Assembly: GCF_001904745.1 (NCBI RefSeq)
Contig: NZ_MRCD01000026.1
Coordinates: 1-64,000, forward strand
Direction: 5' to 3'
DNA length: 64,000 bases
Source of the DNA: Calothrix sp. HK-06
GTDB taxonomy: Bacteria; Cyanobacteriota; Cyanobacteriia; Cyanobacteriales; Nostocaceae
The notes under the pieces are model-generated. The model was given only the letters and a program-made list of their open reading frames with translations, ran no database searches and was not told the DNA's origin. The position numbers and the translations under genes were made by a program. This document shows, one piece after another, positions 1-64,000 of this stretch. Position 1 is the stretch's first letter. Every line of letters begins with the position of its first letter.

Positions 1-3000
1 AAAAGTCATATTTTCAACTTTGCCTTGATACGTTTTAAATTCTACTAATTGCTTTCCGGAATCAGTATCCCAAATTCTAACAGTGCCATCATCTCCAGAG
101 GTGGCAAGTTGTTTATTTTTATAACCAAAATTAAGCGTGTTGACCCTGCCTTTATGCCCTTCAAGTATTTGCAAAATTTCACCTTTGCTGCTCCATAACT
201 TAACGAGACCATTATTATCACCTGTGGCAATAATTTTATCATCTGAGCTAAATCGAAAGTTTTTGATGTTTTCATCAGGCAGCAGTAATGGATGCATAGA
301 TTCACTATTAAGATTCCATAGCTTTACTGTGCCATCTTTTCCAAGAGTACCGATTACTTTTGTATTGTGATACTCTCCAAAATTAATACTCGTGATTCCA
401 TCTTGTTCGGTGTGAATTGGTTTTTTAAATGATTTAATTTCAAGTTTATTATCAATTTGCCAAATTTTAAGCCAATCGTCTTTTCCACCTGTAGCAATCA
501 ATCTTCCATCTGGACTAAAACGGACGCTCTGAATAGTACTTTCAGCATCAAACTCTTTTAAATATTTTCCCTCTCGATTCCACAAAATTACTTTACCATC
601 CTCAAAAGAAGTGGCAATTAATTTACCATCTTTGTTAAAGCGGATACTAGAAACAGCACTACTTTGGCGCCGTGTTAGTTTAGTTAGTGGCTTCTCTTGA
701 AGGTTCCACAACCTGATGGTACTATCCTCTTTTCCAACTGTAGCAAGTATTCTTTCATCGTTTGGATTAAAACGAATACTTTCAATACTGCCCTGATGCG
801 CTCTAAATTCTTTCAAAAGCTCGCCATTTAAGTTCCACGTTTTAAGTGTTCCGTCTTGACCAGATGTAACTAATTTTTTATCACCTTTGCTAAAACGAAC
901 AGTTTCAGTACTGCCTTGATTAGCTCTAAACTTAACTTTTTCTTGTCCTAATAAATCCCAAAGTCTAACTGTACCATCTTCTCCTGCTGTCGCTATTGAA
1001 GTAGCACTATTACTAAATTGCACACTGTTAACAGAACCTTGATGACCTTTAAATTCTGCCAACAACGCTCCATTTAAATCCCATAGTTTAGCTGTACCAT
1101 CCTCACTTGATGTTACAAGTTGTTGACCATCGCTACTAACGCTAAGGCTTTTGATACTCTTGTTATGAGCCTGGAATTCTTTTTCTTGGCGCCCTAATAA
1201 ATTCCAAAGTCTGATGGTACCATCATCTCCAGATGTAACAATTAGTTTTCCGTCTGGAGTAAAACGAACATGGTTAACACTACCCTGATGACCTTTAAAT
1301 ATTGCTAGCAGTTTCCTTTCTCCTGCTAAATACTTTTTGGCATCCCACAATTTTGCCGTACCATCGCTTCCTGCTGTCGCAATATACTTCTCATCTAAGC
1401 TAAAACGAACACTTTTAACGGCATTATTTTCGTGAGCTTTAAATTCTTCAGGTAAATTTTTTCCAGATAAATCCCATAGTTTTATAGTACCGTCCTTTCC
1501 ACCTGTAGCGAGTGTTTTACCATCTTTATCAAAACTGACGCTGTTAATACCATCTTGATAAGTTTCAATTTGGTTTGTTTGGTTAATACTATCTAGAATT
1601 GTTTGCAGAACAAGTAGTGGACTAACTGCTAAATATTTTTCTGTTGAGCGACTATTTGTAATAAAGCTTAATGGCTCTTTGATTAAATCTTGCAGTTCTT
1701 GCCCGGTTTGCATTGCTGCTAATAAAGCTTCTATCTGTACAAATTCAAACTGTTGCAAAGCTGTGTAACCTGCCCGCTCAAGTTTTGTTGCTTTAGCTTC
1801 TTGCTGTTGCCATACTGTTCCCCATGCCAAGCTTAATGCTAAAAATAGTCCAAAAACTAATCCAGCAATAATACTTCTTCTTTGATATTTCTCCTTCTGT
1901 TGTTGTCCTATACTTTTCTTAATAAATAGCTGCTGCGGTTTACTAATTTCTGCACTACGTTTATGTAAGTAGTCTTCTGCTGCTGCTAAAGGCGCCCCCC
2001 TTAATAAAGCTCCATTATCCTGTTTACTATCTATCCATTGCTGCAACGCCAGTTTTAAGCCTTCTTGCCAAGTGCGAAACTTACGGTTCTCGTGCATCCA
2101 ACCACTCAGGCGCCCCCAATGTTGAATTAATGCTTCATGCACAAGTTCCACAGTTTCTTCAAAAGTTGACTCATTTCTATTGGTTACAACCAAACGTTCG
2201 GATGCTAAATATATAATCAAATCCCAATTTCCATCTAATACATCCTCGCGCGTTGCTAACTTGCGGGTATCTTCTGTTCCTTCTCCAGGTTGCACCAACT
2301 GAATAAAAATCTGTTGCGCTTTTTTTTGTTGTTCCTCGTTCAAACAAGTGTAAACAGCTTCAGCATAATTAGCCAGCGCTTGCTCAACTCCTCCGATTTT
2401 TTGATATGCTTGATACGTCAAACGTCCTGATTGTTGCTGCTTCCATAGTTGAGTCAGTGTAAACTCTAATAATGGTAGGCGCCCTTCTCCGTCTTGAATA
2501 TGATTAATTATTGTTTGGCATAAACCTGGCTCGAACTCAAAGCCTAACTTAGTTGCAGGTAATGTGATAGCGCGCTTTAATTCTTCAGTATTCATCCGTA
2601 CAACTAGTTCTTGCTGATACTCTTTGAGTACTTTACCAAATGGTTCATAGTCAAGTAATTTACTCAAAAAGTCTATGCGTAGAGTCAGTACTACTGTATA
2701 AAGTGATGAATTATTTATTGCATCTAATAAAGTATCTAGAAAGATTTTGCGTTCAAATGTATCTGTGCAGAGAGTGAAAATTTCTTCAAATTGGTCTATA
2801 ACGAGTAAAAGTCGATGGTTAGATGAAGCGTTATTATGTTCTAATGCCTGCGTTAAAGAGTTTAAAGGATTTTTGAGAGGACGGAACGATATTATTTGCC
2901 AGTTATTTACATTACAAGAGCGTAGCTGAGGAATTAAACCAGCAAATACTAGTGACGACTTACCACTACCAGAGGCGCCGACAACAGCAACTAATGGTTT

Positions 3001-4191
3001 ACTATTAACAGCAGCTACTAAATCAGATGTAGCTTCTTCTCTACCAAAAAAGTATTGAGCATTTTTTTCGCTAAATGCAGCTAACCCTTGGTAAGGGCAA
3101 AACGAAATTATACCTAAACTTTGCCAGGTTGGTGGTGTTTCTGTTTGATTTTGGATAATTACAGGTAGCCAACTTGCACAAGGAAATTTTTGCTCTTGTT
3201 TCCGTAATAGTTGACGTGCGTTTTTTACAGAAGCATACAACGACTTCCCGCTTGTGAAATGTAATAAAAAAGATTTTAAAAAAATTTGTGCCACTTTATC
3301 AGGAACGGGTTCACGCATAACAATTACTTGGGGAATATGTAATTGTTCTAACTCGTAAGCAATACCTAAGCCATCACAAGAATTAAAAAATGCTATTTGT
3401 AATCGCTTTTTAATCGCAACTTGTAAAGCATTATTTAGTTCTCCCATCGTCAAACTGTCGTAACTATTTATAAAAATCCGGCCACTCATAGTTCCCTGGT
3501 TATGAGTCTGCGAATGTCCAGAGAAAAAGAGAATATCCCAACCAATATCATCTTGCAGTTGGTGTATTAAATCGTGACGCGAAGGCTGTTTAAGTAAAAC
3601 AATTTCTGCCTCACCGCAATATTTTTCCAATTCAGCTTTATCAGCATCAACATTTATTCCCGTAGTATCACCCAGAATAATCAAAATTCTAATTTTTTCT
3701 CGTAATGGTCGTTCACCCCGTTTCGCATTTGGCGAACTCAAAGCCACTTCTGCTTGTGTATACTTATTTATGGCGCCCCACAAATGCCAAGGTAGTTGAC
3801 GCAGTTCATGACAAGAGCTACAAATTATAACTCTAACTTCATCGTGATTTTGCAGATTAAATTCTTTCAGACAAGTAATAATAGGGCTAAAATCTTCTGA
3901 ATTTAACCAGTAATTAAAATTCTTTAATAAACTCTGTGATTTGGTTTTAAAGTCTTTATTAAGCGATTCAATATTTACGCTTCTACTATTAATCGCTTTA
4001 ATCCTAAAATCACTATACTGACCCTGATAGATAGTTTGCCAATCTAAGAGCAAAGATTTTAGAGTCATATTTGCAGGTAATTTAGCTGTAACCGTGCGAT
4101 AAGCTCGTTCTGCTTCATTGGCAATTTCTAAATTTACATTAAATCCACTATCGAAATCACCACTGAACTTAATAAGTATTAATTTCTGCAT
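1..4191 (-). CDS. CHAT peptidase - nSTAND ATPase - WD40 repeat protein (C-terminus beyond window)
   Basis: The minus strand is open from about 4239 to the left edge, so the 3' end lies outside. Domains in order: a CHAT caspase-like domain with a catalytic His in FFSGHS (about 3510-3530) and Cys in NSCDG (about 3370-3385); an nSTAND/AAA NTPase with Walker A GASGSGKSS (about 2955-2985) and Walker B LLLVIDQFEE; a helical linker; one transmembrane helix (about 1845-1905); then at least 12 WD40 repeats ending in DGTxxLWD-type motifs, with a thirteenth started at the edge. I chose ATG 4191 (MQKLILIKF), which begins at the conserved strand of these proteins; ATG 4239 is in frame and would add 16 residues. 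Neither has a clear ribosome binding site. The family is thought to work as a signal-sensing STAND switch coupled to proteolysis, possibly in cell death or defence; that role is inferred from architecture only. Confidence 0.93.
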   Translation of the reverse strand, partial: MQKLILIKFSGDFDSGFNVNLEIANEAERAYRTVTAKLPANMTLKSLLLDWQTIYQGQYSDFRIKAINSRSVNIESLNKDFKTKSQSLLKNFNYWLNSEDFSPIITCLKEFNLQNHDEVRVIICSSCHELRQLPWHLWGAINKYTQAEVALSSPNAKRGERPLREKIRILIILGDTTGINVDADKAELEKYCGEAEIVLLKQPSRHDLIHQLQDDIGWDILFFSGHSQTHNQGTMSGRIFINSYDSLTMGELNNALQVAIKKRLQIAFFNSCDGLGIAYELEQLHIPQVIVMREPVPDKVAQIFLKSFLLHFTSGKSLYASVKNARQLLRKQEQKFPCASWLPVIIQNQTETPPTWQSLGIISFCPYQGLAAFSEKNAQYFFGREEATSDLVAAVNSKPLVAVVGASGSGKSSLVFAGLIPQLRSCNVNNWQIISFRPLKNPLNSLTQALEHNNASSNHRLLLVIDQFEEIFTLCTDTFERKIFLDTLLDAINNSSLYTVVLTLRIDFLSKLLDYEPFGKVLKEYQQELVVRMNTEELKRAITLPATKLGFEFEPGLCQTIINHIQDGEGRLPLLEFTLTQLWKQQQSGRLTYQAYQKIGGVEQALANYAEAVYTCLNEEQQKKAQQIFIQLVQPGEGTEDTRKLATREDVLDGNWDLIIYLASERLVVTNRNESTFEETVELVHEALIQHWGRLSGWMHENRKFRTWQEGLKLALQQWIDSKQDNGALLRGAPLAAAEDYLHKRSAEISKPQQLFIKKSIGQQQKEKYQRRSIIAGLVFGLFLALSLAWGTVWQQQEAKATKLERAGYTALQQFEFVQIEALLAAMQTGQELQDLIKEPLSFITNSRSTEKYLAVSPLLVLQTILDSINQTNQIETYQDGINSVSFDKDGKTLATGGKDGTIKLWDLSGKNLPEEFKAHENNAVKSVRFSLDEKYIATAGSDGTAKLWDAKKYLAGERKLLAIFKGHQGSVNHVRFTPDGKLIVTSGDDGTIRLWNLLGRQEKEFQAHNKSIKSLSVSSDGQQLVTSSEDGTAKLWDLNGALLAEFKGHQGSVNSVQFSNSATSIATAGEDGTVRLWDLLGQEKVKFRANQGSTETVRFSKGDKKLVTSGQDGTLKTWNLNGELLKEFRAHQGSIESIRFNPNDERILATVGKEDSTIRLWNLQEKPLTKLTRRQSSAVSSIRFNKDGKLIATSFEDGKVILWNREGKYLKEFDAESTIQSVRFSPDGRLIATGGKDDWLKIWQIDNKLEIKSFKKPIHTEQDGITSINFGEYHNTKVIGTLGKDGTVKLWNLNSESMHPLLLPDENIKNFRFSSDDKIIATGDNNGLVKLWSSKGEILQILEGHKGRVNTLNFGYKNKQLATSGDDGTVRIWDTDSGKQLVEFKTYQGKVENMTF

Positions 4192-4239
4192 AGGCAATAC
4201 CAAATTTGTAATATTATCATCCCAAAGATAGATTGACAT

Positions 4240-4777
4240 AAAATGCTAATCTGTATAGGCGCCGGATTAACCTAATAACCCTAAACTCTAATACAAATTT
4301 AATTACAGCTTTTATGCAAAATGGAAAAAATCCCCCTTTAATACAGCTTTTTAAGGGTAGTACTTCATGTGGCGCCGCCAGTTGCTTGACCCTACACGGT
4401 AGCCAAGTGCCCAAGTAATTGATTTATTATTTTCGATGATGTCCTATTAGTAACTGTTGTAAGAGTTGGGCATCGTAGAAAAGTTTATCGTGACGAGTGA
4501 GTTTTATACCCATATAAACATATATATGGCTACATTTACTTGATAGAAAGTGTGGCGCCGATAACTCTCTACAATGTATACTTCATAAGAGTTTATGCGT
4601 CTCTACAGGATTTCTCTCTGTGTACTCTGTATCTCTGTGGTCAAAATTATAACAATACACAGGCTTTCCGGCCTGTGCTACATGAAATGCTCAGGATATT
4701 TACTGTATTAGGTTGAGGGAACCTTAATTGAATGCTACCTTCTTTGTTGTGAGTGAGAAGCAACAACTAGGGGTTAT
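4240..4777. other. Intergenic stretch with dispersed repeats, no gene seen
   Basis: No convincing coding frame. It holds three GGCGCC palindromes, a CACAGGC/GCCTGTG hairpin at 4658-4677 and fragments of the CTCTGTG-type dispersed repeat around 4612-4640. The last ~60 bases presumably carry the promoter of the following oxidoreductase; no clear -10/-35 pair stands out. Confidence 0.6.
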
Positions 4778-6811
4778 ATGAATTGTATCAAAACTGTATC
4801 GCAGTTATCACTTGTTTGTTTGACGCTTGTTTCCAATATACTGGCGCCGTTCTCAAGTATAGCGGTGCCGTCTCGCAACCCAGATAGAACGGTAAACTGT
4901 GATATTTTGGTAGCTGGTGGGGGACTTTCGGGAGCGGCAACAGCATATGAGGGGTTGCTATTGGGGAAAACAGTATGTTTAACCGAAATTACCGACTGGT
5001 TGGGAGGACAAATTTCTTCGCAGGGTACCTCAGCGTTAGATGAACGTCCTACGCAACGAGCTAAACAATTTTACTCGCGTGGTTATTTAGATTTACGTAA
5101 TCGAATCGAAAAACGTTACAAAGGAGACCTTAACCCTGGTGACTGCTGGGTAAGTGATTCGTGTTTTTTACCCAAAGACGGACATGAACTTTTAACGGCA
5201 ATGCTTAAAGATGCCGCATCGCGTGGTGGAGGTAAGCTGGAATGGTTTCCGAATACGGTAATTAAAGAGTTAGAAAAGAGTGCAGATGGCAAAATTATTG
5301 ATAGTGTTTATGCTATTCAACACCAACCTATCAAAGGCGCCTCACCTATAAATACATTACGACTATCGCAAGTAATTGAAGACGCATATAGGTACGAAAA
5401 CTCGACAAACTTTACCAAAACTATTATTCGTTTCAACCCCAAACAAACCAAAATAGCGAATAATGCTCCTAAATGGTACGTTGTAGACACCACCGAAACT
5501 GGAGAACTAATTGGTCTTGCTGATGTTCCTTACCGTTTAGGTATTGACCCCCTATCTTATTTAGAACCTTCGTCTTCGAGTACCACCAACGACCAATACT
5601 GTACTCAAGGGTTTACTTATACGTTTGCGATGGAGTCAACTAAAGATGCACAACCGCAAACTAAACCAAGCTACTACGAGCAATATGCACCATACTTTAG
5701 CTACGAATTAAAGCGACTAGCTGATTTTGACTTGGTGTTTACATATCGTCGTATTTGGAGTCCTGGGCAAGGAAAAGAAAAAACTTTTGGTGGTGTCAAA
5801 TTTACAACTCCAACACCCAACGATATTTCGATGCAAAACTGGACTTGGGGTAATGACTACCGTCCAGGTACCGCACAAGATAATTTAATTTATACAAAGT
5901 CACAGCTACAAGCAACTGGACAGCTTAACCCAGGTGGTTGGATGGGTGGACTGCGAACTGAGTCATTGAGTAAAGCTGAAGAAAAGGCTTTTTCTTATTA
6001 TTACTGGTTAGTAGCGGGTACTACTGACTCTCAACTTGGTGATGGAGTCAAAGTGCCAGTACCTAATAATCGCTTTTTGTCAGGGTTTAATGCGCCAATG
6101 GGAACAGCGCACGGTTTATCGAAATATCCTTACATGCGTGAAGGACGGCGAATTATTGGGCGCCCTTCTTGGGGACAACCCGAAGGTTTTACAATTGCGG
6201 AAATAGATATATCGCGTCGCGACTATAGTGAAGAATACTATCGTAATACCTTACCTGCTGACATGTACCGCAGGTTACGCGCGGCACTTGCTGGTTTAGA
6301 AGCAGCATCGGTACTATCTGGAAAAGTTGACCCAAATAAAGCCATGCGACGAACTCGTTCTACGGTATTCCCTGACTCTATAGGTATAGGACATTACGCC
6401 ATAGACTTTCACCCATGTATGGAAAAAAGTCCACCAGAAGCACCGGGCAACCGCGAACGTCCTGGAGAAAGACGAGGCGCCGGACAGGCATATCCGTTCC
6501 AAATAGCACTGCGGGCAATGATACCTCAAAAAATCGATAACTTAATAGTCGGTGGTAAAAGTATTGCTACAAGCCATATAGCTGCTGCTGCATATAGAGT
6601 ACACTCATTTGAATGGTCAGCAGGCGCAGCAGCAGGTACAGTTGCAGCATTTTCCTTAAAAAATGGAATAGCACCATATCAAATGGTCGATGACTTACCA
6701 AGAGCAGAACCACAATTATTAAACCTGCAACAGATGTTAAAGCGAAACGGGAACCCCACCGCTTTCCCCGACACATCTATATTTAACCAAAACTGGCAAG
6801 ACTGGAAATAA
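4778..6811 (+). CDS. Exported FAD-dependent oxidoreductase
   Basis: 677 aa. An N-terminal signal peptide (about residues 1-30) is followed by a Rossmann dinucleotide-binding motif CDILVAGGGLSGAATAYEG (about 42-60) and a second family motif, GWLGGQ-like (DWLGGQ), which place it in the FAD_oxidored family (FAD-dependent oxidoreductases related to fumarate reductase flavoproteins). The C-terminal IDNLIVGGKSIATSHIAAAAYR is the second FAD-contacting segment with the conserved GGKS/S-H-A. The length is usual for the cyanobacterial members. Substrate unknown; the signal peptide suggests a periplasmic or thylakoid-lumen location. It stands alone, preceded by a long gap and followed by a CTTGTGG-type hairpin repeat at about 6815-6840. 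Confidence 0.88.
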   Translation: MNCIKTVSQLSLVCLTLVSNILAPFSSIAVPSRNPDRTVNCDILVAGGGLSGAATAYEGLLLGKTVCLTEITDWLGGQISSQGTSALDERPTQRAKQFYSRGYLDLRNRIEKRYKGDLNPGDCWVSDSCFLPKDGHELLTAMLKDAASRGGGKLEWFPNTVIKELEKSADGKIIDSVYAIQHQPIKGASPINTLRLSQVIEDAYRYENSTNFTKTIIRFNPKQTKIANNAPKWYVVDTTETGELIGLADVPYRLGIDPLSYLEPSSSSTTNDQYCTQGFTYTFAMESTKDAQPQTKPSYYEQYAPYFSYELKRLADFDLVFTYRRIWSPGQGKEKTFGGVKFTTPTPNDISMQNWTWGNDYRPGTAQDNLIYTKSQLQATGQLNPGGWMGGLRTESLSKAEEKAFSYYYWLVAGTTDSQLGDGVKVPVPNNRFLSGFNAPMGTAHGLSKYPYMREGRRIIGRPSWGQPEGFTIAEIDISRRDYSEEYYRNTLPADMYRRLRAALAGLEAASVLSGKVDPNKAMRRTRSTVFPDSIGIGHYAIDFHPCMEKSPPEAPGNRERPGERRGAGQAYPFQIALRAMIPQKIDNLIVGGKSIATSHIAAAAYRVHSFEWSAGAAAGTVAAFSLKNGIAPYQMVDDLPRAEPQLLNLQQMLKRNGNPTAFPDTSIFNQNWQDWK

Positions 6812-6947
6812 TCTCTTGTGGGATAGGCATCCTTGCCCGTCTCATAGTCCAGGAATGAACTAAACTAGTTATTTGTAGTTGTAAATTTGGAAAACACCAA
6901 AAGGCAAAATTTTACTTATGGTTACAAGACTCTTCTCGGTTTACGGC

Positions 6948-7241
6948 ATGGCGCCTGCACCTACTGTAACTCCTGAAAGGTCTAGTCAAGTCGTTAGCAA
7001 ACCTTATCCGAACTATAAAGTGATTGTTTTAAACGATGACTTTAACACCTTTCAGCATGTGGCTGAATGTTTGATGAAATATATTCCTGGTATGACTGGT
7101 GATTTGGCTTGGGACTTAACGAACCAAGTACATTACGAAGGTCTTGCCACAGTTTGGACTGGTCCCCTAGAACAAGCAGAACTATATCACCAGCAATTAC
7201 GTCGTGCTGGTTTAACAATGGCGCCCTTAGAAGCAGCTTAA
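6948..7241 (+). CDS. clpS: ATP-dependent Clp protease adaptor ClpS
   Basis: 97 aa from ATG 6948 (MAPAPTV); an in-frame ATG at 6918 would add ten residues, but the shorter form matches the usual length. The ClpS core is complete: YPNYKVIVLNDDFNTFQHV (substrate-binding strand with the NDD/T motif), then CLMKYIPGM and the HYEG motif with a conserved His. ClpS docks on the N-domain of ClpC/ClpA and delivers N-degron substrates to ClpP. The stop is only 8 bases before the next gene, so the two are almost certainly co-transcribed. Very confident on family; start moderately sure. Confidence 0.95.
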   Translation: MAPAPTVTPERSSQVVSKPYPNYKVIVLNDDFNTFQHVAECLMKYIPGMTGDLAWDLTNQVHYEGLATVWTGPLEQAELYHQQLRRAGLTMAPLEAA

Positions 7242-7249
7242 ATAAAACA

Positions 7250-7543
7250 ATGGAAAAACCCTCCCCTGGCAGACTAGTCTGGAACCACTCTACCCATATA
7301 CCGGGACTCATACCAATATTAGAACGTTTATGTAAACTTGACGGCATTGTTACCGTTACTCCGGGTGTCATTGGACGTTCTAAAGGTCACTGTCCTAGTC
7401 TGCAAATACGTATCTCAGTGCCGATACGGGGAGGTTTTAAAGCCATTGCCCGTCAAGGGAAAACCGTACAGGAAGTATTTATTTTAACCGAGTTGGAAAA
7501 AGAACAGTTAGAGAGCGCAATCGCTGTAGCAATGAGAAAGTAA
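7250..7543 (+). CDS. DUF2103 family protein (putative metal-binding)
   Basis: 97 aa from ATG 7250 (MEKPSPGRLVWNHSTH). The same frame stays open upstream to 7109 inside clpS, but the start just after the clpS stop is the natural one. Visible features are an N-terminal WNHSTHIPGL segment with two His, a basic RSKGHCP segment with a Cys and His, and a C-terminal helix. The family is annotated as a predicted metal-binding protein in cyanobacteria; the His/Cys residues fit, but the function is unknown. The tight coupling to clpS suggests a shared operon. Confidence 0.8.
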   Translation: MEKPSPGRLVWNHSTHIPGLIPILERLCKLDGIVTVTPGVIGRSKGHCPSLQIRISVPIRGGFKAIARQGKTVQEVFILTELEKEQLESAIAVAMRK

Positions 7544-7556
7544 TAGTTTCGGTTAA

Positions 7557-7880
7557 TTACTCTTCAACTTCTTCGTGGACTGCAAATCTGTGTAGTGGTA
7601 AACTTACAATGCACGAGAACGTTAAGAAATATGACAAAGCTGTTGTAATTTTTAGTGTCGTAGCTACATTTTCCCAGTCAGGAAGAACAAGCTTTTGAAT
7701 ACCGAAAGCCATGCAGTATACTAGCCAATAAGTAAAGCTCATTCTAAATAAGATTCGCTCGGTTTCTACTGCTTCGTTCCCTTCTGGCTTCACGTTCCAA
7801 AGTAGCGCTAATCCTGCGATACAAGCTAGAAAAGACAGTGCAACAACAAACTCATGGCAAAGTAAACTTGATAAACACAT
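7557..7880 (-). CDS. Small hypothetical membrane protein
   Basis: 107 aa, convergent with the clpS operon (14 bases between stops). Hydropathy by eye gives three membrane helices: about residues 10-28 (VVALSFLACIAGLALLW), 48-66 (SFTYWLVYCMAFGI) and 79-98 (TTALSYFLTFSCIVSLPL). The loop between helices 1 and 2 is acidic. No family recognised. The coding bias resembles its neighbours, so I take it as real. Confidence 0.65.
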   Translation of the reverse strand: MCLSSLLCHEFVVALSFLACIAGLALLWNVKPEGNEAVETERILFRMSFTYWLVYCMAFGIQKLVLPDWENVATTLKITTALSYFLTFSCIVSLPLHRFAVHEEVEE

Positions 7881-8054
7881 TTTTACTTATCCTAATTTTT
7901 TTGATTTTTTATCAGTCTATAGGATGATAGTTTCAAACGCCAAAAAATAGTTACAAACTGCAATATTCAGTTAAATAAGTACAAACAGAACTAATAAAAT
8001 CATGAACCATTCGTCAAGCGTATAAGAAAGATATTTACATTAATTAATAAATCA

Positions 8055-8121
8055 AAGAAACCTGGTTTCTACCCAAAATCGTCGTTTTCATTACAATTTT
8101 TCATAAAGAAACCAGGTTTCT
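8055..8121. repeat. Doublet of 17-bp near-palindromes (REPIN-like), copy 1
   Basis: AAGAAACCTGGTTTCT, then ~35 bases, then AAGAAACCAGGTTTCT. The centre base is T in the first copy and A in the second, so the second is the reverse complement of the first and the whole unit is an inverted repeat. The spacer carries an ATCGTCNTTTTCATTACA-like core that recurs in the 55758 copy. Confidence 0.85.
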
Positions 8122-8171
8122 ACGGTTTCTGTTACAATCCTTAACATTCTAACAAGGAACACGACAGAATC

Positions 8172-8660
8172 ATGACCGATATTGTTCAACCAAGTACAAA
8201 AGCACCCTTATTTTCGGCGCCAAATCAAAATGGCGAAACAGTGAGTCTAAGTGATTTTGAGGGTAAATGGCTGGTAATATACTTTTATCCAAAGGACGAC
8301 ACACCTGGTTGCACTACCGAAGCCAAAGATTTTAGTGCTTATATTGACGACTTTAGTAAGTTGGGAGCAACGATAATAGGTGTTAGTACCGACTCACAAA
8401 AGTCACACTGTAAGTTCATCGATAAACATAATTTAACCATTACTCTACTAAGCGACCCAGAACATCAAGTTGCTGATGCTTTTGGTGTATGGCGCCTTAA
8501 AAAGTTTATGGGTAAAGAATATATGGGTATCGAGCGGTCTACGTTCATAATATCTCCCGACCAGAAAATTGCTTATACTTGGACAAAAGTTAAAACCAAA
8601 GACCATGCACAAGCAGTTTTAAAGCAATTGCAGGTTTTAGAAACCGGGTTTCTTGGTTGA
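8172..8660 (+). CDS. bcp: Peroxiredoxin, Bcp/PrxQ type
   Basis: 162 aa thioredoxin-dependent thiol peroxidase. The active-site segment FYPKDDTPGCTTEAKDF gives the peroxidatic Cys47 with the conserved P-T-x-x-C framing (here TPGC). The Cys five residues later found in E. coli Bcp is absent (Lys here); instead Cys80 sits in the next helix (KSHCKF), as in the PrxQ group that forms a Cys47-Cys83-type disulfide. It reduces H2O2 and organic peroxides. Oddity: the last codons (ETGFLG) are encoded by the first half of a GAAACCGGGTTTC repeat, so the repeat inserted at or over the original 3' end. Confidence 0.93.
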   Translation: MTDIVQPSTKAPLFSAPNQNGETVSLSDFEGKWLVIYFYPKDDTPGCTTEAKDFSAYIDDFSKLGATIIGVSTDSQKSHCKFIDKHNLTITLLSDPEHQVADAFGVWRLKKFMGKEYMGIERSTFIISPDQKIAYTWTKVKTKDHAQAVLKQLQVLETGFLG

Positions 8661-8710
8661 TAGCCTGTAATAAAAACAACGATTTATTTTGCTGAAAAAC
8701 CCGGTTTCTT
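8639..8710. repeat. REPIN-like doublet, copy 2 (overlaps peroxiredoxin 3' end)
   Basis: AGAAACCGGGTTTCTT at 8639-8654 and AAAAACCCGGTTTCTT at 8695-8710, centre bases G and C (reverse complements). The spacer (TGTAATAAAAACAACGATTT) looks like the reverse complement of the copy-1 spacer, so this copy lies in the opposite orientation. The first arm codes for the end of the peroxiredoxin; the second lies just before the aldehyde dehydrogenase start. Confidence 0.85.
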
Positions 8711-8717
8711 GTCTTTA

Positions 8718-10133
8718 ATGGAAAAATCAATTGAAGTTCGTAACCCCAGGACAGGGAAATTTGATTACATAATAATACCGCCTCCGCAAAAACTTTTGGC
8801 ACAACAATGTCAACGAATGCGGAGGGCACAAGCGCGTTGGTTAGCTCTAGGTATAGAAGGACGAATAGAAGCGTTACAAAGCTGGAAGCAATATATTATC
8901 AAAGCACGTGAGAAGTTAATCGATGCTTTAATTGTAGATACTGGACGATTATCTATGTCAGTGTTTGAGGTTGACTGGTTAATTGCTAGCATCGACCGTT
9001 GGTGTATGAAGGCGCCTAGATTATTGCGCGTGAACGAGTATGATACTTCGGTTAGCTACATTAACTTACAGCAAACAGCAGAACCATATCCTTTAGTAGG
9101 AGTAATTAGTCCGTGGAGTTTTCCATTACTGTTGTCTACAGTTGATACTATTCCCGCATTGCTTGCTGGATGTGCGGTTATTGTAAAACCCAGTGAAATC
9201 GCACCCAGATTTATGGCGCCTATACAAGCTACACTCAATAATATTCCTCAACTACGCGATGTTCTTAGTTTTGTGGAAGGTGGTGAAGAAACAGGAGCTT
9301 TTTTACTCGAATGCGTCGATGTGGTATGCTTCACAGGAAATATAGAAACAGGGCGAAGCGTATTTGAAAAAGCAGCAGAGCAATTTATTCCAGCTTATTT
9401 AGAATTAGGTGGCAAAGATCCAGCAATAGTTTTAGAATCTGCCGACTTAGACTTAGCAACATCAGCGATATTATGGGGAGCAGTGGTCAACAGTGGACAA
9501 TCATGTAACTCAATAGAACGAATTTATGTAGCTTCCTCAATCTTCGAGAAATTTTACCATCAACTCATAACCAAAGCGCATCAACTGCAATTTGCACACC
9601 CAACCATTGAAAGTGGCGAACTTGGGCCAATCATCGCCGCCAAACAAGCTATAATTATCTCCGAACATTTACAAGATGCAAAAGTTGCGGGAGCAGTAAT
9701 TCATTGTGGTGGAATAGAAAACATTAATGGTGGTTGGTGGTGTCGTCCGACAGTATTAACGGAAGTTGACCACACAATGAAAGTAATGACCGAAGAAACC
9801 TTTGGGCCAATCATGCCCGTGATGGCATTTAAAACTGTAGAAGAAGCGATAAACTTAGCAAACGACTCAATATATGGTAACGGCGCCGCAGTATTTGCTT
9901 CAGAAGAACACGAAGCTTCCTCAGTAGCACAGCATATACACACCAGCACAGTCAGTATAAACGATGCCAGCCTAGCCATAGCCATCCCCGAAGGAGAAAC
10001 AAATGCATTTAAATTTTCAGGAATAGGAGAAAGACGTTTCGGCGCCGCCGGCTTAACCAGATTCCTATGTAAAAAAAACCTATTCATTAAAACCAAACCC
10101 ATCCACAACCCCTGGTGGTTCAACTCACCGTAG
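8718..10133 (+). CDS. Aldehyde dehydrogenase family protein
   Basis: 471 aa from ATG 8718 (MEKSIEV); an upstream in-frame TTG at 8709 lies inside the repeat and is unlikely. The NAD(P)-dependent ALDH fold is complete: GVISPWSFPL (nucleotide-binding region, about 128-137), VIVKPSE (155-161), FTGNIETGR (205-213), general-base Glu229 in AYLELGGKD, and catalytic Cys263 in NSGQSCNSIERI. EETFGPIMPV is the conserved C-terminal motif. It oxidises an aldehyde to the acid. Substrate not readable; fatty-aldehyde or apocarotenal roles known for cyanobacterial relatives are possible. It may be read through from the peroxiredoxin gene. Confidence 0.92.
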   Translation: MEKSIEVRNPRTGKFDYIIIPPPQKLLAQQCQRMRRAQARWLALGIEGRIEALQSWKQYIIKAREKLIDALIVDTGRLSMSVFEVDWLIASIDRWCMKAPRLLRVNEYDTSVSYINLQQTAEPYPLVGVISPWSFPLLLSTVDTIPALLAGCAVIVKPSEIAPRFMAPIQATLNNIPQLRDVLSFVEGGEETGAFLLECVDVVCFTGNIETGRSVFEKAAEQFIPAYLELGGKDPAIVLESADLDLATSAILWGAVVNSGQSCNSIERIYVASSIFEKFYHQLITKAHQLQFAHPTIESGELGPIIAAKQAIIISEHLQDAKVAGAVIHCGGIENINGGWWCRPTVLTEVDHTMKVMTEETFGPIMPVMAFKTVEEAINLANDSIYGNGAAVFASEEHEASSVAQHIHTSTVSINDASLAIAIPEGETNAFKFSGIGERRFGAAGLTRFLCKKNLFIKTKPIHNPWWFNSP

Positions 10134-10164
10134 GTTGGGTGGAGCGCACAGCGCGCAACCCAAC
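10134..10164. repeat. GTTGGGT...ACCCAAC inverted repeat
   Basis: GTTGGGT at 10134-10140 pairs with ACCCAAC at 10158-10164 around a GC-rich loop. Similar units occur at 26979-27001 and about 44601-44630. It follows the aldehyde dehydrogenase stop and may slow or end transcription before hisS, although no U-tract follows. Confidence 0.6.
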
Positions 10165-10189
10165 ATAAATTTATATAGAATTACTCACC

Positions 10190-11584
10190 ATGTCCAAACA
10201 AGAAAAAGTAAACTTTACCACACCAAGCGGCTTCCCCGAATTCCTCCCCACAGAAAAACGCCTAGAAGTACACCTACTAGACACAATACGTCGAGTATAC
10301 GAAAGCTACGGGTTCACACCAATAGAAACACCAGCCGTAGAACGCCTAGAAGTACTACAAGCCAAAGGCAACCAAGGCGACAACATCATCTACGGAATCT
10401 CCCCAATCTTACCTCCCAACCGTCAAGAAGAAAAAGACAAAGCCGAAAAAGGCAGCGAAACAGGAACAGAAGCGCGCGCATTAAAATTTGACCAAACAGT
10501 ACCCTTAGCTGCATACATAGCGCGTCACCTCAACGACTTAACATTTCCCTTCGCACGCTATCAAATGGACTTAGTATTTCGCGGTGAACGTGCCAAAGAT
10601 GGACGCTTTCGCTCATTTCGTCAATGCGATATCGATGTGGTCGGGCGCCGGGAATTAAGTTTATTGTATGATGCCCAAATGCCAGCAATTATTACAGAGA
10701 TATTTGAGGCAATTAACATTGGTGATTTTCTCATACGTATCAATAATCGTAAAATACTCACAGGGTTTTTCCAATCGGTAGGAGTCGAAGCAAGTAAAAT
10801 AAAAGCTTGCATCGGTATAATTGACAACTTAGAGAAAATAGGCGAAGCAAAAGTCAAGCAAGAATTAGATAAAGAAGGTATTGCCACCGAAGGCGTCGAT
10901 AAAATTATAGAATTTATTAAAATTAAAGGTTCTGTCACAGAGATGCTCGATAAATTAAAGCATCTAAGTGAGTCAATGCCAGAAGCAGAACAATTTAAAT
11001 TAGGTGTAACCGAACTTGAAACAGTTATTACAGGAGTTCGTAATTTAGACGTCGCAGAAAACAGGTATTGTATAGATTTATCAATCGCACGGGGATTAGA
11101 TTACTATACAGGAACAGTTTATGAAACTACTTTAATTGGACATGAAGCGCTAGGCAGTATTTGTTCTGGTGGTAGATACGAAGAATTAGTAGGGGTATTT
11201 TTAGGTGAGAAAATGCCCGGTGTTGGTATTTCCATTGGTTTAACTCGTTTAATAAGTCGTTTACTCAAAGCTGGTATTCTTTCACCACTACCTGCAACAC
11301 CTGCCCAAGTTATGGTAGTTAATATGCAGGATGATTTAATGCCTGTATATTTAGATGTGTCGCAGAAATTGCGTAAAGCGGGACTGAATGTTATTACAAG
11401 TTTTGACCAGCAAAAGCTAGGTAAACAATTTCAGTTGGCAGAAAAACAGGGAATTCAATTTTGTGTGATTATTGGTTCTGAAGAAGCGCAACAGCAAAAA
11501 GCAGCTTTGAAGAATTTGAAGACGCGCGAGCAGGTAGATATCGCTATTAATGACCTAGCTGCTGAGATTAAAAAACAACTTTAG
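10190..11584 (+). CDS. hisS: Histidyl-tRNA synthetase
   Basis: 464 aa class II synthetase that charges tRNA-His in the cytoplasm. Seen: N-terminal TPSGFPEFLP; motif 2 YQMDLVFRGERA...RSFRQCDID; the HisRS signature ARGLDYYTGTVYE; GGRYEELVG; motif 3 PGVGISIGLTRL; and a C-terminal anticodon-binding domain (about 370-464). Residues ~80-95 carry a charged insertion (RQEEKDKAEKG). Base composition changes inside the gene: the first ~370 bases use mainly A/C-ending codons and very little T, whereas the rest is T-rich. Confidence 0.97.
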   Translation: MSKQEKVNFTTPSGFPEFLPTEKRLEVHLLDTIRRVYESYGFTPIETPAVERLEVLQAKGNQGDNIIYGISPILPPNRQEEKDKAEKGSETGTEARALKFDQTVPLAAYIARHLNDLTFPFARYQMDLVFRGERAKDGRFRSFRQCDIDVVGRRELSLLYDAQMPAIITEIFEAINIGDFLIRINNRKILTGFFQSVGVEASKIKACIGIIDNLEKIGEAKVKQELDKEGIATEGVDKIIEFIKIKGSVTEMLDKLKHLSESMPEAEQFKLGVTELETVITGVRNLDVAENRYCIDLSIARGLDYYTGTVYETTLIGHEALGSICSGGRYEELVGVFLGEKMPGVGISIGLTRLISRLLKAGILSPLPATPAQVMVVNMQDDLMPVYLDVSQKLRKAGLNVITSFDQQKLGKQFQLAEKQGIQFCVIIGSEEAQQQKAALKNLKTREQVDIAINDLAAEIKKQL

Positions 11585-11587
11585 CCC

Positions 11588-11655
11588 AAGAAACCTGGTT
11601 TCTTTTTCACTGAACATTACAATCTTCACCATTACCAAAAGAAACCAGGTTTCTC
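11588..11655. repeat. REPIN-like doublet, copy 3
   Basis: AAGAAACCTGGTTTCTT at 11588-11604 and AAGAAACCAGGTTTCT ending at 11654/11655, again with complementary centre bases. The spacer contains CACTGAACATTACAATCTTC, which matches in inverted orientation the spacer of the copy at 13058-13125. It starts four bases after the hisS stop. Confidence 0.85.
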
Positions 11656-11746
11656 ACTGCAAATGAATAAACTGGCAACGTATACAACGGATGTAACGGA
11701 TAAGTTATTTGTTACAAATAGATATTGATTATTTAAGTTTTTGTTT

Positions 11747-11911
11747 ATGAAACTAGACAAAATCCATCTTAAAGAAACTGAGAATATTGTAGAGGCGTAT
11801 AATCCTATCCCGCCAAAGCGTTCAGAGCGGGTAACTATGCGTGCCCAGTTTAAAGGGCGTGGTAAACCTCTACCATATCCAATAGATGAAGGAATTAAAA
11901 AAGGGAATTAA
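11747..11911 (+). CDS. Small hypothetical protein (54 aa)
   Basis: ATG 11747 to TAA 11911; the protein begins MKLDKIHLKETENIVEAY and ends PYPIDEGIKKGN. It is basic in the middle (PPKRSERVTMRAQFKGRGK). The stop is two bases before the next ATG, a coupled two-gene arrangement typical of small regulatory or toxin-antitoxin pairs, though neither protein matches a family I know. Confidence 0.55.
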   Translation: MKLDKIHLKETENIVEAYNPIPPKRSERVTMRAQFKGRGKPLPYPIDEGIKKGN

Positions 11912-11913
11912 AA

Positions 11914-12183
11914 ATGTCATCAGAAATTTATCAACCTACACCCGAACAACTAGAGCGCTGGGCAAAACGCGACGAACTTGATAAATACGCCTTTGCGGGT
12001 ATTATGTCAGAGTCCGAGCAAGAACTTCATGTTAAAAAATTTCTCGATAAAAACTATTACCATCATCATCTTGCTCAAGTTCGTGCCAATAAACAAAAGC
12101 TGCTAAAAGACCTTGAATATCTAGAACAACGTGAACAGCTACTGATAGAGCAAATCAATAAACAAGAACAATCTTCACAATAA
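11914..12183 (+). CDS. Small hypothetical protein with C-terminal coiled coil (89 aa)
   Basis: The N-terminal half is acidic (TPEQLERWAKRDELDKYAF), followed by a His-Tyr cluster YYHHHLAQ at about 50-57 and a Leu/Glu/Gln-rich coiled coil to the end (KQKLLKDLEYLEQREQLLIE). No family recognised. It probably forms an operon with the 54-aa gene 2 bases upstream. Dimerisation through the coiled coil is a guess. Confidence 0.6.
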   Translation: MSSEIYQPTPEQLERWAKRDELDKYAFAGIMSESEQELHVKKFLDKNYYHHHLAQVRANKQKLLKDLEYLEQREQLLIEQINKQEQSSQ

Positions 12184-12268
12184 TAGAGACTCACCCCAAG
12201 TATCAGGACTCAATAAGTTTAAACTAATGAGTGGAACAGGCATCCCTGCCCGTCCTATATACAGCAGC

Positions 12269-12895
12269 TTACTCAGCAATATTATTTAACTGTGATTCGC
12301 ATTCTTTGAAAATGTAATTAACGGCAGCAAACAAGCGCTCTAATTCTTGAATTGTGTAAAAAGTTTTATTTTGGGTAAAAAGATTTGAGTTTAGTTTGCC
12401 AAATTGCCAGATGGCGCCATTGGAAACGATACCAAATATATTTGGAATTACGTCTGGTTCAGTATTTAGTCTTTGTGCTGCTATCATTTCTGCTAAACAT
12501 TGACCCCAACCTTCTGTGAAGTCACTTTCTTTCTTGGCTTCAACAAGGACAATATATGGTTTGTCAAAAACTACTGTTCCAAGGGGTGAGCGTTTTGCCA
12601 ATATATAATCTGGGACACCACACAGTTTTTCGTCATACACTAATGTTTGGTGACTCCATAATAAGAATTTACTGCGGTACTGTTTCCATACCTCTCTTAG
12701 TACTGGGTAAATTATATTCTCACAAATCGCTATTTCGGAATTATCAAATACGCTTTCATTAAATGTCAATTCTAGCTCGTCTCTGAAGGTTTGGCTGATT
12801 GTAAACTCTGTTTCAATAATAAAGTCTTCTTTGACATATTTGATTATAAATTCTTTAGCGACAGCGCTGATACTTTTATAACTGCTAAAAGGCAT
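12269..12895 (-). CDS. Conserved hypothetical with PD-(D/E)XK nuclease-like motif (paralogue A)
   Basis: 208 aa, no signal peptide. The central part reads GVPDYILAKRSP...KPYIVLVEAKKE: an Asp (PDY) followed ~20 residues later by E-A-K on a beta strand, the layout of a PD-(D/E)XK nuclease core. A conserved GWGQCLAEMIAAQ helix follows, with the Gln position often used in such nucleases. A clear paralogue lies at 37315-37920 with the same MxFSxYKSISAV start and the same motifs, so the family is amplified in this genome. The nuclease role is inferred from motif spacing only. Confidence 0.75.
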   Translation of the reverse strand: MPFSSYKSISAVAKEFIIKYVKEDFIIETEFTISQTFRDELELTFNESVFDNSEIAICENIIYPVLREVWKQYRSKFLLWSHQTLVYDEKLCGVPDYILAKRSPLGTVVFDKPYIVLVEAKKESDFTEGWGQCLAEMIAAQRLNTEPDVIPNIFGIVSNGAIWQFGKLNSNLFTQNKTFYTIQELERLFAAVNYIFKECESQLNNIAE

Positions 12896-13237
12896 TTCTA
12901 ATTTATCCTGATTAAAAGAGAAGTATCGATAATTATTGTAACTTGTTGCTTTAGGGATTTGTTAATCCCCCTTCTGGTGTACACATAAGTCCCGAAGCGT
13001 TCGACTTTTAGAGTTGAAGGCACTCAAAGACGGCGCCTATAAGTTATCGTACTTAGTGAGAAACCCGGTTTCTGTCGTTTACACTGATAATCTTAATGTT
13101 CAGTAAATAAGAAACCGGGTTTCTTGGGCTAGATGATTTTCTCTGTGTTTGCGTGGTAGAAAAAATTACTGCACAGGCGAGGCGCCCGTGCTACAATTGC
13201 TACATCATCATATGTTGCAAAAAATACCACAGTCTCC
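12896..13237. other. Intergenic, repeats only
   Basis: Holds the REPIN-like doublet listed separately, two GGCGCC sites and a CTCTGTGTTTGCGTGG fragment of another dispersed repeat. No gene seen. Confidence 0.55.
13058..13125. repeat. REPIN-like doublet, copy 4
   Basis: GAGAAACCCGGTTTCT at 13058-13073 and AAGAAACCGGGTTTCTT at 13109-13125, centres C and G. The spacer CTTAATGTTCAGTAAATA is the inverted counterpart of the 11588 copy spacer, so these two belong to one spacer subtype in opposite orientation. Confidence 0.85.
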
Positions 13238-15390
13238 ATGACCTATGCGAACGAATATACCTTGGTAGAGAAGCCCTGTATCGGCACCCTCACATCTTTT
13301 GGTTACACTTACCTACCTCCGCAACAAAACCAAGTAGCGCGCGATACTCTTAACGAAGTTATTCTCCGCGATATTTTTATTACATCTATTCAACGCATTA
13401 ACGAAATACCCGAAGAAGCTGCGCGCGCTACTTACCAAGATATGCTGCGAGTTACTGATAATGAGCAGTGGACAAATTTACTGCGTGGTAACTATAGTCG
13501 TAATGTCCCTGGTGAGAGTACAAAGAAAACTATTCGTCTTGTTGATTTTCTAAACCCTGAAAATAACACTTTCACTGTTACTAACCAGTTTTACGTCAAA
13601 TCCCAAAACGCGCGCAGACCCGATATAGTTATTTTCATTAATGGTTTCCTATTGTTGTTATTGAAGCTAAGAAACCATTTACAGCCAAAGATAAGACGGG
13701 GGAAGCTTTTGAACAAATTAAACAGTATGAACGTGATATTCCTCGGTTGTTCTATTCCAATGCTTTTAATATCATTACTGACGGCGCCAATGTTCTTTAT
13801 GGTGCAACTGGTGCCTCTTCTACGTATTGGGGAAGTTGGAAGAATGAGCCAGAAGGTATAAGTTTTAACAATGAGTTAGAAAAACAGCTTTGGTGCTTAT
13901 TAGAACCTTCCCGACTTTTAGATATTTTGGCGCACTTTATTATTTTTGAGAAGCGAGAGCAGAAGGTTACTAAAAAGATATGTCGTTACCAGCAGTTTCG
14001 CGCTGTTAACAAGATTGTAAACCGAGTACTGGCGCCTCTCCAACCAAACTCTACAGGACGTAAATATCGTAAAGGTTTGATTTGGCATACTCAAGGTTCG
14101 GGTAAAAGTTTGACGATGGTGTTTGCTACTCTCAAACTGAAAACGCATCGCACTATAAATTCTCCTACATTAGAAAATCCTAATATCTTAATTCTTACTG
14201 ACCGCGTTGACTTGGATGAGCAAATTAGTAAAACTTTCCTTGCTTGTGGACTGCCTAACCTTACTAATATAAATTCTGGGTATGCATTACAAGAAGCTAT
14301 ACATAGTAACCCTGTTGGCTTAACTTTGCTTTCGACTATATTTAAATTTGATGGTTCAGCCACACAAGCAGCGAATAGCCATAATTGGATTATTTTAGTA
14401 GATGAGTGTCACCGTACTCAAGAAAAAGATTTAGGCGCCTATTTAGAAAAGACTTTACCAAATGCTTGTTTTATTGGCTTTACTGGTACACCTATTCAAA
14501 CCACTGATAAAGACACTTACGAAAACTTTAGTCTTCCCAATGAAGGATATCTTGACCGTTATAGTATAGATGATGCCGTTACCGATGGCGCCACTGTTCC
14601 CATTCGTTATACCAGTCGTAAAGCTGAATGGCAAATCGATGAGAAGAAACTTGATATTCTATTTGATAACTGGTTTGCTCATGAACCAGAAGAGGTAGTT
14701 AACAAAATCAAAGCGCGTGGTGTTAAAGTCGATCATTTAGTCAAACACCGCGAACGTATCGAACTCTTAGCATACGATATTTGGGCGCATTTCTCTGCTC
14801 ATGGGTTGCCGCAAGGGTTTAAAGCACAAATCGTTGCTATCGATAGAGAAGCTATTATTTTATATAAGCGTGAATTAAATAAGATTATTACCAAAAGCCT
14901 GCAAAAACAAGATTTTGATAAAGAAACAGCTACAGCATGGGCGGATGCAATGAGTATCCCAGTTTACTCATCTAACCAAGAAGATGATAAACCTAGCGAA
15001 GATATATATATAGATAAGCTTCGCTAAGTCTTGATAAAATATGCTCTTGATAAGAATGAAGAAACTGCTGCAATTAGAAAGTTTACCGGAGATGATGCAG
15101 AATATGAAGCCAAAGTTCTAAACGGTGAGGCGCCTTCTGTACATTTTCTCATCGTCTGCAATAAACTACTTACAGGGTTTGATGCACCTAGAGAAAGCGT
15201 CATGTATCTCGACAACCCTTTAAAAGAGCATAACTTACTACAAGCAATCGCGCGTACTAACCGCGTTTATGGTGTACACAAAGAATTTGGTTTAATTGTA
15301 GATTATATCGGTGTCACCAAAAATCTTACCTCAGCCCTCTCCACCTACAGAACTACAGCTACGGCAACAAGTTCGCGCTCTAGTGTTTAA
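13238..15390 (+). pseudogene. Type I restriction enzyme R subunit (HsdR), decayed
   Basis: Three consecutive pieces of one HsdR. The first (from ATG 13238) has the N-terminal nuclease region to RRPDIVIFING; a one-base loss at about 13645-13648 shifts the frame, and the missing FPIVVIEAKK continues in the next frame. The second piece carries the helicase motor: Walker A TQGSGKS (about 14090-14105), DECHR, GFTGTP. An in-frame TAA at 15025-15027 breaks it, after which LLTGFDAP and LLQAIARTNRVYG (motif VI) continue in the same frame. The C-terminus is lost after about 15345. No hsdM or hsdS lies nearby. A dead orphan gene. Confidence 0.9.
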
Positions 15391-15463
15391 ATTAGGGTTA
15401 AGTAACTGGAAGGATATTCCAGCGAAAGTTGAAGAGTACGCAATTAAACATTATTAAGACCCA

Positions 15464-15496
15464 AAGAAACCGGGTTTCTTCGGAAACCCGGTTTCT
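15464..15496. repeat. REPIN-like palindromes, collapsed doublet (copy 5)
   Basis: AAGAAACCGGGTTTCTT (15464-15480) directly followed by GGAAACCCGGTTTCT (15482-15496), centres G and C. The spacer is reduced to a base or two, giving a back-to-back pair. Confidence 0.8.
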
Positions 15497-15608
15497 AATT
15501 TGCATAAAGCATCCTCACCATACATATCAAGGTTTAGAAAGCAATGAAGGTTGGCGCCAAGGTATGGCTCAAAACCTTTATTATCAACATCAACAAACCT
15601 TAAATATC

Positions 15609-16010
15609 ATGAAAATTCAACTGTCTCACTTTAAAGGTCAATTTCTTTTCCTTTTGGGTTTAACTATTCCTGCTGTTTTAGTGGCTAATGTACACCCTGC
15701 AAAAGCAGAAGTTCCTAGTCAAGTAATGAGGCATAATGCTCCATTTATAGATATAAATCAGCGTTATGACTCATTAGGAGGACTACAGAAAGTTAATCCT
15801 ATCAAAATTAATGGACAGGATGGTGGTACTGGTAAAGAAGCCAGCGATGACAAGAAAAAAGAATCAAAAGATGGTAAAGAATCTTGTGAAAGCGGTAACT
15901 GTGGAGGTATTTACAGACCTGGAGATGAAAGGATTAATCCAGTTATTAGAGGAAATATTCGCAATCAACTTCCTGGTCAACTTTTAAAGAGCAAACAACT
16001 AATTTTCTAA
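15609..16010 (+). CDS. Secreted small protein of unknown function
   Basis: 133 aa from ATG 15609. A clean signal peptide (MKIQLSHFKGQFLFLLGLTI..., cleavage after AKA at about residue 33) is followed by a polar stretch very rich in Lys/Asp/Ser (about 78-95) and a two-Cys motif SCESGNCGG (about 96-104). No family recognised. The same frame is open upstream to about 15429 and reads through a REPIN-like palindrome, so the signal-peptide Met is the sensible start. It lies 220 bases before the ATP-grasp pair, with a long inverted repeat between, so an operon is doubtful. Confidence 0.6.
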   Translation: MKIQLSHFKGQFLFLLGLTIPAVLVANVHPAKAEVPSQVMRHNAPFIDINQRYDSLGGLQKVNPIKINGQDGGTGKEASDDKKKESKDGKESCESGNCGGIYRPGDERINPVIRGNIRNQLPGQLLKSKQLIF

Positions 16011-16079
16011 GAAAATGCTTTAAAAGTTAAATCAGATACCAATTGCAATACTACTCGGTTAAGGTGTTTATCTAAAATC

Positions 16080-16155
16080 AATCCCCCTAAATCTCCCGTG
16101 CGGGGGAATTTATAAGAATTTTAGCCCCCCTTATTAAGGGGGTTGGGGGGATTTT
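16080..16155. repeat. Long inverted repeat rich in CCCCC/GGGGG
   Basis: AATCCCCCTAAATCTCCC at the left pairs with the GGGGGATTTTAAT side at the right; an inner CCCCCCTTATTAAGGGGG hairpin sits at about 16124-16143. This is a dispersed-repeat type, followed by a further repeat (about 16172-16200, GATGCTTCACTGCGTTCAGC) just before the next gene. Confidence 0.7.
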
Positions 16156-16231
16156 AATAAATTGAGAATATATAGAGATGCTTCACTGCGTTCAGCATGA
16201 CATGGGGAATATTATATTAAAGAGGCAGGAA

Positions 16232-17029
16232 ATGGACTTATTAATTGTTGGTGAAGCGGAAGATAAATTAGCGCAATCTATCGTTGATTATTTTACTGCT
16301 TTGAATAAAAATGTAGCGATTTTAGATGTTTTATCAGCATCTCAATTATTCACATTAGAAATAATCAACGGAAAAGTCAGCGTTAGTCCCGATTTACCGA
16401 TGATTATTCGTACTGTTTCCCCGCCTTTAATGCGGAAAAATTTTGATGATACTTTTCAGTACGAGGAAGCTCTATCAACTCTCTGGGCTGTAGCAACTGC
16501 TAGTCAGGCGCCGATGTTAAATCGTCCTACACCTCGCAATATGTGGGGACAAATTGCAAGTTCTAGTGTGTTGACTCAAGTTCGTGCAAATTTAATTCCC
16601 GATACCCAAGAAATATTTACTTGTCATCAAAAACAGTCTTTTTCATCTGTACCCGAACAACAATGGTACGTTCAAGATTTAGGAACTTATGAAAGTGCTG
16701 TAGCTGGTGAAGTTCTGTCGGGAAGTGGCCCCTATCGTTATCGTTCAACTTTATCAGGCGCCGACTATGAGGTTGTTGTTGTCTTGGCAAACAAAGCTTG
16801 GCGTTCGACTCAAGTACCTTTAGAACATTTACATTTAGAAGACCGCAGTATTAGTCTATTGCGAAAGTTAGATTTAAATTTTGGTGTGGTGATTTGGAGT
16901 ATTGAGCCAAATTTACAAAAAGCAGCCATCGCACGGGTGGAAAGTTTCCCCACTTTGGAACAAGTTGAATTAGTTTGGTCAGAACTTGCAGATAGCTTAT
17001 ACGAGGTACTATGCCAAAAATCTATGTAA
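16232..17029 (+). CDS. Degenerate ATP-grasp-like partner protein
   Basis: 265 aa from ATG 16232, preceded by a good ribosome binding site (GAGGCAGGA). The 16178 start in the same frame lies in a dispersed repeat and is rejected. The N-terminus MDLLIVGEAEDKLAQSI and the middle PMLNRPTPRNMWGQI resemble the pre-ATP-grasp region of RimK/MvdD-type ligases, and the C-terminus (LDLNFGVVIWSIEP...VELVWSELADSLYEVL) looks like the end of an ATP-grasp fold in which the usual Asp and ExN metal ligands are missing. It overlaps the next gene by 19 bases, so the two are translationally coupled. I infer a non-catalytic partner for that enzyme. Confidence 0.7.
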   Translation: MDLLIVGEAEDKLAQSIVDYFTALNKNVAILDVLSASQLFTLEIINGKVSVSPDLPMIIRTVSPPLMRKNFDDTFQYEEALSTLWAVATASQAPMLNRPTPRNMWGQIASSSVLTQVRANLIPDTQEIFTCHQKQSFSSVPEQQWYVQDLGTYESAVAGEVLSGSGPYRYRSTLSGADYEVVVVLANKAWRSTQVPLEHLHLEDRSISLLRKLDLNFGVVIWSIEPNLQKAAIARVESFPTLEQVELVWSELADSLYEVLCQKSM

Positions 17030-18645
17030 TTGGTCTAGATAGTGACCGCACTTTTTGTTATTTCGTTAAACTAGCTGCTAGTAAAGGACTTGAGCTAGAA
17101 GTAATTAACTTACGCGAAGTGATTAATGAGGGGGATTGGTCGATACAATTGCCTGTAGATGGTAATAGTTGGATTAGAAGCGGCGCCACTACCTACCACC
17201 TTGACCCAAATGCAGGATATTATTGTCGAATCATCAACCTTGCTTCTGTACAGTCAGATATAGTGCTTGCCCAACGATGGCAGGGTTTAGTTGTAGCTCT
17301 AACAGCTTGGTTAGAACAAATTCCTGGAAAAGTTATTAATCGTCCTAACTGTCGCGGTGATAATAGCAGTAAGCCTCTACATGAATTATCATTACAATAT
17401 TACGGACTTAAAGTAGCTCCGAGTATAACTAGCTCTAATGCAATAAAATTAGCAGAATTTGTAAGTTCGCAACAAGCAATAGTCAAACCAATTTCTGGAA
17501 TACGTGCAAATAGTCGCATTGTCAAAGTAGAGGAATTTAGCAACTTCCATCCTAGTCAAGGGCCCGTTCACCTACAAAAATTCATCCTAGGTTCGGATGT
17601 GCGAGTTCATGTAGTGGGCGATAATTATCAAGCAGAACTCATTCAATGTCCTACCGTTGATTATAGACTCGATTACCAATTAGCCGAACATTTTCCTAAT
17701 CATGAAATTCCTTCAGATTTAGCAAGAAAAATTATTAAAGCAACAAAAGCTTTTGGCTTGGTTTTTGCTGGTTGGGATTTTAAACTTACCCCCGAAGGTG
17801 AATATTGGTGTTTAGAAGCTAACCCCATGCCAGGTTATGATGGTTATGACCGCCGTTGTGAAGGTCAAATTACTGATTTAATTATAGATTACCTCACTCC
17901 AAAAACTAAATTAATACCAACAACTCCCCTATCAAATCCAAACCAATTAATTACCGCACAACAGTGTGATAGTATATATTCAGACATTAAATCTCTACGA
18001 GAGCATTGGCTCGTGCGCGGTAGTAGCGATAATATATTTGCTACTTTGGGTGCTGCTAGCTATTTAGACTGTGGTGAGTATAAAGATACTCAAGATACTT
18101 ATTTCCAAAAAGCTAGCCGTTATAATCTTATCTTGCGTCAACATTTCGGTTGGCTCTATAATTTAGTTCAAGAATATCTTGAAATAATACTCGGCGCCGA
18201 AGTTAAATATCGAGAAGATGCAGCATATCCAGGATTCCATATTTGGTTATCTACTGCTATTCCCACCTTACCTGTAGCTTCGATGCACTTTGATTTACAG
18301 TATCAATATTTAACTTGGAATAAATCAGAAAATATCGACTTTAGTCAAAGTTTATCTTTGACCCTACCAATTCAGCTACCAGCTAGCGGTGGAGGTTTAA
18401 ATCTTTGCGATATTAATTATATAGAGTACTTAGATATTCGACGACATAACCAACTCGATTGGGATTTAATTCCTCGATTTCGTAGTCAAAACTATCATCC
18501 TTACAAAGTTGGAGAAATGGTTATGCATTCTGGACATACAATGCACCAAATCGCACCAACTAGCACTGTACAACAAAGCGACGCGCGAGTGACCCTTCAA
18601 GGTCATGGGGTTTGCGTAGATGGAGTATGGTGGATTTATTGGTAA
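17011..18645 (+). CDS. ATP-grasp ligase fused to an Fe(II)/2-oxoglutarate-type oxygenase
   Basis: 544 aa. Residues ~1-300 form a RimK/MvdD-like ATP-grasp: NRPNCRGDNSSKP (110-122), ATP-contacting Lys159 in IVKPISG, HLQKFILGSDVRVHVV (187-202), and metal ligands Asp256 (GWDFKL) and Glu269/Asn271 (LEANPMPGY). Residues ~390-544 carry an HxD...H...R pattern: His426/Asp428 (MHFDLQY), distal His506, 509 or 512 (MHSGHTMHQI) and Arg526 (ARVTLQG), as in Fe(II)/2OG dioxygenases. A ligase joined to an oxygenase suggests that an amide- or ester-linked product is made and then hydroxylated. It overlaps the upstream gene by 19 bases. Substrate unknown. Confidence 0.8.
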   Translation: MPKIYVIGLDSDRTFCYFVKLAASKGLELEVINLREVINEGDWSIQLPVDGNSWIRSGATTYHLDPNAGYYCRIINLASVQSDIVLAQRWQGLVVALTAWLEQIPGKVINRPNCRGDNSSKPLHELSLQYYGLKVAPSITSSNAIKLAEFVSSQQAIVKPISGIRANSRIVKVEEFSNFHPSQGPVHLQKFILGSDVRVHVVGDNYQAELIQCPTVDYRLDYQLAEHFPNHEIPSDLARKIIKATKAFGLVFAGWDFKLTPEGEYWCLEANPMPGYDGYDRRCEGQITDLIIDYLTPKTKLIPTTPLSNPNQLITAQQCDSIYSDIKSLREHWLVRGSSDNIFATLGAASYLDCGEYKDTQDTYFQKASRYNLILRQHFGWLYNLVQEYLEIILGAEVKYREDAAYPGFHIWLSTAIPTLPVASMHFDLQYQYLTWNKSENIDFSQSLSLTLPIQLPASGGGLNLCDINYIEYLDIRRHNQLDWDLIPRFRSQNYHPYKVGEMVMHSGHTMHQIAPTSTVQQSDARVTLQGHGVCVDGVWWIYW

Positions 18646-18751
18646 TGAATTTAAAAAGCAATGATTGTGGGGGAGGTTTTTGTGTAACCTGTTATTTATA
18701 GAATAATGCGGCTCATGTACGAGCGAATTAACAAAGGCAGGTTACGATTCA

Positions 18752-19342
18752 ATGGCTTATTCCTGGTTTAAAGCATTTCACATTATTGGTGTCGTCGTTT
18801 GGTTCGCTGGGTTATTTTACTTAGTTCGTTTGTTCATATACCATATTGAGGCTGAACAAGAACCAGAACCAGCAAAAACGATACTACAAAAACAGTATCA
18901 AATCATGGAGAAGCGTCTCTACAATATCATTACGACTCCTGGAATGTTGGTGACCGTCGCTTGTGCAGTTGGGTTACTCGTTTCTCAACCTGACTGGTTA
19001 CACCAAACTTGGTTACACGTCAAACTTGGTTTTGTTGTTTTGTTATTAGGCTATCACCATTACTGCAAACGCTTAATGAAGCAACTCGAAGCAGGTACTT
19101 GTAAGTGGACGAGTAAACAAATGCGTGCATTAAATGAGGCGCCTACGCTTTTACTAGTTGCTATTGTATTACTCGCAGTGTTCAAAAACAGCCTACCTAC
19201 AGATACAACCGTCTGGGTAATTTTTGGATTAGTTGTCCTCATGGCTGTTACTATCCAACTTTACGCTCGTAAACGGCGCCTTGATAAAGAAAAAGAATTA
19301 GCTCAAGTCGCTAGTACCCAACAACTCCAAGAACAAGCCTAA
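18752..19342 (+). CDS. hemJ: HemJ-type protoporphyrinogen IX oxidase
   Basis: 196 aa integral membrane protein, at least four helices. The N-terminal YSWFKAFHIIGVVVWFAGLFYLVRLFIYH carries the conserved heme-linked His of the family, with a second conserved segment at WLHVKLGFVVLLLGYHHYCKR. HemJ (formerly UPF0093) oxidises protoporphyrinogen IX to protoporphyrin IX, the step before Mg or Fe insertion for chlorophyll and heme. The charged C-terminal tail (RKRRLDKEKELAQ) is longer than in many homologues. The gene stands alone but shares direction with the following membrane protein 68 bases on. Confidence 0.92.
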   Translation: MAYSWFKAFHIIGVVVWFAGLFYLVRLFIYHIEAEQEPEPAKTILQKQYQIMEKRLYNIITTPGMLVTVACAVGLLVSQPDWLHQTWLHVKLGFVVLLLGYHHYCKRLMKQLEAGTCKWTSKQMRALNEAPTLLLVAIVLLAVFKNSLPTDTTVWVIFGLVVLMAVTIQLYARKRRLDKEKELAQVASTQQLQEQA

Positions 19343-19409
19343 GCAAATATGCTTGAGATGTCATACATTAAGAAATGTAAACCTTAATTTTGACATCTCT
19401 GGCGTAAGT

Positions 19410-19892
19410 ATGTCCGACAAGCCTTTAGGGACACCTCGTCCTTTGTGGAAAGTAATATCATTATCTGTAGTTACGTTGATGTTGTACTACGGTTGGTACA
19501 AATGGATTATTCAAGAAGAACTGCGTAATTATAAAGGTAGCGGCTGGTCGGGTACGCTTTGTATGGCGCCGTTTGTTTTAGGTGTAGCGGTGCCGCAATT
19601 GCTACGTATATTTGACCCAGATGTACCAGGATGGTTTGGTTGGTTTTCTTTTCTGGGTATTGCTTGGATATATATTGTGCAGTTTCGTTTGTACCGGGAT
19701 GTAAATGAGTTATACCGCGAAGCTGGCATGAAAGAACCGTTAGTGGTTTGGTGGATATTTATACCAGGCTTAAATTTAGTTGTAGGTTTACGACAAATCC
19801 ACTTTTTAAGTCAATATTGGGCAAAGCAGCAAGGTATTATTGTTGATGATGTCGTTGCTGATAAAATTCCATTTTTATCTGCTAATGCATAA
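19410..19892 (+). CDS. DUF4234-like membrane protein
   Basis: 160 aa from ATG 19410 (MSDKPLG); the frame is open from 19353 without a better start. PLWKVISLSVVTLMLYYGWYKWIIQEEL matches the first helix and WYK motif of the DUF4234 family, followed by two to three more helices and the PLVVWWIFIPGLNLVVGLRQ segment. Function unknown. Confidence 0.7.
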   Translation: MSDKPLGTPRPLWKVISLSVVTLMLYYGWYKWIIQEELRNYKGSGWSGTLCMAPFVLGVAVPQLLRIFDPDVPGWFGWFSFLGIAWIYIVQFRLYRDVNELYREAGMKEPLVVWWIFIPGLNLVVGLRQIHFLSQYWAKQQGIIVDDVVADKIPFLSANA

Positions 19893-20011
19893 AATATTTA
19901 GAATAAAATAACCACAAAGGCACAAAGGTCACATTATCCGCTCGTATTTCCCGAAGGGTAGAAAACTTCTTACCTTTGCGCTCTTTGCGGTTCGTATAAA
20001 AACAATCTCAA
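19893..20011. repeat. Dispersed CACAAAGG...CTTTGCGG repeat
   Basis: ACCACAAAGGCACAAAGG on the left and CTTACCTTTGCGCTCTTTGC on the right form an imperfect inverted repeat. Relatives occur at about 33195-33300 and 52270-52350. Confidence 0.55.
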
Positions 20012-20872
20012 ATGTCACATTTACCATTATTTACCAACCGCGTAGCTGTACTAGCAACCATGCACCAAAAAGAGCAAGTCATGGCACCTATTTTAGAGGA
20101 ATTAGGCTTAAAAGTCATAGTGCCAGCTAATTTTAATACCGATACATTCGGTACTTTCACTCGCGAGGTTAAACGTCCAGGCACGCAAATAGAAGCTGCA
20201 CGTATTAAAGCTGAGAAAGTATTAGAAATTACAGGTGAAACAATAGCTGTAGCAAGTGAAGGAAGTTTTGCACCGCATCCTAGCTTACCTTATATTTCTA
20301 GTAATCGCGAAATAGTTATTTTTCTTGATAAAACTCATGATTTAGAAATTATTGGCGAAGAGTTTTCAATCAATACTAATCATAGCTATAAAATTATTAG
20401 TAGTGTTGATGAAGCTTTTGAATTTGCCAATAAGGTCGGTTTTCCTGAACATGGCTTAATTGTGATGTTTGATAAAAATCCTAAGAATAGTAGCGAAGTA
20501 TTTAAGGGTATTCACACGTTAGATAAGCTGACCGAAGCTGTAAACTTTGTATTAAATCATTCTAAAACCGGGAAAGCACATATTGAAACCGATATGCGCG
20601 CAATGTACAACCCGACGCGCATGAAAAATATTGAAAAAGCTACTCGTAATTTAATTAGTAAAATAAATAGCTGCTGTCCTCAATGTTCGGCGCCTGGTTT
20701 TGAAATTACTCAACGAATTCAGGGTTTACCTTGTGAATTATGCTATGCACCAACACTTTTAACTAAATCTGCTATTTACCAATGTAAGAAGTGCGGTTAT
20801 AAAGAAGATAAGTTGTATCCGGATGGCGCCGAGTTTGCTGACCCAGGTCAATGTATGTATTGTAATCCTTAA
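20012..20872 (+). CDS. DUF6671 family protein with zinc-ribbon tail
   Basis: 286 aa. The N-terminal two-thirds is a Rossmann-like alpha/beta domain starting FTNRVAVLATMHQKEQVMAPIL, with the conserved AVASEGSFAPHPSLPY segment. The C-terminus holds four CxxC-type pairs (CCPQC, CELC, CKKC, CMYC), which should bind two zinc ions. The family is known only as a DUF; no reaction is established. Length is typical and no truncation is seen. Confidence 0.82.
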   Translation: MSHLPLFTNRVAVLATMHQKEQVMAPILEELGLKVIVPANFNTDTFGTFTREVKRPGTQIEAARIKAEKVLEITGETIAVASEGSFAPHPSLPYISSNREIVIFLDKTHDLEIIGEEFSINTNHSYKIISSVDEAFEFANKVGFPEHGLIVMFDKNPKNSSEVFKGIHTLDKLTEAVNFVLNHSKTGKAHIETDMRAMYNPTRMKNIEKATRNLISKINSCCPQCSAPGFEITQRIQGLPCELCYAPTLLTKSAIYQCKKCGYKEDKLYPDGAEFADPGQCMYCNP

Positions 20873-20880
20873 TTAAATTT

Positions 20881-20914
20881 AGAAACCGGGTTTCTTAAAG
20901 AAACCTGGTTTCTT
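20881..20914. repeat. REPIN-like palindromes, back-to-back (copy 6)
   Basis: AGAAACCGGGTTTCTT (20881-20896) and AAGAAACCTGGTTTCTT (20898-20914). Here the centre bases are G and T, so complementarity between the two copies is imperfect. Sits between two convergent genes. Confidence 0.8.
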
Positions 20915-20923
20915 GGGTTGGTT

Positions 20924-21889
20924 TTACCAGAATAAATGATTTAGGAAGTTGCGTCCAAGTTTGGCGCATGAAGGTTCTTGGTAATTTTTAGGTAGTAAGC
21001 TTTGCATGTTGTTTTGTAATTCGTCGATGACTGCTTGTATTTGCTGTGATTTGGGACGGGTACATTGAGGTAATATTATTGGTTCGCCAATTTTGATTGT
21101 TAACTGTTTGCGAAAAAATAGGTCTTTTGTTCCTATCAATGCTATGGGTACAATTGGTACACCTGAACGTAGTGCATAAATTACGGCGCCTCTTTTTAGG
21201 GGTAATAATTGACCTTCACAGGCGCCTAGTTTACCTTCAGGAAATAGCATGATACTTTCATTACGTGCAAAAATACCGCAAACAATACGGTCTAGTCTTC
21301 GCATTGACTCGATAGAGTTCCCTTTGGGAACGTATTTTTCAATGTCCGCAGCTAAAGCAGCTAAGTCTTCACGTCCGTTTTTTGCTGCTTCTACTACTGC
21401 TATTTCTTCTTTCCATAATCTATCTAGTGGAATTACTCCCTTGGCAAAGTGCAGTAATAATCTTTTCCATACACTGTTATATAGTGTGCGCGCGTCACCT
21501 AATATATGAAAGTACGGCTTTGCTGGTAATTCCGATAGCAACAGAAACGGGTCGATGTGGTTGAGGTGATTAGCTGCAAACAGTACTGGTACATTAAGTA
21601 TTCTTTCGGGGTTTTCAACTTTGACCTTAAATAATGTATGGATTAACGCACGTAACACTGCACGGCGAATTTTTCCACTGATACGATTTTCCCGACCTGT
21701 GAAGATCGCATTTTCCTGTGATGACAGCGCTTGTTCTATCATCTTGTTGCTTTTTGCACAACGCGCATACACTACTCCCTCACCTGCACGCTTAATGGTC
21801 GCTTCTGTTAATTCAGGTAAAGTTTGTTGATATTCGCTTGTTTGAGAGGGCTTCGACTGCAACATTGATACCATAGCGCTGTTTCTCAC
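20924..21889 (-). CDS. 1-acyl-sn-glycerol-3-phosphate acyltransferase-like protein (PlsC family)
   Basis: 321 aa (start could be the Met six residues in). The PlsC/LPLAT core is present: motif I NHLNHIDPF (an NHxxxxD variant), the central MRRLDRIVCGI region, motif III LFPEGKLGACEG and motif IV VPIVPIALIG. It transfers an acyl chain to a glycerolipid or related acceptor at the membrane. An N-terminal extension of ~80 residues precedes the catalytic domain. Exact acceptor unknown. Confidence 0.85.
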   Translation of the reverse strand: MRNSAMVSMLQSKPSQTSEYQQTLPELTEATIKRAGEGVVYARCAKSNKMIEQALSSQENAIFTGRENRISGKIRRAVLRALIHTLFKVKVENPERILNVPVLFAANHLNHIDPFLLLSELPAKPYFHILGDARTLYNSVWKRLLLHFAKGVIPLDRLWKEEIAVVEAAKNGREDLAALAADIEKYVPKGNSIESMRRLDRIVCGIFARNESIMLFPEGKLGACEGQLLPLKRGAVIYALRSGVPIVPIALIGTKDLFFRKQLTIKIGEPIILPQCTRPKSQQIQAVIDELQNNMQSLLPKNYQEPSCAKLGRNFLNHLFW

Positions 21890-22090
21890 TCACTAATTTT
21901 TTATTCTTATATATCCAAGCTACGCTATCTAATACCTTCTGATATATTCATACGGGCAGTTTCTTCAAATGTCCCTAATGCTCGTCTTCACCGAAGCGCG
22001 AGAACTGCACAATTACCGTTCTCCAACCACTTATATCGATGGACAGATGCACAACTGCCATATAGTATTATGCACGCGCCTGTCGGTCAA
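21890..22090. other. Intergenic, nothing distinctive
   Basis: No open frame of note and no repeat I recognise between the acyltransferase start and the Yfr1 terminator. A promoter for the acyltransferase should lie near 21900-21960 but is not evident. Confidence 0.4.
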
Positions 22091-22160
22091 ATAAAAAGCT
22101 CCCTCATCTAAAGACAAGGAAGCTATGGTGTGGTGTGAGGAGCAAACTCAATGTTTGCAT
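22091..22160 (-). ncRNA. yfr1: Yfr1 small RNA
   Basis: Read on the minus strand: a 5' stem-loop GCAAAC-ATTGA-GTTTGC (22158-22142), then an unpaired CUCCUCACACCACACC stretch containing the CUCCUCACAC motif of cyanobacterial Yfr1, then a 12-bp stem with a TTTA loop (22124-22097) followed by TTTTTAT. This is the published Yfr1 arrangement: two hairpins flanking the conserved anti-Shine-Dalgarno-like motif, the second acting as terminator, about 55-70 nt in all. Yfr1 base-pairs with outer-membrane-protein mRNAs in other cyanobacteria. The 5' end is estimated from the -10 box at 22173-22168, so it is approximate by a few bases. Confidence 0.85.
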
Positions 22161-22167
22161 TACTATA

Positions 22168-22173
22168 ATTATA
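22168..22173 (-). promoter_or_regulatory. -10 box of Yfr1
   Basis: TATAAT on the minus strand, about 8 bases upstream of the inferred RNA start. No good -35 hexamer is seen. Confidence 0.6.
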
Positions 22174-22593
22174 CTAAATTTTATATGAAGTAGTTATGAC
22201 ATCAATGTGAATTTTAAGTAATTTCTCTAAAAATATGGTTGGCACGACTTTACAAATTACACATACATCTAACTGTATAATTAGTCGGAGCATCAACTGT
22301 ACTATCTCTAACTACTTATGGTAGATGTCAATATCTAAAAAAAATCTTAAAACTAAAGTATGAATTGCGGATTTAATGCGATTCTGATTGTAAGTATAAA
22401 TTACTTAATAATATCGGAGACAAGCATATAAAGTCTCTGAATTTCAAAAAACACAACTCTAGATGCAAGCGTCAGCTATTATGCAACAAAGATTTGGAAA
22501 AATGATGTAACATATTGTTAAGTGTTTATTCTGAATCCTAAAAGCAAATATTGGAACGCTAATACTTGAGGTCAGCTAGGAGATGCTGAGGTA

Positions 22594-22836
22594 ATGAGTC
22601 CGTTGTTAATAATTTCTCAATTCCTTACTTACAAATTTCCGTGGTGGGGAATTTGTCAACTTAAATTTGACCCAAAGTATAACACTTTGTACATGCGTTG
22701 TGTCAACCCAGATACAAGAAGAGCCATATTCAAGGAAGCTTCGGCACTGTCAAACTTGGATATTGGTATCGAACGATTTATTGTTGTGTATCCTGGTTAT
22801 CCTGATATTATTATTCCTTATGCTCATAGCCAATAA
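22594..22836 (+). CDS. Hypothetical protein (80 aa)
   Basis: Starts MSPLLIISQFLTYKFPWWG behind a possible ribosome binding site (TAGGAG about 15 bases up). It contains LKFDPKYNTLYMRCVN and PDTRRAIFKEA, which read like a small globular alpha/beta protein. No family recognised. The 22174-22593 gap upstream is AT-rich and shows no gene or repeat. It is followed by a hairpin at 22857. Confidence 0.5.
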   Translation: MSPLLIISQFLTYKFPWWGICQLKFDPKYNTLYMRCVNPDTRRAIFKEASALSNLDIGIERFIVVYPGYPDIIIPYAHSQ

Positions 22837-22856
22837 GGTTAAAAATACTAATAAAA

Positions 22857-22887
22857 CAAGGTTCCCTGAAATATATAGGGAACCTTA
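22857..22887. terminator. Bidirectional hairpin terminator
   Basis: AAGGTTCCCT and AGGGAACCTT form a perfect 10-bp stem around a ~9-base AT loop. T-rich runs lie on the right (TTATTT) and, read from the other strand, GTTTTATT on the left. It can end both the 80-aa gene and the tRNA-Thr transcript. Confidence 0.75.
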
Positions 22888-22894
22888 TTTACTA

Positions 22895-22966
22895 AGCCCA
22901 TGACGGGGATTGAACTCGTGACCTCACCCTTACCAAGGGTGTGCTCTACCACTGAGCTACATGGGC
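22895..22966 (-). tRNA. tRNA-Thr (GGT)
   Basis: Cloverleaf on the minus strand: acceptor GCCCATG/CATGGGC, D-arm GCTCAGTGGTAGAGC, anticodon arm CACCC-TTGGTAA-GGGTG with anticodon GGT, T-loop TTCAATC. The T-stem has one A-C mismatch (ACGAG opposite CCCGT), slightly unusual. CCA is not encoded. Confidence 0.92.
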
Positions 22967-23030
22967 GTATATCTTCTAAACACGTGATGTTGTAGAAACC
23001 GAATTAATTCGGTCTCTACCTCGTAGAATA

Positions 23031-23111
23031 TGGGCCGAGCTGGATTTGAACCAGCGTAGCTTTCGCAACGGATTTACAGTCCGTCTCCATTAACCACTCG
23101 GACATCGACCC
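23031..23111 (-). tRNA. tRNA-Tyr (GTA)
   Basis: Minus strand, class II tRNA with long variable arm. Acceptor GGGTCGA pairs with TCGGCCC (one T-G wobble); the anticodon loop CTGTAAA gives anticodon GTA; T-loop TTCAAAT; discriminator A. CCA is not encoded. It lies 64 bases upstream of tRNA-Thr in the same direction, so the pair is probably one transcript. Confidence 0.94.
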
Positions 23112-23178
23112 AAGTCATCTACGACAATTTATATTAGCACAGTGGATAGAAATTACAAGGGGTTTAAGAAAAAAAATT

Positions 23179-23239
23179 GTAGGGGCGGGTTAACCAAAAT
23201 ATTTGATTCCCAAGCAGGATATTGTAAACCCGCCCGTAC
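23179..23239. repeat. GTAGGGGCGGGTT...AACCCGCCCGTAC inverted repeat
   Basis: GTAGGGGCGGGTTAA at the left pairs with AAACCCGCCCGTAC at the right across ~30 bases. A close relative lies at about 56836-56892. Here it follows the stop of the DUF937-like gene and could act as its terminator. Confidence 0.7.
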
Positions 23240-23241
23240 AT

Positions 23242-23775
23242 TTAGGCCGCGTTTGGATTAAGGAAACGATTGGCGAATTTCATAACATCACCCAAATCGG
23301 TGTCGCCATCTTTGTCGCTGTCCAAGAATGAGTTTAGTAGGGGGTTTGAGTTACCCCAGGCGCCTGTTTGTGGGGCGCCCATTTGCAGCATTCCTAGTAC
23401 GGCAGAGACTACGGTTGGTAAGGCTGACTGTACAAGGTTGGGACTCATGCCAGTTTGTTTTGTAACCGTTTCGCTAATTTGCTGCATTAACTGCGGTGAG
23501 AGTAGCGAAGTTAATGAACTACCAGAGGCGCCACTGGCAACTACTTGACTAATTAAATTTTCTAAACGACCAGTACCAATTGTTGTTTGCTGCTGTTTGA
23601 GAACCGGACGAATCATGTTACCAACTATTGATACCATGCTTTGCACTTGGTTCGGCAGCATTCCACGGTTGGTTGTCAAACTTTGAACTGAGTTCATTAT
23701 TGAAGCAAGTTGTGGAACATTTGCTGAGGAGTCTGGATTGTTAATTGCACTCAAAACATCAAAGAACATACTCAT
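23242..23775 (-). CDS. DUF937-like protein with C-terminal EF-hand-type calcium loop
   Basis: 177 aa. The body is helical and rich in Gln/Ser/Val (SIMNSVQSLTTNRGMLPNQVQSMV, then QLMQQISETV), as in DUF937 proteins. The C-terminus DSDKDGDTDLGDVMKFANRFL is a DxDxDG calcium-binding loop followed by a helix. It is 24 bases downstream of the large DUF4912 gene in the same direction, so one operon. Function unknown. Confidence 0.75.
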   Translation of the reverse strand: MSMFFDVLSAINNPDSSANVPQLASIMNSVQSLTTNRGMLPNQVQSMVSIVGNMIRPVLKQQQTTIGTGRLENLISQVVASGASGSSLTSLLSPQLMQQISETVTKQTGMSPNLVQSALPTVVSAVLGMLQMGAPQTGAWGNSNPLLNSFLDSDKDGDTDLGDVMKFANRFLNPNAA

Positions 23776-23799
23776 AGGTTATCTCCTGATTAAAACTAC

Positions 23800-26643
23800 T
23801 TAATTTGCTGGCACGCGAACGTGGAAAGACCGGATAATACGTATCCAACGGTTTTCTGGGGTATAGTAGCCTACTTCAGCAATATAGTCACGGTTACTAA
23901 CAGGAATGTTAACGTGTTTATCAAAATCGTTTTCGTCGCAAGCGTATTCCTGGGTTGCGTGCGGTTGTTGATAGTCGATATCTAAGTTTGTAGAGTCGTG
24001 GACTCGTAGCATAAATCTACGTCCACCTTGGTCACGTGCAGCTTGTTTGTAATCGGGTGAGATTTCCCAATATGCATAAGCATCTTGAGCAGATCGTGGC
24101 ACAAGTATTATTTGACATGTTTTGGCTGCTAATGTTAGGCACCTGTTACCATTACCAAACGTGTATGAAGTTTCGTTGGTGTCTGTAGTTTCTTTAGTGG
24201 TGTTGGTATCTTTTTCATCTTTGGTTTCTTTGTTCCCGTTGGTGTCGAAAGCTTTAGTGACGCTTCCTACGGCAACTGCACCCACACCTGCAACAGCACT
24301 ACCTATTTGTGCTGCTCTATCGAACCAACTAACAGTAGTCTTAGTACCATTAGCCCCATTAGTTCCATTAGTTGGGTTTTCTACAATGTTTCCTGTATAT
24401 GATTTATCAGGGGTGATGGAAGTTGTACTAATTATATTAGTGCCATTTTCTACTGTGTTTGCTCTCCGTGATGTTTCAACAACGGCGCCTTCGTTTGTAT
24501 CACTTGTATCATCAGCATTCGGCTCGAAAACTGGCGGCAAAGATGATATTCTTACAGGCTCCGATGTTTTAACTTTTAGCCAGCTACCATCGTCTCGAAT
24601 ATAACCAAGCTGTGCGACATAATCACGGTTGGTTTGTGGAATATGAATGTGCAAATCGTTGTTTGGACTACATTCATACTGCGTTACTGGCTCAATTCCA
24701 TTTAAATTAATATCGGCTACATCTGTATAATTTAGTACCTCTGTAACATCGTAAAGGCGAAGCCCAAGTTTACGTCCACCAAGTTTGATAAAATCTGCTT
24801 TGCGTTCTGCTGGTATTTCCCAGTAAGCATAAGCTTCGTCTTTGGTGCGCTGTACAAGAATTACTTGACCGTTATCGACATTTGTGGAATTTATTATGGA
24901 ATTTGTATCCTCTACAGTATTCACTGTATCTAGAATATCTACAGCACTTGCAGCATTACTTGGCTGTTGAATTTCGGTTTGCGACTGACGATTTATATTG
25001 AGTAGACTTAATAGTCCCACTCCTGAAGCTGCGGCGCCAGCTAAACCCATTACGGCATTACCAGCTTTTTCTGGTACACTATCATTTTGATTATCATTAC
25101 CCCATAGCGATGCTGCTTGTAACTGTTCGGCTGTTGGCGCTACTGGAGTTTCCATATCTGCTGCGACACGAACTTGTGGAGAACTGGCAACTTTATACCA
25201 GCCATCATCACTTGTGGGATAACCAATTTCAGCATAATAGTCACGGTTTACTGCTGGAATGGGAACGTGTAAATCTGGTTCGCGTTCTATACAATTCAAT
25301 TCGTGGACGAGTGTGGCAGGGTGTAAATCAGTATCGGTATTAGTAACATCATACAAACGCAGTTTTAAACCACGTCTACCTTGTCGTCGCAAATCTTCTT
25401 GAACATCATGAGGAATTTCCCAATATGCATATGCACTTTGAGTATTACGCGGTGTTAGAATCATCCGACTTTCACCTAGTTTCGCCACAGGTGTAACAGG
25501 TGCCACGGGTGTAACAGGCGTAACAGGTGGAACAGGTGCAACAGTATTTATAGGTGTACTATCAGGTTTTCTCGTTAACCACCAAAGTCCACCTCCAAGT
25601 ATTCCTATTAGTGGTAATAACCAAAGGAAATCTTTATCTGATGATACAGGTGTTGGTTCTGTAACCGCGCCGGGTGCATTTACAACAGTCGTATTTTGTT
25701 TATTTGTATTTGCTTTGTTGGGAGTTGCTGCAGTCTCTTTTGGTGCTGGTGCATTTTGGGGAGCAACTGCGGTAGCTGCTCTCGCTTGTTCGACAACTTT
25801 TTGATTTTGACTTGCTGTTGCGAAACCTAAAAACGCTTGTACTGCGCTCGTTGGTTTTTCGCCTTTGTATACATATGCTAAAGGTTGTGAGAAAGGATAG
25901 CGTGGGTCAGTTGGTAAAACATTGTGCATTGGCACGATTCGCACGTTGGAATTTTTCACAACTTGGTCGGCAATTGCATAACCAATACCATCTTTACCCA
26001 ATGCTTTAATTACAGCAGCAGTACTATCTTCTTTTACTGTTACCGCATTGGCGCCAGCTTTAAGCGGTGCGTTCTTAAATACTGGATAATTTTGAAATGC
26101 TTTTCGAGTATCGCTAGTTTCCGGACGGTCAACTAAGCGAATTTTTCCTTTACCTACTTTGAGTTGCGACAAGTCAGTTGCTTTCGAGCGAAAAATTTGA
26201 GCAAACTGGTTAATTGTAATACTCGCTTTCAGTGGATTATCTTTACTGACAAATGTGGCTATTTTATTACGTGCCACAGGTACAGCAACTAAACCCTTCG
26301 CTTTTTCCGCATCAGTTAGCGGACGACCAATAGACGCTAAGTCAGCTTTACCATCTAAAACTGCTTTCAAAGCTGCATCAGTTCCATTGTAGGCAGTCTT
26401 GACATCGGTAGAAGGAAACTGACTTTTAAAATTCTTCGCCAGAGCATCATTAATTTTCATCATGCTGCTCGAACCGTTAATTCTCACCACTGTTCCATCT
26501 TTAACCGTTTTCGGCAATGGGAAAGTTCCCTGTGTCGAAGATTGAGCCACAGCAGGATAAATTTGAGTAGTAGCTACTGGTACATTAGCACTCAATATTA
26601 GCAATACCGCCAACGCGGATAAAGAACCCTTTTTATCAGCCAC
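23800..26643 (-). CDS. PstS-like periplasmic-binding domain fused to three DUF4912 domains
   Basis: 947 aa. Signal peptide or anchor at ~10-30; residues ~40-300 form a phosphate-type substrate-binding domain (VRINGSSSMMKINDALAKNF, YNGTDAALKAVLDGKADLASIGRPLTDAE, KDGIGYAIADQVVKNSNVRIVP). A transmembrane helix (FLWLLPLIGILGGGLWWL, ~340-357) and a Pro/Val/Thr repeat linker follow. Then come three DUF4912 units, each with AYAYWEIP/S near its start, LRLYDVT or LRVHDST in the middle and NRDYxAxxGY near its end, separated by low-complexity Thr/Asn linkers. The Walker-like phosphate-binding residues of true PstS are only partly evident, so the ligand is uncertain. Outer part probably periplasmic; topology of the DUF4912 part is not clear. 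Confidence 0.88.
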   Translation of the reverse strand: MADKKGSLSALAVLLILSANVPVATTQIYPAVAQSSTQGTFPLPKTVKDGTVVRINGSSSMMKINDALAKNFKSQFPSTDVKTAYNGTDAALKAVLDGKADLASIGRPLTDAEKAKGLVAVPVARNKIATFVSKDNPLKASITINQFAQIFRSKATDLSQLKVGKGKIRLVDRPETSDTRKAFQNYPVFKNAPLKAGANAVTVKEDSTAAVIKALGKDGIGYAIADQVVKNSNVRIVPMHNVLPTDPRYPFSQPLAYVYKGEKPTSAVQAFLGFATASQNQKVVEQARAATAVAPQNAPAPKETAATPNKANTNKQNTTVVNAPGAVTEPTPVSSDKDFLWLLPLIGILGGGLWWLTRKPDSTPINTVAPVPPVTPVTPVAPVTPVAKLGESRMILTPRNTQSAYAYWEIPHDVQEDLRRQGRRGLKLRLYDVTNTDTDLHPATLVHELNCIEREPDLHVPIPAVNRDYYAEIGYPTSDDGWYKVASSPQVRVAADMETPVAPTAEQLQAASLWGNDNQNDSVPEKAGNAVMGLAGAAASGVGLLSLLNINRQSQTEIQQPSNAASAVDILDTVNTVEDTNSIINSTNVDNGQVILVQRTKDEAYAYWEIPAERKADFIKLGGRKLGLRLYDVTEVLNYTDVADINLNGIEPVTQYECSPNNDLHIHIPQTNRDYVAQLGYIRDDGSWLKVKTSEPVRISSLPPVFEPNADDTSDTNEGAVVETSRRANTVENGTNIISTTSITPDKSYTGNIVENPTNGTNGANGTKTTVSWFDRAAQIGSAVAGVGAVAVGSVTKAFDTNGNKETKDEKDTNTTKETTDTNETSYTFGNGNRCLTLAAKTCQIILVPRSAQDAYAYWEISPDYKQAARDQGGRRFMLRVHDSTNLDIDYQQPHATQEYACDENDFDKHVNIPVSNRDYIAEVGYYTPENRWIRIIRSFHVRVPAN

Positions 26644-26978
26644 CCTTACAGTCGCTCCTCTTTCACTTTCAAACGTTAATTTTGAACTAATAGCCGATAT
26701 GGAACTTAATACAACCGAACGTGATGCCAGACAAGATGTTGAACAATTTTGTTAAACACCGCGTATTTAAAAAAACTTTATTGCTGATTTAACCAAAAAA
26801 CATCAAAGTTACGCAAGTCACATTTACGCAGAGCGCGCCCATCTCATTTTTGCCCGATTGAGTCACCTATTATACATTTCACAAGATTCTTTTAATACAT
26901 CAGGCTATAAATTACCGCTATATTTTTATTTATTTACATTTGGTATAAAAAGTTTACCTATCTGTAAAAATCTTTACC
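26644..26978. other. Intergenic, nothing distinctive
   Basis: AT-rich upstream region of the large fusion gene; it should contain its promoter. No gene seen. Confidence 0.4.
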
Positions 26979-27001
26979 GGGTTGGGTTATTACCCAACCC
27001 C
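26979..27001 (-). terminator. Hairpin after znuC
   Basis: GGGTTGGGT-TATT-ACCCAACCC, a perfect 9-bp stem with a 4-base loop, 10 bases past the znuC-like stop. On the minus strand it is followed shortly by AGATTTTT. Likely ends the metal-transport operon. Confidence 0.65.
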
Positions 27002-27011
27002 AAATCATCCA

Positions 27012-27752
27012 TCAATGCTGATGGTGATAGCGAGTGAAAGACGGGCCATATGTAGCCAGAAGGTTTTCTTGTGACAGCGCAAATTCCGGTGTACCACTAC
27101 AAACAACTGTCTGGTTAAGACAAATAACGCGGTCACAATTCTGGTTTACCATATCAATATCGTGGGAAACTTGTAAAATTGTCCAACCCTGTTCTTGCTT
27201 GATTTGATTGAGTAAAGTATAAAATTCTGCTGTTCCCTGTGCATCAACTCCAGCAAAAGCTTCATCTAAAATCAAGAGCTGACGCGGCGCCACCAAACAG
27301 TAAGCTAATAGTACGCGCTTAAACTGTCCTCCGCTTAGTGTACCAATGGCTTGATTTCGTAAATGTAGTGCATCAGTTCGCATTAAAGCTTGTTCAACAG
27401 CGGCAAGTTTATTTGCCCTTTCCCGCTTTTTTGCCCACCCTAAAGCAACCAATTCAAATACCGAAATCGGAAAACTGCGGTCAAATATAAAATTTTGTGG
27501 CATGTATCCAATTTGTTGCCGTAAATGTCCTAAACGTGTAATTGGGCGCCCAAAAATTTGAACATTACCGCTACTGCGGGGAATTAAATTTAAAACTGCT
27601 TGTACTAATGTACTTTTTCCGGCGCCGTTTGGCCCGACTATTGCGGTATTAGTTCCGGGTTCGAGTTGAAACGAAACATCGCGAAGCGCAAGATATCTTG
27701 CTTGGTAAACAGTTAAACCTTCGACTTTAAGAATAGGTCTATTACTTGTCAT
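27012..27752 (-). CDS. znuC: Metal (zinc/manganese) ABC transporter ATP-binding protein
   Basis: 246 aa ABC ATPase: Walker A GPNGAGKST (about 39-47), Q-loop YMPQNF, signature LSGGQFKRV, Walker B LLILDEAFAG, H-loop VSHD. It belongs to the ZnuC/MntB-like metal group by overall pattern. It energises uptake of a metal delivered by the binding protein encoded 116 bases upstream. Unusual: no membrane permease gene (ZnuB) lies in or next to this operon; the gene ends at a hairpin. The symbol rests on context and is tentative. Confidence 0.88.
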   Translation of the reverse strand: MTSNRPILKVEGLTVYQARYLALRDVSFQLEPGTNTAIVGPNGAGKSTLVQAVLNLIPRSSGNVQIFGRPITRLGHLRQQIGYMPQNFIFDRSFPISVFELVALGWAKKRERANKLAAVEQALMRTDALHLRNQAIGTLSGGQFKRVLLAYCLVAPRQLLILDEAFAGVDAQGTAEFYTLLNQIKQEQGWTILQVSHDIDMVNQNCDRVICLNQTVVCSGTPEFALSQENLLATYGPSFTRYHHQH

Positions 27753-27868
27753 TAGTGATAAATATTATAACTAAAAGAACACAGAACAGCAATTAAATAG
27801 TAAGCGCTACTAGGTGCCAACTTATATAAAAATATATTTTAGAAGTACAATTAAAGTTTCACGTTTAG

Positions 27869-28903
27869 TTACTTACAAGCCGATTGCAAAGTTTCTAAAT
27901 TTGATTTCATCGATTTGAAATAACTCTGCGGGTCTTTATCACCTGTTTCTAAAGAGCTAATTTCACGAAGTGTTAATTTCAAATCTTTAGATAAACTTGC
28001 CAGTAATTTATTATCAGTACCCGCTTCATTAAACAATGCTTTCACATTGTACTTTTTCACGGTGTTAACTACCTTCTGCACGTCAGATGGTGCCAGTTGA
28101 TCTTCGGGTATTTCTACCACTGCAACTTGTTTTAAGTTATACCGCTGTGCTAAATATGGGTAAGCATCATGGAAAGTTATAAAAGTACAGTTAGGAGTTT
28201 TTTGTAATCCCTGTTGGAATTGATTGTCTAAATCATCAAGTTGCTTTACATAAGCTGCTGCATTCGCTTCATAGGTTGCTTTATTACCAGGGTCAGCAAC
28301 AATTAATGCATCACGAATATTAGTAACTTGCTGTTTTGCTAATACTGGGTCTAACCAAACATGTGGGTTTCCTGATGAGTGGTCATGGTCATGTGCTTTT
28401 CCTTTAACAGGTTCCACAACTGGAGAAATTTCATTCAGTGCTTTAATACCCTTGCTTGCATCAACTTGCTTTAAATTGGCATTTTGAGCATTTTTGACTG
28501 TATCTTCCAGAAACTCTTCTAATCCCAATCCATTTTTTATCAAAACGTTCGCCGTTGCAATTGCTTTAACGTTTTCTGGTGTTGCCTGGTACTCATGTAT
28601 TTCTGTACCAGGTGGAATTAAAATTTCCACCTCTGCTGCATTCCCAGCAACTGCTTTTGTAAACCAGTACATCGGTAAAAATGTTGCCACTGCCTTTATT
28701 TTGGGTTTTCCTGGGTCTCCTGCTGGTGTTGGAGTCGTTGGAGGTGATGTCTCTGTAGTTACTTGGTTATTATTGCTTTGACTACAAGCTGCTGTAGTGA
28801 GCAGTACCAATAACGCTAACAGCGATATCGCGCCCCCTTTAACCTTCCTACTACTTTTGCTACTTATCTTGTACAATTTTCTTGGCGCTTTATTACATTC
28901 CAT
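27869..28903 (-). CDS. znuA: Zinc-type metal ABC transporter substrate-binding lipoprotein
   Basis: 344 aa from ATG 28903, a start with GAGGG upstream; an in-frame ATG at 28942 would add 13 residues before the signal sequence. Lipobox LLTTAACS (Cys about residue 40). Cluster A-1 metal-binding fold: PGTEIHEYQATPENVK (His ligand), His-rich loop KAHDHDHSSGNPHVWLDP (zinc capture plus His ligand), FITFHDAYPYLAQRY (His ligand) and FNEAGTDNK (acidic ligand). The HDHDH loop favours zinc over manganese. A Fur/Zur-type palindrome lies upstream at 28957-28982. Confidence 0.92.
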   Translation of the reverse strand: MECNKAPRKLYKISSKSSRKVKGGAISLLALLVLLTTAACSQSNNNQVTTETSPPTTPTPAGDPGKPKIKAVATFLPMYWFTKAVAGNAAEVEILIPPGTEIHEYQATPENVKAIATANVLIKNGLGLEEFLEDTVKNAQNANLKQVDASKGIKALNEISPVVEPVKGKAHDHDHSSGNPHVWLDPVLAKQQVTNIRDALIVADPGNKATYEANAAAYVKQLDDLDNQFQQGLQKTPNCTFITFHDAYPYLAQRYNLKQVAVVEIPEDQLAPSDVQKVVNTVKKYNVKALFNEAGTDNKLLASLSKDLKLTLREISSLETGDKDPQSYFKSMKSNLETLQSACK

Positions 28904-28956
28904 AAAACACAAACTACCCTCAAGCCACATTTTTCTTGACAATTGAACTACTATAA

Positions 28957-28982
28957 TATGATAATGATTCTCGTTATTAATA
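28957..28982. promoter_or_regulatory. Fur/Zur-type operator between znuA and the porin
   Basis: TGATAATGATTCTCGTTATTA is a near-palindrome of the Fur-family type (TGATAATnATTATCA core), 54-79 bases upstream of the znuA start. Given the zinc-binding protein downstream, Zur is the likely reader, repressing when zinc is plentiful. The divergent porin gene starts ~225 bases away and could share it. Confidence 0.7.
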
Positions 28983-29206
28983 TGTATTTTAACTAAAAGT
29001 TGGTGCCAATGTCAATTGCGATTAGTAACAATTGCATCAAGTTGACACGGTTATGACATTGCTCAGGTTAAGAATCTAGATTTTTTGTTAAATAGACGGG
29101 TAAGTAGCGGTTAAAACTTGATAATGCATATGCGAAAATTTTTTAATTGAACATAACAACTTAATAGTGGTATTAGTAGTAATTATCAATTGTGTGAGGA
29201 GTAGAC

Positions 29207-30841
29207 GTGAAAAATATCTCGTTTCGAGCAGCTAGCCCTGTTGCTTTGGCTACAGTCCTAGCCATTAACTCTACTGCGTTTGGGGAAGAAGTCAAGCAGT
29301 TGCAGCAAGTCGAAGTATCTCAGATTGCAACTCCAGTGGAACTAACTGGAAGTACTCCAACAGAGGTAATGTCGCAAGTAACATCGGTATCGCAGTTCTC
29401 AGATGTACAGCCAACAGACTGGGCATTCCAAGCGTTGCAGTCGTTAGTAGAACGTTATGGTTGTATAGCAGGTTATCCAAATGGGACTTATCGTGGGAAC
29501 CGCGCGTTGACACGATATGAATTTGCGGCAGGTTTAAATGCCTGTTTGGATAGAGTTAATGAACTGATTGCAACTGCTACGGCAGATTTGGTCAGAAAAG
29601 AAGATTTAGACGCAATAGTGAGACTGCAAGAAGAGTTCAAAGCAGAACTTGCGACACTGCGAGGACGTGTTGATACGCTTGAAGCAAAAACAGCAGAATT
29701 AGAGGCAAATCAATTTTCAACAACAACTAAACTACAAGGGTCAGTAGTTGCAGTCGTCAGTGATGTTTTTAGCGGTGATAATGTCAACGGTGTGCGTCCC
29801 AAGGATAACAACACAACTTTTGGTGTTCGTACTCGTATAGAATTTGTTAGCAGTTTTACAGGTAAAGATGAGTTGCTGACGCGACTTCAAGCAAACAACA
29901 TTCTTAGTCCAGAAATTGGTACACCAGAAGGTAATTTATTCTTTGCAGGAGAAGATGGCAATAATAGTGTTGCCATTGATGCGTTGGTATATGCATTTAA
30001 TCCTGGTGAGAATACAGAGATAAAATTAATTGCCAATGCTGGCGCCGCAGACGACATAACCAACACGCTCAATTTATTCGATGGAGATGGAACGTATGGC
30101 GCCTTATCTAGCTTTGGTACTCGTAACCCAATTTATTACCAGGTAAACGGCGCCGGAGCAGCATTTAATCAAAACTTTGGTGACTTTTTAACACTATCGT
30201 TGGGTTATTTGGCAGGGGCAAACAACGACCCCACACCCAAAAATGGATTATTTGACGGTTCGTATGCAGCTCTTGCCCAGTTAGTTGTAAAACCATCTGA
30301 GCGTATTAGTGTTGGTTTTACTTACATAAATGCTTATAGGCAACCGTTTGGAACAGGTAGTAATGCTGCGACTTTAAATGTTGCCTCACCATTAGATGGA
30401 ACAACGGTACTTGGTGAAGAAGTGCCATTTAATACAAGTTCTTATGGTGTACAAGCATCAATAGGTATCAGCGACAAAATTGTCTTAGGCGGTTGGGCAG
30501 GTTACAGTAATGCCCGTAACATGGCAACTACAGCAGCTTTCCCAGACCGTGGAAGCGCTGAGATTTGGAACTGGGCTGTTACACTAGGCTTACCCGACTT
30601 TGGGAAAAAAGGTAACTTAGCAGGCATTATATTCGGTATGGAACCGAGAGTTACACGTTCAACGATTGATGGACTAACCAGAGACCAAGATACTTCTTAC
30701 CACATCGAGGCTTTTTATCAATATCAAGTTTCCGACAACATCACCATTACTCCTGGTGTCATTTGGTTAACGGCGCCCGACCATAATAACAACAACGACG
30801 ACGTTGTAATCGGCGCCTTAAGAACCACCTTCAGCTTCTAG
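29207..30841 (+). CDS. Iron-uptake porin (SLH + OprB-type barrel)
   Basis: 544 aa with a GTG start behind a strong GAGGAG site. Signal peptide (to about residue 26); SLH domain (about 63-125: FSDVQPTDWAFQALQSLVERYGC, GNRALTRYEFAAGLNACL); a short coiled coil (RLQEEFKAELATLRGRVDTLEAK); then a ~380-residue beta-barrel of alternating aromatic/aliphatic strands ending in GALRTTFSF with a terminal Phe, the usual outer-membrane signal. It is a cyanobacterial outer-membrane porin for inorganic ions. Its position divergent from a zinc-uptake operon fits a metal-uptake role. Confidence 0.92.
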   Translation: MKNISFRAASPVALATVLAINSTAFGEEVKQLQQVEVSQIATPVELTGSTPTEVMSQVTSVSQFSDVQPTDWAFQALQSLVERYGCIAGYPNGTYRGNRALTRYEFAAGLNACLDRVNELIATATADLVRKEDLDAIVRLQEEFKAELATLRGRVDTLEAKTAELEANQFSTTTKLQGSVVAVVSDVFSGDNVNGVRPKDNNTTFGVRTRIEFVSSFTGKDELLTRLQANNILSPEIGTPEGNLFFAGEDGNNSVAIDALVYAFNPGENTEIKLIANAGAADDITNTLNLFDGDGTYGALSSFGTRNPIYYQVNGAGAAFNQNFGDFLTLSLGYLAGANNDPTPKNGLFDGSYAALAQLVVKPSERISVGFTYINAYRQPFGTGSNAATLNVASPLDGTTVLGEEVPFNTSSYGVQASIGISDKIVLGGWAGYSNARNMATTAAFPDRGSAEIWNWAVTLGLPDFGKKGNLAGIIFGMEPRVTRSTIDGLTRDQDTSYHIEAFYQYQVSDNITITPGVIWLTAPDHNNNNDDVVIGALRTTFSF

Positions 30842-30856
30842 TAACACACGCTCGTA

Positions 30857-30878
30857 GCACAGGCAGGGATGCCTGTGC
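30857..30878. repeat. GCACAGGCA hairpin after the porin gene
   Basis: GCACAGGCA-GGGA-TGCCTGTGC, a perfect 9-bp stem 15 bases after the stop. The same stem with a TCCT loop occurs at 33007-33028. A dispersed repeat that may serve as terminator. Confidence 0.7.
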
Positions 30879-31037
30879 ATTCTCATGTTATTCTTTCTTT
30901 ACAAAAATTTACTTTTATTAATAAACCTAAATAAATATACTTAGGTAATATAGCTGAATATGTATTACAAGTTTACAAAATCCTATCAAAAATTCAGTAG
31001 TAATTGTGATAAGATGATGACTATAGACAAATAAAAA

Positions 31038-31138
31038 AAGATGACCAGTCTACCACAACCGGTCACATATATGTTTCGTCATCTTCTCGAAAGAGTTTAT
31101 CCGGTTGCACGTTCCCAAAACGCAACAGGATGTTTTTC
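31038..31138. ncRNA. Candidate structured RNA or double terminator, strand uncertain
   Basis: Two hairpins lie next to each other in a 387-base gap. AAGATGAC (31038-31045) pairs with GTCATCTT (31078-31085), enclosing a second stem TGACC/GGTCA; read leftward it is followed by TTTTTTTATTT. ATCCGGTTGC (31099-31108) pairs with GCAACAGGAT (31122-31131), read rightward followed by GTTTTTC. So each strand ends in an intrinsic-terminator-like structure. It may be an unannotated small RNA or just a strong 3' end for the NFACT gene to the right. Confidence 0.4.
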
Positions 31139-31228
31139 AATTAAATATTGTAACAGGCAGCACAGATTTTTAGTTGACTTTTGAGAAAAAAAGTTAGACC
31201 GAACTCGAAATTGTGCTGTTTTGTTGTT

Positions 31229-32950
31229 TTACCTGATTTTTTGGGGTTGTCCCCAGATGATACGCTCATTCTTGTAAATTGCAATTCCCGGTTTGGCGCC
31301 TTTAGGTTTGTAGACGTGCTTTGGTTGAGTATACACTACAGGAACCTGTTCACTTTGACGCGCACGGCTATAGTAAGCTGCGAGGTTCGCGGTGTGTTGT
31401 AAATCAACTTCATCAGGCACATTACCAGCTTGGAGACGTAAAAGCACGTGACTGCCAGGAATTTCTTGAGTGTGGAACCATAAATCGTAATCACCAGCAA
31501 AGCGAAAAGTCAGTTGGTCGTTTTGACGGTTGTTACGACCGATTAAAACTTCAAGTCCACCAGGAGTCTGGAAACGTCTAAAGTTAATATCTTTATCTTT
31601 ATCGTTACTGCGACTGCGGTATCCTGTATCTTCGAGGTATTTTTGAGAAACAAGCTCATCACGAATTTCTTCGAGGGTTTCCAAATCTTCGCTAGTTGAG
31701 TAACTTTCAATTTGGGAAACAGCAGCTTCAACTTGTTCCAAATACTCAATTTCGGCTTCGACATCGGCAAGTAAAGGTTCAACAGCACCACGGGCACGCT
31801 TCAGCTTTTGATGCTGTTTATAAAGCATTTGCGCGTTAATCACAGCATTTTTATCAGGTTCCAGGGGAATAGTAACAGGTTTGCCCGTCTCAAAATCATC
31901 CAACGTTATTTTATCCATCCCAGGCGCCCACTCATGTAGATACGCCATTAATAAATCAGCATAGTACCGATATTCATCTGCACGTTCGCTTTGTGCCAAT
32001 CTTTCTTTAAAGGTGTTTGCCTTCTGCCGCAACTTCTCCGTCATATTATTGAGTTTTTGCGTCAACTGATGCCGCAACTGCGAAAATATTAATTGATTAA
32101 ACTCAGTTGTATAGTAATCATTTAATAGTTCTTGGGTACTATTAGCTTTTTTAATTCCACCCCAACCTAATACTGTGTAACCAGACTCTAAATAAACTGG
32201 TTCAAACTGGTTTGCTTCGACTCGATGTAACCATTCTTGCCAGCGTTGAAAGAATTTTTCCCACTCTTGAGTATTTAGTTTATCGGTAGTCGCATCCAAA
32301 TCAATATTTGCCGCAACTAACATCGACTGTATTAACATCGGTGAAAGACCGCGATAATTTTTGAGCAACTGTTTTTTCAAGGCGCCAGGTACCAAACTTA
32401 CCCGTTCATGCCAACGTTCAAAAGACTCATTCAAACTGGGGATAGTATTCGTCATACTGGGAGGCGCGTCATACATTTGCCCAGTTAATACTGTACGAAC
32501 ACTCGATTGCTGTTGATTGACTTGATGTGCAGTAGTAATAATTTCATTTTTGGCATTAGTAAGCACCACATTACTGTACTTACCCATGATTTCTATATAT
32601 ATATGATATACAGCATCTTCACCAGGACGCCGAGCGAACTGTAAATCAACAACTCGTTCCCAAGCAGCAATAGTTTCAACTTTAACAAGTGCCAAACCAT
32701 TAAGCTGACTAACTAGCTGCTGACTAAAAGTAAAAGTATCAGGAACTCTGGGAGGTGGAGAACCAATATGCAAACGCGCAGCTTGAGGATGCCAAGAAAC
32801 CTCCAGCCACCCCCGTCCCTTTAAAGTACGTAAAGCAATAGAAATAGTATTGCGGTCACGCTGGTAAACTTGTTCAACGCGCGAGGGTATCCAAGTTTCG
32901 CGCAGCTCGTTACAAACCGCAGTGAGAGTAGTAAAGTCAAAAGATTGCAC
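31229..32950 (-). CDS. rqcH: NFACT family protein, RqcH/Rqc2-like
   Basis: 573 aa. NFACT-N domain from MQSFDFTTLTAVCNELRE (about 1-200), HhH and long coiled-coil middle (KLNNMTEKLRQKANTFKERL; about 290-420), then NFACT-R at the C-terminus (RFQTPGGLEVLIGRNNRQNDQLTF, WFHTQEIPGSHVLL, AAYYSRARQSEQVPVVYT). Bacterial RqcH binds stalled 50S-nascent chain complexes and directs addition of Ala tails for degradation. Length is typical and the reading frame intact. Confidence 0.9.
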   Translation of the reverse strand: MQSFDFTTLTAVCNELRETWIPSRVEQVYQRDRNTISIALRTLKGRGWLEVSWHPQAARLHIGSPPPRVPDTFTFSQQLVSQLNGLALVKVETIAAWERVVDLQFARRPGEDAVYHIYIEIMGKYSNVVLTNAKNEIITTAHQVNQQQSSVRTVLTGQMYDAPPSMTNTIPSLNESFERWHERVSLVPGALKKQLLKNYRGLSPMLIQSMLVAANIDLDATTDKLNTQEWEKFFQRWQEWLHRVEANQFEPVYLESGYTVLGWGGIKKANSTQELLNDYYTTEFNQLIFSQLRHQLTQKLNNMTEKLRQKANTFKERLAQSERADEYRYYADLLMAYLHEWAPGMDKITLDDFETGKPVTIPLEPDKNAVINAQMLYKQHQKLKRARGAVEPLLADVEAEIEYLEQVEAAVSQIESYSTSEDLETLEEIRDELVSQKYLEDTGYRSRSNDKDKDINFRRFQTPGGLEVLIGRNNRQNDQLTFRFAGDYDLWFHTQEIPGSHVLLRLQAGNVPDEVDLQHTANLAAYYSRARQSEQVPVVYTQPKHVYKPKGAKPGIAIYKNERIIWGQPQKIR

Positions 32951-33000
32951 AGCGATTTGTCCGTTTACATCAACCTACAAACCCCAGTATAACAATCATT

Positions 33001-33030
33001 CTTGTGGCACAGGCATCCTTGCCTGTGCAT
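33001..33030. repeat. CTTGTGG...GCACAGGCATCCTTGCCTGTGC hairpin repeat
   Basis: GCACAGGCA-TCCT-TGCCTGTGC preceded by CTTGTGG. Member of a dispersed family seen also near 6817, 12230, 30857, 34020, 44484, 56775, 62637 and 62875, mostly just after genes. Confidence 0.7.
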
Positions 33031-33325
33031 TCAAGCCCTTTATTTTACCACAGAGACTATTAGGGCACAGAGAAAGAATACCAATAATGGGCGCCTATCA
33101 CAAAATTGTAAAGACGTGATATATTCCCTGCGGGACACTACGTGAACACGTCTCTAAATCTACGCATTTTTTATAATTGATGTAGAACTGTTATATTCTC
33201 TCTGTGCCCATGTAGTGAATACTACTTGTTTATGCCATTAATTTTGGAGGTAAGAGGAATGAACCGCAAAGACGCAAAGAACGCAAAGGAAGAATTATTA
33301 AGATATAAACCACTACTCTAAAAAT

Positions 33326-33568
33326 ATGACATCAAATGAATTAAATATTAGCAATATCTTTGAAAGAGATGGAGGTTACTGGATTTTTCACCTTCAACCA
33401 GGCGAATATCGAGTGAGATTTATATACAGCAAACGAAACGAGTGGGCGCCGACAGAACAAAAAGACACAAATAAGAAATTATTGGAATGGAAATATAATA
33501 CGATAGTGCCAACACAATTTGTAGAATTTAGCATATCAGTTAAAAAAGAAAATAGAGAGAGTAACTAA
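33326..33568 (+). CDS. Small hypothetical protein (80 aa), first of a decaying tandem family
   Basis: Begins MTSNELNISNIFERDGGYW; contains a strand-rich GEYRVRFIYSKRNEW and ends LEWKYNTIVPTQFVEFSISV plus a charged tail. Two broken relatives follow (33570-33778 and 33807-34000) and a fourth fragment lies near 36265-36430. No known family. The upstream gap (33031-33325) carries dispersed GACGCAAAGAACGCAAAGG-type repeats. Confidence 0.55.
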   Translation: MTSNELNISNIFERDGGYWIFHLQPGEYRVRFIYSKRNEWAPTEQKDTNKKLLEWKYNTIVPTQFVEFSISVKKENRESN

Positions 33569-33569
33569 C

Positions 33570-33778
33570 ATGGCATCAAGTGAATTGGGAAACAGCAATG
33601 ATTTTGAAGTAGACGGTATCAATTTCGTTTTAAATATTATGAATCCGGCGAAGGTATAGAATAATTAACTCATTTGATTGAACCAACTACTTTACAAAAA
33701 ATATCACAAAACCTCTGGATTGGGGAGGTAATAACTCCGTTTGTAGATATTCAACTAGTTCAGTCAGAAACCACATGA
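33570..33778 (+). pseudogene. Broken second copy of the 80-aa family
   Basis: ATG 33570 starts MASSELGNSNDFEVDG, then a frame change: the matching YQFRFKYYESGEG lies in another frame, followed by stops. The end NLWIGEVITPFVDIQLV corresponds to EWKYNTIVPTQFVEFSISV of the first copy. Confidence 0.55.
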
Positions 33779-33806
33779 TAAAATAATAATGATGAGGATA
33801 TAAAAT

Positions 33807-34000
33807 ATGACATTTGATGAATTAAATAGCATACAGGTAGAACTCGTCAGTCCCAATATAATACAATTTCCGACTAGAGTACATCCTATCCCAGAAAACA
33901 AAAATGGGATTCTAGAGCAAGGCGCCAAGAAAAACAGGTTTTAGAGAAAATATGGACAGGGTGTGTAACTATGCCATTTGTAGAGTTTCATATTGTTTAG
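33807..34000 (+). pseudogene. Broken third copy of the 80-aa family
   Basis: ATG 33807 reads MTFDELNSIQVELVSPNII to a stop after 45 residues; beyond a frame change the tail KIWTGCVTMPFVEFHIV matches the family C-terminus. Confidence 0.5.
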
Positions 34001-34100
34001 ATTGCCCATATGTATATAAGGGCGGGCAAGGATGCCCACTCCACAAGAGATAAACTTATTGAATGTGTACTTTACTTGATAAGGAACTGCTATAGTATCT

Positions 34101-35924
34101 GTGAAAAAGCCACTTTTTAGAAACGTTATTATTATCTCTCTTGTGTGTTTGCTACTGGGCAGTACACAATCACTATCTGAGGCGCAATGGACTACTGCGA
34201 TGGAAACTGAGTTTCAGCAGCGTTCAAAAGAAGTAATCACAAAACTTGCGGGTAGCAATTACGGTACGACATCATTTGAAAGCGAGAAAAAATCTTACCC
34301 CAAAGCAATGATTGACTTTCTTGCTGGAAATAAACAAAAAGCAATTGCGTTTTTACAATCCGAAGATGCTGATGCCCAAAGCCACAGCCATACACTAGGT
34401 ATAGACTTTTACTCAGGTTTTACTCTTAAAGGGCAAATTCGCAAATACTTCTACTTTGGTAAATATCTTGACCCTGCATATCGCCAACGCATGAAGCGTG
34501 CGATGAAAATTTTTACAGAGTTTGACCCGTTAGATAAATATTTTCCTACACAACGCAAGTTTTGGGCTAATTCAATCGATAACTGTAATAGCTGGGTTGA
34601 TTGTCGCAATACCGATAACCTCAAAGCGATGCGAGAGGTTGCAGTATATTTGTTTGCTGAAGAAACTGGTAATAAAGAAACGCGCAAACTATATAAAAAA
34701 CGCATTATTAAAAATGTCCGCACTCTCTACCAAATTGGACAAGGTGAGTGGGACTCAGAAAATTATCTGGGACATGCTGTTACTACATATGTAAATCTTT
34801 ATGATTTTGCTAAAGACAAAGAAGTAAAATCAATAGCTAAAGCTGCACTCGATTGGTATTTTACATCAGGCTCCGTAAAATATTGGCGAGGTGCATTCGG
34901 CGGTCCATCAAAACGAGATTATAGCCAAGGTAATTGTACATGGTGTTCGCTTACTACACATGAATTAGGATTATACTTTGGCGATTCACCCATTCCAGAT
35001 TCCAACCCTTCCCCAGATAGTGTACATTTAATAACCAGTAGTTACCGTCCACCTGCCGCAGTTGTCGCATTAGCAAGAAAGCAATTTTCTAAGCCATTAG
35101 AACTATTGAATTCCAAACCAACTTATGAAAACTGGAAACCAGGAGGAGACAGCAAACCTCAATTCCATGAAACTTTATACTTCGGTCATACATTCCAGCT
35201 AGGTACATTAGCACAAGGTTCTGGTGGTGATTGGAATGGCTTTAAGATGATGGCTTTTAATAAACAACGTGGTGTAGATTATTTCATTGCTGCCACAGGC
35301 AACGACGCAACCCAAATATCAAGCAGTTCCATCGGTGGAGACAATGTAGCTCAGTACCGCAATTTGGTGATTTGGTTAAATGATAAACCAAAGGCGCCGT
35401 TTCAATTTTTCTTACCCAAGTCGGTAAAAATAGAAACCAACAAAGGCATAACATTTATTCAGTATGAAAAAACCTGGCTAGCACTAACACCCATTAATTT
35501 AACAGTTGAGGGTATTAATCAAACTGCAACCGAAAAAATTAAGCAGCGTTATCCAAACGGCCAAATTATAACTGCAATCGGTACAAATTCAACTTCAGGA
35601 TTTGCGCTTGAAGTCGGGGAACAGGAAACTCATAAAAGTTGGGAGCAGTTTAAACAGTCTGTAGTGTCTAAGTCACGCTTAAATTTAAACCAAATTAGTA
35701 ATGGAATAGTTGAATATCAAGGAGTGACAGGAAAAATCAAACTCCAATATCAAGGTGAAGACTTACCCAAAGTTTGGAGAAACGGACAATTTCACGATTG
35801 GCGCCAACACTACAAAGTTTACCAGAATGCAACAGCAGGGCAAACCCCTATTTATCAAGGATGGAAAGAATGTAAGCTAATTGTTGAAGCTGGTGGATAC
35901 AAGTTTAAAAGCCAACCTGAATAA
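34101..35924 (+). CDS. Secreted protein of unknown function, possible polysaccharide-lyase-like fold
   Basis: 607 aa, GTG start. Signal peptide (KKPLFRNVIIISLVCLLLGSTQSLSEAQ). Residues ~50-330 look all-helical with aromatic-rich repeats (HSHTLGIDFYSGFTLKGQIRKYFYFGKYLDP; WDSENYLGHAVTTYVNLYDF), compatible with an (alpha/alpha) toroid, followed by a beta-rich half (HETLYFGHTFQLGTLAQGSGGDWNGFKMMAF). This two-part plan resembles heparinase/alginate-lyase families, but I see no diagnostic motif, so the function is unassigned. A 23-base piece of it (QGNCTWCS) is repeated in the debris at 36128. Confidence 0.7.
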   Translation: MKKPLFRNVIIISLVCLLLGSTQSLSEAQWTTAMETEFQQRSKEVITKLAGSNYGTTSFESEKKSYPKAMIDFLAGNKQKAIAFLQSEDADAQSHSHTLGIDFYSGFTLKGQIRKYFYFGKYLDPAYRQRMKRAMKIFTEFDPLDKYFPTQRKFWANSIDNCNSWVDCRNTDNLKAMREVAVYLFAEETGNKETRKLYKKRIIKNVRTLYQIGQGEWDSENYLGHAVTTYVNLYDFAKDKEVKSIAKAALDWYFTSGSVKYWRGAFGGPSKRDYSQGNCTWCSLTTHELGLYFGDSPIPDSNPSPDSVHLITSSYRPPAAVVALARKQFSKPLELLNSKPTYENWKPGGDSKPQFHETLYFGHTFQLGTLAQGSGGDWNGFKMMAFNKQRGVDYFIAATGNDATQISSSSIGGDNVAQYRNLVIWLNDKPKAPFQFFLPKSVKIETNKGITFIQYEKTWLALTPINLTVEGINQTATEKIKQRYPNGQIITAIGTNSTSGFALEVGEQETHKSWEQFKQSVVSKSRLNLNQISNGIVEYQGVTGKIKLQYQGEDLPKVWRNGQFHDWRQHYKVYQNATAGQTPIYQGWKECKLIVEAGGYKFKSQPE

Positions 35925-36127
35925 CTGACTTCTATTAAAATAATAAGGGGGGTACAAGAGCATTTAATGCTCATCCCTGAAGCCAAGCGCGGTATTTTTA
36001 ATTTATTCAACTAAATTAAGATTTGGTAATCATCATTAAAGATATTTTAAAAATAGATTTAAAAATAGAATCTAAGCTACTTTTAAATCTTTATAGGATA
36101 AAATCAAATTTCTCATTGATTTCACTC

Positions 36128-36430
36128 TCAAGGTAATTGTACATGGTGTTCACTTGCCACCCCACGCAGCGCGGATTAACATTCATTGCTCCTTTGGAAA
36201 GTTTAGCTATTAGCGCCGTTCTTACAAGTACAATCGTATAAGGGCAATACAAAGTAATTATCTCTATGGATTGAACCAAGAATAGTACAAACAATATTAA
36301 AAAATCTTTGGACTGGGGAGGTACATTTAAATTTCGCTTGAGGTATGAAAAAGTTAATTACCCGGTAAAAACAATGAACGAATGTTGGGAATTGGTTGAG
36401 TCAGAATTAACAGATACAAATTGACCAAAA
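36128..36430 (+). pseudogene. Debris of two neighbouring genes
   Basis: CAAGGTAATTGTACATGG at 36131 repeats, with its flanks, a segment of the secreted-protein gene (SQGNCTWCSL at about 34933). From ~36265, IEPRIVQTILKNLWTGEV matches the C-terminal part of the 80-aa family (IEPTTLQKISQNLWIGEV). So a block with both genes was once duplicated and has since decayed. The rest of 35925-36504 shows nothing. Confidence 0.55.
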
Positions 36431-36504
36431 ATTCATGGTAACTGCACAGGGAAATTCGTTATTTAATATTTACTTAGGAAAATGGTATCGATGTAAACCT
36501 CTTC

Positions 36505-36924
36505 CTACACAGCTTTTACCAAAACACCATCTCCCTCAATTTTAATCGCGTAGGTTGCCAAGGGTTCTGTAGCAGGCCCAGTTAACACCTTACCATCTGC
36601 TGCAAATGCCGATTTATGGCAGGGACACAAAAATTTGTTTTCTGTTGCCTTCCAATCGACTTTACAACCTTTATGAGTACAGGTTGGATTAACGGCAACG
36701 AGATTTTTTGCTTTTGATGTTCCTACAACCAACACTGAACCCACAGACGAGTTTTCATTCAGTAACTGACCAGTTTTATCCAATTCGGCAACTTTACCAA
36801 TATTTTGCCAATTTTTTGACGTAGTCGTTGTCGATTTTTCAGGACTGCAAGCTGCAAGTGCAAGTGGAAAAGAAGAGGCTATTCCACCAACACCAAACAA
36901 AGTTATAAAATCACGGCGATTCAT
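36505..36924 (-). CDS. Rieske [2Fe-2S] protein with Tat signal
   Basis: 139 aa. The N-terminus MNRRDFITLFGVGGIASSF is a twin-arginine signal; a Cys (LAACS) just after the hydrophobic stretch also fits a lipobox. Cluster-binding boxes are CTHKGC (about 83-88) and CPCHKS (about 100-105), giving the two Cys and two His ligands. It is shorter than PetC and lacks the cyt b6f anchor, so it is a soluble or lipid-anchored electron-transfer protein of the small stand-alone Rieske type common in cyanobacteria. Partner unknown; the gene is alone. Confidence 0.9.
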   Translation of the reverse strand: MNRRDFITLFGVGGIASSFPLALAACSPEKSTTTTSKNWQNIGKVAELDKTGQLLNENSSVGSVLVVGTSKAKNLVAVNPTCTHKGCKVDWKATENKFLCPCHKSAFAADGKVLTGPATEPLATYAIKIEGDGVLVKAV

Positions 36925-37059
36925 AAACGTTAAATTTCGCTTATTTTCACTATTTTCTTTGACCTAACTAAACTAGCACACTCGGGCTTGCGAAGAATTA
37001 CTGAAGTAAATAAATATTGAGCGATACCATCAAAATTAGTTTATAACAGTTAGGAAAAT

Positions 37060-37200
37060 ATGCGAGAGCAAGTAAACACAGCACAGCTAGGTAACTATAT
37101 TGCAAGTGGAGACAGGCAAGGACAAGTAACCATTCGGGAAATTACATCTGGTGAGGTAATTCGCACCTTTAAAATGAACGAAGGGGTAGTTGTAAGATAA
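37060..37200 (+). CDS. 46-aa WD40-like fragment
   Basis: ATG 37060 to TAA 37200. QLGNYIASGDRQGQVTIREITSGEVIRTF reads like one blade of a WD40 propeller (ASGDxxGxVxIxE...GE). A single blade cannot fold as a propeller, so this is probably the tail of a lost WD40 gene, possibly related to the gene at the left edge of the window. Confidence 0.45.
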   Translation: MREQVNTAQLGNYIASGDRQGQVTIREITSGEVIRTFKMNEGVVVR

Positions 37201-37314
37201 GTGTTTCTCCTAGATGGTGGTAGAACTGTCGGCGCCTCTCCTACACCAAGCTACAATACTTAGTATAACAGCATATAGCATTGAATTCAAAGCTTAGGGT
37301 TGGAAGGTAATACA

Positions 37315-37920
37315 ATGGCATTTAGTAATTATAAAAGTATTAGCGCGGTTATTAAAAAGTTTCAGATAAAGTATATACAAGCTAACTTTATGCATGAGAT
37401 AGATTTTCCAGTTAAAGAGACTTTTAAAGAAGAATTAGACTTATTATTTGCAGATGGAGTTATCGACAACTCTGAAGACGCGATTTGCGAAAACCTGATT
37501 TATCCAGTTCTAAAAGAAGTTTGGAAACCTTACCGACAAAAACTAACGCTTTGGAGTCATGAAACTCTGACTTACGATGAAGACTTATCAGGTGTCCCTG
37601 ATTATACGGTAACGAAAAGAAATCCTCTTAGTACAATAGTGTTTGACAAGCCGTATTTTTTAACTGTTGAAGCAAAACAAGACAAATTTGAAGAAGGTTG
37701 GGGTCAGTGTTTGGCTGAAATGATAGCAGTGCAGCGAATTAATAACAATTTTGATTCAGATGTTTTTGGGATTGTTTCTAATGGTAAAGTATGGCAGTTT
37801 GGGAAGTTAAGCTCTGATTTGTTTACTAGAAATAAAGATTTGTATGTTATTCAGGATCTAAATAAGTTATTTGCGGCTGTGAACTATATTTTTCAACAGT
37901 GTGATTTACAAATATCTTAA
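37315..37920 (+). CDS. Conserved hypothetical with PD-(D/E)XK nuclease-like motif (paralogue B)
   Basis: 201 aa from ATG 37315 (MAFSNYKSISAVIKKF); an in-frame TTG 15 bases up is less likely. It matches the protein at 12269-12895 along its length: SGVPDYTVTKRNPLS, PYFLTVEAKQDKFEEGWGQCLAEMIAVQRI, FGIVSNGKVWQFGKL. The PDY...EAK spacing again fits a PD-(D/E)XK core. It lies in a debris-rich patch without an evident partner gene. Confidence 0.78.
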   Translation: MAFSNYKSISAVIKKFQIKYIQANFMHEIDFPVKETFKEELDLLFADGVIDNSEDAICENLIYPVLKEVWKPYRQKLTLWSHETLTYDEDLSGVPDYTVTKRNPLSTIVFDKPYFLTVEAKQDKFEEGWGQCLAEMIAVQRINNNFDSDVFGIVSNGKVWQFGKLSSDLFTRNKDLYVIQDLNKLFAAVNYIFQQCDLQIS

Positions 37921-37989
37921 TCCGTGCATCTACAGCGTTATATATCAAAAAATCCGCGCGCAATGGCATTTTCATCATTCACCTTCGTG

Positions 37990-38444
37990 CATCACTCTAA
38001 TTTCTGGCTGCTCAAGTAAAAAACGCTGTTTAATAGCACTTATCCAAGCTGAAGTCGGTAATATTTTAATACTACTCGTTAACCCAAACGTCATTAATAC
38101 CATTCCAATTAAATTACGAATACCAATTTCTCCGCTAATTCTAGGTTTACCGTCCCAAAATTCAAACTTTGCTGGTGGCGCCCAACATGTATACTCCTCG
38201 AATGCTTATTTTCGTCGTCACCTCTATATCCCGCAATTAAATTTTCAGGTCGGTAAAATTCACGCTTATTGATTTCCAACTCTAAATAATCCAAACTTTC
38301 AATAATATTGTTAGTCGGTTGATAATTGCCCAAACCATAAGCATCTGCAAGCACTTCAACCCACTTTTCGCTCCGGCGCGAATGCAATAGCAGCACCAGC
38401 ACTCCAACCCTGAAGAATATGTCGTAGTAACAACCGACTTCCAA
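37990..38444 (-). pseudogene. Decayed conserved gene, family unknown
   Basis: On the minus strand, coding-like text continues through frame changes: SEKWVEVLADAYGLGNYQPTNN... then, in another frame, FEFWDGKPRISGEIGIRNLIGM and SAWISAIKQRFLLEQPEIRVMHEGE to a stop near 37985. The two parts join near 38200. No family identified with confidence. Confidence 0.45.
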
Positions 38445-38466
38445 CTATACTGTTACCAACAATTAA

Positions 38467-38598
38467 CTACGAGTCAATTAGTTCTAACTTACCTTCGGCG
38501 CCGAAGTCACAGAAGTCATCAAAGAATTCCCTCGATGTTGGATATCCATCCTCTGGGTTAATATCTGGGTTGTCATGTTCAGAAAAGTTATCTGACAT
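38467..38598 (-). CDS. Very small acidic protein (43 aa)
   Basis: ATG 38598 to TAG 38467; Asp/Glu-rich (MSDNFSEHDNPDINPEDGY). It may be a real small protein or the start of a decayed gene. 38599-38891 is AT-rich with nothing seen. Confidence 0.3.
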   Translation of the reverse strand: MSDNFSEHDNPDINPEDGYPTSREFFDDFCDFGAEGKLELIDS

Positions 38599-38891
38599 AA
38601 TTTTTGACAGTAATTGAATTTTTAACAGCTATGAAGCTATGTACATTTCCAAAGTGTAAGGTTGAATTAAAACCTCAGCATCCAATTAGCAGGACATTTA
38701 CTAACTGTTGTTATAATCTATTTGTATTTTTGTTTTTGAGGCATAAGTGAGTCCAATGAAAATACAAATGTATAATACAAAACCTAAAACTTTTAAATTC
38801 AGTATTTATGTTTACTTGAAGCCACCTTTATATTTTGGCTTAAGGTATATAGTTTAACCAATTAGAATGGTGCCTTTGGTAAACACTTACT

Positions 38892-39371
38892 TCAAAGGAT
38901 TTGATTTTCGGTTGCTTTAGTGATGTAAGCGAGAATCAACTCAAAGTCTTTACGAATCTCAACAATTTGTTTTACCCAAGTACTGGAAGCAGCAATTGCA
39001 TTCTCTTCTTGCTGTCTGACTGCTGCAATTTGCCTGTCAATTTCGCCATAAACTTTCTGTTCAAATTCCCATAACTGCAAATGAATTTGATTGATAAGCA
39101 GCATCATTTTCCAACGATAACCTTTCTCAAATGCTAACTTGTTAAACTCTGTTTCTTGGATGCTGTCGTTAGTTACCACATAACAAATAACATCAGATTC
39201 TTCGATAATGCTTTCAGCAATTTCTTCATCGCTTTTACCTCCTGGTGCCCCAATTCCCGGAGTATCAATAATCCGAATATTTTTCCACTCATAAACACGA
39301 TTAAAACGAGTAGTACGTTGTTTCCCAACACCAATCGCGCCCCCCAAATTTAAGGGAAATATACATTCCAC
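38892..39371 (-). pseudogene. GTPase remnant (dynamin/GIMAP-like), N-terminus missing
   Basis: 159 codons remain. RIIDTPGIGAPGG is the G3/switch II motif and a variant G4 (LLINQ) follows, but the P-loop (G1) is absent: no GxxxxGK[ST] precedes the remaining reading frame and the upstream DNA is non-coding. The C-terminal part is a helical stalk. So a 5'-truncated large-GTPase gene, not functional as a GTPase. Confidence 0.6.
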
Positions 39372-39503
39372 AGTATTATCTAGAAAGAGTAAACTGAGCA
39401 GCTATACACACTTGGTACAAAATAGTGCGGAAAGCCCGTCCTAAGAAATCAAAAAATTTAAGGGTAAGGCGGCTGGGGACAGCCGCTCCACAAGACCACA
39501 AGT

Positions 39504-40415
39504 TTATGCGACTAAGGCGCCGAGTTTCTCTAATAAAGGTTTGGTTGATACGATGTGTCGTTCTAGACCTAGTTCTTTTGGACTAATACCTAGTGCTAAG
39601 GCGATTAATTGGGGTAAGTGTAATATCGGTAAACCTAGTTTTTGACCGATCACTTTTTCAACTTCGGGTTGACGTGAGTCTAAGTTGAGGTGACACAAAG
39701 GGCAAGGTGTAACTATACAGTCGGCGCCAGATTGTATAGCATCTTGAATATGAGTACCTGCCATTTTAAATGATTCGGTAGTGGCGTAACTCGAAAGCGG
39801 CCAACCGCAGCATTGTGTACGACCTCGGTAGTATATTGGTGTTGCTCCAACTGCTCGAAACAGATTTTCCATTGCTTCGGGTCGGAAGGGGTTATCGTAA
39901 CTGTTTTTTTGAGCGCGCAGCAAATAACACCCATAGAACGCAGCACATTTTAAGCCGCTTAATTTACGAGTCACGCGGTTTTGAATTTCTTCTAGACCGT
40001 AGTCTGCGACTAAAGCATATAGAAGGTGCTTAACTTCGGTACTGCCGCGATATGGTAAACAGCCTTCTTTTTGCAATAACCCGTTAACTTTATTGATATA
40101 GTTTGGGTTACTTTGCTGGGCTTCTTTTAAACTTTCATCAACATGTCCTATCACACCTTGGCATGTACTGCAATGGGTTAATAGAGGTAAATTTAGTTCT
40201 TCGGCAAGTGCAATATTACGCGCGTTAACTGTGTCTTCCAGTAGTTGCGAATCTTCTTTAAAAGTGCCAGAACCGCAGCAAGAAGCTTTTTTAAGTTCTA
40301 CTAGCTCGATATTAAGCGCACGTGCTAAAGCCGTAGTAGACAAATGAAGCTCTCCACAGGCGCCCTGAGCAACACAACCTGGAAAATAAGCGTACTTTAA
40401 TCTTTGAGATACCAT
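39504..40415 (-). CDS. HdrB-like iron-sulfur protein (two CCG domains)
   Basis: 303 aa. Two cysteine-rich CCG domains: YFPGCVAQG...KKASCCGSGTF...THCSTCQGVIG and AAFYGCYLL...RTQCCGWPLSS...TPCPLCHLNLD. This is the arrangement of heterodisulfide reductase subunit B and of the membrane-interacting subunit of E-type succinate dehydrogenases, each CCG domain holding a [4Fe-4S] or related centre. In cyanobacteria it is annotated as HdrB family; a link to succinate or other quinone-linked dehydrogenases is likely but not shown here. No partner adjacent. Confidence 0.88.
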   Translation of the reverse strand: MVSQRLKYAYFPGCVAQGACGELHLSTTALARALNIELVELKKASCCGSGTFKEDSQLLEDTVNARNIALAEELNLPLLTHCSTCQGVIGHVDESLKEAQQSNPNYINKVNGLLQKEGCLPYRGSTEVKHLLYALVADYGLEEIQNRVTRKLSGLKCAAFYGCYLLRAQKNSYDNPFRPEAMENLFRAVGATPIYYRGRTQCCGWPLSSYATTESFKMAGTHIQDAIQSGADCIVTPCPLCHLNLDSRQPEVEKVIGQKLGLPILHLPQLIALALGISPKELGLERHIVSTKPLLEKLGALVA

Positions 40416-40718
40416 AGTAATTACTGTTTTATCATTGCCACAAGTATAGCTATTCGGCGCCTTCGGTCTAGAACCATGTGAATCAAAAAATAAGCGTGAT
40501 AAGAAACATTAAGCGTGAGAGAGCGCATCGGATGTTATATGCTTGGGTTTGTGTATTTAATGTTTTATTCGTATGTGAAAAAATAGAAATATAAATCGAG
40601 TGATATTAACTGGGTAAGCGTGTACACGCGAAGAGCGCTTTTCCGATAAGATGTAATATGCTTTCAAAGCAATCGCCCACGACAAGCGCATTATAGCAAC
40701 TGGTTGAGGAATTTAACT
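40416..40718. other. Intergenic upstream of acpP
   Basis: No gene. One GGCGCC at 40455. The acpP ribosome binding site TTGAGGA ends about 10 bases before the start. Confidence 0.5.
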
Positions 40719-40970
40719 ATGAGCCAAACGGAAACTTTTGAGAAGGTCAAAAAAATTGTAGCTGACCAACTGAGTGTAGAAGCGACTACTATCAACCCCC
40801 AATCCAACTTTGCCAACGACCTAGGTGCAGATTCACTTGATACTGTTGAACTAGTAATGGCGTTGGAAGAAGAGTTTGATATCGAAATTCCCGATGAAGC
40901 CGCTGAAAAGATTACCACCGTTCAAGAAGCTGTGGACTACATCAATAACAAAGTTGCCGCATCCGCATAA
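40719..40970 (+). CDS. acpP: Acyl carrier protein
   Basis: 83 aa from ATG 40719 with a GAGGA ribosome site. Highly acidic four-helix protein; the phosphopantetheine attachment Ser is in [19 protein letters not shown] (Ser about 40). It carries growing acyl chains in type II fatty-acid synthesis. fabF follows 98 bases later in the same direction, then tkt, an order common in cyanobacteria. Confidence 0.97.
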
Positions 40971-40981
40971 CATCAACATCT

Positions 40982-41033
40982 GTAGAGACGTGTAAACCGG
41001 AGGTTTTCCCGAAGGGATTTATCACGTCTCTAC
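40982..41033. repeat. GTAGAGACGTG...CACGTCTCTAC inverted repeat
   Basis: A perfect 11-bp stem between acpP and fabF with a CCGGAGGTTTTCCCG inner region. A related, less perfect copy lies at about 33108-33160. It could tune the acpP:fabF ratio by partial termination, which would suit the much higher need for ACP (inference). Confidence 0.75.
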
Positions 41034-41068
41034 AAGCGCACTTAATTAGAGCCACCTGAACTATCGTC

Positions 41069-42325
41069 ATGACAGAAGATTTTAAACGTAAACGTGTTGT
41101 TGTAACTGGTGTTGGCGCTATTACACCAATTGGTAATAATCCATCGGAATATTGGGACGGACTTACGAGTGGACGCAATGGTATCGGCAACATAACCCTT
41201 TTCGATGCCTCTAGTCACGACTGCCGTATAGCCGGTGAGGTCAAAAACTTTGACCCGCAAGATTTTATGGATCGCAAAGAAGCCAAGCGGATGGATCGGT
41301 TTTCGCAATTCGGGGTTTCAGCAGCAAAACAGGCACTTCTAGACGCTCAATTAGTTATCAATGACCTGAACGCTGAACAAATCGGTGTCATGATTGGTTC
41401 GGGTATTGGTGGCTTAAAAGTGATGGAAGAACAGCAAACTATTTACCTCAACCGAGGCCCCGACCGCTGTAGTCCTTTTATGGTGCCAATGATGATTGCC
41501 AATATGGCATCGGGTTTAACCGCGATTCATACTGGCGCCAAGGGACCAAATTCGTGCCCAGTAACTGCTTGTGCAGCAGGTTCAAACGCAATTGGTGATG
41601 CGTTTCGGTTGGTGCAAGGTGGATATGCCCAAGCGATGATTTGTGGTGGTGCAGAAGCAGCGATTACGCCTTTATCGATAGCTGGTTTTGCTGCGTGTAG
41701 AGCGCTTTCGCTTCGTAATGATGACCCCACAACAGCTTCGCGTCCCTTTGACTTAAACCGCGATGGATTTGTAATGGGCGAAGGTTCGGGTATTTTAGTA
41801 TTGGAAGAATTACAACATGCTTTAAGCCGAGGCGCCCGCATTTATGCGGAAATTGTCGGTTATGGTATGACGTGCGATGCTTTCCACTATACATCCCCAC
41901 CACCGGGTCATGAAGGCGCCGCAAGAGCAATGCGTATGGCACTCAAAGATGCGGCAATTTCTACAACCGATGTGAGCTACATTAACGCTCACGGTACAAG
42001 TACCCCAGCAAACGATTCTGCAGAAAGTACCGCCGTTAAAACCGTGTTTGGAGAACATGCTACAAAATTAGCAGTTAGTTCCACAAAATCGATGACCGGA
42101 CACCTTTTAGGCGCCTCCGGTGGTATAGAAGCAGTAGCATCTGTACTCTCTATAGCCAACGACCGGGTTCCACCCACAATTAACCACAAAACCCCAGACC
42201 CAGAATGTGATTTAGACTACGTAGCAAACGTTAGCCGAGAACTAAAAGTTGATGTTGCATTATCCAACTCATTTGGTTTCGGTGGACACAATGTCACGCT
42301 AGTCTTTAAGAAGTACGTCCCTTAG
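41069..42325 (+). CDS. fabF: 3-oxoacyl-ACP synthase II
   Basis: 418 aa ketosynthase. Catalytic Cys in [14 protein letters not shown] (about residue 169), first catalytic His in [11 protein letters not shown], second in [12 protein letters not shown], and the C-terminal [14 protein letters not shown] loop. It elongates malonyl-ACP condensation products, including palmitoleoyl to vaccenoyl chains. Downstream of acpP as expected. Confidence 0.97.
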
Positions 42326-42431
42326 TAATTCGCTTCAGGGATGATGAGATAAGTTGCTTAAAAAAAATTAAAATTTCTTTAGGCAATGTTAAGTCAGAGA
42401 GTGCTAACCCGTCGTTAAGAACAATCGTATT

Positions 42432-44456
42432 ATGGCTGTTGCAACCCAAACCCCCACCAAGACCCTAGAAGAAATTTGTATTAACTCGATTCGCTTTTTG
42501 GCAGTCGATGCCGTAGAAAAAGCAAAGTCTGGACACCCAGGACTGCCAATGGGCGCCGCTCCAATGGCATTTGTACTCTGGGATAAATTCATGCGGGTTA
42601 ATCCCAAAAATCCAAAGTGGTTTAACCGCGACCGTTTCGTATTGTCCGCAGGTCACGGGTGTATGTTGCAGTATGCACTGCTATACCTAAGTGGATTTGA
42701 TAGCGTGACGATAGAGGATATCAAGCAGTTTCGTCAATGGGGGTCACGCACCCCTGGACACCCAGAAAACTTTGAAACAGCAGGTATAGAAGTTACTACC
42801 GGACCATTAGGACAAGGTATTGCTAATGCAGTCGGTTTAGCAATGGCAGAAGCTCACCTAGCAGCAAAGTTCAACAAACCTGATGCCAAAATCGTTGACC
42901 ACTACACCTACGTAATACTAGGTGATGGTTGTAACATGGAAGGGGTTTCTGGTGAAGCGTGTTCTTTTGCAGGACACTTGGGATTAGGCAAACTAATAGC
43001 TCTGTACGACGATAACCACATCTCAATCGATGGTTCTACAGATGTAGCATTCACTGAAGACGTTTCTAAGCGTTTTGAAGCATACGGTTGGCATGTACTA
43101 CACGTCGAAGATGGTAATACAGATTTAGAAGGAATTGCAAAAGCAATTGAAGAAGCAAAATCTGTAACAGATAAGCCTTCGATGATTAAGGTGACAACAA
43201 CCATTGGTTATGGTTCACCCAACAAGCAAAACACTGCTGGTGTTCACGGCGCCGCATTAGGTGGTGATGAAGTTGCGCTTACCCGTCAAAATTTAGGTTG
43301 GGAGCATGAGCCTTTCGTAGTGCCTCAAGATGCTCTCGACCACATGCAAAAAGCTATTGAGCGTGGCGCCAAAGCCGAAAGCGAATGGAACAAAGCTTTA
43401 AGTGACTATAAAGCAAAGTATGCTTCTGAAGCTGCTGAATTTGAGCGTTACATTAGCGGCAAACTTCCTGATGGTTGGGAAAAGGTATTACCTACCTACA
43501 CTCCTGAAGATAAAGGTGTTGCAACTCGTAAACATTCAGAAACTTGTCTTAACAAATTAGCAACAGTACTACCTGAGTTAATTGGTGGTTCGGCTGACTT
43601 AACCCACTCCAACTTGACCGAAATTAAAGGTAAAGGCGACTTCCAAAAAGGACATTACGAAAACCCCAACGTTCACTATGGTGTACGTGAACATGGTATG
43701 GGCGCCATTGTTAATGGTATGGCACTGCATGGTTCAGGCTTAATTCCTTACGGTGCAACCTTCTTAATTTTCACCGACTACATGCGTGCAGCTATCCGTT
43801 TATCTGCTTTATCCGAAGCTGGGTCAATATGGGTAATGACTCACGACTCAATTGGACAAGGTGAAGACGGACCAACACACCAACCAGTCGAAACAATTGC
43901 TTCATTACGCGCAATTCCTGAACTCACAGTAATTCGTCCTGCTGATGGTACCGAAACTTCAGGCGCCTATAAAATCGCAATTGAAAAATCAAAAGCTAAC
44001 GCTCCTACATTACTAGCCTTCACCCGTCAAAACGTACCTAACTTAGCAGGTACATCGATTGAAGGAGTAACAAAAGGCGCCTACACAATTGTAGATAGCG
44101 AAGGAACACCAGATATTATCTTAATTGGTACAGGTTCCGAAGTTAGCCTTTGTGTTACCGCAGCAGAAAAACTCACCAGTGAGGGTAAGAAAGTTCGTGT
44201 AGTTTCAATGCCTTCTTGGGAATTATTTGAAGCTCAAGATGACAATTACAAAGAATCAGTTCTTCCCAAAGCTGTCACCAAGCGAGTATCTGTAGAAGCA
44301 GGTGTAAGCTTCGGTTGGCACAAATACGTTGGTACCGAAGGCGCCACTGTTAGCATCGACACATTCGGTGCATCGGCGCCTGGTCCAGTTTGTATGGAAA
44401 AATTCGGATTCACCGTTGACAACGTACTCGCAACAGCCAAAAAAGTACTAGGCTAA
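42432..44456 (+). CDS. tkt: Transketolase
   Basis: 674 aa, ThDP-dependent. [11 protein letters not shown] and HCxxQY-like [15 protein letters not shown] at the N-terminus; ThDP/Mg motif [41 protein letters not shown]-domain catalytic Glu region [35 protein letters not shown] with conserved His. It moves two-carbon units in the Calvin cycle and pentose phosphate pathway. Length typical, frame intact. Confidence 0.97.
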
Positions 44457-44840
44457 TCTTACAATACAAATGCACTAAACACACCTCTTGTGGGGTGGGC
44501 ATCCTTGCCCGCCCTCTTTTTTTCATTCTTGTGGAACATCTGTCCTCAGATGTGCAGTACATATATCTTTTACCACAGAGACACAGAGCGCACAAAGGTA
44601 GGTTGGGTGGAGGCTTTGCGGAACCCAACTTAAGTTTTAGGTTATTGTTTGTACCTATAGGCGCCTTTGCCACCCCTTCAGGTAGAAAAATTTATATCCT
44701 CTAGGAAAAATCGACCATCTTGTTTTTGATTATTACGAGATTTATCAATAATATCGGTAAACTTGGAATTTAAAGTCAAGCTAACTCACATCTTGCAGCA
44801 TTCTCAACAAGCTCAAAGAAACCGGGCATATGACGAAAGA
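44457..44840. other. Intergenic cluster of dispersed repeats
   Basis: From left: a CTTGTGGGGTGGGCATCC/TTGCCCGCCC hairpin (44484-44513), a CACAGAGACACAGAGCGCACAAAGG repeat fragment (about 44575-44598), a GTTGGGTGG.../AACCCAAC unit (about 44601-44630), and the left arm of a nested inverted repeat (44781 on). No gene. Confidence 0.6.
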
Positions 44841-44907
44841 TTAAGGGTTTATAAGATAATTTTTCGCAAGAAGCCCGGTTTCTAGACCTGGTGCAAGATG
44901 TGAGCTA
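44781..44907. repeat. Nested inverted repeat with degenerate REPIN-like arms (copy 7)
   Basis: Outer arms GCTAACTCACATCTTGCA (44781-44798) and TGCAAGATGTGAGCT (44893-44907). Inside lie AAAGAAACCGGG (44816-44827) and AGAAGCCCGGTTTCT (44870-44884), i.e. half or mutated copies of the dispersed palindrome. The right arm encodes the end of the antitoxin-like protein. Confidence 0.7.
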
Positions 44908-45047
44908 AGGCTTTCAATATCATCATCAATAGAACATAAAACCGCTACAGGTTGACCGTTACGAATTATAATAAGCGATTGCTCATTTGTAGTGTAGTTT
45001 TCCAGTAATGTTACAATTTCACTTATTTCAACTGTTTTCATAATCAA
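44841..45047 (-). CDS. Antitoxin-like protein (Phd/YefM type), altered C-terminus
   Basis: 68 aa (Met3 is an equally good start). MKTVEISEIVTLLENYTTNEQSLIIIRNGQPVAVLCSIDDDIESL has the Phd/YefM layout: N-terminal DNA-binding strand-helix and the NGxPVAVL motif. The last ~20 residues (SSHLAPGLETGLLAKNYLINP) are encoded by an inverted repeat, so the native toxin-binding tail appears lost. No toxin gene follows. Divergent from the methylase, 15 bases apart. Confidence 0.65.
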   Translation of the reverse strand: MIMKTVEISEIVTLLENYTTNEQSLIIIRNGQPVAVLCSIDDDIESLSSHLAPGLETGLLAKNYLINP

Positions 45048-45062
45048 ATTATTTTTTGATAT

Positions 45063-45860
45063 ATGGTACTATTATCAGAAATTTTTAGCGACACCCCCAT
45101 CAATACGCAAGAAATTCCTCAAAAGCTTTTAGACATTCAAGATAAGCAGCGTAGTAATCCTCTACCCTGGAAAGGACAATTTTCACCACAATTAATTGAA
45201 ACGCTCATCAAAAAATATGCTACCAGTAATAGTGTTATCTTTGACCCCTTTCTAGGTAGCGGAACCGTTTTATATGAAGCAGCAAGATTCGGTATTGAAG
45301 CACATGGAACCGATATAAATCCAGCAGCTTTAACTCTTGCTAGTGTTTATAAATTTACCAATATTTATCAAAGACAGCGTGAAATATACACAAGCAAATT
45401 TATTGAGCGGTTAAAAGCTGAGATTCCTGATGATACAATGCCACTGTTCAAAAGCATAAATCTACAAAGAGATTTGGCGCCAAACGAAATCAAGCAAAAA
45501 CTCATTAAACTTGTAGAGAATAGCGAAGAAAGCCTGATTAAACTGCTACATGAAATTTTAGTTACACTATTAGACTTTAGCAATACAGAATTAACAAGCT
45601 TGAGAGTTTTTAGCGTTGCCAATACAATATGCACTTTTATTCATAAGCTACCTTACACAGAAAAAACAGTAAATGCCTATAACGCTGATTCTAGAAACAC
45701 CCCCTTAGAAGATGCGAAAGTAAATCTTGTTATTACATCCCCTCCTTACATAAACGTATTTAACTATCATCAACAATATCGAACCTCCACGCAGGGCGAA
45801 CGCATCTTAATTTTAAGCTGGGTGAGGCTTCGCCTCACCCGCGCCGATAAGCGATTGTAA
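45063..45860 (+). pseudogene. DNA methyltransferase (N4-cytosine/N6-adenine type), 3' end cut off by an insertion element
   Basis: Native coding runs from ATG 45063 to 45791. NPLPWKGQFSPQLIE is typical of the group; motif I SVIFDPFLGSGTVLYEAARFG (AdoMet site) and motif IV NLVITSPPYINVFNY (TSPPY catalytic loop) are present. The reading frame then enters the terminal repeat of an ISAs1-like element and adds a foreign 23-residue tail ending LTRADKRL. The target-recognition part beyond motif IV is missing, so the enzyme is probably dead. Confidence 0.85.
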
Positions 45861-47279
45861 AAAATCATACTTATAGCTCATAATAAATCTAGAATCAAAA
45901 TAAGTATTAGATACTACCTTTCTCAGAAAAAATAGATATAAAATATTATTATACTTCATCTTTAAATTTTAAAGATAGCGTACAAATCATTGAAATTATT
46001 CTATTAATTAAAGACTTAATCCTAAAACTTTAGCTAAATAATTATTATCCATTGCAGCTAAAAATTGTTTATTTTTAATTCCAAGCTTTTTGCTTCTCTC
46101 TTTACCTAAAAGATTAATAGCTATATGACGGAGAACAGCAAAGTTATGTGGTGCATTTTCTTTTCTAATTCGAGAGTTATCTTCACCTAAAGCAACATCT
46201 AAAACCCAATGTAGTGAATTCTCAATGCCCCAGTGATTGCGGACTGAATTTCCAAACTTTTTTGCATCTAAATCTAAACTACTTATATAATAACGCCTTT
46301 CAACAGTTGTTTTTCCATTTTCTGTTCTTACAGATTCTACCATACCTATACTTTTTAAGTTATCCCATTTATTATCCGGATTAATTTGACTAGAAATGTT
46401 ATCTAACATTAAATAATTACGTATTTCTTCACGCCCATGACCAGACTCAGAAGTACTATGTGTACTGAACTGGAAACCTTTAAACTGTTTTGATATTGCT
46501 TCTTTAAATAAATCTTCTACGCTCTTATATAAATTTTTTTGGTTCTTTTTAACTGCAATGATGAAATCTCCTTTTTTTTGATATATGAGACTTACTATAT
46601 TTTTTTGGCATCCTATCGCATCAATTGTGACAATACAACCTGCAATATCTAATACTTTTATGAGTTCTGGAATTGCTGTGATTTCATTTGATTTATCATC
46701 TACTTTCTTTTGTCCAAGTACTAATTTAGTATCTGCTGCCCAAGCACTCACTATATTAATTGGATTATTTTCAAACTTATTTTCGTAAGAGTGCTTTAAT
46801 TGTTTACCATCAATCGCAATAACTTCACCATTGGTCAACTGTACAATCGACTTTATCCAGCTTAAAAAGCAAAGGATGAAATTTTTGTGGGTCAAGCCTA
46901 GCGAATAACCTTGCAAATGTATCATGAGAGGGTATACCGTTAGGTAACTCAAGAAATTTCTTGAGCCAAGTTTGTTTGGCTTCACCGTAAGTTTCAATCG
47001 CTACCCATGAATCCGCACCACAAATTACCGCACAAATTGCAATCGTTATAATATCAATTAATTTATGCCGTTTTGTGCGTTCAATTCTTGGATCTTCAAT
47101 ATCGACAAAATGATCTGCGATTGTTCGTTTTGGTTTGAGTTTCATAGCTCTTGTATGCGCTCACACCCTAGTCTAACCGTATTTGAGGCTACCATAGCTA
47201 TTATGTTTTTTTACAATCGCCCACTGGCGCGGGTGAGGCGAAGCCTCACCCAGCTTAAAATTAAGATGCGTTTGCCCTG
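45792..47279 (-). mobile_element. ISAs1-family insertion sequence, 1488 bp
   Basis: Terminal inverted repeats start CAGGGCGAACGCATCTTAA at the left and, on the minus strand, CAGGGCAAACGCATCTTAA at the right; similarity continues ~50 bases through a GGGTGAGGCTTCGCCTCACCC hairpin. Inside is an ISAs1-type DDE transposase on the minus strand. The flanking bases (CCTCCACG at left, TTTGAGTA at right) do not form a target duplication, and the flanks belong to different genes, so the element has been involved in a deletion or inter-copy recombination. Confidence 0.85.
46008..47145 (-). pseudogene. ISAs1-family transposase, frameshifted
   Basis: The N-terminus is read from ATG 47145 (MKLKPKRTIADHFVDIEDPRIE...SHDTFARLFARLDPQKFHP) and the rest in another frame (FLSWIKSIVQLTNGEVIAIDGKQLKHSY...). 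The frames change near 46870-46880, at a CTTTTTAAG run. DDE residues visible: IDGK, VTIDAIGCQK, and HWVLDVALGEDNSRIR. ISAs1 enzymes are usually a single frame, so this is probably a disabling slip; a programmed frameshift at the T-run is possible but unproven. Confidence 0.85.
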
Positions 47280-47699
47280 TTTGAGTACCCGCCTTAACCT
47301 GTCGGGACTCAATTGCACGTTGCGTTCTGTTTTTAACTTAAGAGCTAATTGGAGGCTATTGTACGTGCGTGGCTCAATTCTTAAACATTCCTCTAAAAAT
47401 ACTATGTCTTCTTCCCTCCACTTTGGTCTTCCCCCTCGACTCTTGTATTCCCAAAGTCCCTCCAGACCTAGACTTTCCCATTGACGCAACACTTTTCTTA
47501 CAGTTTTCTCATTCCAGTAAAAGTGCGCTGCTATTTTCTCCACATACCAACCATGTGCGTTTAACCTAATTACTTCCGCTCTATCTTTGACCTTCTGGGG
47601 CACATCCTGCTTTCTCAGATTTAGCAGAGTTTGGTCTTGCTCATTAGTCAGGAATACCCTTAAACGTGCGCCCATACACAAACCACCCTGTAGATGCAT
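47280..47699 (-). pseudogene. IS630-family transposase, N-terminal remnant
   Basis: From Met 47699 (or the Met nine residues in): MGARLRVFLTNEQDQTLLNLRK...QKVKDRAEVIRLNAHGWYVEKIAAHFYWNEKTVRKVLRQW is the helix-turn-helix of IS630/Tc1-type transposases, with a second one at RGGRPKW...LSPDRLRRVLK. At 47280 the ISAs1 repeat begins, so the DDE catalytic domain is missing. Confidence 0.8.
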
Positions 47700-47805
47700 T
47701 CTCAGTATTTATATATCTTAACATAGCTGACTTTTTTGCTGCCTACCTACTTACCTTTTTTTGCTGTGTATATCAATATCGCATTGCAGGAGAGATTTAC
47801 GATTT

Positions 47806-47946
47806 ATGAAGAATATTGATTTTGAAACCATCTCACTTAGTACTAACTCGAAGTTTATAGAGATGATTGAGCGTTCAAGAGCGCGTCGTCAAAAAGAAGG
47901 TGGTATTACTGGTACTGAGATGCGTCGTAAATTAGGGCGCCTATAA
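47806..47946 (+). CDS. Small hypothetical protein (46 aa)
   Basis: ATG 47806 behind a strong GCAGGAGAG site. FIEMIERSRARRQKEGGITGTEMRRKLGRL has the helical, basic look of short antitoxins or regulatory peptides common in cyanobacteria. It ends 29 bases before the dioxygenase start and may share its message. Confidence 0.55.
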   Translation: MKNIDFETISLSTNSKFIEMIERSRARRQKEGGITGTEMRRKLGRL

Positions 47947-47975
47947 TTAATTTAAGTACCATTGTAATAAAAATC

Positions 47976-48821
47976 ATGTCCGAATACTTAGCTGGCAACC
48001 AACCAACCACAGAGCAACTGAATGAATGGGTTGAGTATTTTCATACTAATGGATTTATAGTTATTCATAACGTGTTGGCGCCAGAACTATGTAAACACCT
48101 AAGAAATGATTTAGATGAAATTCTCAAAATCACAGAAGGAGAAAAATATAACCAATCAAGAAAGTTGATGAAAAAGCGGATGTTTGAGCATTCTCGGCAT
48201 AACCTAGATTTGTTTGCGCTCGAACCAATAGTCACCTTCGCAGAGTATTTAATAGGTGGCGCCAATGGTGCAGGTTATTCCATGCACGATGGACTACCCA
48301 ACGCCAATACTGTTCACGTTATCCACAATAATTCATTTATAGTCCCAAAAGAAACAGATGGATTAGGGAAAAATGCATGGCATCAAGATGATACACCTCA
48401 CGTCTTATCCCTCGACGGCAAACCTTTAACAAATATTCGGCTCAACGTTCTGGCATTTACCGTCAATTATTATTTAACAGACGTGTTGTCGGTAGAAAAT
48501 GGACCAACACAAGTAATTCCTGGTTCACACCTATTTGGTAAATTTTGTGACGGTGATATTTCCCAGTACGAAGACCAAGTTCATAGCTGTTTAGGAGCAA
48601 TGGGTTCAGCAGTTTGTTTTAATAACCAAGTATGGCATCGTGGTTCTAGAAATTCTTCCGATGTTGCTCGCTATATCACACAGGTTACATACGCAAAGCG
48701 ACTAGTTGGGCATAAATACGAATCATGCATGAATTATCAAATGCCTAGTCATTGTTACGAAGACGCTGATGATAGATTAAAGCGACTCTTGGGATTTTTG
48801 CCTAAAGGCGCCTATAGTTGA
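47976..48821 (+). CDS. Phytanoyl-CoA dioxygenase family protein
   Basis: 281 aa Fe(II)/2-oxoglutarate oxygenase. Iron ligands HxD in WHQDDTPHVL and the distal His in NNQVWHRGSRNSSDVARYITQ, with Arg (VARY) as 2OG contact; NGFIVIHNVLAPE is the usual N-terminal start. Substrate unknown; relatives hydroxylate small molecules or natural-product intermediates. Its last 40 bases recur at 50961-51014, where they mark the far edge of the AIPR segment. Confidence 0.88.
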   Translation: MSEYLAGNQPTTEQLNEWVEYFHTNGFIVIHNVLAPELCKHLRNDLDEILKITEGEKYNQSRKLMKKRMFEHSRHNLDLFALEPIVTFAEYLIGGANGAGYSMHDGLPNANTVHVIHNNSFIVPKETDGLGKNAWHQDDTPHVLSLDGKPLTNIRLNVLAFTVNYYLTDVLSVENGPTQVIPGSHLFGKFCDGDISQYEDQVHSCLGAMGSAVCFNNQVWHRGSRNSSDVARYITQVTYAKRLVGHKYESCMNYQMPSHCYEDADDRLKRLLGFLPKGAYS

Positions 48822-48827
48822 TAAAGA
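48774..48827 (+). repeat. 54-bp direct repeat, left copy
   Basis: Covers the last 15 codons of the dioxygenase (RLKRLLGFLPKGAYS) and its stop. The right copy at 50961-51014 differs at about 8 of 54 positions and encodes RLLGFLPNGAYR and a stop in the same frame. Confidence 0.8.
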
Positions 48828-48925
48828 CGCTAATATATCTAAGATATATGTAAAGTGAACTGTATAAAGCAGGATATTAAAGAAAGATTTTTGTTAAACT
48901 GCTATTTACCTTGCTAAATTCATAA

Positions 48926-50676
48926 CTAAGAATTGCTAACAGTTACATTGGTTAATATATATGTCATAAAATCTTTTTGCCTAATACTCATACTTATAGG
49001 CATTTGTTTAGAGTCCACAAATTTATTTGTTAATTGAATTAATTCTGCTAAAGTATCAACTATAAGTTTCTCAGAAAACTCAGTATGTTTAATTGATTCA
49101 ACATCTTTTGTTTTATAGTCTCGCTTAGAAATAGTTTTTACTACTAGTAATGTGGCTAGGTGAAACATTAATATGCGAATTGGTGATACATCATTCCACT
49201 GCTCATTAATATATGGATATTTAGATTTACTAGATGTAATACTACGAATTGCGCTCTCTAGTTTTCTCATTGTTTTTGCACAAAACAAGTATAAATCTAG
49301 ACTTATCTTTTGATTAAAAACTCTATTATAACTACTCTCATTTTTCATAATAGATGATGGTCTTGAGCGAGCCACATCCGGTTCATGATATACAATTGAT
49401 ATAACAGATTGTGCTAAATACTGAATGCTAATGATTTTATCTACTTGCTTACCAGTGTTTTTATAATAATTCTTTCGACGGTCATAAAACCATTCATGGT
49501 TGAGAAAGTGGTTTTCTATATCTAGTTGTATTGAGTCAGTCGCTTTTAAAGACGCTGTTGGAATAGCGGTTTGAAAATTAGTTGCTTTGATAACACGGTC
49601 TCTAGTTTCTGGGTCGTTTGTAACTACTATTTTTATTAGGATAGCTCTATCTTCATTTATAGATTCTTGTTTCTCTTCTTTCTCTTTAATGTAATTATGG
49701 ATTGTGTTTGTTGTTTGTAAACCGTTAACAATTTGTACATCGTCTAAACTAATAGTTTTACCTGCAATGCTTGCTTTAGAAGATAAAATTGTAATTCCAT
49801 TATTTAACCACCAAAAATCTACTTCATGTTTTGACTCTAAAGTTGCTTTTATATCTTTGTTTACCTCTACATTACTACCTTGATAATCTCGAACATTAAA
49901 TGTAAAAATATAATCGCGTAATTCCCCATTGTCAAAAGTTGTAAAATCATGAAAATCTTTAAGAGAGGCCAACACGACATAATTATCTTCACCTCTCGAT
50001 ATATAATTTTCTATAAATTTTAACTGCAAAGTATAACTTTTTTCAAATCGAGAAGAATCAATTAATTCGCGTGCGCCAAAAAAACTTACATTCGCTTTTG
50101 CTCCAGGGAAAGAACGACAAGTAGTTTCTTTTAAAGTTTCACATTGATTATGTACTTTTTGGTTAATTGATAATACATCACCTTTGCTTGCATATATATA
50201 GGTTATTTCAAGTGAAGGATGTTGAAGCGCAAGATTCAGATATAATTCACGAAAGACACTTACTTTATTTATTAAATCGTTATTATAATATTTTTGAAGT
50301 TCTTCTGTGTCTTTATTTAAATCAAAAATATTCATTGTAGTTGATAACCACTTTTCAATAGCTTTTTCTGTAAAAGTATCAGAGCGTTTTGATTGAATTA
50401 AAACAGTTGTATGGAAGGAGTTTTCTTGGTATTTTCTAATTCTATATCTTCGTTTACAAGTTCGCTATTAATAAATATAAAAAAGCCATCAATTCCACCA
50501 TCGTCTCCCCCTCCTATTCTTCCGTGATTTAATTCTTCATATGAGAGGTCGTATTTTTTTAATAATTGCTCAAATGTAAATATTTCAAAGAATTCATCGT
50601 CAGGTAGTGTATTGGCTGTTTGATTTCTTTTCTGCTTAATAATGTTATCAAGGACTACGCTATAGTTACCTGCCAT
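48926..50676 (-). pseudogene. AIPR (abortive infection phage resistance) family protein, one frameshift
   Basis: The N-terminal piece (50676-50398) has FEQLLKKYDLSYEEL and GRIGGGDDGGIDGFFIFIN, the nuclease-like start with Asp residues; the next frame continues TTVLIQSKRSDTFTEKAIEKW (Q-x-K of the same fold) into the long piece, with AIPR signatures FWWLNNGITILSSKA, VQIVNGLQTTNTI and RDRVIKATNFQTAIPTASLKATD. One base is lost or gained near 50405-50425. Joined, the protein is ~580 aa, normal for the family. Either recently inactivated or a sequencing slip. Both pieces are otherwise open. Confidence 0.85.
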
Positions 50677-50960
50677 GTGTTCTTCCCAAAATTATTTACA
50701 AGCACGCTCTGACTGAAATCAGTAAGATATCCTTAAGTCAGTTTTAGTTTATACTATATAATCGAAAACATTGTAATATATTTTACACTAATTTTGTCTT
50801 CTTTCTTAGGTTAGATATAACATTGTTTGATGAAGCGCTCATTACACAGTATCACTTTTTTGTTGGATTTTCCCTACTCTTCGGGAAAACTAGGTTTACG
50901 TTTACGGATAAAGGGATAACTCAGTTAACGCTGTGCTACATTTAACCTACATCTTCGCAA
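50677..50960. other. Intergenic, promoter region of the AIPR gene
   Basis: AT-rich with TATACTATATAATC near 50750, a possible promoter. No gene. Confidence 0.4.
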
Positions 50961-51014
50961 AGATTATAGCGACTTCTAGGATTTTTGCCAAATGGCGCCT
51001 ATCGATGATAAAGA
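50961..51014 (+). repeat. 54-bp direct repeat, right copy (dioxygenase 3'-end remnant)
   Basis: Reads as the C-terminal codons of a phytanoyl-CoA dioxygenase paralogue, RLLGFLPNGAYR then TGA. The upstream part of such a gene is absent. Together with 48774-48827 it brackets the AIPR gene. Confidence 0.8.
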
Positions 51015-51408
51015 ATTATTACGTGGGGACTCGACTTCTAAGTATATATTTTTACATGCGTGGTTGAATCAGAAAACAGGGTATAAACAGCCTTTTCTTT
51101 TACTTTTATCTCCTAAAAGTATCAGTAAACAGTGGGAAAGCAAAGAGAGAAATCAAATTTTTACAGAAGATGAATCTGTAAATAATCTTTTAATGTATTT
51201 GAGAAAACAGGACTTACCAATAGCGCTAGGAGATTTAAAATCAACTGAGTTTTTGCTTGTCGGCGCCTGTAAAGTACTAGAATCACTTATAATTGGTTCA
51301 GCTACATGGTTTGAAGTTGGTAATCATTTCAATCAAGAGCTTGAAAGTCTTCATCAAAAAGAGTCTAATGATAGTCAAGAGGTAGTTTATACAGCAGATT
51401 TAAATTAA
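50992..51408 (+). CDS. Hypothetical protein (138 aa), start uncertain
   Basis: The ATG at 50992 lies inside the direct repeat in a different frame, so the first residues (MAPIDDKELL) may be fortuitous. The body, SKYIFLHAWLNQKTGYKQPFLLLLSPKSISKQWESK, is followed by LLMYLRKQDLPIALGDLKSTEFLLVGACKVLESL. No family recognised. It may be the tail of a gene whose start was lost at the repeat junction. Confidence 0.5.
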   Translation: MAPIDDKELLRGDSTSKYIFLHAWLNQKTGYKQPFLLLLSPKSISKQWESKERNQIFTEDESVNNLLMYLRKQDLPIALGDLKSTEFLLVGACKVLESLIIGSATWFEVGNHFNQELESLHQKESNDSQEVVYTADLN

Positions 51409-51425
51409 ATGAAGTACAGAATAAT

Positions 51426-51479
51426 CCTCTCCCCTACCCCTCCCCGTTGCGGGGAGGGGTCGCGTAGCGGGGGAGGGGT
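51426..51479. repeat. CCCCTCCCCG/CGGGGAGGGG repeat
   Basis: TACCCCTCCCCGTTGCGGGG is followed by a second GGGGGAGGGG block: a dispersed GC-rich inverted repeat of the type scattered in filamentous cyanobacteria. Confidence 0.7.
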
Positions 51480-51690
51480 GTACTTCATATAAATGCAAAA
51501 CGCTGTAAATTAATTTCAGATTTTTTAACTGAATTAAAAAATCGTAATCTTTACAATAATAGCAAAGCATAAATCATGAATATCGAAAATGGTAGTAAAT
51601 TAATCGACCTAGGTTTTGTTTAAAGTTTATAATTTTGTAGGTGCGGCAAAAGCCACCTTACGCATATACTTATTAGTAAGGAGTTTAGCC

Positions 51691-51987
51691 ATGCAAAAAA
51701 GCGTTTCCAGCCATACTCAAGAGCTTTATAACACCATTACCCCAATTGTCGAAAAGCTATTTAAAGGTAGTAGTTTATACACAGTCAAATTAAATAAGCA
51801 GGAAATGATAGATATGCTCGTAGAACTTTTTGGCAAGTTTACACCAGAAGAGATAAGAGCAATTCCTGAACATGATTTAACACGTCGAATAACACAGATT
51901 CTTACAGTTGAAGCTGTTTCAGGTACATTAAACGATTTGACTCCTGAACAAATCCAAATGTTTGATGAGGCAGTGGAAGGTAGGTAA
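51691..51987 (+). CDS. Putative antitoxin (98 aa) of a VapBC-like pair
   Basis: ATG 51691 with AAGGAG ribosome site; an upstream extension to 51616 lacks one. MQKSVSSHTQELYNTITPIVEKLFKGSSLY, then KQEMIDMLVELFGKFTPEEIRAI and a C-terminal DLTPEQIQMFDEAVEGR. Assigned by position: it ends 5 bases before a PIN-domain gene. Not a classic VapB fold by eye. Confidence 0.6.
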   Translation: MQKSVSSHTQELYNTITPIVEKLFKGSSLYTVKLNKQEMIDMLVELFGKFTPEEIRAIPEHDLTRRITQILTVEAVSGTLNDLTPEQIQMFDEAVEGR

Positions 51988-51992
51988 AGTTT

Positions 51993-52208
51993 GTGGCTTA
52001 TTTATTAGATACAAATACTGCAACTTATTTATTAAAGAAAAAGCTAAATGTAAATAATGGACTGATAGAAGTAACTCGTCGAGGAGACGAAGTATTTATA
52101 AGTTGTATAACTTACTATGAAATTAAACGAGGACTTATATCGATAAAGGCAACGAGACAGTTAGCTGATTTTCATGAATCATGCACAGATTACACAAAGC
52201 AAGAATAA
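51993..52208 (+). pseudogene. VapC-type PIN toxin, truncated
   Basis: GTG start; MAYLLDTNTATYLLKKK holds the first catalytic Asp and VFISCITYYEIKRGL the Glu, but the frame stops after 71 residues. PIN toxins need ~125-135 residues and a further conserved Asp pair, which are absent. Downstream (to 52260) CAATTATGGCTGATAAAATT may be residual coding. The antitoxin is intact. Confidence 0.75.
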
Positions 52209-52269
52209 AATCTTGTGGTTCTAGCGCTGCAATTATGGCTGATAAAATTATTTCTCTCATTACTCTTTT

Positions 52270-52345
52270 TCTCTTCCTTTGCGAACTTTGCGTCCTTTGC
52301 GGTTCGTTTATCTTCTCCTCTGTGCCCTCTGTGTCTCTGTGGTAA
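52270..52345. repeat. Dispersed CTTTGCG/CTCTGTG repeat
   Basis: CCTTTGCGAACTTTGCGTCC and CTCTGTGCCCTCTGTGTCTC are followed by a GGATGCCTGTTCC segment. The same phrases occur around 33195-33300, 19910-20000 and 44575. Confidence 0.6.
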
Positions 52346-52400
52346 AAAATATATTTAATTCACAGTTCGGGATGCCTGTTCCACAATATGTGGAAAAATA

Positions 52401-53411
52401 TTATATTTTTTGAAGTGGTGATAGAGCTAAGGTTTTTGTTGTATCAGTAAGGAGAAAACGCTCGCATAGGTCAAACAATTCGACCTTAGTTTGTGCTTGT
52501 CGCATCAGTCGCAAAAAATGACCTTCAGCATCAACTAACAAACCAACATAATTAAGAAACATTTTAATATAACCAATACGCGCGCGCATAGGAAAATTTT
52601 CTCCAGCAGGCGCCTGCCACAAACGATTAATATAGTTATACACTTCTACCAAAGGAACAGGTGTAATTGCCTCTCCTCGTAAAGCTTGACGAATTTGGCT
52701 AAAAATCCAAGGATTACCTATTGCCCAGCGTCCCACCATTACACCTGCTGCACCAGTTTTATCAAGCACTTCAAGGGCAGTCGTTGCAGAATAGATATTA
52801 CCATTAGCAAGCACAGGACAATTAACATGCCTAACCGCTTCGGCAATTAAGTCATATTTCACAGTTCCGTGATACATCTCTTTTACCGTGCGACCATGCA
52901 AACTCAATAAATCAATGCTGTGATAATTTATTAAATCTAAAATGTCGTAAAAGGTATCTGTATTTTCAAAGCCTACGCGCATCTTAACAGTTAAAGGTTT
53001 ATCATTTACTGCCTGTCGCAGTTCTCTCAATATCCGATTCACTTTTTCTGGTTCTCGTAGTAACCCACCCCCTACATTTTTACGATAAATTCTAGGCGCC
53101 GGACAACCCATATTCAAATCAACACCTGCAATGTTATACTCGCAAAGTTTCTTTGCTGTTCTTACTAAGTCTGGAATGCTTTCGCCAATCATTTGTGCAA
53201 AAACAGGGCGCCCTGTATCATTTTCTGTAATGGATGCCAAAATGTCACGATTGAGCCGCGAGGTTTCATTCACACGGAAATATTCGGTAAAAAAGTAGTC
53301 AGGACTGCCGTATTGGGCAATGACCTTCATAAACCAGAGGTTTGTCACATCCTGCATGGGCGCCAGAGCGGTAAGGGGTAGGTCTTTGTATAATGATTGA
53401 GGCAGTGACAT
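52401..53411 (-). CDS. dus: tRNA-dihydrouridine synthase
   Basis: 336 aa FMN TIM-barrel. LAPMQDVTN (FMN region), GVDLNMGCPAPRIYRKNVGGGLL with catalytic Cys, VKMRVGF, LSLHGRTVKEMYHG, and PVLANGNIYS/GVMVGRWAIGNPW phosphate-binding loops. It reduces specific uridines in the tRNA D-loop. The Dus subtype is not resolved. Four bases separate it from the upstream kinase gene, so they are probably co-transcribed. Confidence 0.93.
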   Translation of the reverse strand: MSLPQSLYKDLPLTALAPMQDVTNLWFMKVIAQYGSPDYFFTEYFRVNETSRLNRDILASITENDTGRPVFAQMIGESIPDLVRTAKKLCEYNIAGVDLNMGCPAPRIYRKNVGGGLLREPEKVNRILRELRQAVNDKPLTVKMRVGFENTDTFYDILDLINYHSIDLLSLHGRTVKEMYHGTVKYDLIAEAVRHVNCPVLANGNIYSATTALEVLDKTGAAGVMVGRWAIGNPWIFSQIRQALRGEAITPVPLVEVYNYINRLWQAPAGENFPMRARIGYIKMFLNYVGLLVDAEGHFLRLMRQAQTKVELFDLCERFLLTDTTKTLALSPLQKI

Positions 53412-53415
53412 ACAA

Positions 53416-55641
53416 CTATAATTTATTTAAATCTTCTAATACTTCAGATGCAGATTGATATCGTTCGTTGAAGTGATAGCAAACCATTTTATCTAATATA
53501 CTGCCTAGCTTGTCGCTGAGTGTAACCAGATGGCGCCACTCTACATTTCCAGTATCGGGATTAATATCCAAAGAAGAAGGTGGTACACCTGTTAAAGCTT
53601 GAATACCAATCATTCCCAAAGCGTAAATATCGCTGCTCAAACGGGGATGTCCTGCTAGTTGTTCCGGTGCCGCATATCCACGAGTGCCAATTGCTACAGT
53701 AGCTAACTCAGTCTCATTACTAGGTGGCTGCATTTTCTTAACGGCGCCAAAGTCTATTAGCACTAAGTTATTATCTTGAGAGTTGCGAATAATATTGTCG
53801 GGTTTTATATCACGATGAATAACTCGGTGTTCGTGAACAAATTTCAGAACTTGTAAGACGCTTTTGAGCATTTCAATTACATATTCTTCGTCTTTAATAT
53901 CGCGTGCTGATAATTCTTTACTAAGCGTTTGCCCTCTTACATACTCTTCTACTAAGTAAAATTCGTTGTTTTCTTCAAAATATGCGAGTAGGTCTGGAAT
54001 TTGTATATGTTTACCTAATATCAATAAAATCTCTGCTTCTGCATCGAACAACCGACGTGCGACTTCCATAAAACGAGCATCGCGACGTGCAGGCATTAAT
54101 TGTTTAACTACACAACTTGGCTCACCTGGACGCTGAGTATCTTTAGCTACATAAGTAGAACCAAAACCACCAGACCCAAGCACGCGCGTAATTTGATATC
54201 TTCCACTTAATAAATAATCACCTGTGTTGCGTTGAGGTGGAGTATCTATAAAGTCCCCACGCAGTTGTGTATCAGGAAGACGAGTTGGTTCTTTGAGTAA
54301 TGCACTCAGTTGAGCTATTGCTTCTTGTTGTTTTTCAACTTGAATAATAATTATTCTTGTTTCTATTTCGGTACGATAAGCTAAATATGCCACTGTCCCG
54401 ATACCTGTCATTAATAATGCAATTGCGGGTGGTACTACTGGTACCCATCCTGCCTGTAAAAATAAGAAATAGCATATCCCTAACAAGGCGCCTAAACTAG
54501 TCCCACCTACGATTAAAAACATTAACGGGTTACGGAAACGCCAACCTACTGCCCCTCCTACAAGTGCCCAAAGCCACACCCAGCCAATTTCCGCAAAATC
54601 TGTAAAGTACCAAATCAACGGTTTATTATCGAGTACTGTACCTAGAATATTGCTTACTGTCTGTGCTTGAATAAACACAGGTTGTGTACCAAGTGGCTGT
54701 TTTGATAAGGCGCCGTATGGTGTTGAAACTCCTCTATCAATACTTGTGGCAATGTTACCAATAATAACTAACTTATCTTTTACTAAATCTGGATTAACTT
54801 GATTGTTAAGAACTTCTGTCAGGGTTACTTGTCGCGCCAAATAATCAGGGTGACGATAGTTAAGCAAGATTTGATAACCGCGTGAGTCCCAATTTTCGTA
54901 ACTCCCGGGTTTGCCTTTTAAGCTGGGTATAATCTTGTTACCTACAACCCAATTGCCATCTTTGTTGAACTTGGAATGAATATTTTGTTTATCTAAGTAA
55001 GCTATTGAGACTGATGCTGCAAATGAATAGTCAGCTTTGCACTTAAGATCACGTGCCGCATTCACGAATAGTAAAGCACGACGAACTGTACGGTCGTTTT
55101 CGTCAGGTATCAGGTCATTAAAACTGATATTGTCTGGGGAAAAATCTAATGGTGGGGCTATCTCAGAGCTTTTATGACTACTTAACTTACAGGCGACTAT
55201 TAGTTTACTTTTATCTTTAAGTCCGGCGCCTATACCCAAGTCATTAGAACGATAAATATTTAAACCAATTACACGCGCTTGATAAGACTCTAAGATAGTA
55301 AACAGCTTGTTAAGCGTTGGAACTGGTAACGGATATCCAAAGTTTTGTTTATCTGGTTCGTCTACTGTCACTATTAGCAAACGATTATCAATCTTATTCA
55401 CTGGACGTGAGCGCAACATTTGGTCATATGCCGATATTTCTAACGGTTGCAACCAAGTTAAATGACGGGCGCCTGTTATTAAAGCTGTAACTCCTACACT
55501 TGTAGCAATTACCACTACTAACTTACTGATAGGGTTACTGCCCTGCGCGGCTAAATTTTTCGGCTTCGAGTCAACCGTAATAGCACTATGCTTATCTTTA
55601 ACAAGCGTTGCACGGATTTTTCTAAAAAGTGCATTCATCAC
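53416..55641 (-). CDS. CHASE2-domain serine/threonine protein kinase
   Basis: 741 aa (second Met equally possible). An N-terminal membrane segment (~40-58), CHASE2 sensor (~65-330: WLQPLEISAYDQMLRSRPVNK, VTVDEPDKQNFGYPLP), three more helices (~345-425), then a kinase domain (~475-741): GSGGFGSTYVAKD (P-loop), VVKQL Lys, HRDIKPDNII with catalytic Asp, DFGAVKKM, GTRGYAAPEQL. The extracytoplasmic CHASE2 domain senses an unknown signal and the cytoplasmic Hanks-type kinase responds. This fusion is characteristic of cyanobacteria. Confidence 0.93.
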   Translation of the reverse strand: MMNALFRKIRATLVKDKHSAITVDSKPKNLAAQGSNPISKLVVVIATSVGVTALITGARHLTWLQPLEISAYDQMLRSRPVNKIDNRLLIVTVDEPDKQNFGYPLPVPTLNKLFTILESYQARVIGLNIYRSNDLGIGAGLKDKSKLIVACKLSSHKSSEIAPPLDFSPDNISFNDLIPDENDRTVRRALLFVNAARDLKCKADYSFAASVSIAYLDKQNIHSKFNKDGNWVVGNKIIPSLKGKPGSYENWDSRGYQILLNYRHPDYLARQVTLTEVLNNQVNPDLVKDKLVIIGNIATSIDRGVSTPYGALSKQPLGTQPVFIQAQTVSNILGTVLDNKPLIWYFTDFAEIGWVWLWALVGGAVGWRFRNPLMFLIVGGTSLGALLGICYFLFLQAGWVPVVPPAIALLMTGIGTVAYLAYRTEIETRIIIIQVEKQQEAIAQLSALLKEPTRLPDTQLRGDFIDTPPQRNTGDYLLSGRYQITRVLGSGGFGSTYVAKDTQRPGEPSCVVKQLMPARRDARFMEVARRLFDAEAEILLILGKHIQIPDLLAYFEENNEFYLVEEYVRGQTLSKELSARDIKDEEYVIEMLKSVLQVLKFVHEHRVIHRDIKPDNIIRNSQDNNLVLIDFGAVKKMQPPSNETELATVAIGTRGYAAPEQLAGHPRLSSDIYALGMIGIQALTGVPPSSLDINPDTGNVEWRHLVTLSDKLGSILDKMVCYHFNERYQSASEVLEDLNKL

Positions 55642-55757
55642 GGCGTTGCAATACGTTCCTAAAAGTGGTAGATGTTGCAGACTGGGCAGTTGCAGTTACA
55701 TAGCCCTAGATATTTAATGTAGCAATTTATTTGCTGTATTGGAATAATTCTACGCGA

Positions 55758-55824
55758 AAGAAACCGGGTTTCTATGCTAAATCGTCATCTTTATCACAGA
55801 TTTCAATAAAGAAACCCGGTTTCT
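55758..55824. repeat. REPIN-like doublet, copy 8
   Basis: AAGAAACCGGGTTTCT (55758-55773) and AAGAAACCCGGTTTCT (55809-55824), centres G/C. The spacer AAATCGTCATCTTTATCACA is close to that of the 8055 copy, same orientation. Confidence 0.85.
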
Positions 55825-55906
55825 AGAATTTTATTTATTCCTTTAGTTAGTGGTTTAATATACCCAAACATATAAACTTCATAGAATATATTAATAAAAT
55901 GTTAAT

Positions 55907-56689
55907 ATGGAACAAACTTTAAGATGGGCTATATCTAGACCTTGGCTGCAACCTTTTTGGGAAAAAACATTAAAGCTTTGCCATGCTGGCATGAACGTTG
56001 GAGGTGGGTATGCAATCAAAAACAGTGGTGAAAAGCAGGCTATACACTGGTATTTTACAAAAGTTAATATTAAAGATAATTATTGCGTGTTTGATGTTGG
56101 CGCCAATGAGGGACAATTTACAAACGATGTCATAGAAATACTTGGCAATAAAGGTCAAATATACTGTTTTGAGCCGCAAACTAAATGTTATGATATTTTA
56201 GTAAATCAATTTTCACATCAAAAGAATGTTTCGATTTCAAGTTTTGCTTTAAGTAAAGAAAATACAACAGGCAAGATTTACTTTTCGAGTGAAGGTGAGG
56301 CAATAGCATCTTTAACACCAAATATTTTGATTCAAAATGCTGGTGATGTGCAGCAAACTGAAATTGCGGTTAAAACGCTTGATTCATTCTGCGCTGATAA
56401 AGGTATTTCAGAAATAGACTTATTAAAAATTGACGTAGAGGGACATGAAATAGATGTGCTTTTGGGTAGCGAGAGAATGCTTGCTACTGGCACCGTCAAA
56501 TGTATACAATTTGAATTTGGTCAAACATGTTTATCTACAAGAATATTCATGCTTGACTTTTTTGAGTTATTAGGTGATAAATATGACTTTTATCGTGTAT
56601 TAAGAAATGGAGTGTATAAAATCAAAAATTATCACTACGGTTTAGAAATTTTCAAAATTACCAATTTTTTAGCAATCCAGAAACCTTAG
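55907..56689 (+). CDS. FkbM family methyltransferase
   Basis: 260 aa. AdoMet fold: VFDVGANEGQFTNDVIEILG (motif I, about 65-84), IYCFEPQTKCYDIL, and the FkbM signature DLLKIDVEGHEIDVLLGSERML. An N-terminal ~60-residue helical extension precedes it. It O-methylates an unknown glycan or lipid-linked acceptor. The stop codon TAG (56687-56689) is supplied by a REPIN-like palindrome, so the C-terminus may be slightly altered. Confidence 0.88.
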   Translation: MEQTLRWAISRPWLQPFWEKTLKLCHAGMNVGGGYAIKNSGEKQAIHWYFTKVNIKDNYCVFDVGANEGQFTNDVIEILGNKGQIYCFEPQTKCYDILVNQFSHQKNVSISSFALSKENTTGKIYFSSEGEAIASLTPNILIQNAGDVQQTEIAVKTLDSFCADKGISEIDLLKIDVEGHEIDVLLGSERMLATGTVKCIQFEFGQTCLSTRIFMLDFFELLGDKYDFYRVLRNGVYKIKNYHYGLEIFKITNFLAIQKP

Positions 56690-56703
56690 AAACCTGGTTT
56701 CTT
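56688..56703. repeat. Single REPIN-like palindrome
   Basis: AGAAACCTGGTTTCTT without a partner; it overlaps the methyltransferase stop codon. Confidence 0.75.
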
Positions 56704-56772
56704 TGTGATTAAAGAGGTAACTCAATTATAAACTCGGTACCTTCGGTAGTAGCTGTTAATTAACAATATTTC

Positions 56773-56892
56773 TTGCTCTTGTGGGGTGGCCATCTTGCCC
56801 GCCCTTCTATATATCTTTGCCTGACTATATGTAAGGGGGCGGGTTTAGATGGATTTTGGGTTTTGTTGTGTGTTATGGGTTAACCCGCCCCT
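56773..56892. repeat. Two dispersed hairpin repeats
   Basis: CTTGTGGGGTGGCCATCTTG with CCCGCCC at about 56775-56803, and GGGGGCGGGTTTA.../TAACCCGCCCCTAC at about 56836-56892. The second runs into the 3' end of the outer-membrane protein gene. Confidence 0.65.
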
Positions 56893-57568
56893 ACGGTATC
56901 AACATCCATTCTAATATTATGCCGATGCGACTGTCTTTGTTTCGGCGCCCGTTTTGTTGTTCTATGTCTGTGGATATTCTCAGTTTGCGTGTGATTGCGT
57001 AACCTACTGATAATTTTGTTAATCCTATTTCTTCGTTTGATGCTGGCGCCACCCAAGTTTGTGTTAAGGATATATCTCCACCACCGGAACGGGATAGTAC
57101 TAGTAATAGTTTGGCGCCAACAGAAACGCCGTTGGTAGAATAGTTTTCTCCGGATATGTGACGATAACCTAAAACTGGCGCCACGTTTATATAATTGCCT
57201 AATGGACGTAGGTAGTAGTTTATTTCTCCACCATAGTTGGTGTGTTTACCGTTGAATGTTGTGTAGTATTCGCCGCTAATTGTTAATCTGGTTTTGTCTA
57301 CGACAATATCTTCGGCGCCTATTTTTATTCCTCCCCCATTTGTTGGAAAATAACCAAAACGTAATCGTGAACGAAAACTAGGGTCGTTTCTAATTTCTTC
57401 TAATACGTTAGGTAGTTGACGGCGCCATCTTTGTAAAACTGGACTATCTTTAATAATTTCTGGACTCAAATCTAAATCTTGGGCATTTGTTGAAGGCGTT
57501 TGGGCTAAGGCTGGTTTTCCACTTATATATAAGCATAGAAAAACTAATACGGTTACATACTTATTCAT
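56891..57568 (-). CDS. Outer-membrane beta-barrel protein, unknown function
   Basis: 225 aa. Signal peptide MNKYVTVLVFLCLYISGKPALAQ. The mature part alternates polar and hydrophobic residues in strands (LTISGEYYTTFN, GEINYYLRPLG, VAPVLGYRHISGE, LSVGYAITRKLRISTDIEQ), and the last strand GIILEWMLIP ends the barrel. No named family recognised. Six GGCGCC sites fall inside or just after this short gene. Confidence 0.7.
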   Translation of the reverse strand: MNKYVTVLVFLCLYISGKPALAQTPSTNAQDLDLSPEIIKDSPVLQRWRRQLPNVLEEIRNDPSFRSRLRFGYFPTNGGGIKIGAEDIVVDKTRLTISGEYYTTFNGKHTNYGGEINYYLRPLGNYINVAPVLGYRHISGENYSTNGVSVGAKLLLVLSRSGGGDISLTQTWVAPASNEEIGLTKLSVGYAITRKLRISTDIEQQNGRRNKDSRIGIILEWMLIP

Positions 57569-57655
57569 TGTCTATTTATATACAAACAAATATACATAAA
57601 AAAAGTGGCATCGCAAACGCGGCGCCACTCTAACTTATAGCAAATTGAGGATGTT

Positions 57656-58732
57656 CTAGCGGACTACACCATGATTTGATGCAGCGTCTATTGGTTTAAT
57701 TAGATACAATCTGAGAATTTGCCAAGCGCTGGAGACGTAGTAAGGCAATTTTTGGATGAATTGCAATGGCTTAGGAGTGCTAGAATTAGCTATTTCTCCC
57801 AATTTTTCATTGTTTTTGACGCAAACTTCTAACCGCTTGTAAAAGTCAGGATGGTCTGTATTCAACATTACGGGGAATACACGTCCTGCGGTTTTGTTGG
57901 TCTTGTCGATGACCTCGTACTCAAACTCACGAGTGTTTAAACCGAGTGCTTCGTAAAAACCACTGCGCTGAATATCATTAAGATACATCGTCGCAAATAC
58001 CGACAGTAAAAAGAAGCGACACCATAAACGCGCTCTCCAGTCATTGAGGGTTTGAGGTTGCGCGCGCATTACTGCATCAAAGAAGTCACCGTGACGGTTT
58101 TCGTCTTGGCACCAGTTTTCAAACCAACGGAAAATTGGATAAATCTGATGGTTTGGATTCGCTTCGAGGTTACGGTAAATTGTGATGTAGCGCCAGTAGC
58201 CTATCTTTTCTGATAGATAAGTAGCGTAGAAGATAAATTTGGGTTTAAAGAATGTATAACTGCGGCTTTTTGTCAAGAAACCCAAATCGAGCGACAAGTT
58301 GAAGTCAGATAGCGCTTTATTCAAAAAGCCAGCGTGACGTGCTTCATCGCGCGACATCAAATTAAACCCTTCAGCGAGTAAAGGATTTTTATCTTTTAAA
58401 CGACGACCGAGTTCTTTGTAAAGCAAAAAGCCAGAGAACTCAGCAGTACAAGAACGCTCTAAAAATTCAACGAACAACTTACGAGTTTCTCCATCAATGT
58501 GATCCCAGGATTGTTCAAATTGGGCATCCCGAACAAAGTGATGGCGGTTATAATCGGCGCGAAACTCTTGCACAATAGCTCGTAGCTCATCTTCGTTGAC
58601 CGAAAGATCCATACGAGCCATTTCATCAAAGTCGGTGGTATAAAACCGGGGAGTCAGCAGAGTTTCCTTCGCTGGAACCTTAGTCCCCGCACGCATTTCT
58701 TCAATACCTGGTTTTTTGAGGGAATCTACCAT
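57656..58732 (-). CDS. acsF: Magnesium-protoporphyrin IX monomethyl ester (oxidative) cyclase
   Basis: 358 aa diiron enzyme that forms ring E of chlorophyll with O2. Iron-binding boxes: [30 protein letters not shown] (ExxH) and [19 protein letters not shown] (ExxH). N-terminal [16 protein letters not shown] is diagnostic. Length is normal. It acts at the thylakoid or plasma membrane with Ycf54. Not in an operon here. Confidence 0.97.
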
Positions 58733-59100
58733 GTTTAAAATTGCTCTTGCCTTTAGTGGTATCTTTTAAGCTTCCTGGCAACGCCAAAAGCGTGATTTAC
58801 AAGTATAAAACTAAGTCTACCAAGCCTTGGGTGCAAACCAGCAGGGTCAAAACGTTAAGAGTTGCAACAAAACTTCTTTTTACTTTAGGAATCGTGCGTT
58901 TATCCTCAAAAATCACCCGGTTGGGTGAATCGCATGGGTGAAGTTGAGTTGCGGTATTTCAACTCATCATTATATAAAGAGGCGCCGTCTAGAAACCGGG
59001 TTTCTTATCGATAACTTGTAATAACATGAAGATTTGGCTTAGAAACCCGGTTTCTTCAATATATTAAAAAATTAAATCGTAACGATATAGGTAAATCAAT
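58733..59100. other. Intergenic, acsF upstream region
   Basis: Contains the acsF promoter region, one GGCGCC and a REPIN-like doublet. A 66-codon open frame at 58741-58941 has no gene-like features. No gene seen. Confidence 0.45.
58991..59056. repeat. REPIN-like doublet, copy 9
   Basis: AGAAACCGGGTTTCTT (58991-59006) and AGAAACCCGGTTTCTT (59041-59056), centres G/C. The spacer TTGTAATAACATGAAGATTT matches the inverted-orientation subtype of the copy at 8639. Confidence 0.85.
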
Positions 59101-59604
59101 ATGAACGCAGAAACTATACAGGAAAAATCCAAAGACCGCTTATTTATGTCCTACGTTTTTGCCGCAGGAATGTTATTAGGTTTTGGTGGACTACACCGAC
59201 TCTATAACGGCAAAATAGGTAGTGGTATTTTGTGGTTAATTACTGGAGGATTATTTGGAGTAGGGCAAGTAGTTGATTTGTTCTTAATGCCAGATATGGT
59301 AGCAGAGCGTGAAATGCAAATGCGTCTCAAAGCAGGTTTATCTCCTTATGGAGTACCAATGAATCAGTCGGTTGTAGCATCCCAAGTTTACCAAGTACCT
59401 CAACAACAACTAATGGTAAAACTTATTGATGCAGCAGAGAAGAATGGAGGTAAAGTTAACGTTACCCAAGCAGTAAAAGCTACCGGACTAGGATTTGCAG
59501 AAATTGAAGCAGTGTTAAAAGAAATGCTTAAATCTGGCTATGTGAGAGTTGATAACGACCATTATACAGGCACCGTTACCTACCATTTTCATGAAATCGC
59601 ATAA
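59101..59604 (+). CDS. TM2-domain protein with winged-helix-like C-terminus
   Basis: 167 aa. TM2 domain at ~17-68: SYVFAAGMLLGFGGLHRLYNGKIGSGILWLITGGLFGVGQVVDLFLMP (two helices with the GLHRxYxGK turn). The C-terminal part (~105-165) LMVKLIDAAEKNGGKVNVTQAVKATGLGFAEIEAVLKEMLKSGYVRV has helix-turn-helix character. Possibly a membrane-tethered regulator; unproven. Confidence 0.82.
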   Translation: MNAETIQEKSKDRLFMSYVFAAGMLLGFGGLHRLYNGKIGSGILWLITGGLFGVGQVVDLFLMPDMVAEREMQMRLKAGLSPYGVPMNQSVVASQVYQVPQQQLMVKLIDAAEKNGGKVNVTQAVKATGLGFAEIEAVLKEMLKSGYVRVDNDHYTGTVTYHFHEIA

Positions 59605-59608
59605 TTTA

Positions 59609-59678
59609 GTTATGAGTTAGAAGTTATGAGTTAGAAGTTAAAAGACACTCATAGCTCATAACTCTTAACTCCTAACTT
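59609..59678. repeat. GAGTTAGAAGTT / AACTCTTAACTC inverted repeat
   Basis: TTATGAGTTAGAAGTTATGA on the left pairs with CTCATAACTCTTAACTCCTA on the right. A dispersed repeat type placed between two convergent genes, able to end both. Confidence 0.7.
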
Positions 59679-59684
59679 TTATAT

Positions 59685-60263
59685 TTAATTTCTACCTAAC
59701 CACTTTTGCCCGTTTAAACGGTAAACCAATCTTGATACCAACATATCAAGAGTGACTTTGCGCTCATCGATTAAAAATGATTCAAGTGTACTCGGCGCCT
59801 TACCTTCGTTACAAGAAAAAGCCTTTTTACCTTGAATATTTTCTTCAGGGAAATATAAATTGAACTGACGATAACCATTTTGCCAGCTACCAGTAACTTG
59901 CCAGCACTCACCTAACTGTATACCCTTGAGCGGAATTGGTTGCTTGGCAAATTTGAGTGATAAATCACGTACTCCCTCGGTTGCAATAGCTTTTTGTAAC
60001 GCAGGAACATAATCTTGTTCCATAAATTCCAAAAATGGCTTATCTTCAACTGCCGGAGCTTTTTCCTTTTTAGCAGCAGGTTTTTTCTCGGACGCTGGAG
60101 CTTCAGCAGCTTTTTTAGCAGCAGGAGGTTTTGCTGCGTTTGGGTTATCTCCACTTACAGCTTCAGGGTCGGGAGCATTCGCTGTAGGGATATTAGTCGT
60201 TTCGGGTGAGTCACGACCAGGAACCTTGTCCTCTGGTTGGTTTTGATTATTTTCTTCTGCCAT
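59685..60263 (-). CDS. DUF2996 domain protein
   Basis: 192 aa. The first ~75 residues are Pro/Ala/Lys-rich and disordered (AAKKAAEAPASEKKPAAKKE). The C-terminal ~115 residues are the DUF2996 domain (FLEFMEQDYVPALQKAI, ECWQVTGSWQNGYRQFNLYF, LDMLVSRLVYRLNGQKWLGRN), found across cyanobacteria. Function unknown. Confidence 0.85.
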   Translation of the reverse strand: MAEENNQNQPEDKVPGRDSPETTNIPTANAPDPEAVSGDNPNAAKPPAAKKAAEAPASEKKPAAKKEKAPAVEDKPFLEFMEQDYVPALQKAIATEGVRDLSLKFAKQPIPLKGIQLGECWQVTGSWQNGYRQFNLYFPEENIQGKKAFSCNEGKAPSTLESFLIDERKVTLDMLVSRLVYRLNGQKWLGRN

Positions 60264-60423
60264 AGCTCGCAGTTAATCCTTATATATATAGAAGATTCGA
60301 GCAATTCTCTTACGAAGACAAGAGCTAGCTCACCTTGAAGTCATCATCCCTATTTTGACATAGCACAGCGAAACCGATTGATTACAATCAACAACGGGAT
60401 TGATTTAAATCTATCGATGATAA

Positions 60424-60971
60424 TTAAGCGACCTTAAACAGTTCTGTTATGGAAATTTTGATATCCGGGAACATTGAAGGTGATATATCCCCACTGTTAA
60501 ATTCTTGCCGTGAAAGGTAGTTTGACCCTAGAGGATTGCGAAATACAATCAATAGCGAGTTAACTAAATCTAAAACCCAGTACTCAGGAATACCTGCTTC
60601 CGCATAAGCAGACTTTTTTTTATCTAAGTCTTTAGCTAAGGTCGATTGTGATACTTCCACCAATAGAAATACTTCTTCCGGACTCGGATGGCGTAAACGA
60701 TAGTCTGACCAAGTTCCCCGCACTAATGCTATATCAGGTTCTGGTTCAGAATTATCAGCAAGTGTAATTGGACGTGCTTCCCTAACCAGCGCACGGTTAT
60801 TCAAACATCCACGAAAAAAATCAGACAAACTTCCACCGTAGTATGTGGTGGTCTCTCTGGCGCCATTTCATGAATTTCCCCTGCTAAAAGTTCTACGTGA
60901 CGGTCTTTAAAAATACCCGCCTCAATCATCATATGGTAGTCATTAACCGTCCATTTAACTAAAGTATCCAT
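60424..60971 (-). pseudogene. Uma2 family endonuclease, frameshifted
   Basis: The N-terminus from ATG 60971 reads MDTLVKWTVNDYHMMIEAGIF...VELLAGEIHEMAPERPPH; at about 60840-60855 the frame shifts and continues YYGGSLSDFFRGCLNNRALVREARPITLADNSEPEPDIALVRG. The PD-(D/E)XK core (EPEPDIALV, EVFLLVEVSQSTLAKDLDKK, YAEAGIPEYWVLD) is intact in the second part. A one-base change separates the two; probably inactive. Confidence 0.8.
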
Positions 60972-61098
60972 TGGTTGTGTAAAACAGCGATTAAATACCT
61001 GTTTTTATATTATTGCTTACCTACAACTGAAATGGGGTATACTTGTATCCAGGATAAATGTATTTAAATAAAAGCGTATAATAAGCCAAGAAACAGCC

Positions 61099-61338
61099 AT
61101 GAATGCTTACAAAAAACTTATCACTATAGAAGACCCAAAAAACTTAGTTTTATCAGGTTTACCTTTTCAACCAGGACAACGAGTAGAAATAACTATTTCG
61201 GCAGAGGATAATTCCAGAACCGAAATTAGTCAAAAATTCAGAAATTTATTTGATAAAACGCAAGAAATTCCGGGAGTACAAGAAATTACAGAAGAAGAAA
61301 TTGCGGCAGAAATTGAGGCTTACCGTCGCGGCGAATAA
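61099..61338 (+). CDS. Small protein paired with Mrr-like nuclease (antitoxin-like)
   Basis: 79 aa. The N-terminal half, KKLITIEDPKNLVLSGLPFQPGQRVEITISAE, is like cyanobacterial AbrB/Phd-type small proteins that accompany toxins; the C-terminal half is acidic helix (ITEEEIAAEIEAYRRGE). It ends 12 bases before the nuclease GTG, so they form one operon. Confidence 0.65.
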   Translation: MNAYKKLITIEDPKNLVLSGLPFQPGQRVEITISAEDNSRTEISQKFRNLFDKTQEIPGVQEITEEEIAAEIEAYRRGE

Positions 61339-61350
61339 AAAGGTAAATCT

Positions 61351-62118
61351 GTGTCACAAGTAGTTACAAAGTCTATCAATGGTGAATCGATTCTTTTCGG
61401 TTACGACCACGCAATAGGCTTTTTCTTTGATAAGTACGACCAAGACAATCATCTATTTCCAGAGATTGAACTGTCCACCTTTCAGGACGATCTGAGCAGA
61501 GAGGGATTGCTTGAACAGATAGATAAGTGGCTTGAAGCTTCTGAGAAGACGCGAATAAAGCAAGACATTGAGAATGTACTGAACGATGGAGTATTAGTTG
61601 AATACCTCATTCCAAGGCGTAAAAAGTATTACAGTCAGCCAGAATTGATATTACCCGAAACCAAACGGGAGATTATTCAACTATCACCTAGCTTTAATGT
61701 TCTTGAGAAGTTAATTGAAGGGGCAATAGATTTTTCATCTTTGGACTGGCGCGAATTTGAGGAGTTAGTAGCAGAGCTATTAGAGAAAGATGGATATTCA
61801 GTTGAGTTAGGCTCAGGGCGTAGTGATGGAGGCAAAGATCTGATTGCGATTAAGGATCTGGGTGAGAATGGGCTGTATAAAGCTGTTTGGCAAGCTAAAC
61901 ATAAAAAATCAGGGAAAGGTGTAGGTGTGGAGGTAATACGAGAACTGGCAGATACCCGTAATGAACACAAAGCAAGTAAAGGGATTTTAGTAACATCAAC
62001 GTATCTTACAAAAGGTGCTCTTGAACGAGTTCAAAGAGATACTTATGTCCTTGGCAAAGTTGACAGAGGCGACTTATTAAAATGGATTGACAGAATCATT
62101 CGAGAAAGACGAAAATAA
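61351..62118 (+). CDS. Mrr-like restriction endonuclease domain protein
   Basis: 255 aa, GTG start. The N-terminal half (~1-125) is an unknown alpha/beta region (LFGYDHAIGFFFDKYDQDNHLFPEIELSTF). The C-terminal Mrr-cat domain is complete: FEELVAELLEKDGYSVELG, SGRSDGGKDLIAI with the catalytic Asp, and AVWQAKHKK with the Q-x-K. Such domains cut modified DNA or act in defence. The N-terminal half may sense the trigger. Together with the 79-aa partner it looks like a compact defence or addiction unit. Confidence 0.82.
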   Translation: MSQVVTKSINGESILFGYDHAIGFFFDKYDQDNHLFPEIELSTFQDDLSREGLLEQIDKWLEASEKTRIKQDIENVLNDGVLVEYLIPRRKKYYSQPELILPETKREIIQLSPSFNVLEKLIEGAIDFSSLDWREFEELVAELLEKDGYSVELGSGRSDGGKDLIAIKDLGENGLYKAVWQAKHKKSGKGVGVEVIRELADTRNEHKASKGILVTSTYLTKGALERVQRDTYVLGKVDRGDLLKWIDRIIRERRK

Positions 62119-62413
62119 AAAGCGATTGCGCCACCTACCTAACAATCCGCTTGCACACCAATCGTATCAAGATAGTTAGTTGAGAACGAAAGGTTAGTAG
62201 CCACGGGTGAAGCGGAACGTAAGATGGCTTCAACACTTCCGGTTTCAACCTTGAACCTTTTGCGAGGTGATTGTTAAATAGCAGGACATCGCGATCGTAT
62301 TTCAGATATCTCAGTGAGGGCAGCCAGCTAATTAGGATTTTATTTACAGTTCTAGGTTCAGCTTTTGAAATGTTTCACCTATTGGAGTGTTCAGAACTTT
62401 TGCCTTCATAGCA
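62119..62413. other. Intergenic, nothing distinctive
   Basis: No gene or clear repeat. One GCGATCGT at about 62290 is the nearest thing to a HIP1 octamer seen in the window. Confidence 0.4.
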
Positions 62414-62596
62414 ATGATGAGTATCCTAACAGGTATACTAGCTTTGCTACAGCCGTTTTATAGTATTGGTTTTATATTTTGTCTTGGAGTCCTTGGCGTA
62501 GGTACATAGACATTGCAATACCGACGGCACATTGACATAGCTTGGAAAAATATAGAGCCTCAAATTGTTGAAATGGTGAATAAATTAAACTCTTAA
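62414..62596 (+). pseudogene. Small one-helix membrane protein with internal TAG
   Basis: MMSILTGILALLQPFYSIGF, then FCLGVLGVGT, then TAG at 62507-62509; in the same frame TLQYRRHIDIAWKNIEPQIVEMVNKLNS to TAA. Reads as one ~60-aa protein broken by a stop. Weak evidence. Confidence 0.35.
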
Positions 62597-62648
62597 CTTT
62601 TTCTTCCGCTGAACTCAAGTTTACTTAAATAGGATGGGCAAGGATGCC

Positions 62649-62874
62649 ATTGGTGTCAACTTAAGGTTTAAAACTATTTATCAACGATAGGTTTTGTTAG
62701 TAACAAAGTATAAAGACGAACTTTTGTCTTGCTTTTATACGTAATTTATGAGCAATGCTGATAAACAAAGCATTCATGGCGCCTGAAAGAGTTCGTTTTT
62801 TGTTCCTTTAAAACCTAATTTTTAAGCATAAATACTTATTGACGTAGTAGGTTTTAGCTTAACTTGACACTAAT
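62649..62874. mobile_element. Short non-coding inverted-repeat element (MITE-like), 226 bp
   Basis: Ends ATTGGTGTCAACTTAAG (62649-62665) and CTTAACTTGACACTAAT (62858-62874), inverted with two mismatches; similarity continues into GTTTAAAAC/GGTTTTAGC. GGCAAGGATGCC stands directly on each side (62637-62648 and 62875-62886) as a 12-bp direct repeat, which looks like a target duplication. Together the flanks make up one copy of the dispersed GGGCAAGGATGCCCATCC repeat. No open frame inside, so a non-autonomous element. Confidence 0.75.
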
Positions 62875-62931
62875 GGCAAGGATGCCCATCCCACAAGATA
62901 AAATAATCAAAAATGAATTGTTTTTTAATGT

Positions 62932-63207
62932 TCAACCACCAGCAACGGCAGGTACGATACTTACTTCATCACCATCTTTTAAAGGTGTAGATGTACCGTC
63001 TAAAAAGCGAATATCTTCGCTATTCACGTAGAAGTTTAAGAATCTACGAGGTTGTCCTTTTTCATCACACAAACGTTCTTTTATACCAGGACAAGCTTGT
63101 TCGAGTGATTCCAAAAGTTCACCAACACTGTTACCTCCACACTCCAGAACAGCTTGATTATTGGTAAATTTCTGAAGTGGGGTAGGAACTAATACTTTTA
63201 CTGTCAT
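62932..63207 (-). CDS. MoaD/ThiS-like ubiquitin-fold sulfur carrier
   Basis: 91 aa from ATG 63207 ([15 protein letters not shown]); the frame extends to 63261 without support. Beta-grasp fold with [45 protein letters not shown], and a terminal Gly-Gly, the thiocarboxylate tail of this family. It sits 32 bases after thrC, as in many cyanobacteria and actinobacteria, where such proteins donate sulfur, for example for Cys synthesis. The partner enzyme is not in the window. Confidence 0.88.
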
Positions 63208-63239
63208 ACTGTTTTCGAGATAAATTAGAAAATCTAAAA

Positions 63240-64000
63240 TTAAACGAGTACTTGTTGCCATTCGAGACGGTCTAAAGTACGTGAGCGTTCTAGTGCTTGT
63301 TCAAAGCTATCAAGTTTCGCTTCGATTGTGAAGGGTTCGCCGATATAACCTTGAACTGCTTCTTGGGTCTTCAAACCGTTACCAGTGATGTAAACAACAG
63401 TTGTTTCGTCTGGGTCAATTTTACCTGCTTCGACTAATTTCTTCAGCACGGCAACGGTTGTACCACCAGCAGTTTCGGTAAATATACCTTCGGTTTCAGC
63501 TAATAACTTGATACCTTCAATAATTTCTGCGTCGGTGACAGATTCAATATTACCATTTGTTTTGTTCGCAATATCAACGGCGTATACACCATCCGCAGGA
63601 TTACCAATAGCTATCGATTTTGCAATTGTGTTTGGTTTGACTGGTTTAATAAAGTCGCGTTTTTCTCTGAATGCTTCTGCTATTGGTGAACATCCTTCTG
63701 CTTGGGCGCCACTAAAACGAACGTTCTTATCTTCTACCAAACCAACTTCAACAAATTCTTTAAATCCTTTATATATCTTAGTAAACAATGAACCACTTGC
63801 AAGCGGCGCCACAATATGGTCAGGTAATTCCCAGCCTAATTGTTCAGCAACTTCATAACCAAGTGTCTTAGAACCTTCTGAATAATAAGGACGTAAATTT
63901 ATATTGACAAATCCCCAACCATGTGTGTTTGCAACTTCTGAACACAAACGGTTAACTTGGTCGTAGTTACCATTAACAGCCATTAAAGTTGGGCTATATA
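63240..64000 (-). CDS. thrC: Threonine synthase, C-terminal part (5' end beyond window)
   Basis: The frame is open to the right edge ([25 protein letters not shown]). PLP fold type II features: [24 protein letters not shown] (phosphate-binding GSG loop), [41 protein letters not shown]. The PLP Lys lies upstream, outside the window. It makes threonine from O-phosphohomoserine. The Met at 63983 is internal, not the start. Confidence 0.9.

Follow-up and report, generated by a model that had tools for sequence, protein, structure and literature searches.

GGCGCC as a genus-wide alternate highly iterated palindrome in Calothrix and its close relatives, with a candidate solitary HindVP-type methyltransferase

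Since the 1990s it has been asked why one palindrome is so abundant in cyanobacterial genomes. The palindrome HIP1 (GCGATCGC) has been tied in print to orphan methyltransferases. The closest described system is that of Calothrix PCC 7103, for which the passages of Elhai (2015, PMC4390886) on exceptional palindromes report GGCGCC as the alternate highly iterated palindrome (HIP). The same passages report GGCGCC in 19 kb of Calothrix D253, a strain noted to be poor in HIP1 by Robinson et al. 1995 (cited in PMC4390886). There, PCC 7103 is described as carrying two GrCGyC methyltransferases, to which the replacement was tied and of which the second was considered critical. The three remaining GrCGyC forms are rare in this genome, and the methylated position of GGCGCC was unknown to the author. 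In the model put forward, mismatch repair directed by G-meC creates the sites, and the loss of HIP1 was ascribed to a GATC-specific nuclease together with a CGATCG-specific one that is now non-functional (Elhai 2015, PMC4390886). Exceptional HIPs were stated to ‘occur sporadically, not in clades’ (Elhai 2015, PMC4390886). Among the matches listed in the open-access literature, no later paper on GGCGCC in cyanobacteria was found by title or abstract.

The DNA analysed here is a stretch of 64,000 nucleotides from Calothrix sp. HK-06, in the following called the window. The HK-06 genome shares with the PCC 7103 system the word, the low content of HIP1 and GATC, the putative GrCGyC-type methyltransferases and the genus. 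The replacement of HIP1 by GGCGCC is already published for PCC 7103; its extension within the same genus to seven of seven genomes is new here, compared with the one genome and the 19 kb of D253 in the account of Elhai (2015). The palindrome question becomes testable in a genus that has swapped its word, has close sisters and offers both a candidate methylase and a mutation footprint: a given gene can be examined for each site in users of GGCGCC and in users of HIP1, and loss of one enzyme should alter the direction of mutation.

GGCGCC and HIP1 in the window, in HK-06 and in the family

An exact count gave 116 GGCGCC sites in the window, one per 552 bases, and no GCGATCGC (Table 1). A preliminary description of this DNA had arrived by hand at about 115 sites with a spacing of ~550 bases and had likewise found no HIP1 octamer. 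It had expected only a few GGCGCC at random, and base composition predicts 3.4 (Poisson P about 7e-131). The eight sites it had placed in tkt were recovered, as were six inside the 225-aa ORF, with one more beside it at 57621; the near-HIP1 word it had seen around 62290 is GCGATCGT, starting at 62291. The A/T-rich shoulder it had described was not borne out, with 61-66% A+T at the five flanking positions against 61% for the window.

Table 1. Coordinates of features in the 64-kb window
Feature	Position	Strand	Basis
GGCGCC sites, n=116, first G (1..64000)	666, 1188, 1991, 2109, 2478, 2974, 3772, 4258, 4371, 4554, 4843, 5336, 6159, 6476, 6950, 7220, 8216, 8491, 9011, 9215, 9882, 10041, 10644, 12413, 13032, 13181, 13783, 14031, 14434, 14587, 15129, 15553, 16507, 16757, 17182, 18193, 19138, 19275, 19565, 20689, 20825, 21185, 21221, 23359, 23374, 23527, 24484, 25033, 26050, 27286, 27545, 27621, 30041, 30098, 30149, 30772, 30812, 31295, 31923, 32381, 33090, 33445, 33921, 35393, 35800, 37231, 38177, 38497, 39516, 39723, 40359, 40456, 41534, 41831, 41915, 42110, 42552, 43248, 43365, 43701, 43962, 44076, 44340, 44375, 44660, 45476, 47936, 48077, 48258, 48807, 50994, 51262, 52609, 53095, 53207, 53359, 53532, 53743, 54487, 54709, 55225, 55468, 56099, 56944, 57045, 57113, 57177, 57314, 57421, 57621, 58981, 59794, 60859, 62778, 63705, 63805	.	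exact count
Transketolase gene tkt, eight GGCGCC, anchor for finding sister genomes	42432..44456	+	Pfam transketolase domains
225-aa ORF with six GGCGCC, without Pfam match at E 0.001	56891..57568	-	
GCGATCGT, contains the window's only CGATCG, closest thing to HIP1	62291..62298	+	

The excess extends to the whole genome, for which a check against a Markov model had been proposed. HK-06 (G000) holds 15,449 GGCGCC in 9,990,453 bases on 243 contigs; CCGCGG, the reversed control and a word that is avoided in its own right, occurs 6 times. For HIP1 the count is 88, compared with 66 for its reversed control. In 456 kb of HK-06 (the window plus 20 stretches), GGCGCC was the top over-represented hexamer under a second-order Markov model, with 764 sites against 35.5 expected (21.5-fold). 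Under the same model GACGTC (3 vs 28 expected) and GGCGTC/GACGCC combined (20 vs 63) were rare, and under a first-order model GATC (128 vs 1,044) and GGCC (125 vs 843) were rare as well.

Sister genomes were found with the window's transketolase. Its best segment is 100% identical in the metagenome-assembled genome (MAG) Calothrix sp. FI2-JRJ7 (G064), and identity is 99% in Dulcicalothrix desertica PCC 7102 (G060), 99% in PCC 7103 (G061), 97% in Calothrix NIES-4105 (G062) and 96% in the MAG C42_A2020_038 (G063); the seventh member of the genus is G065. Among the 80 named tkt loci kept, only five, all from the genus, combine 1.4-2.0 GGCGCC per kb with no HIP1, and the remaining 75 hold 0-4 GGCGCC each. 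GACGTC is equally strongly avoided in these 75 loci outside the genus (9 vs 73 expected) and its avoidance is therefore no mark of the swap.

The genome survey covered 217 genomes of the family (7 of the genus and 210 others), and reached beyond the family through the 80 transketolase loci. All seven genus genomes contain 7,475-20,380 GGCGCC, compared with 0-1,053 in the 210 others; in the genome with 1,053 the reversed control is higher still, at 1,270. In the six genus genomes other than HK-06 the density is about 1,150-1,710 per Mb. HIP1 occurs 31-163 times per genome in the genus, a ratio of 0.6 to 4 to the reversed control; in the 210 others the range is 30-8,803, and the value of 30 belongs to a 3.2-Mb genome that is 88% complete. 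GGCGCC here shows several features of an alternate HIP: a GC-rich palindrome, gross over-representation, ~1000-2000 copies per Mb and low HIP1. HIP1 is likewise a GC-rich palindrome, found about once per kb in most family genomes; GGCGCC differs in being another word without the GATC core, in a genus where HIP1 is very rare. Members of the genus differ by up to 19% of bases in aligned stretches, so the GGCGCC state is old. The swap is genus-wide, seven of seven genomes, and thus not sporadic, which adds to the published account that an alternate HIP can persist throughout a clade. The preliminary description had proposed that GGCGCC stands in place of HIP1 and has taken its role. As a swap of words this holds, with high GGCGCC and very low HIP1 in each sister genome and nothing comparable among the 210 others; the proposal as a whole is partly supported.

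The HindVP-type methyltransferase and the DpnII locus

The preliminary description had also called for a solitary methyltransferase, and a candidate was found. MTase A, an m5C enzyme (PF00145), is present in 7/7 genus genomes and in 55/210 others (E 1e-60). In a tree of the 30 best loci the seven best genus copies form one clade (support 100/99); HK-06 is represented in it by its copy on contig C60, and more distant second copies of several genus genomes were left out. All five m5C motifs looked for are present in the seven copies (for HK-06, again the C60 copy), and dN/dS is 0.05-0.17. A RuBisCO-like gene adjoins the best copy in 6/6 relatives (three scanned with Pfam). On the opposite side, one gene family is found in five of the six relatives' loci (GHL10 in both that were scanned), and this GHL10 family also flanks MTase A once outside the genus, at L187 of G142. 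In HK-06 the chromosomal gene lies in two parts at contig ends, on C29 and on C207, and the sequence of its first part differs from the rest of the family in the catalytic PC motif. This chromosomal gene may be broken; the C60 copy, of the same clade, is intact. PCC 7102 and C42_A2020_038 show only one MTase A copy at E 1e-60, in contrast to the view, in the passages of Elhai (2015) on PCC 7103, that the second enzyme is critical.

Outside the genus, MTase A is often accompanied by a nuclease. An ORF of one family adjoins it in 15 of 23 fetched loci and matched RE_HindVP in 4/4 scanned. The target of HindVP is GRCGYC, and MTase A, judged by its family, probably has the same specificity. In a genome-wide search, RE_HindVP over the cut-off applied was found in 0/7 genus genomes and in 42/210 others, several in pieces, with one more (G185) below the cut-off. 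The genus thus appears to hold a solitary methyltransferase and not a restriction-modification system. It resembles the HindVP-type (GRCGYC) systems of other Nostocales in the MTase A family and its motifs, but no nuclease was found in the genus in that search, and GGCGCC is enriched instead of avoided.

The number of GGCGCC outside the genus follows the two genes; all medians here are uncorrected for genome size and kinship. Genomes with both methyltransferase and nuclease have a median of 5 GGCGCC (39 genomes) and genomes with neither gene 37.5 (152 genomes), a difference with p 2e-7, likewise uncorrected for kinship. With the nuclease alone the median is 6 (3 genomes), and with the methyltransferase but no nuclease over the cut-off it is 61.5, with a range of 2-277 (16 genomes). 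These counts agree with GRCGYC as the HindVP target, and outside the genus nuclease loss goes with weaker avoidance of GGCGCC. Since the 16 genomes with only the methyltransferase reach no more than 277 sites, the solitary enzyme is insufficient for thousands of them.

Other methyltransferases of HK-06 were considered as well, the N4/N6 enzymes being scanned with Pfam. MTase C (C229, 411 aa) was rejected as the GGCGCC enzyme: it is absent in G063 at E 1e-60, truncated in two other genus members and present in 37/210 others. MTase D (C211, 370 aa) occurs in 7/7 genus genomes but also in 161/210 others and is thus not specific to the swap. For MTase B (C29, 658 aa), size-matched hits among the matches listed were seen for G060, G061, G062 and G063 only.

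In 7/7 genus genomes a DpnII nuclease lies at a single conserved locus, flanked by the same neighbours, and is 88-97% identical to that of HK-06; the methyltransferase of this locus, also in 7/7, is 86-97% identical. In 20-kb stretches around it, GATC is at 0.04-0.24 of expectation. Near-full-length DpnII is also found in 12 genomes outside the genus (among them G134 with 7% contamination and G147, 85% complete), and these hold 1,973-7,545 HIP1 sites. In the seven of them that were inspected, GATC outside HIP1 is lowered only moderately (18-42, against 48-67 expected for all GATC). As these carriers keep HIP1, DpnII may have contributed to the loss of HIP1 but did not suffice. This differs from the HIP1-loss view in the passages of Elhai (2015), and adds to the published account that a DpnII-type GATC nuclease by itself is not accompanied by HIP1 loss. 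Two tkt loci outside the genus, L055 and L122, are also poor in HIP1. Among palindromic hexamers represented by 8 or more sites in the 22 kb, no strong replacement was found there; the top palindromic hexamer is at most 1.3-fold in L055, and in L122 it is TCGCGA at 3.3-fold (8 sites).

The mutation footprint at GGCGCC

BLAST alignments to the six relatives were made for the window together with 112 kb from contig C211, with lower coverage for G065 and G063. Gains and losses were assigned by parsimony to terminal branches, using five members of comparable distance (4.5-6.5%). Mechanical ORFs served as gene models. GGCGCC was lost in 91 of 1,034 site-lineages (8.8%), which are not independent cells. 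The losses vary between branches (HK-06 31/227, FI2-JRJ7 11/194, PCC 7102 6/227, PCC 7103 31/227, G065 12/159; heterogeneity p 2e-5). Losses of control all-GC hexamers also vary, from 7% in FI2-JRJ7 and PCC 7102 to about 10% in HK-06, PCC 7103 and G065, so branch length explains part of this heterogeneity. GGCGCC loss exceeds the control in HK-06 and PCC 7103.

Most of the losses are of one kind: 62 of the 91 are C3-to-T or G4-to-A changes. Compared with other NNCGNN words of 5-6 G+C as controls, these central CpG transitions are more frequent at GGCGCC (62/1,034 vs 67/2,902; odds ratio 2.7, p 7e-8) and other losses are less frequent (29/1,034 vs 173/2,902; odds ratio 0.46, p 4e-5). The same footprint is seen when GCGC within GGCGCC (73/1,093) is compared with GCGC elsewhere (36/1,187; p 5e-5). 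The product of deamination, GGTGCC/GGCACC, reaches 1.3-2.3 of expectation in the fetched sequence of 7/7 genus genomes, compared with 0.42 for the 75 loci outside. As the word is low outside, release from avoidance may account for part of its raised value in the genus. The spectrum of losses is the footprint expected of GG(m5C)GCC and suggests a methyl group at the inner C. These mutation marks also suggest that GGCGCC is methylated by the inherited enzyme. For the methylated position, which the account of Elhai (2015) left unknown, the footprint thus points to the inner C.

Origin and maintenance of the sites

We regard the following joint account as probable, with some reservation. The clade of PCC 7103 and Dulcicalothrix desertica, a single genus of the Nostocales, would have GGCGCC as its alternate HIP by descent from the genus ancestor. 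A solitary m5C methyltransferase, presumably surviving from a HindVP-type restriction-modification pair that has lost its nuclease, would recognise GRCGYC, of which GGCGCC is one form, and would methylate the inner cytosine of the sites to give GG(m5C)GCC. HIP1 and nearly all GATC may have collapsed in the same ancestor; the inherited DpnII is a likely cause of this, though not enough by itself. Loss of the GRCGYC nuclease would have left GGCGCC free to rise. Words one step away would have been drawn into it by a methylation-directed repair bias (the G-meC model of Elhai) or by selection, and C-to-T deamination at the methylated C would be the main leak. A wider claim is possible but rather doubtful: an orphaned restriction methylase may have rewritten the word content of a genus, with near-misses, once the nuclease was lost, being drawn into some 7,000-20,000 methylated GGCGCC per genome that were passed on for as long as the genus has existed, despite a steady deamination leak. 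Alternate HIPs would then persist in clades as HIP1 does, and HIPs generally would be a trace of methylation-directed repair.

Two rival explanations concern the force that built and held the sites. Elhai's ratchet, in which G-meC-directed mismatch repair turns near-misses into GGCGCC, the sites need no function and accumulation stops when no base is more than about 1 kb from a site, seems to us a possible explanation, though not a likely one. With GGCGCC and HIP1 masked for the expectations, pooled near-misses except the deamination product GGTGCC are at 0.56-0.70 of expectation in the seven genus genomes and at 1.08 in the 75 loci outside. By this depletion, most neighbours seem to have been drawn into GGCGCC in the past. 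The deamination footprint also puts the methyl group where the model requires it. However, no depletion is seen for near-misses whose second position is C or T (0.87-1.52 of expectation; outside 1.45-1.60). A search at E 1e-60 also showed no second copy of the methyltransferase, the one held to be critical, in G060 or G063, although G060 is among the genomes with higher GGCGCC density. No ratchet is visible at work now, with 21 recent gains against 91 losses on the terminal branches, compared with 326 gains and 156 losses for control hexamers. Spacing of GGCGCC is near-random (CV 0.94 over 743 gaps; variance/mean 0.96 over 752 2-kb tiles), yet an exponential test gave p 6e-4. On the terminal branches, loss showed no dependence on the nearest site (median 184 bases for lost and 168 for kept sites, p 0.54). 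From near-random spacing and loss independent of the nearest site, we see no sign of a coverage set-point, and coverage-dependent maintenance of GGCGCC was rejected.

It is just as tentative that selection on GGCGCC itself, for example as a mark for the nucleoid, replication, recombination or DNA uptake, holds the sites. In Gly-Ala pairs conserved as protein, GGCGCC is retained more often than other codings of the pair, as a check on synonymous sites suggested earlier for this DNA brought out: between HK-06 and G063 (18% divergence) 63/93 were kept compared with 22/72, against NIES-4105 92/113 compared with 39/80, and against PCC 7103 114/136 compared with 75/111. Similarly, 115 of 129 GGCGCC sites of G063 are found in at least one of five relatives, compared with 179 of 432 other all-GC hexamers. 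Short-term loss is equal to the control (8.8% in total, compared with 8.9%, or 156/1,759, for other all-GC hexamers) and long-term loss is far lower, as weakly harmful losses predict; this pattern fits either slow selective removal of losses or regeneration of sites. On the other hand, losses exceed gains on four of the five terminal branches, there is no spacing rule, no partner protein is known, and aligned noncoding sites are few (4-16 per comparison). An amino-acid cost was not seen: Gly-Ala under GGCGCC is about equally conserved outside the genus (721/940 cells) as other Gly-Ala (286/357), for 15 ORFs tried, all but three of which gave no more than a single match in the outgroup.

That a codon or amino-acid bias towards Gly-Ala alone yields GGCGCC is highly improbable. 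In its favour, 166 of the 282 coding sites read GGC GCC. However, 43 and 73 sites fall in the two remaining phases, and noncoding DNA carries 39 sites, or 1.05 per kb, against 2.03 per kb in coding DNA and roughly 0.05 per kb expected from composition. These phase and noncoding counts refute codon bias as the sole cause. In addition, 136 of the 247 Gly-Ala pairs common to HK-06 and PCC 7103 use this one of the 16 possible codings.

Copies of MTase A and their neighbours

The chromosomal gene for MTase A, the solitary m5C methyltransferase that is the candidate writer of GGCGCC, is split in Calothrix sp. HK-06, either by an insertion or as an artefact of the assembly. At the PC motif, its first piece diverges from the other family members. 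On contig C60 of the same genome, one of the two tandem MTase A-type genes lacks its first part, and the ORF adjoining them matches DpdA (deoxypurine in DNA; PF23859). This segment is perhaps a mobile or plasmid element, and the pairing of an MTase A-type gene with a DpdA-like gene seems to be recurrent. By eye, an ORF like the DpdA-matching ORF of C60 was also seen near the more distant MTase A copies (L310 and L314), and a second neighbour ORF on C60 resembles a replicative helicase.

Coordinates of the MTase A genes and of the ORFs in window 45063-50335
Feature	Location	Coordinates
Chromosomal MTase A gene, two pieces	L019 and L020, HK-06 contig ends	L019 1-317; L020 36-290
Two tandem MTase A-type genes, DpdA-matching ORF alongside	L021, HK-06 contig C60	7169-11479
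More distant MTase A copy	L310, Calothrix NIES-4105 (G062) contig C2	2525-3277
More distant MTase A copy	L314, genus genome G065 contig C2	6802-7680
265-aa ORF, partial match to N6/N4 DNA methyltransferase	window, first ORF of 45063-50335	
Transposase ORF, after the 265-aa ORF	window	46008-46997
AIPR-domain ORF, after the transposase ORF	window	48926-50335

Surrounding second MTase A copies (loci L311, L312 and L313), GGCGCC occurs 3.0-3.7 times per kb, about twice the usual density. The site contexts inspected in these three loci were nearly all single, so that at sight no repeat accounts for the dense sites.

Age of the locus and loss of HIP1

A diverged MTase A is also carried by G142, a genome of the family outside the genus, which has a GGCGCC count of 14. 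Here the gene adjoins a member of the GHL10 family (L187), which also flanks the MTase A locus of the genus (L160-L165). With this neighbour common to both, the locus may predate the genus. In the loci from Scytonematopsis contorta (L055) and Calothrix parasitica NIES-267 (L122), GATC and HIP1 are almost absent and GGCGCC does not occur at all; thus, HIP1 is lost there with no replacement by GGCGCC.

Methyltransferase-like ORF and avoided palindromes

The 265-aa ORF of the window matches the anti-phage family DUF1156 weakly, far below the cut-off.

Several palindromes other than GGCGCC are almost missing from the HK-06 genome. CCGCGG has 6 copies in the whole 10 Mb (1-8 per genome across the genus). 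In the 456-kb sample of HK-06, TGCGCA (1 observed, 141 expected), GCATGC (1 and 69) and ACGCGT (2 and 77) are similarly scarce, and GGCC reaches 0.15 of expectation.
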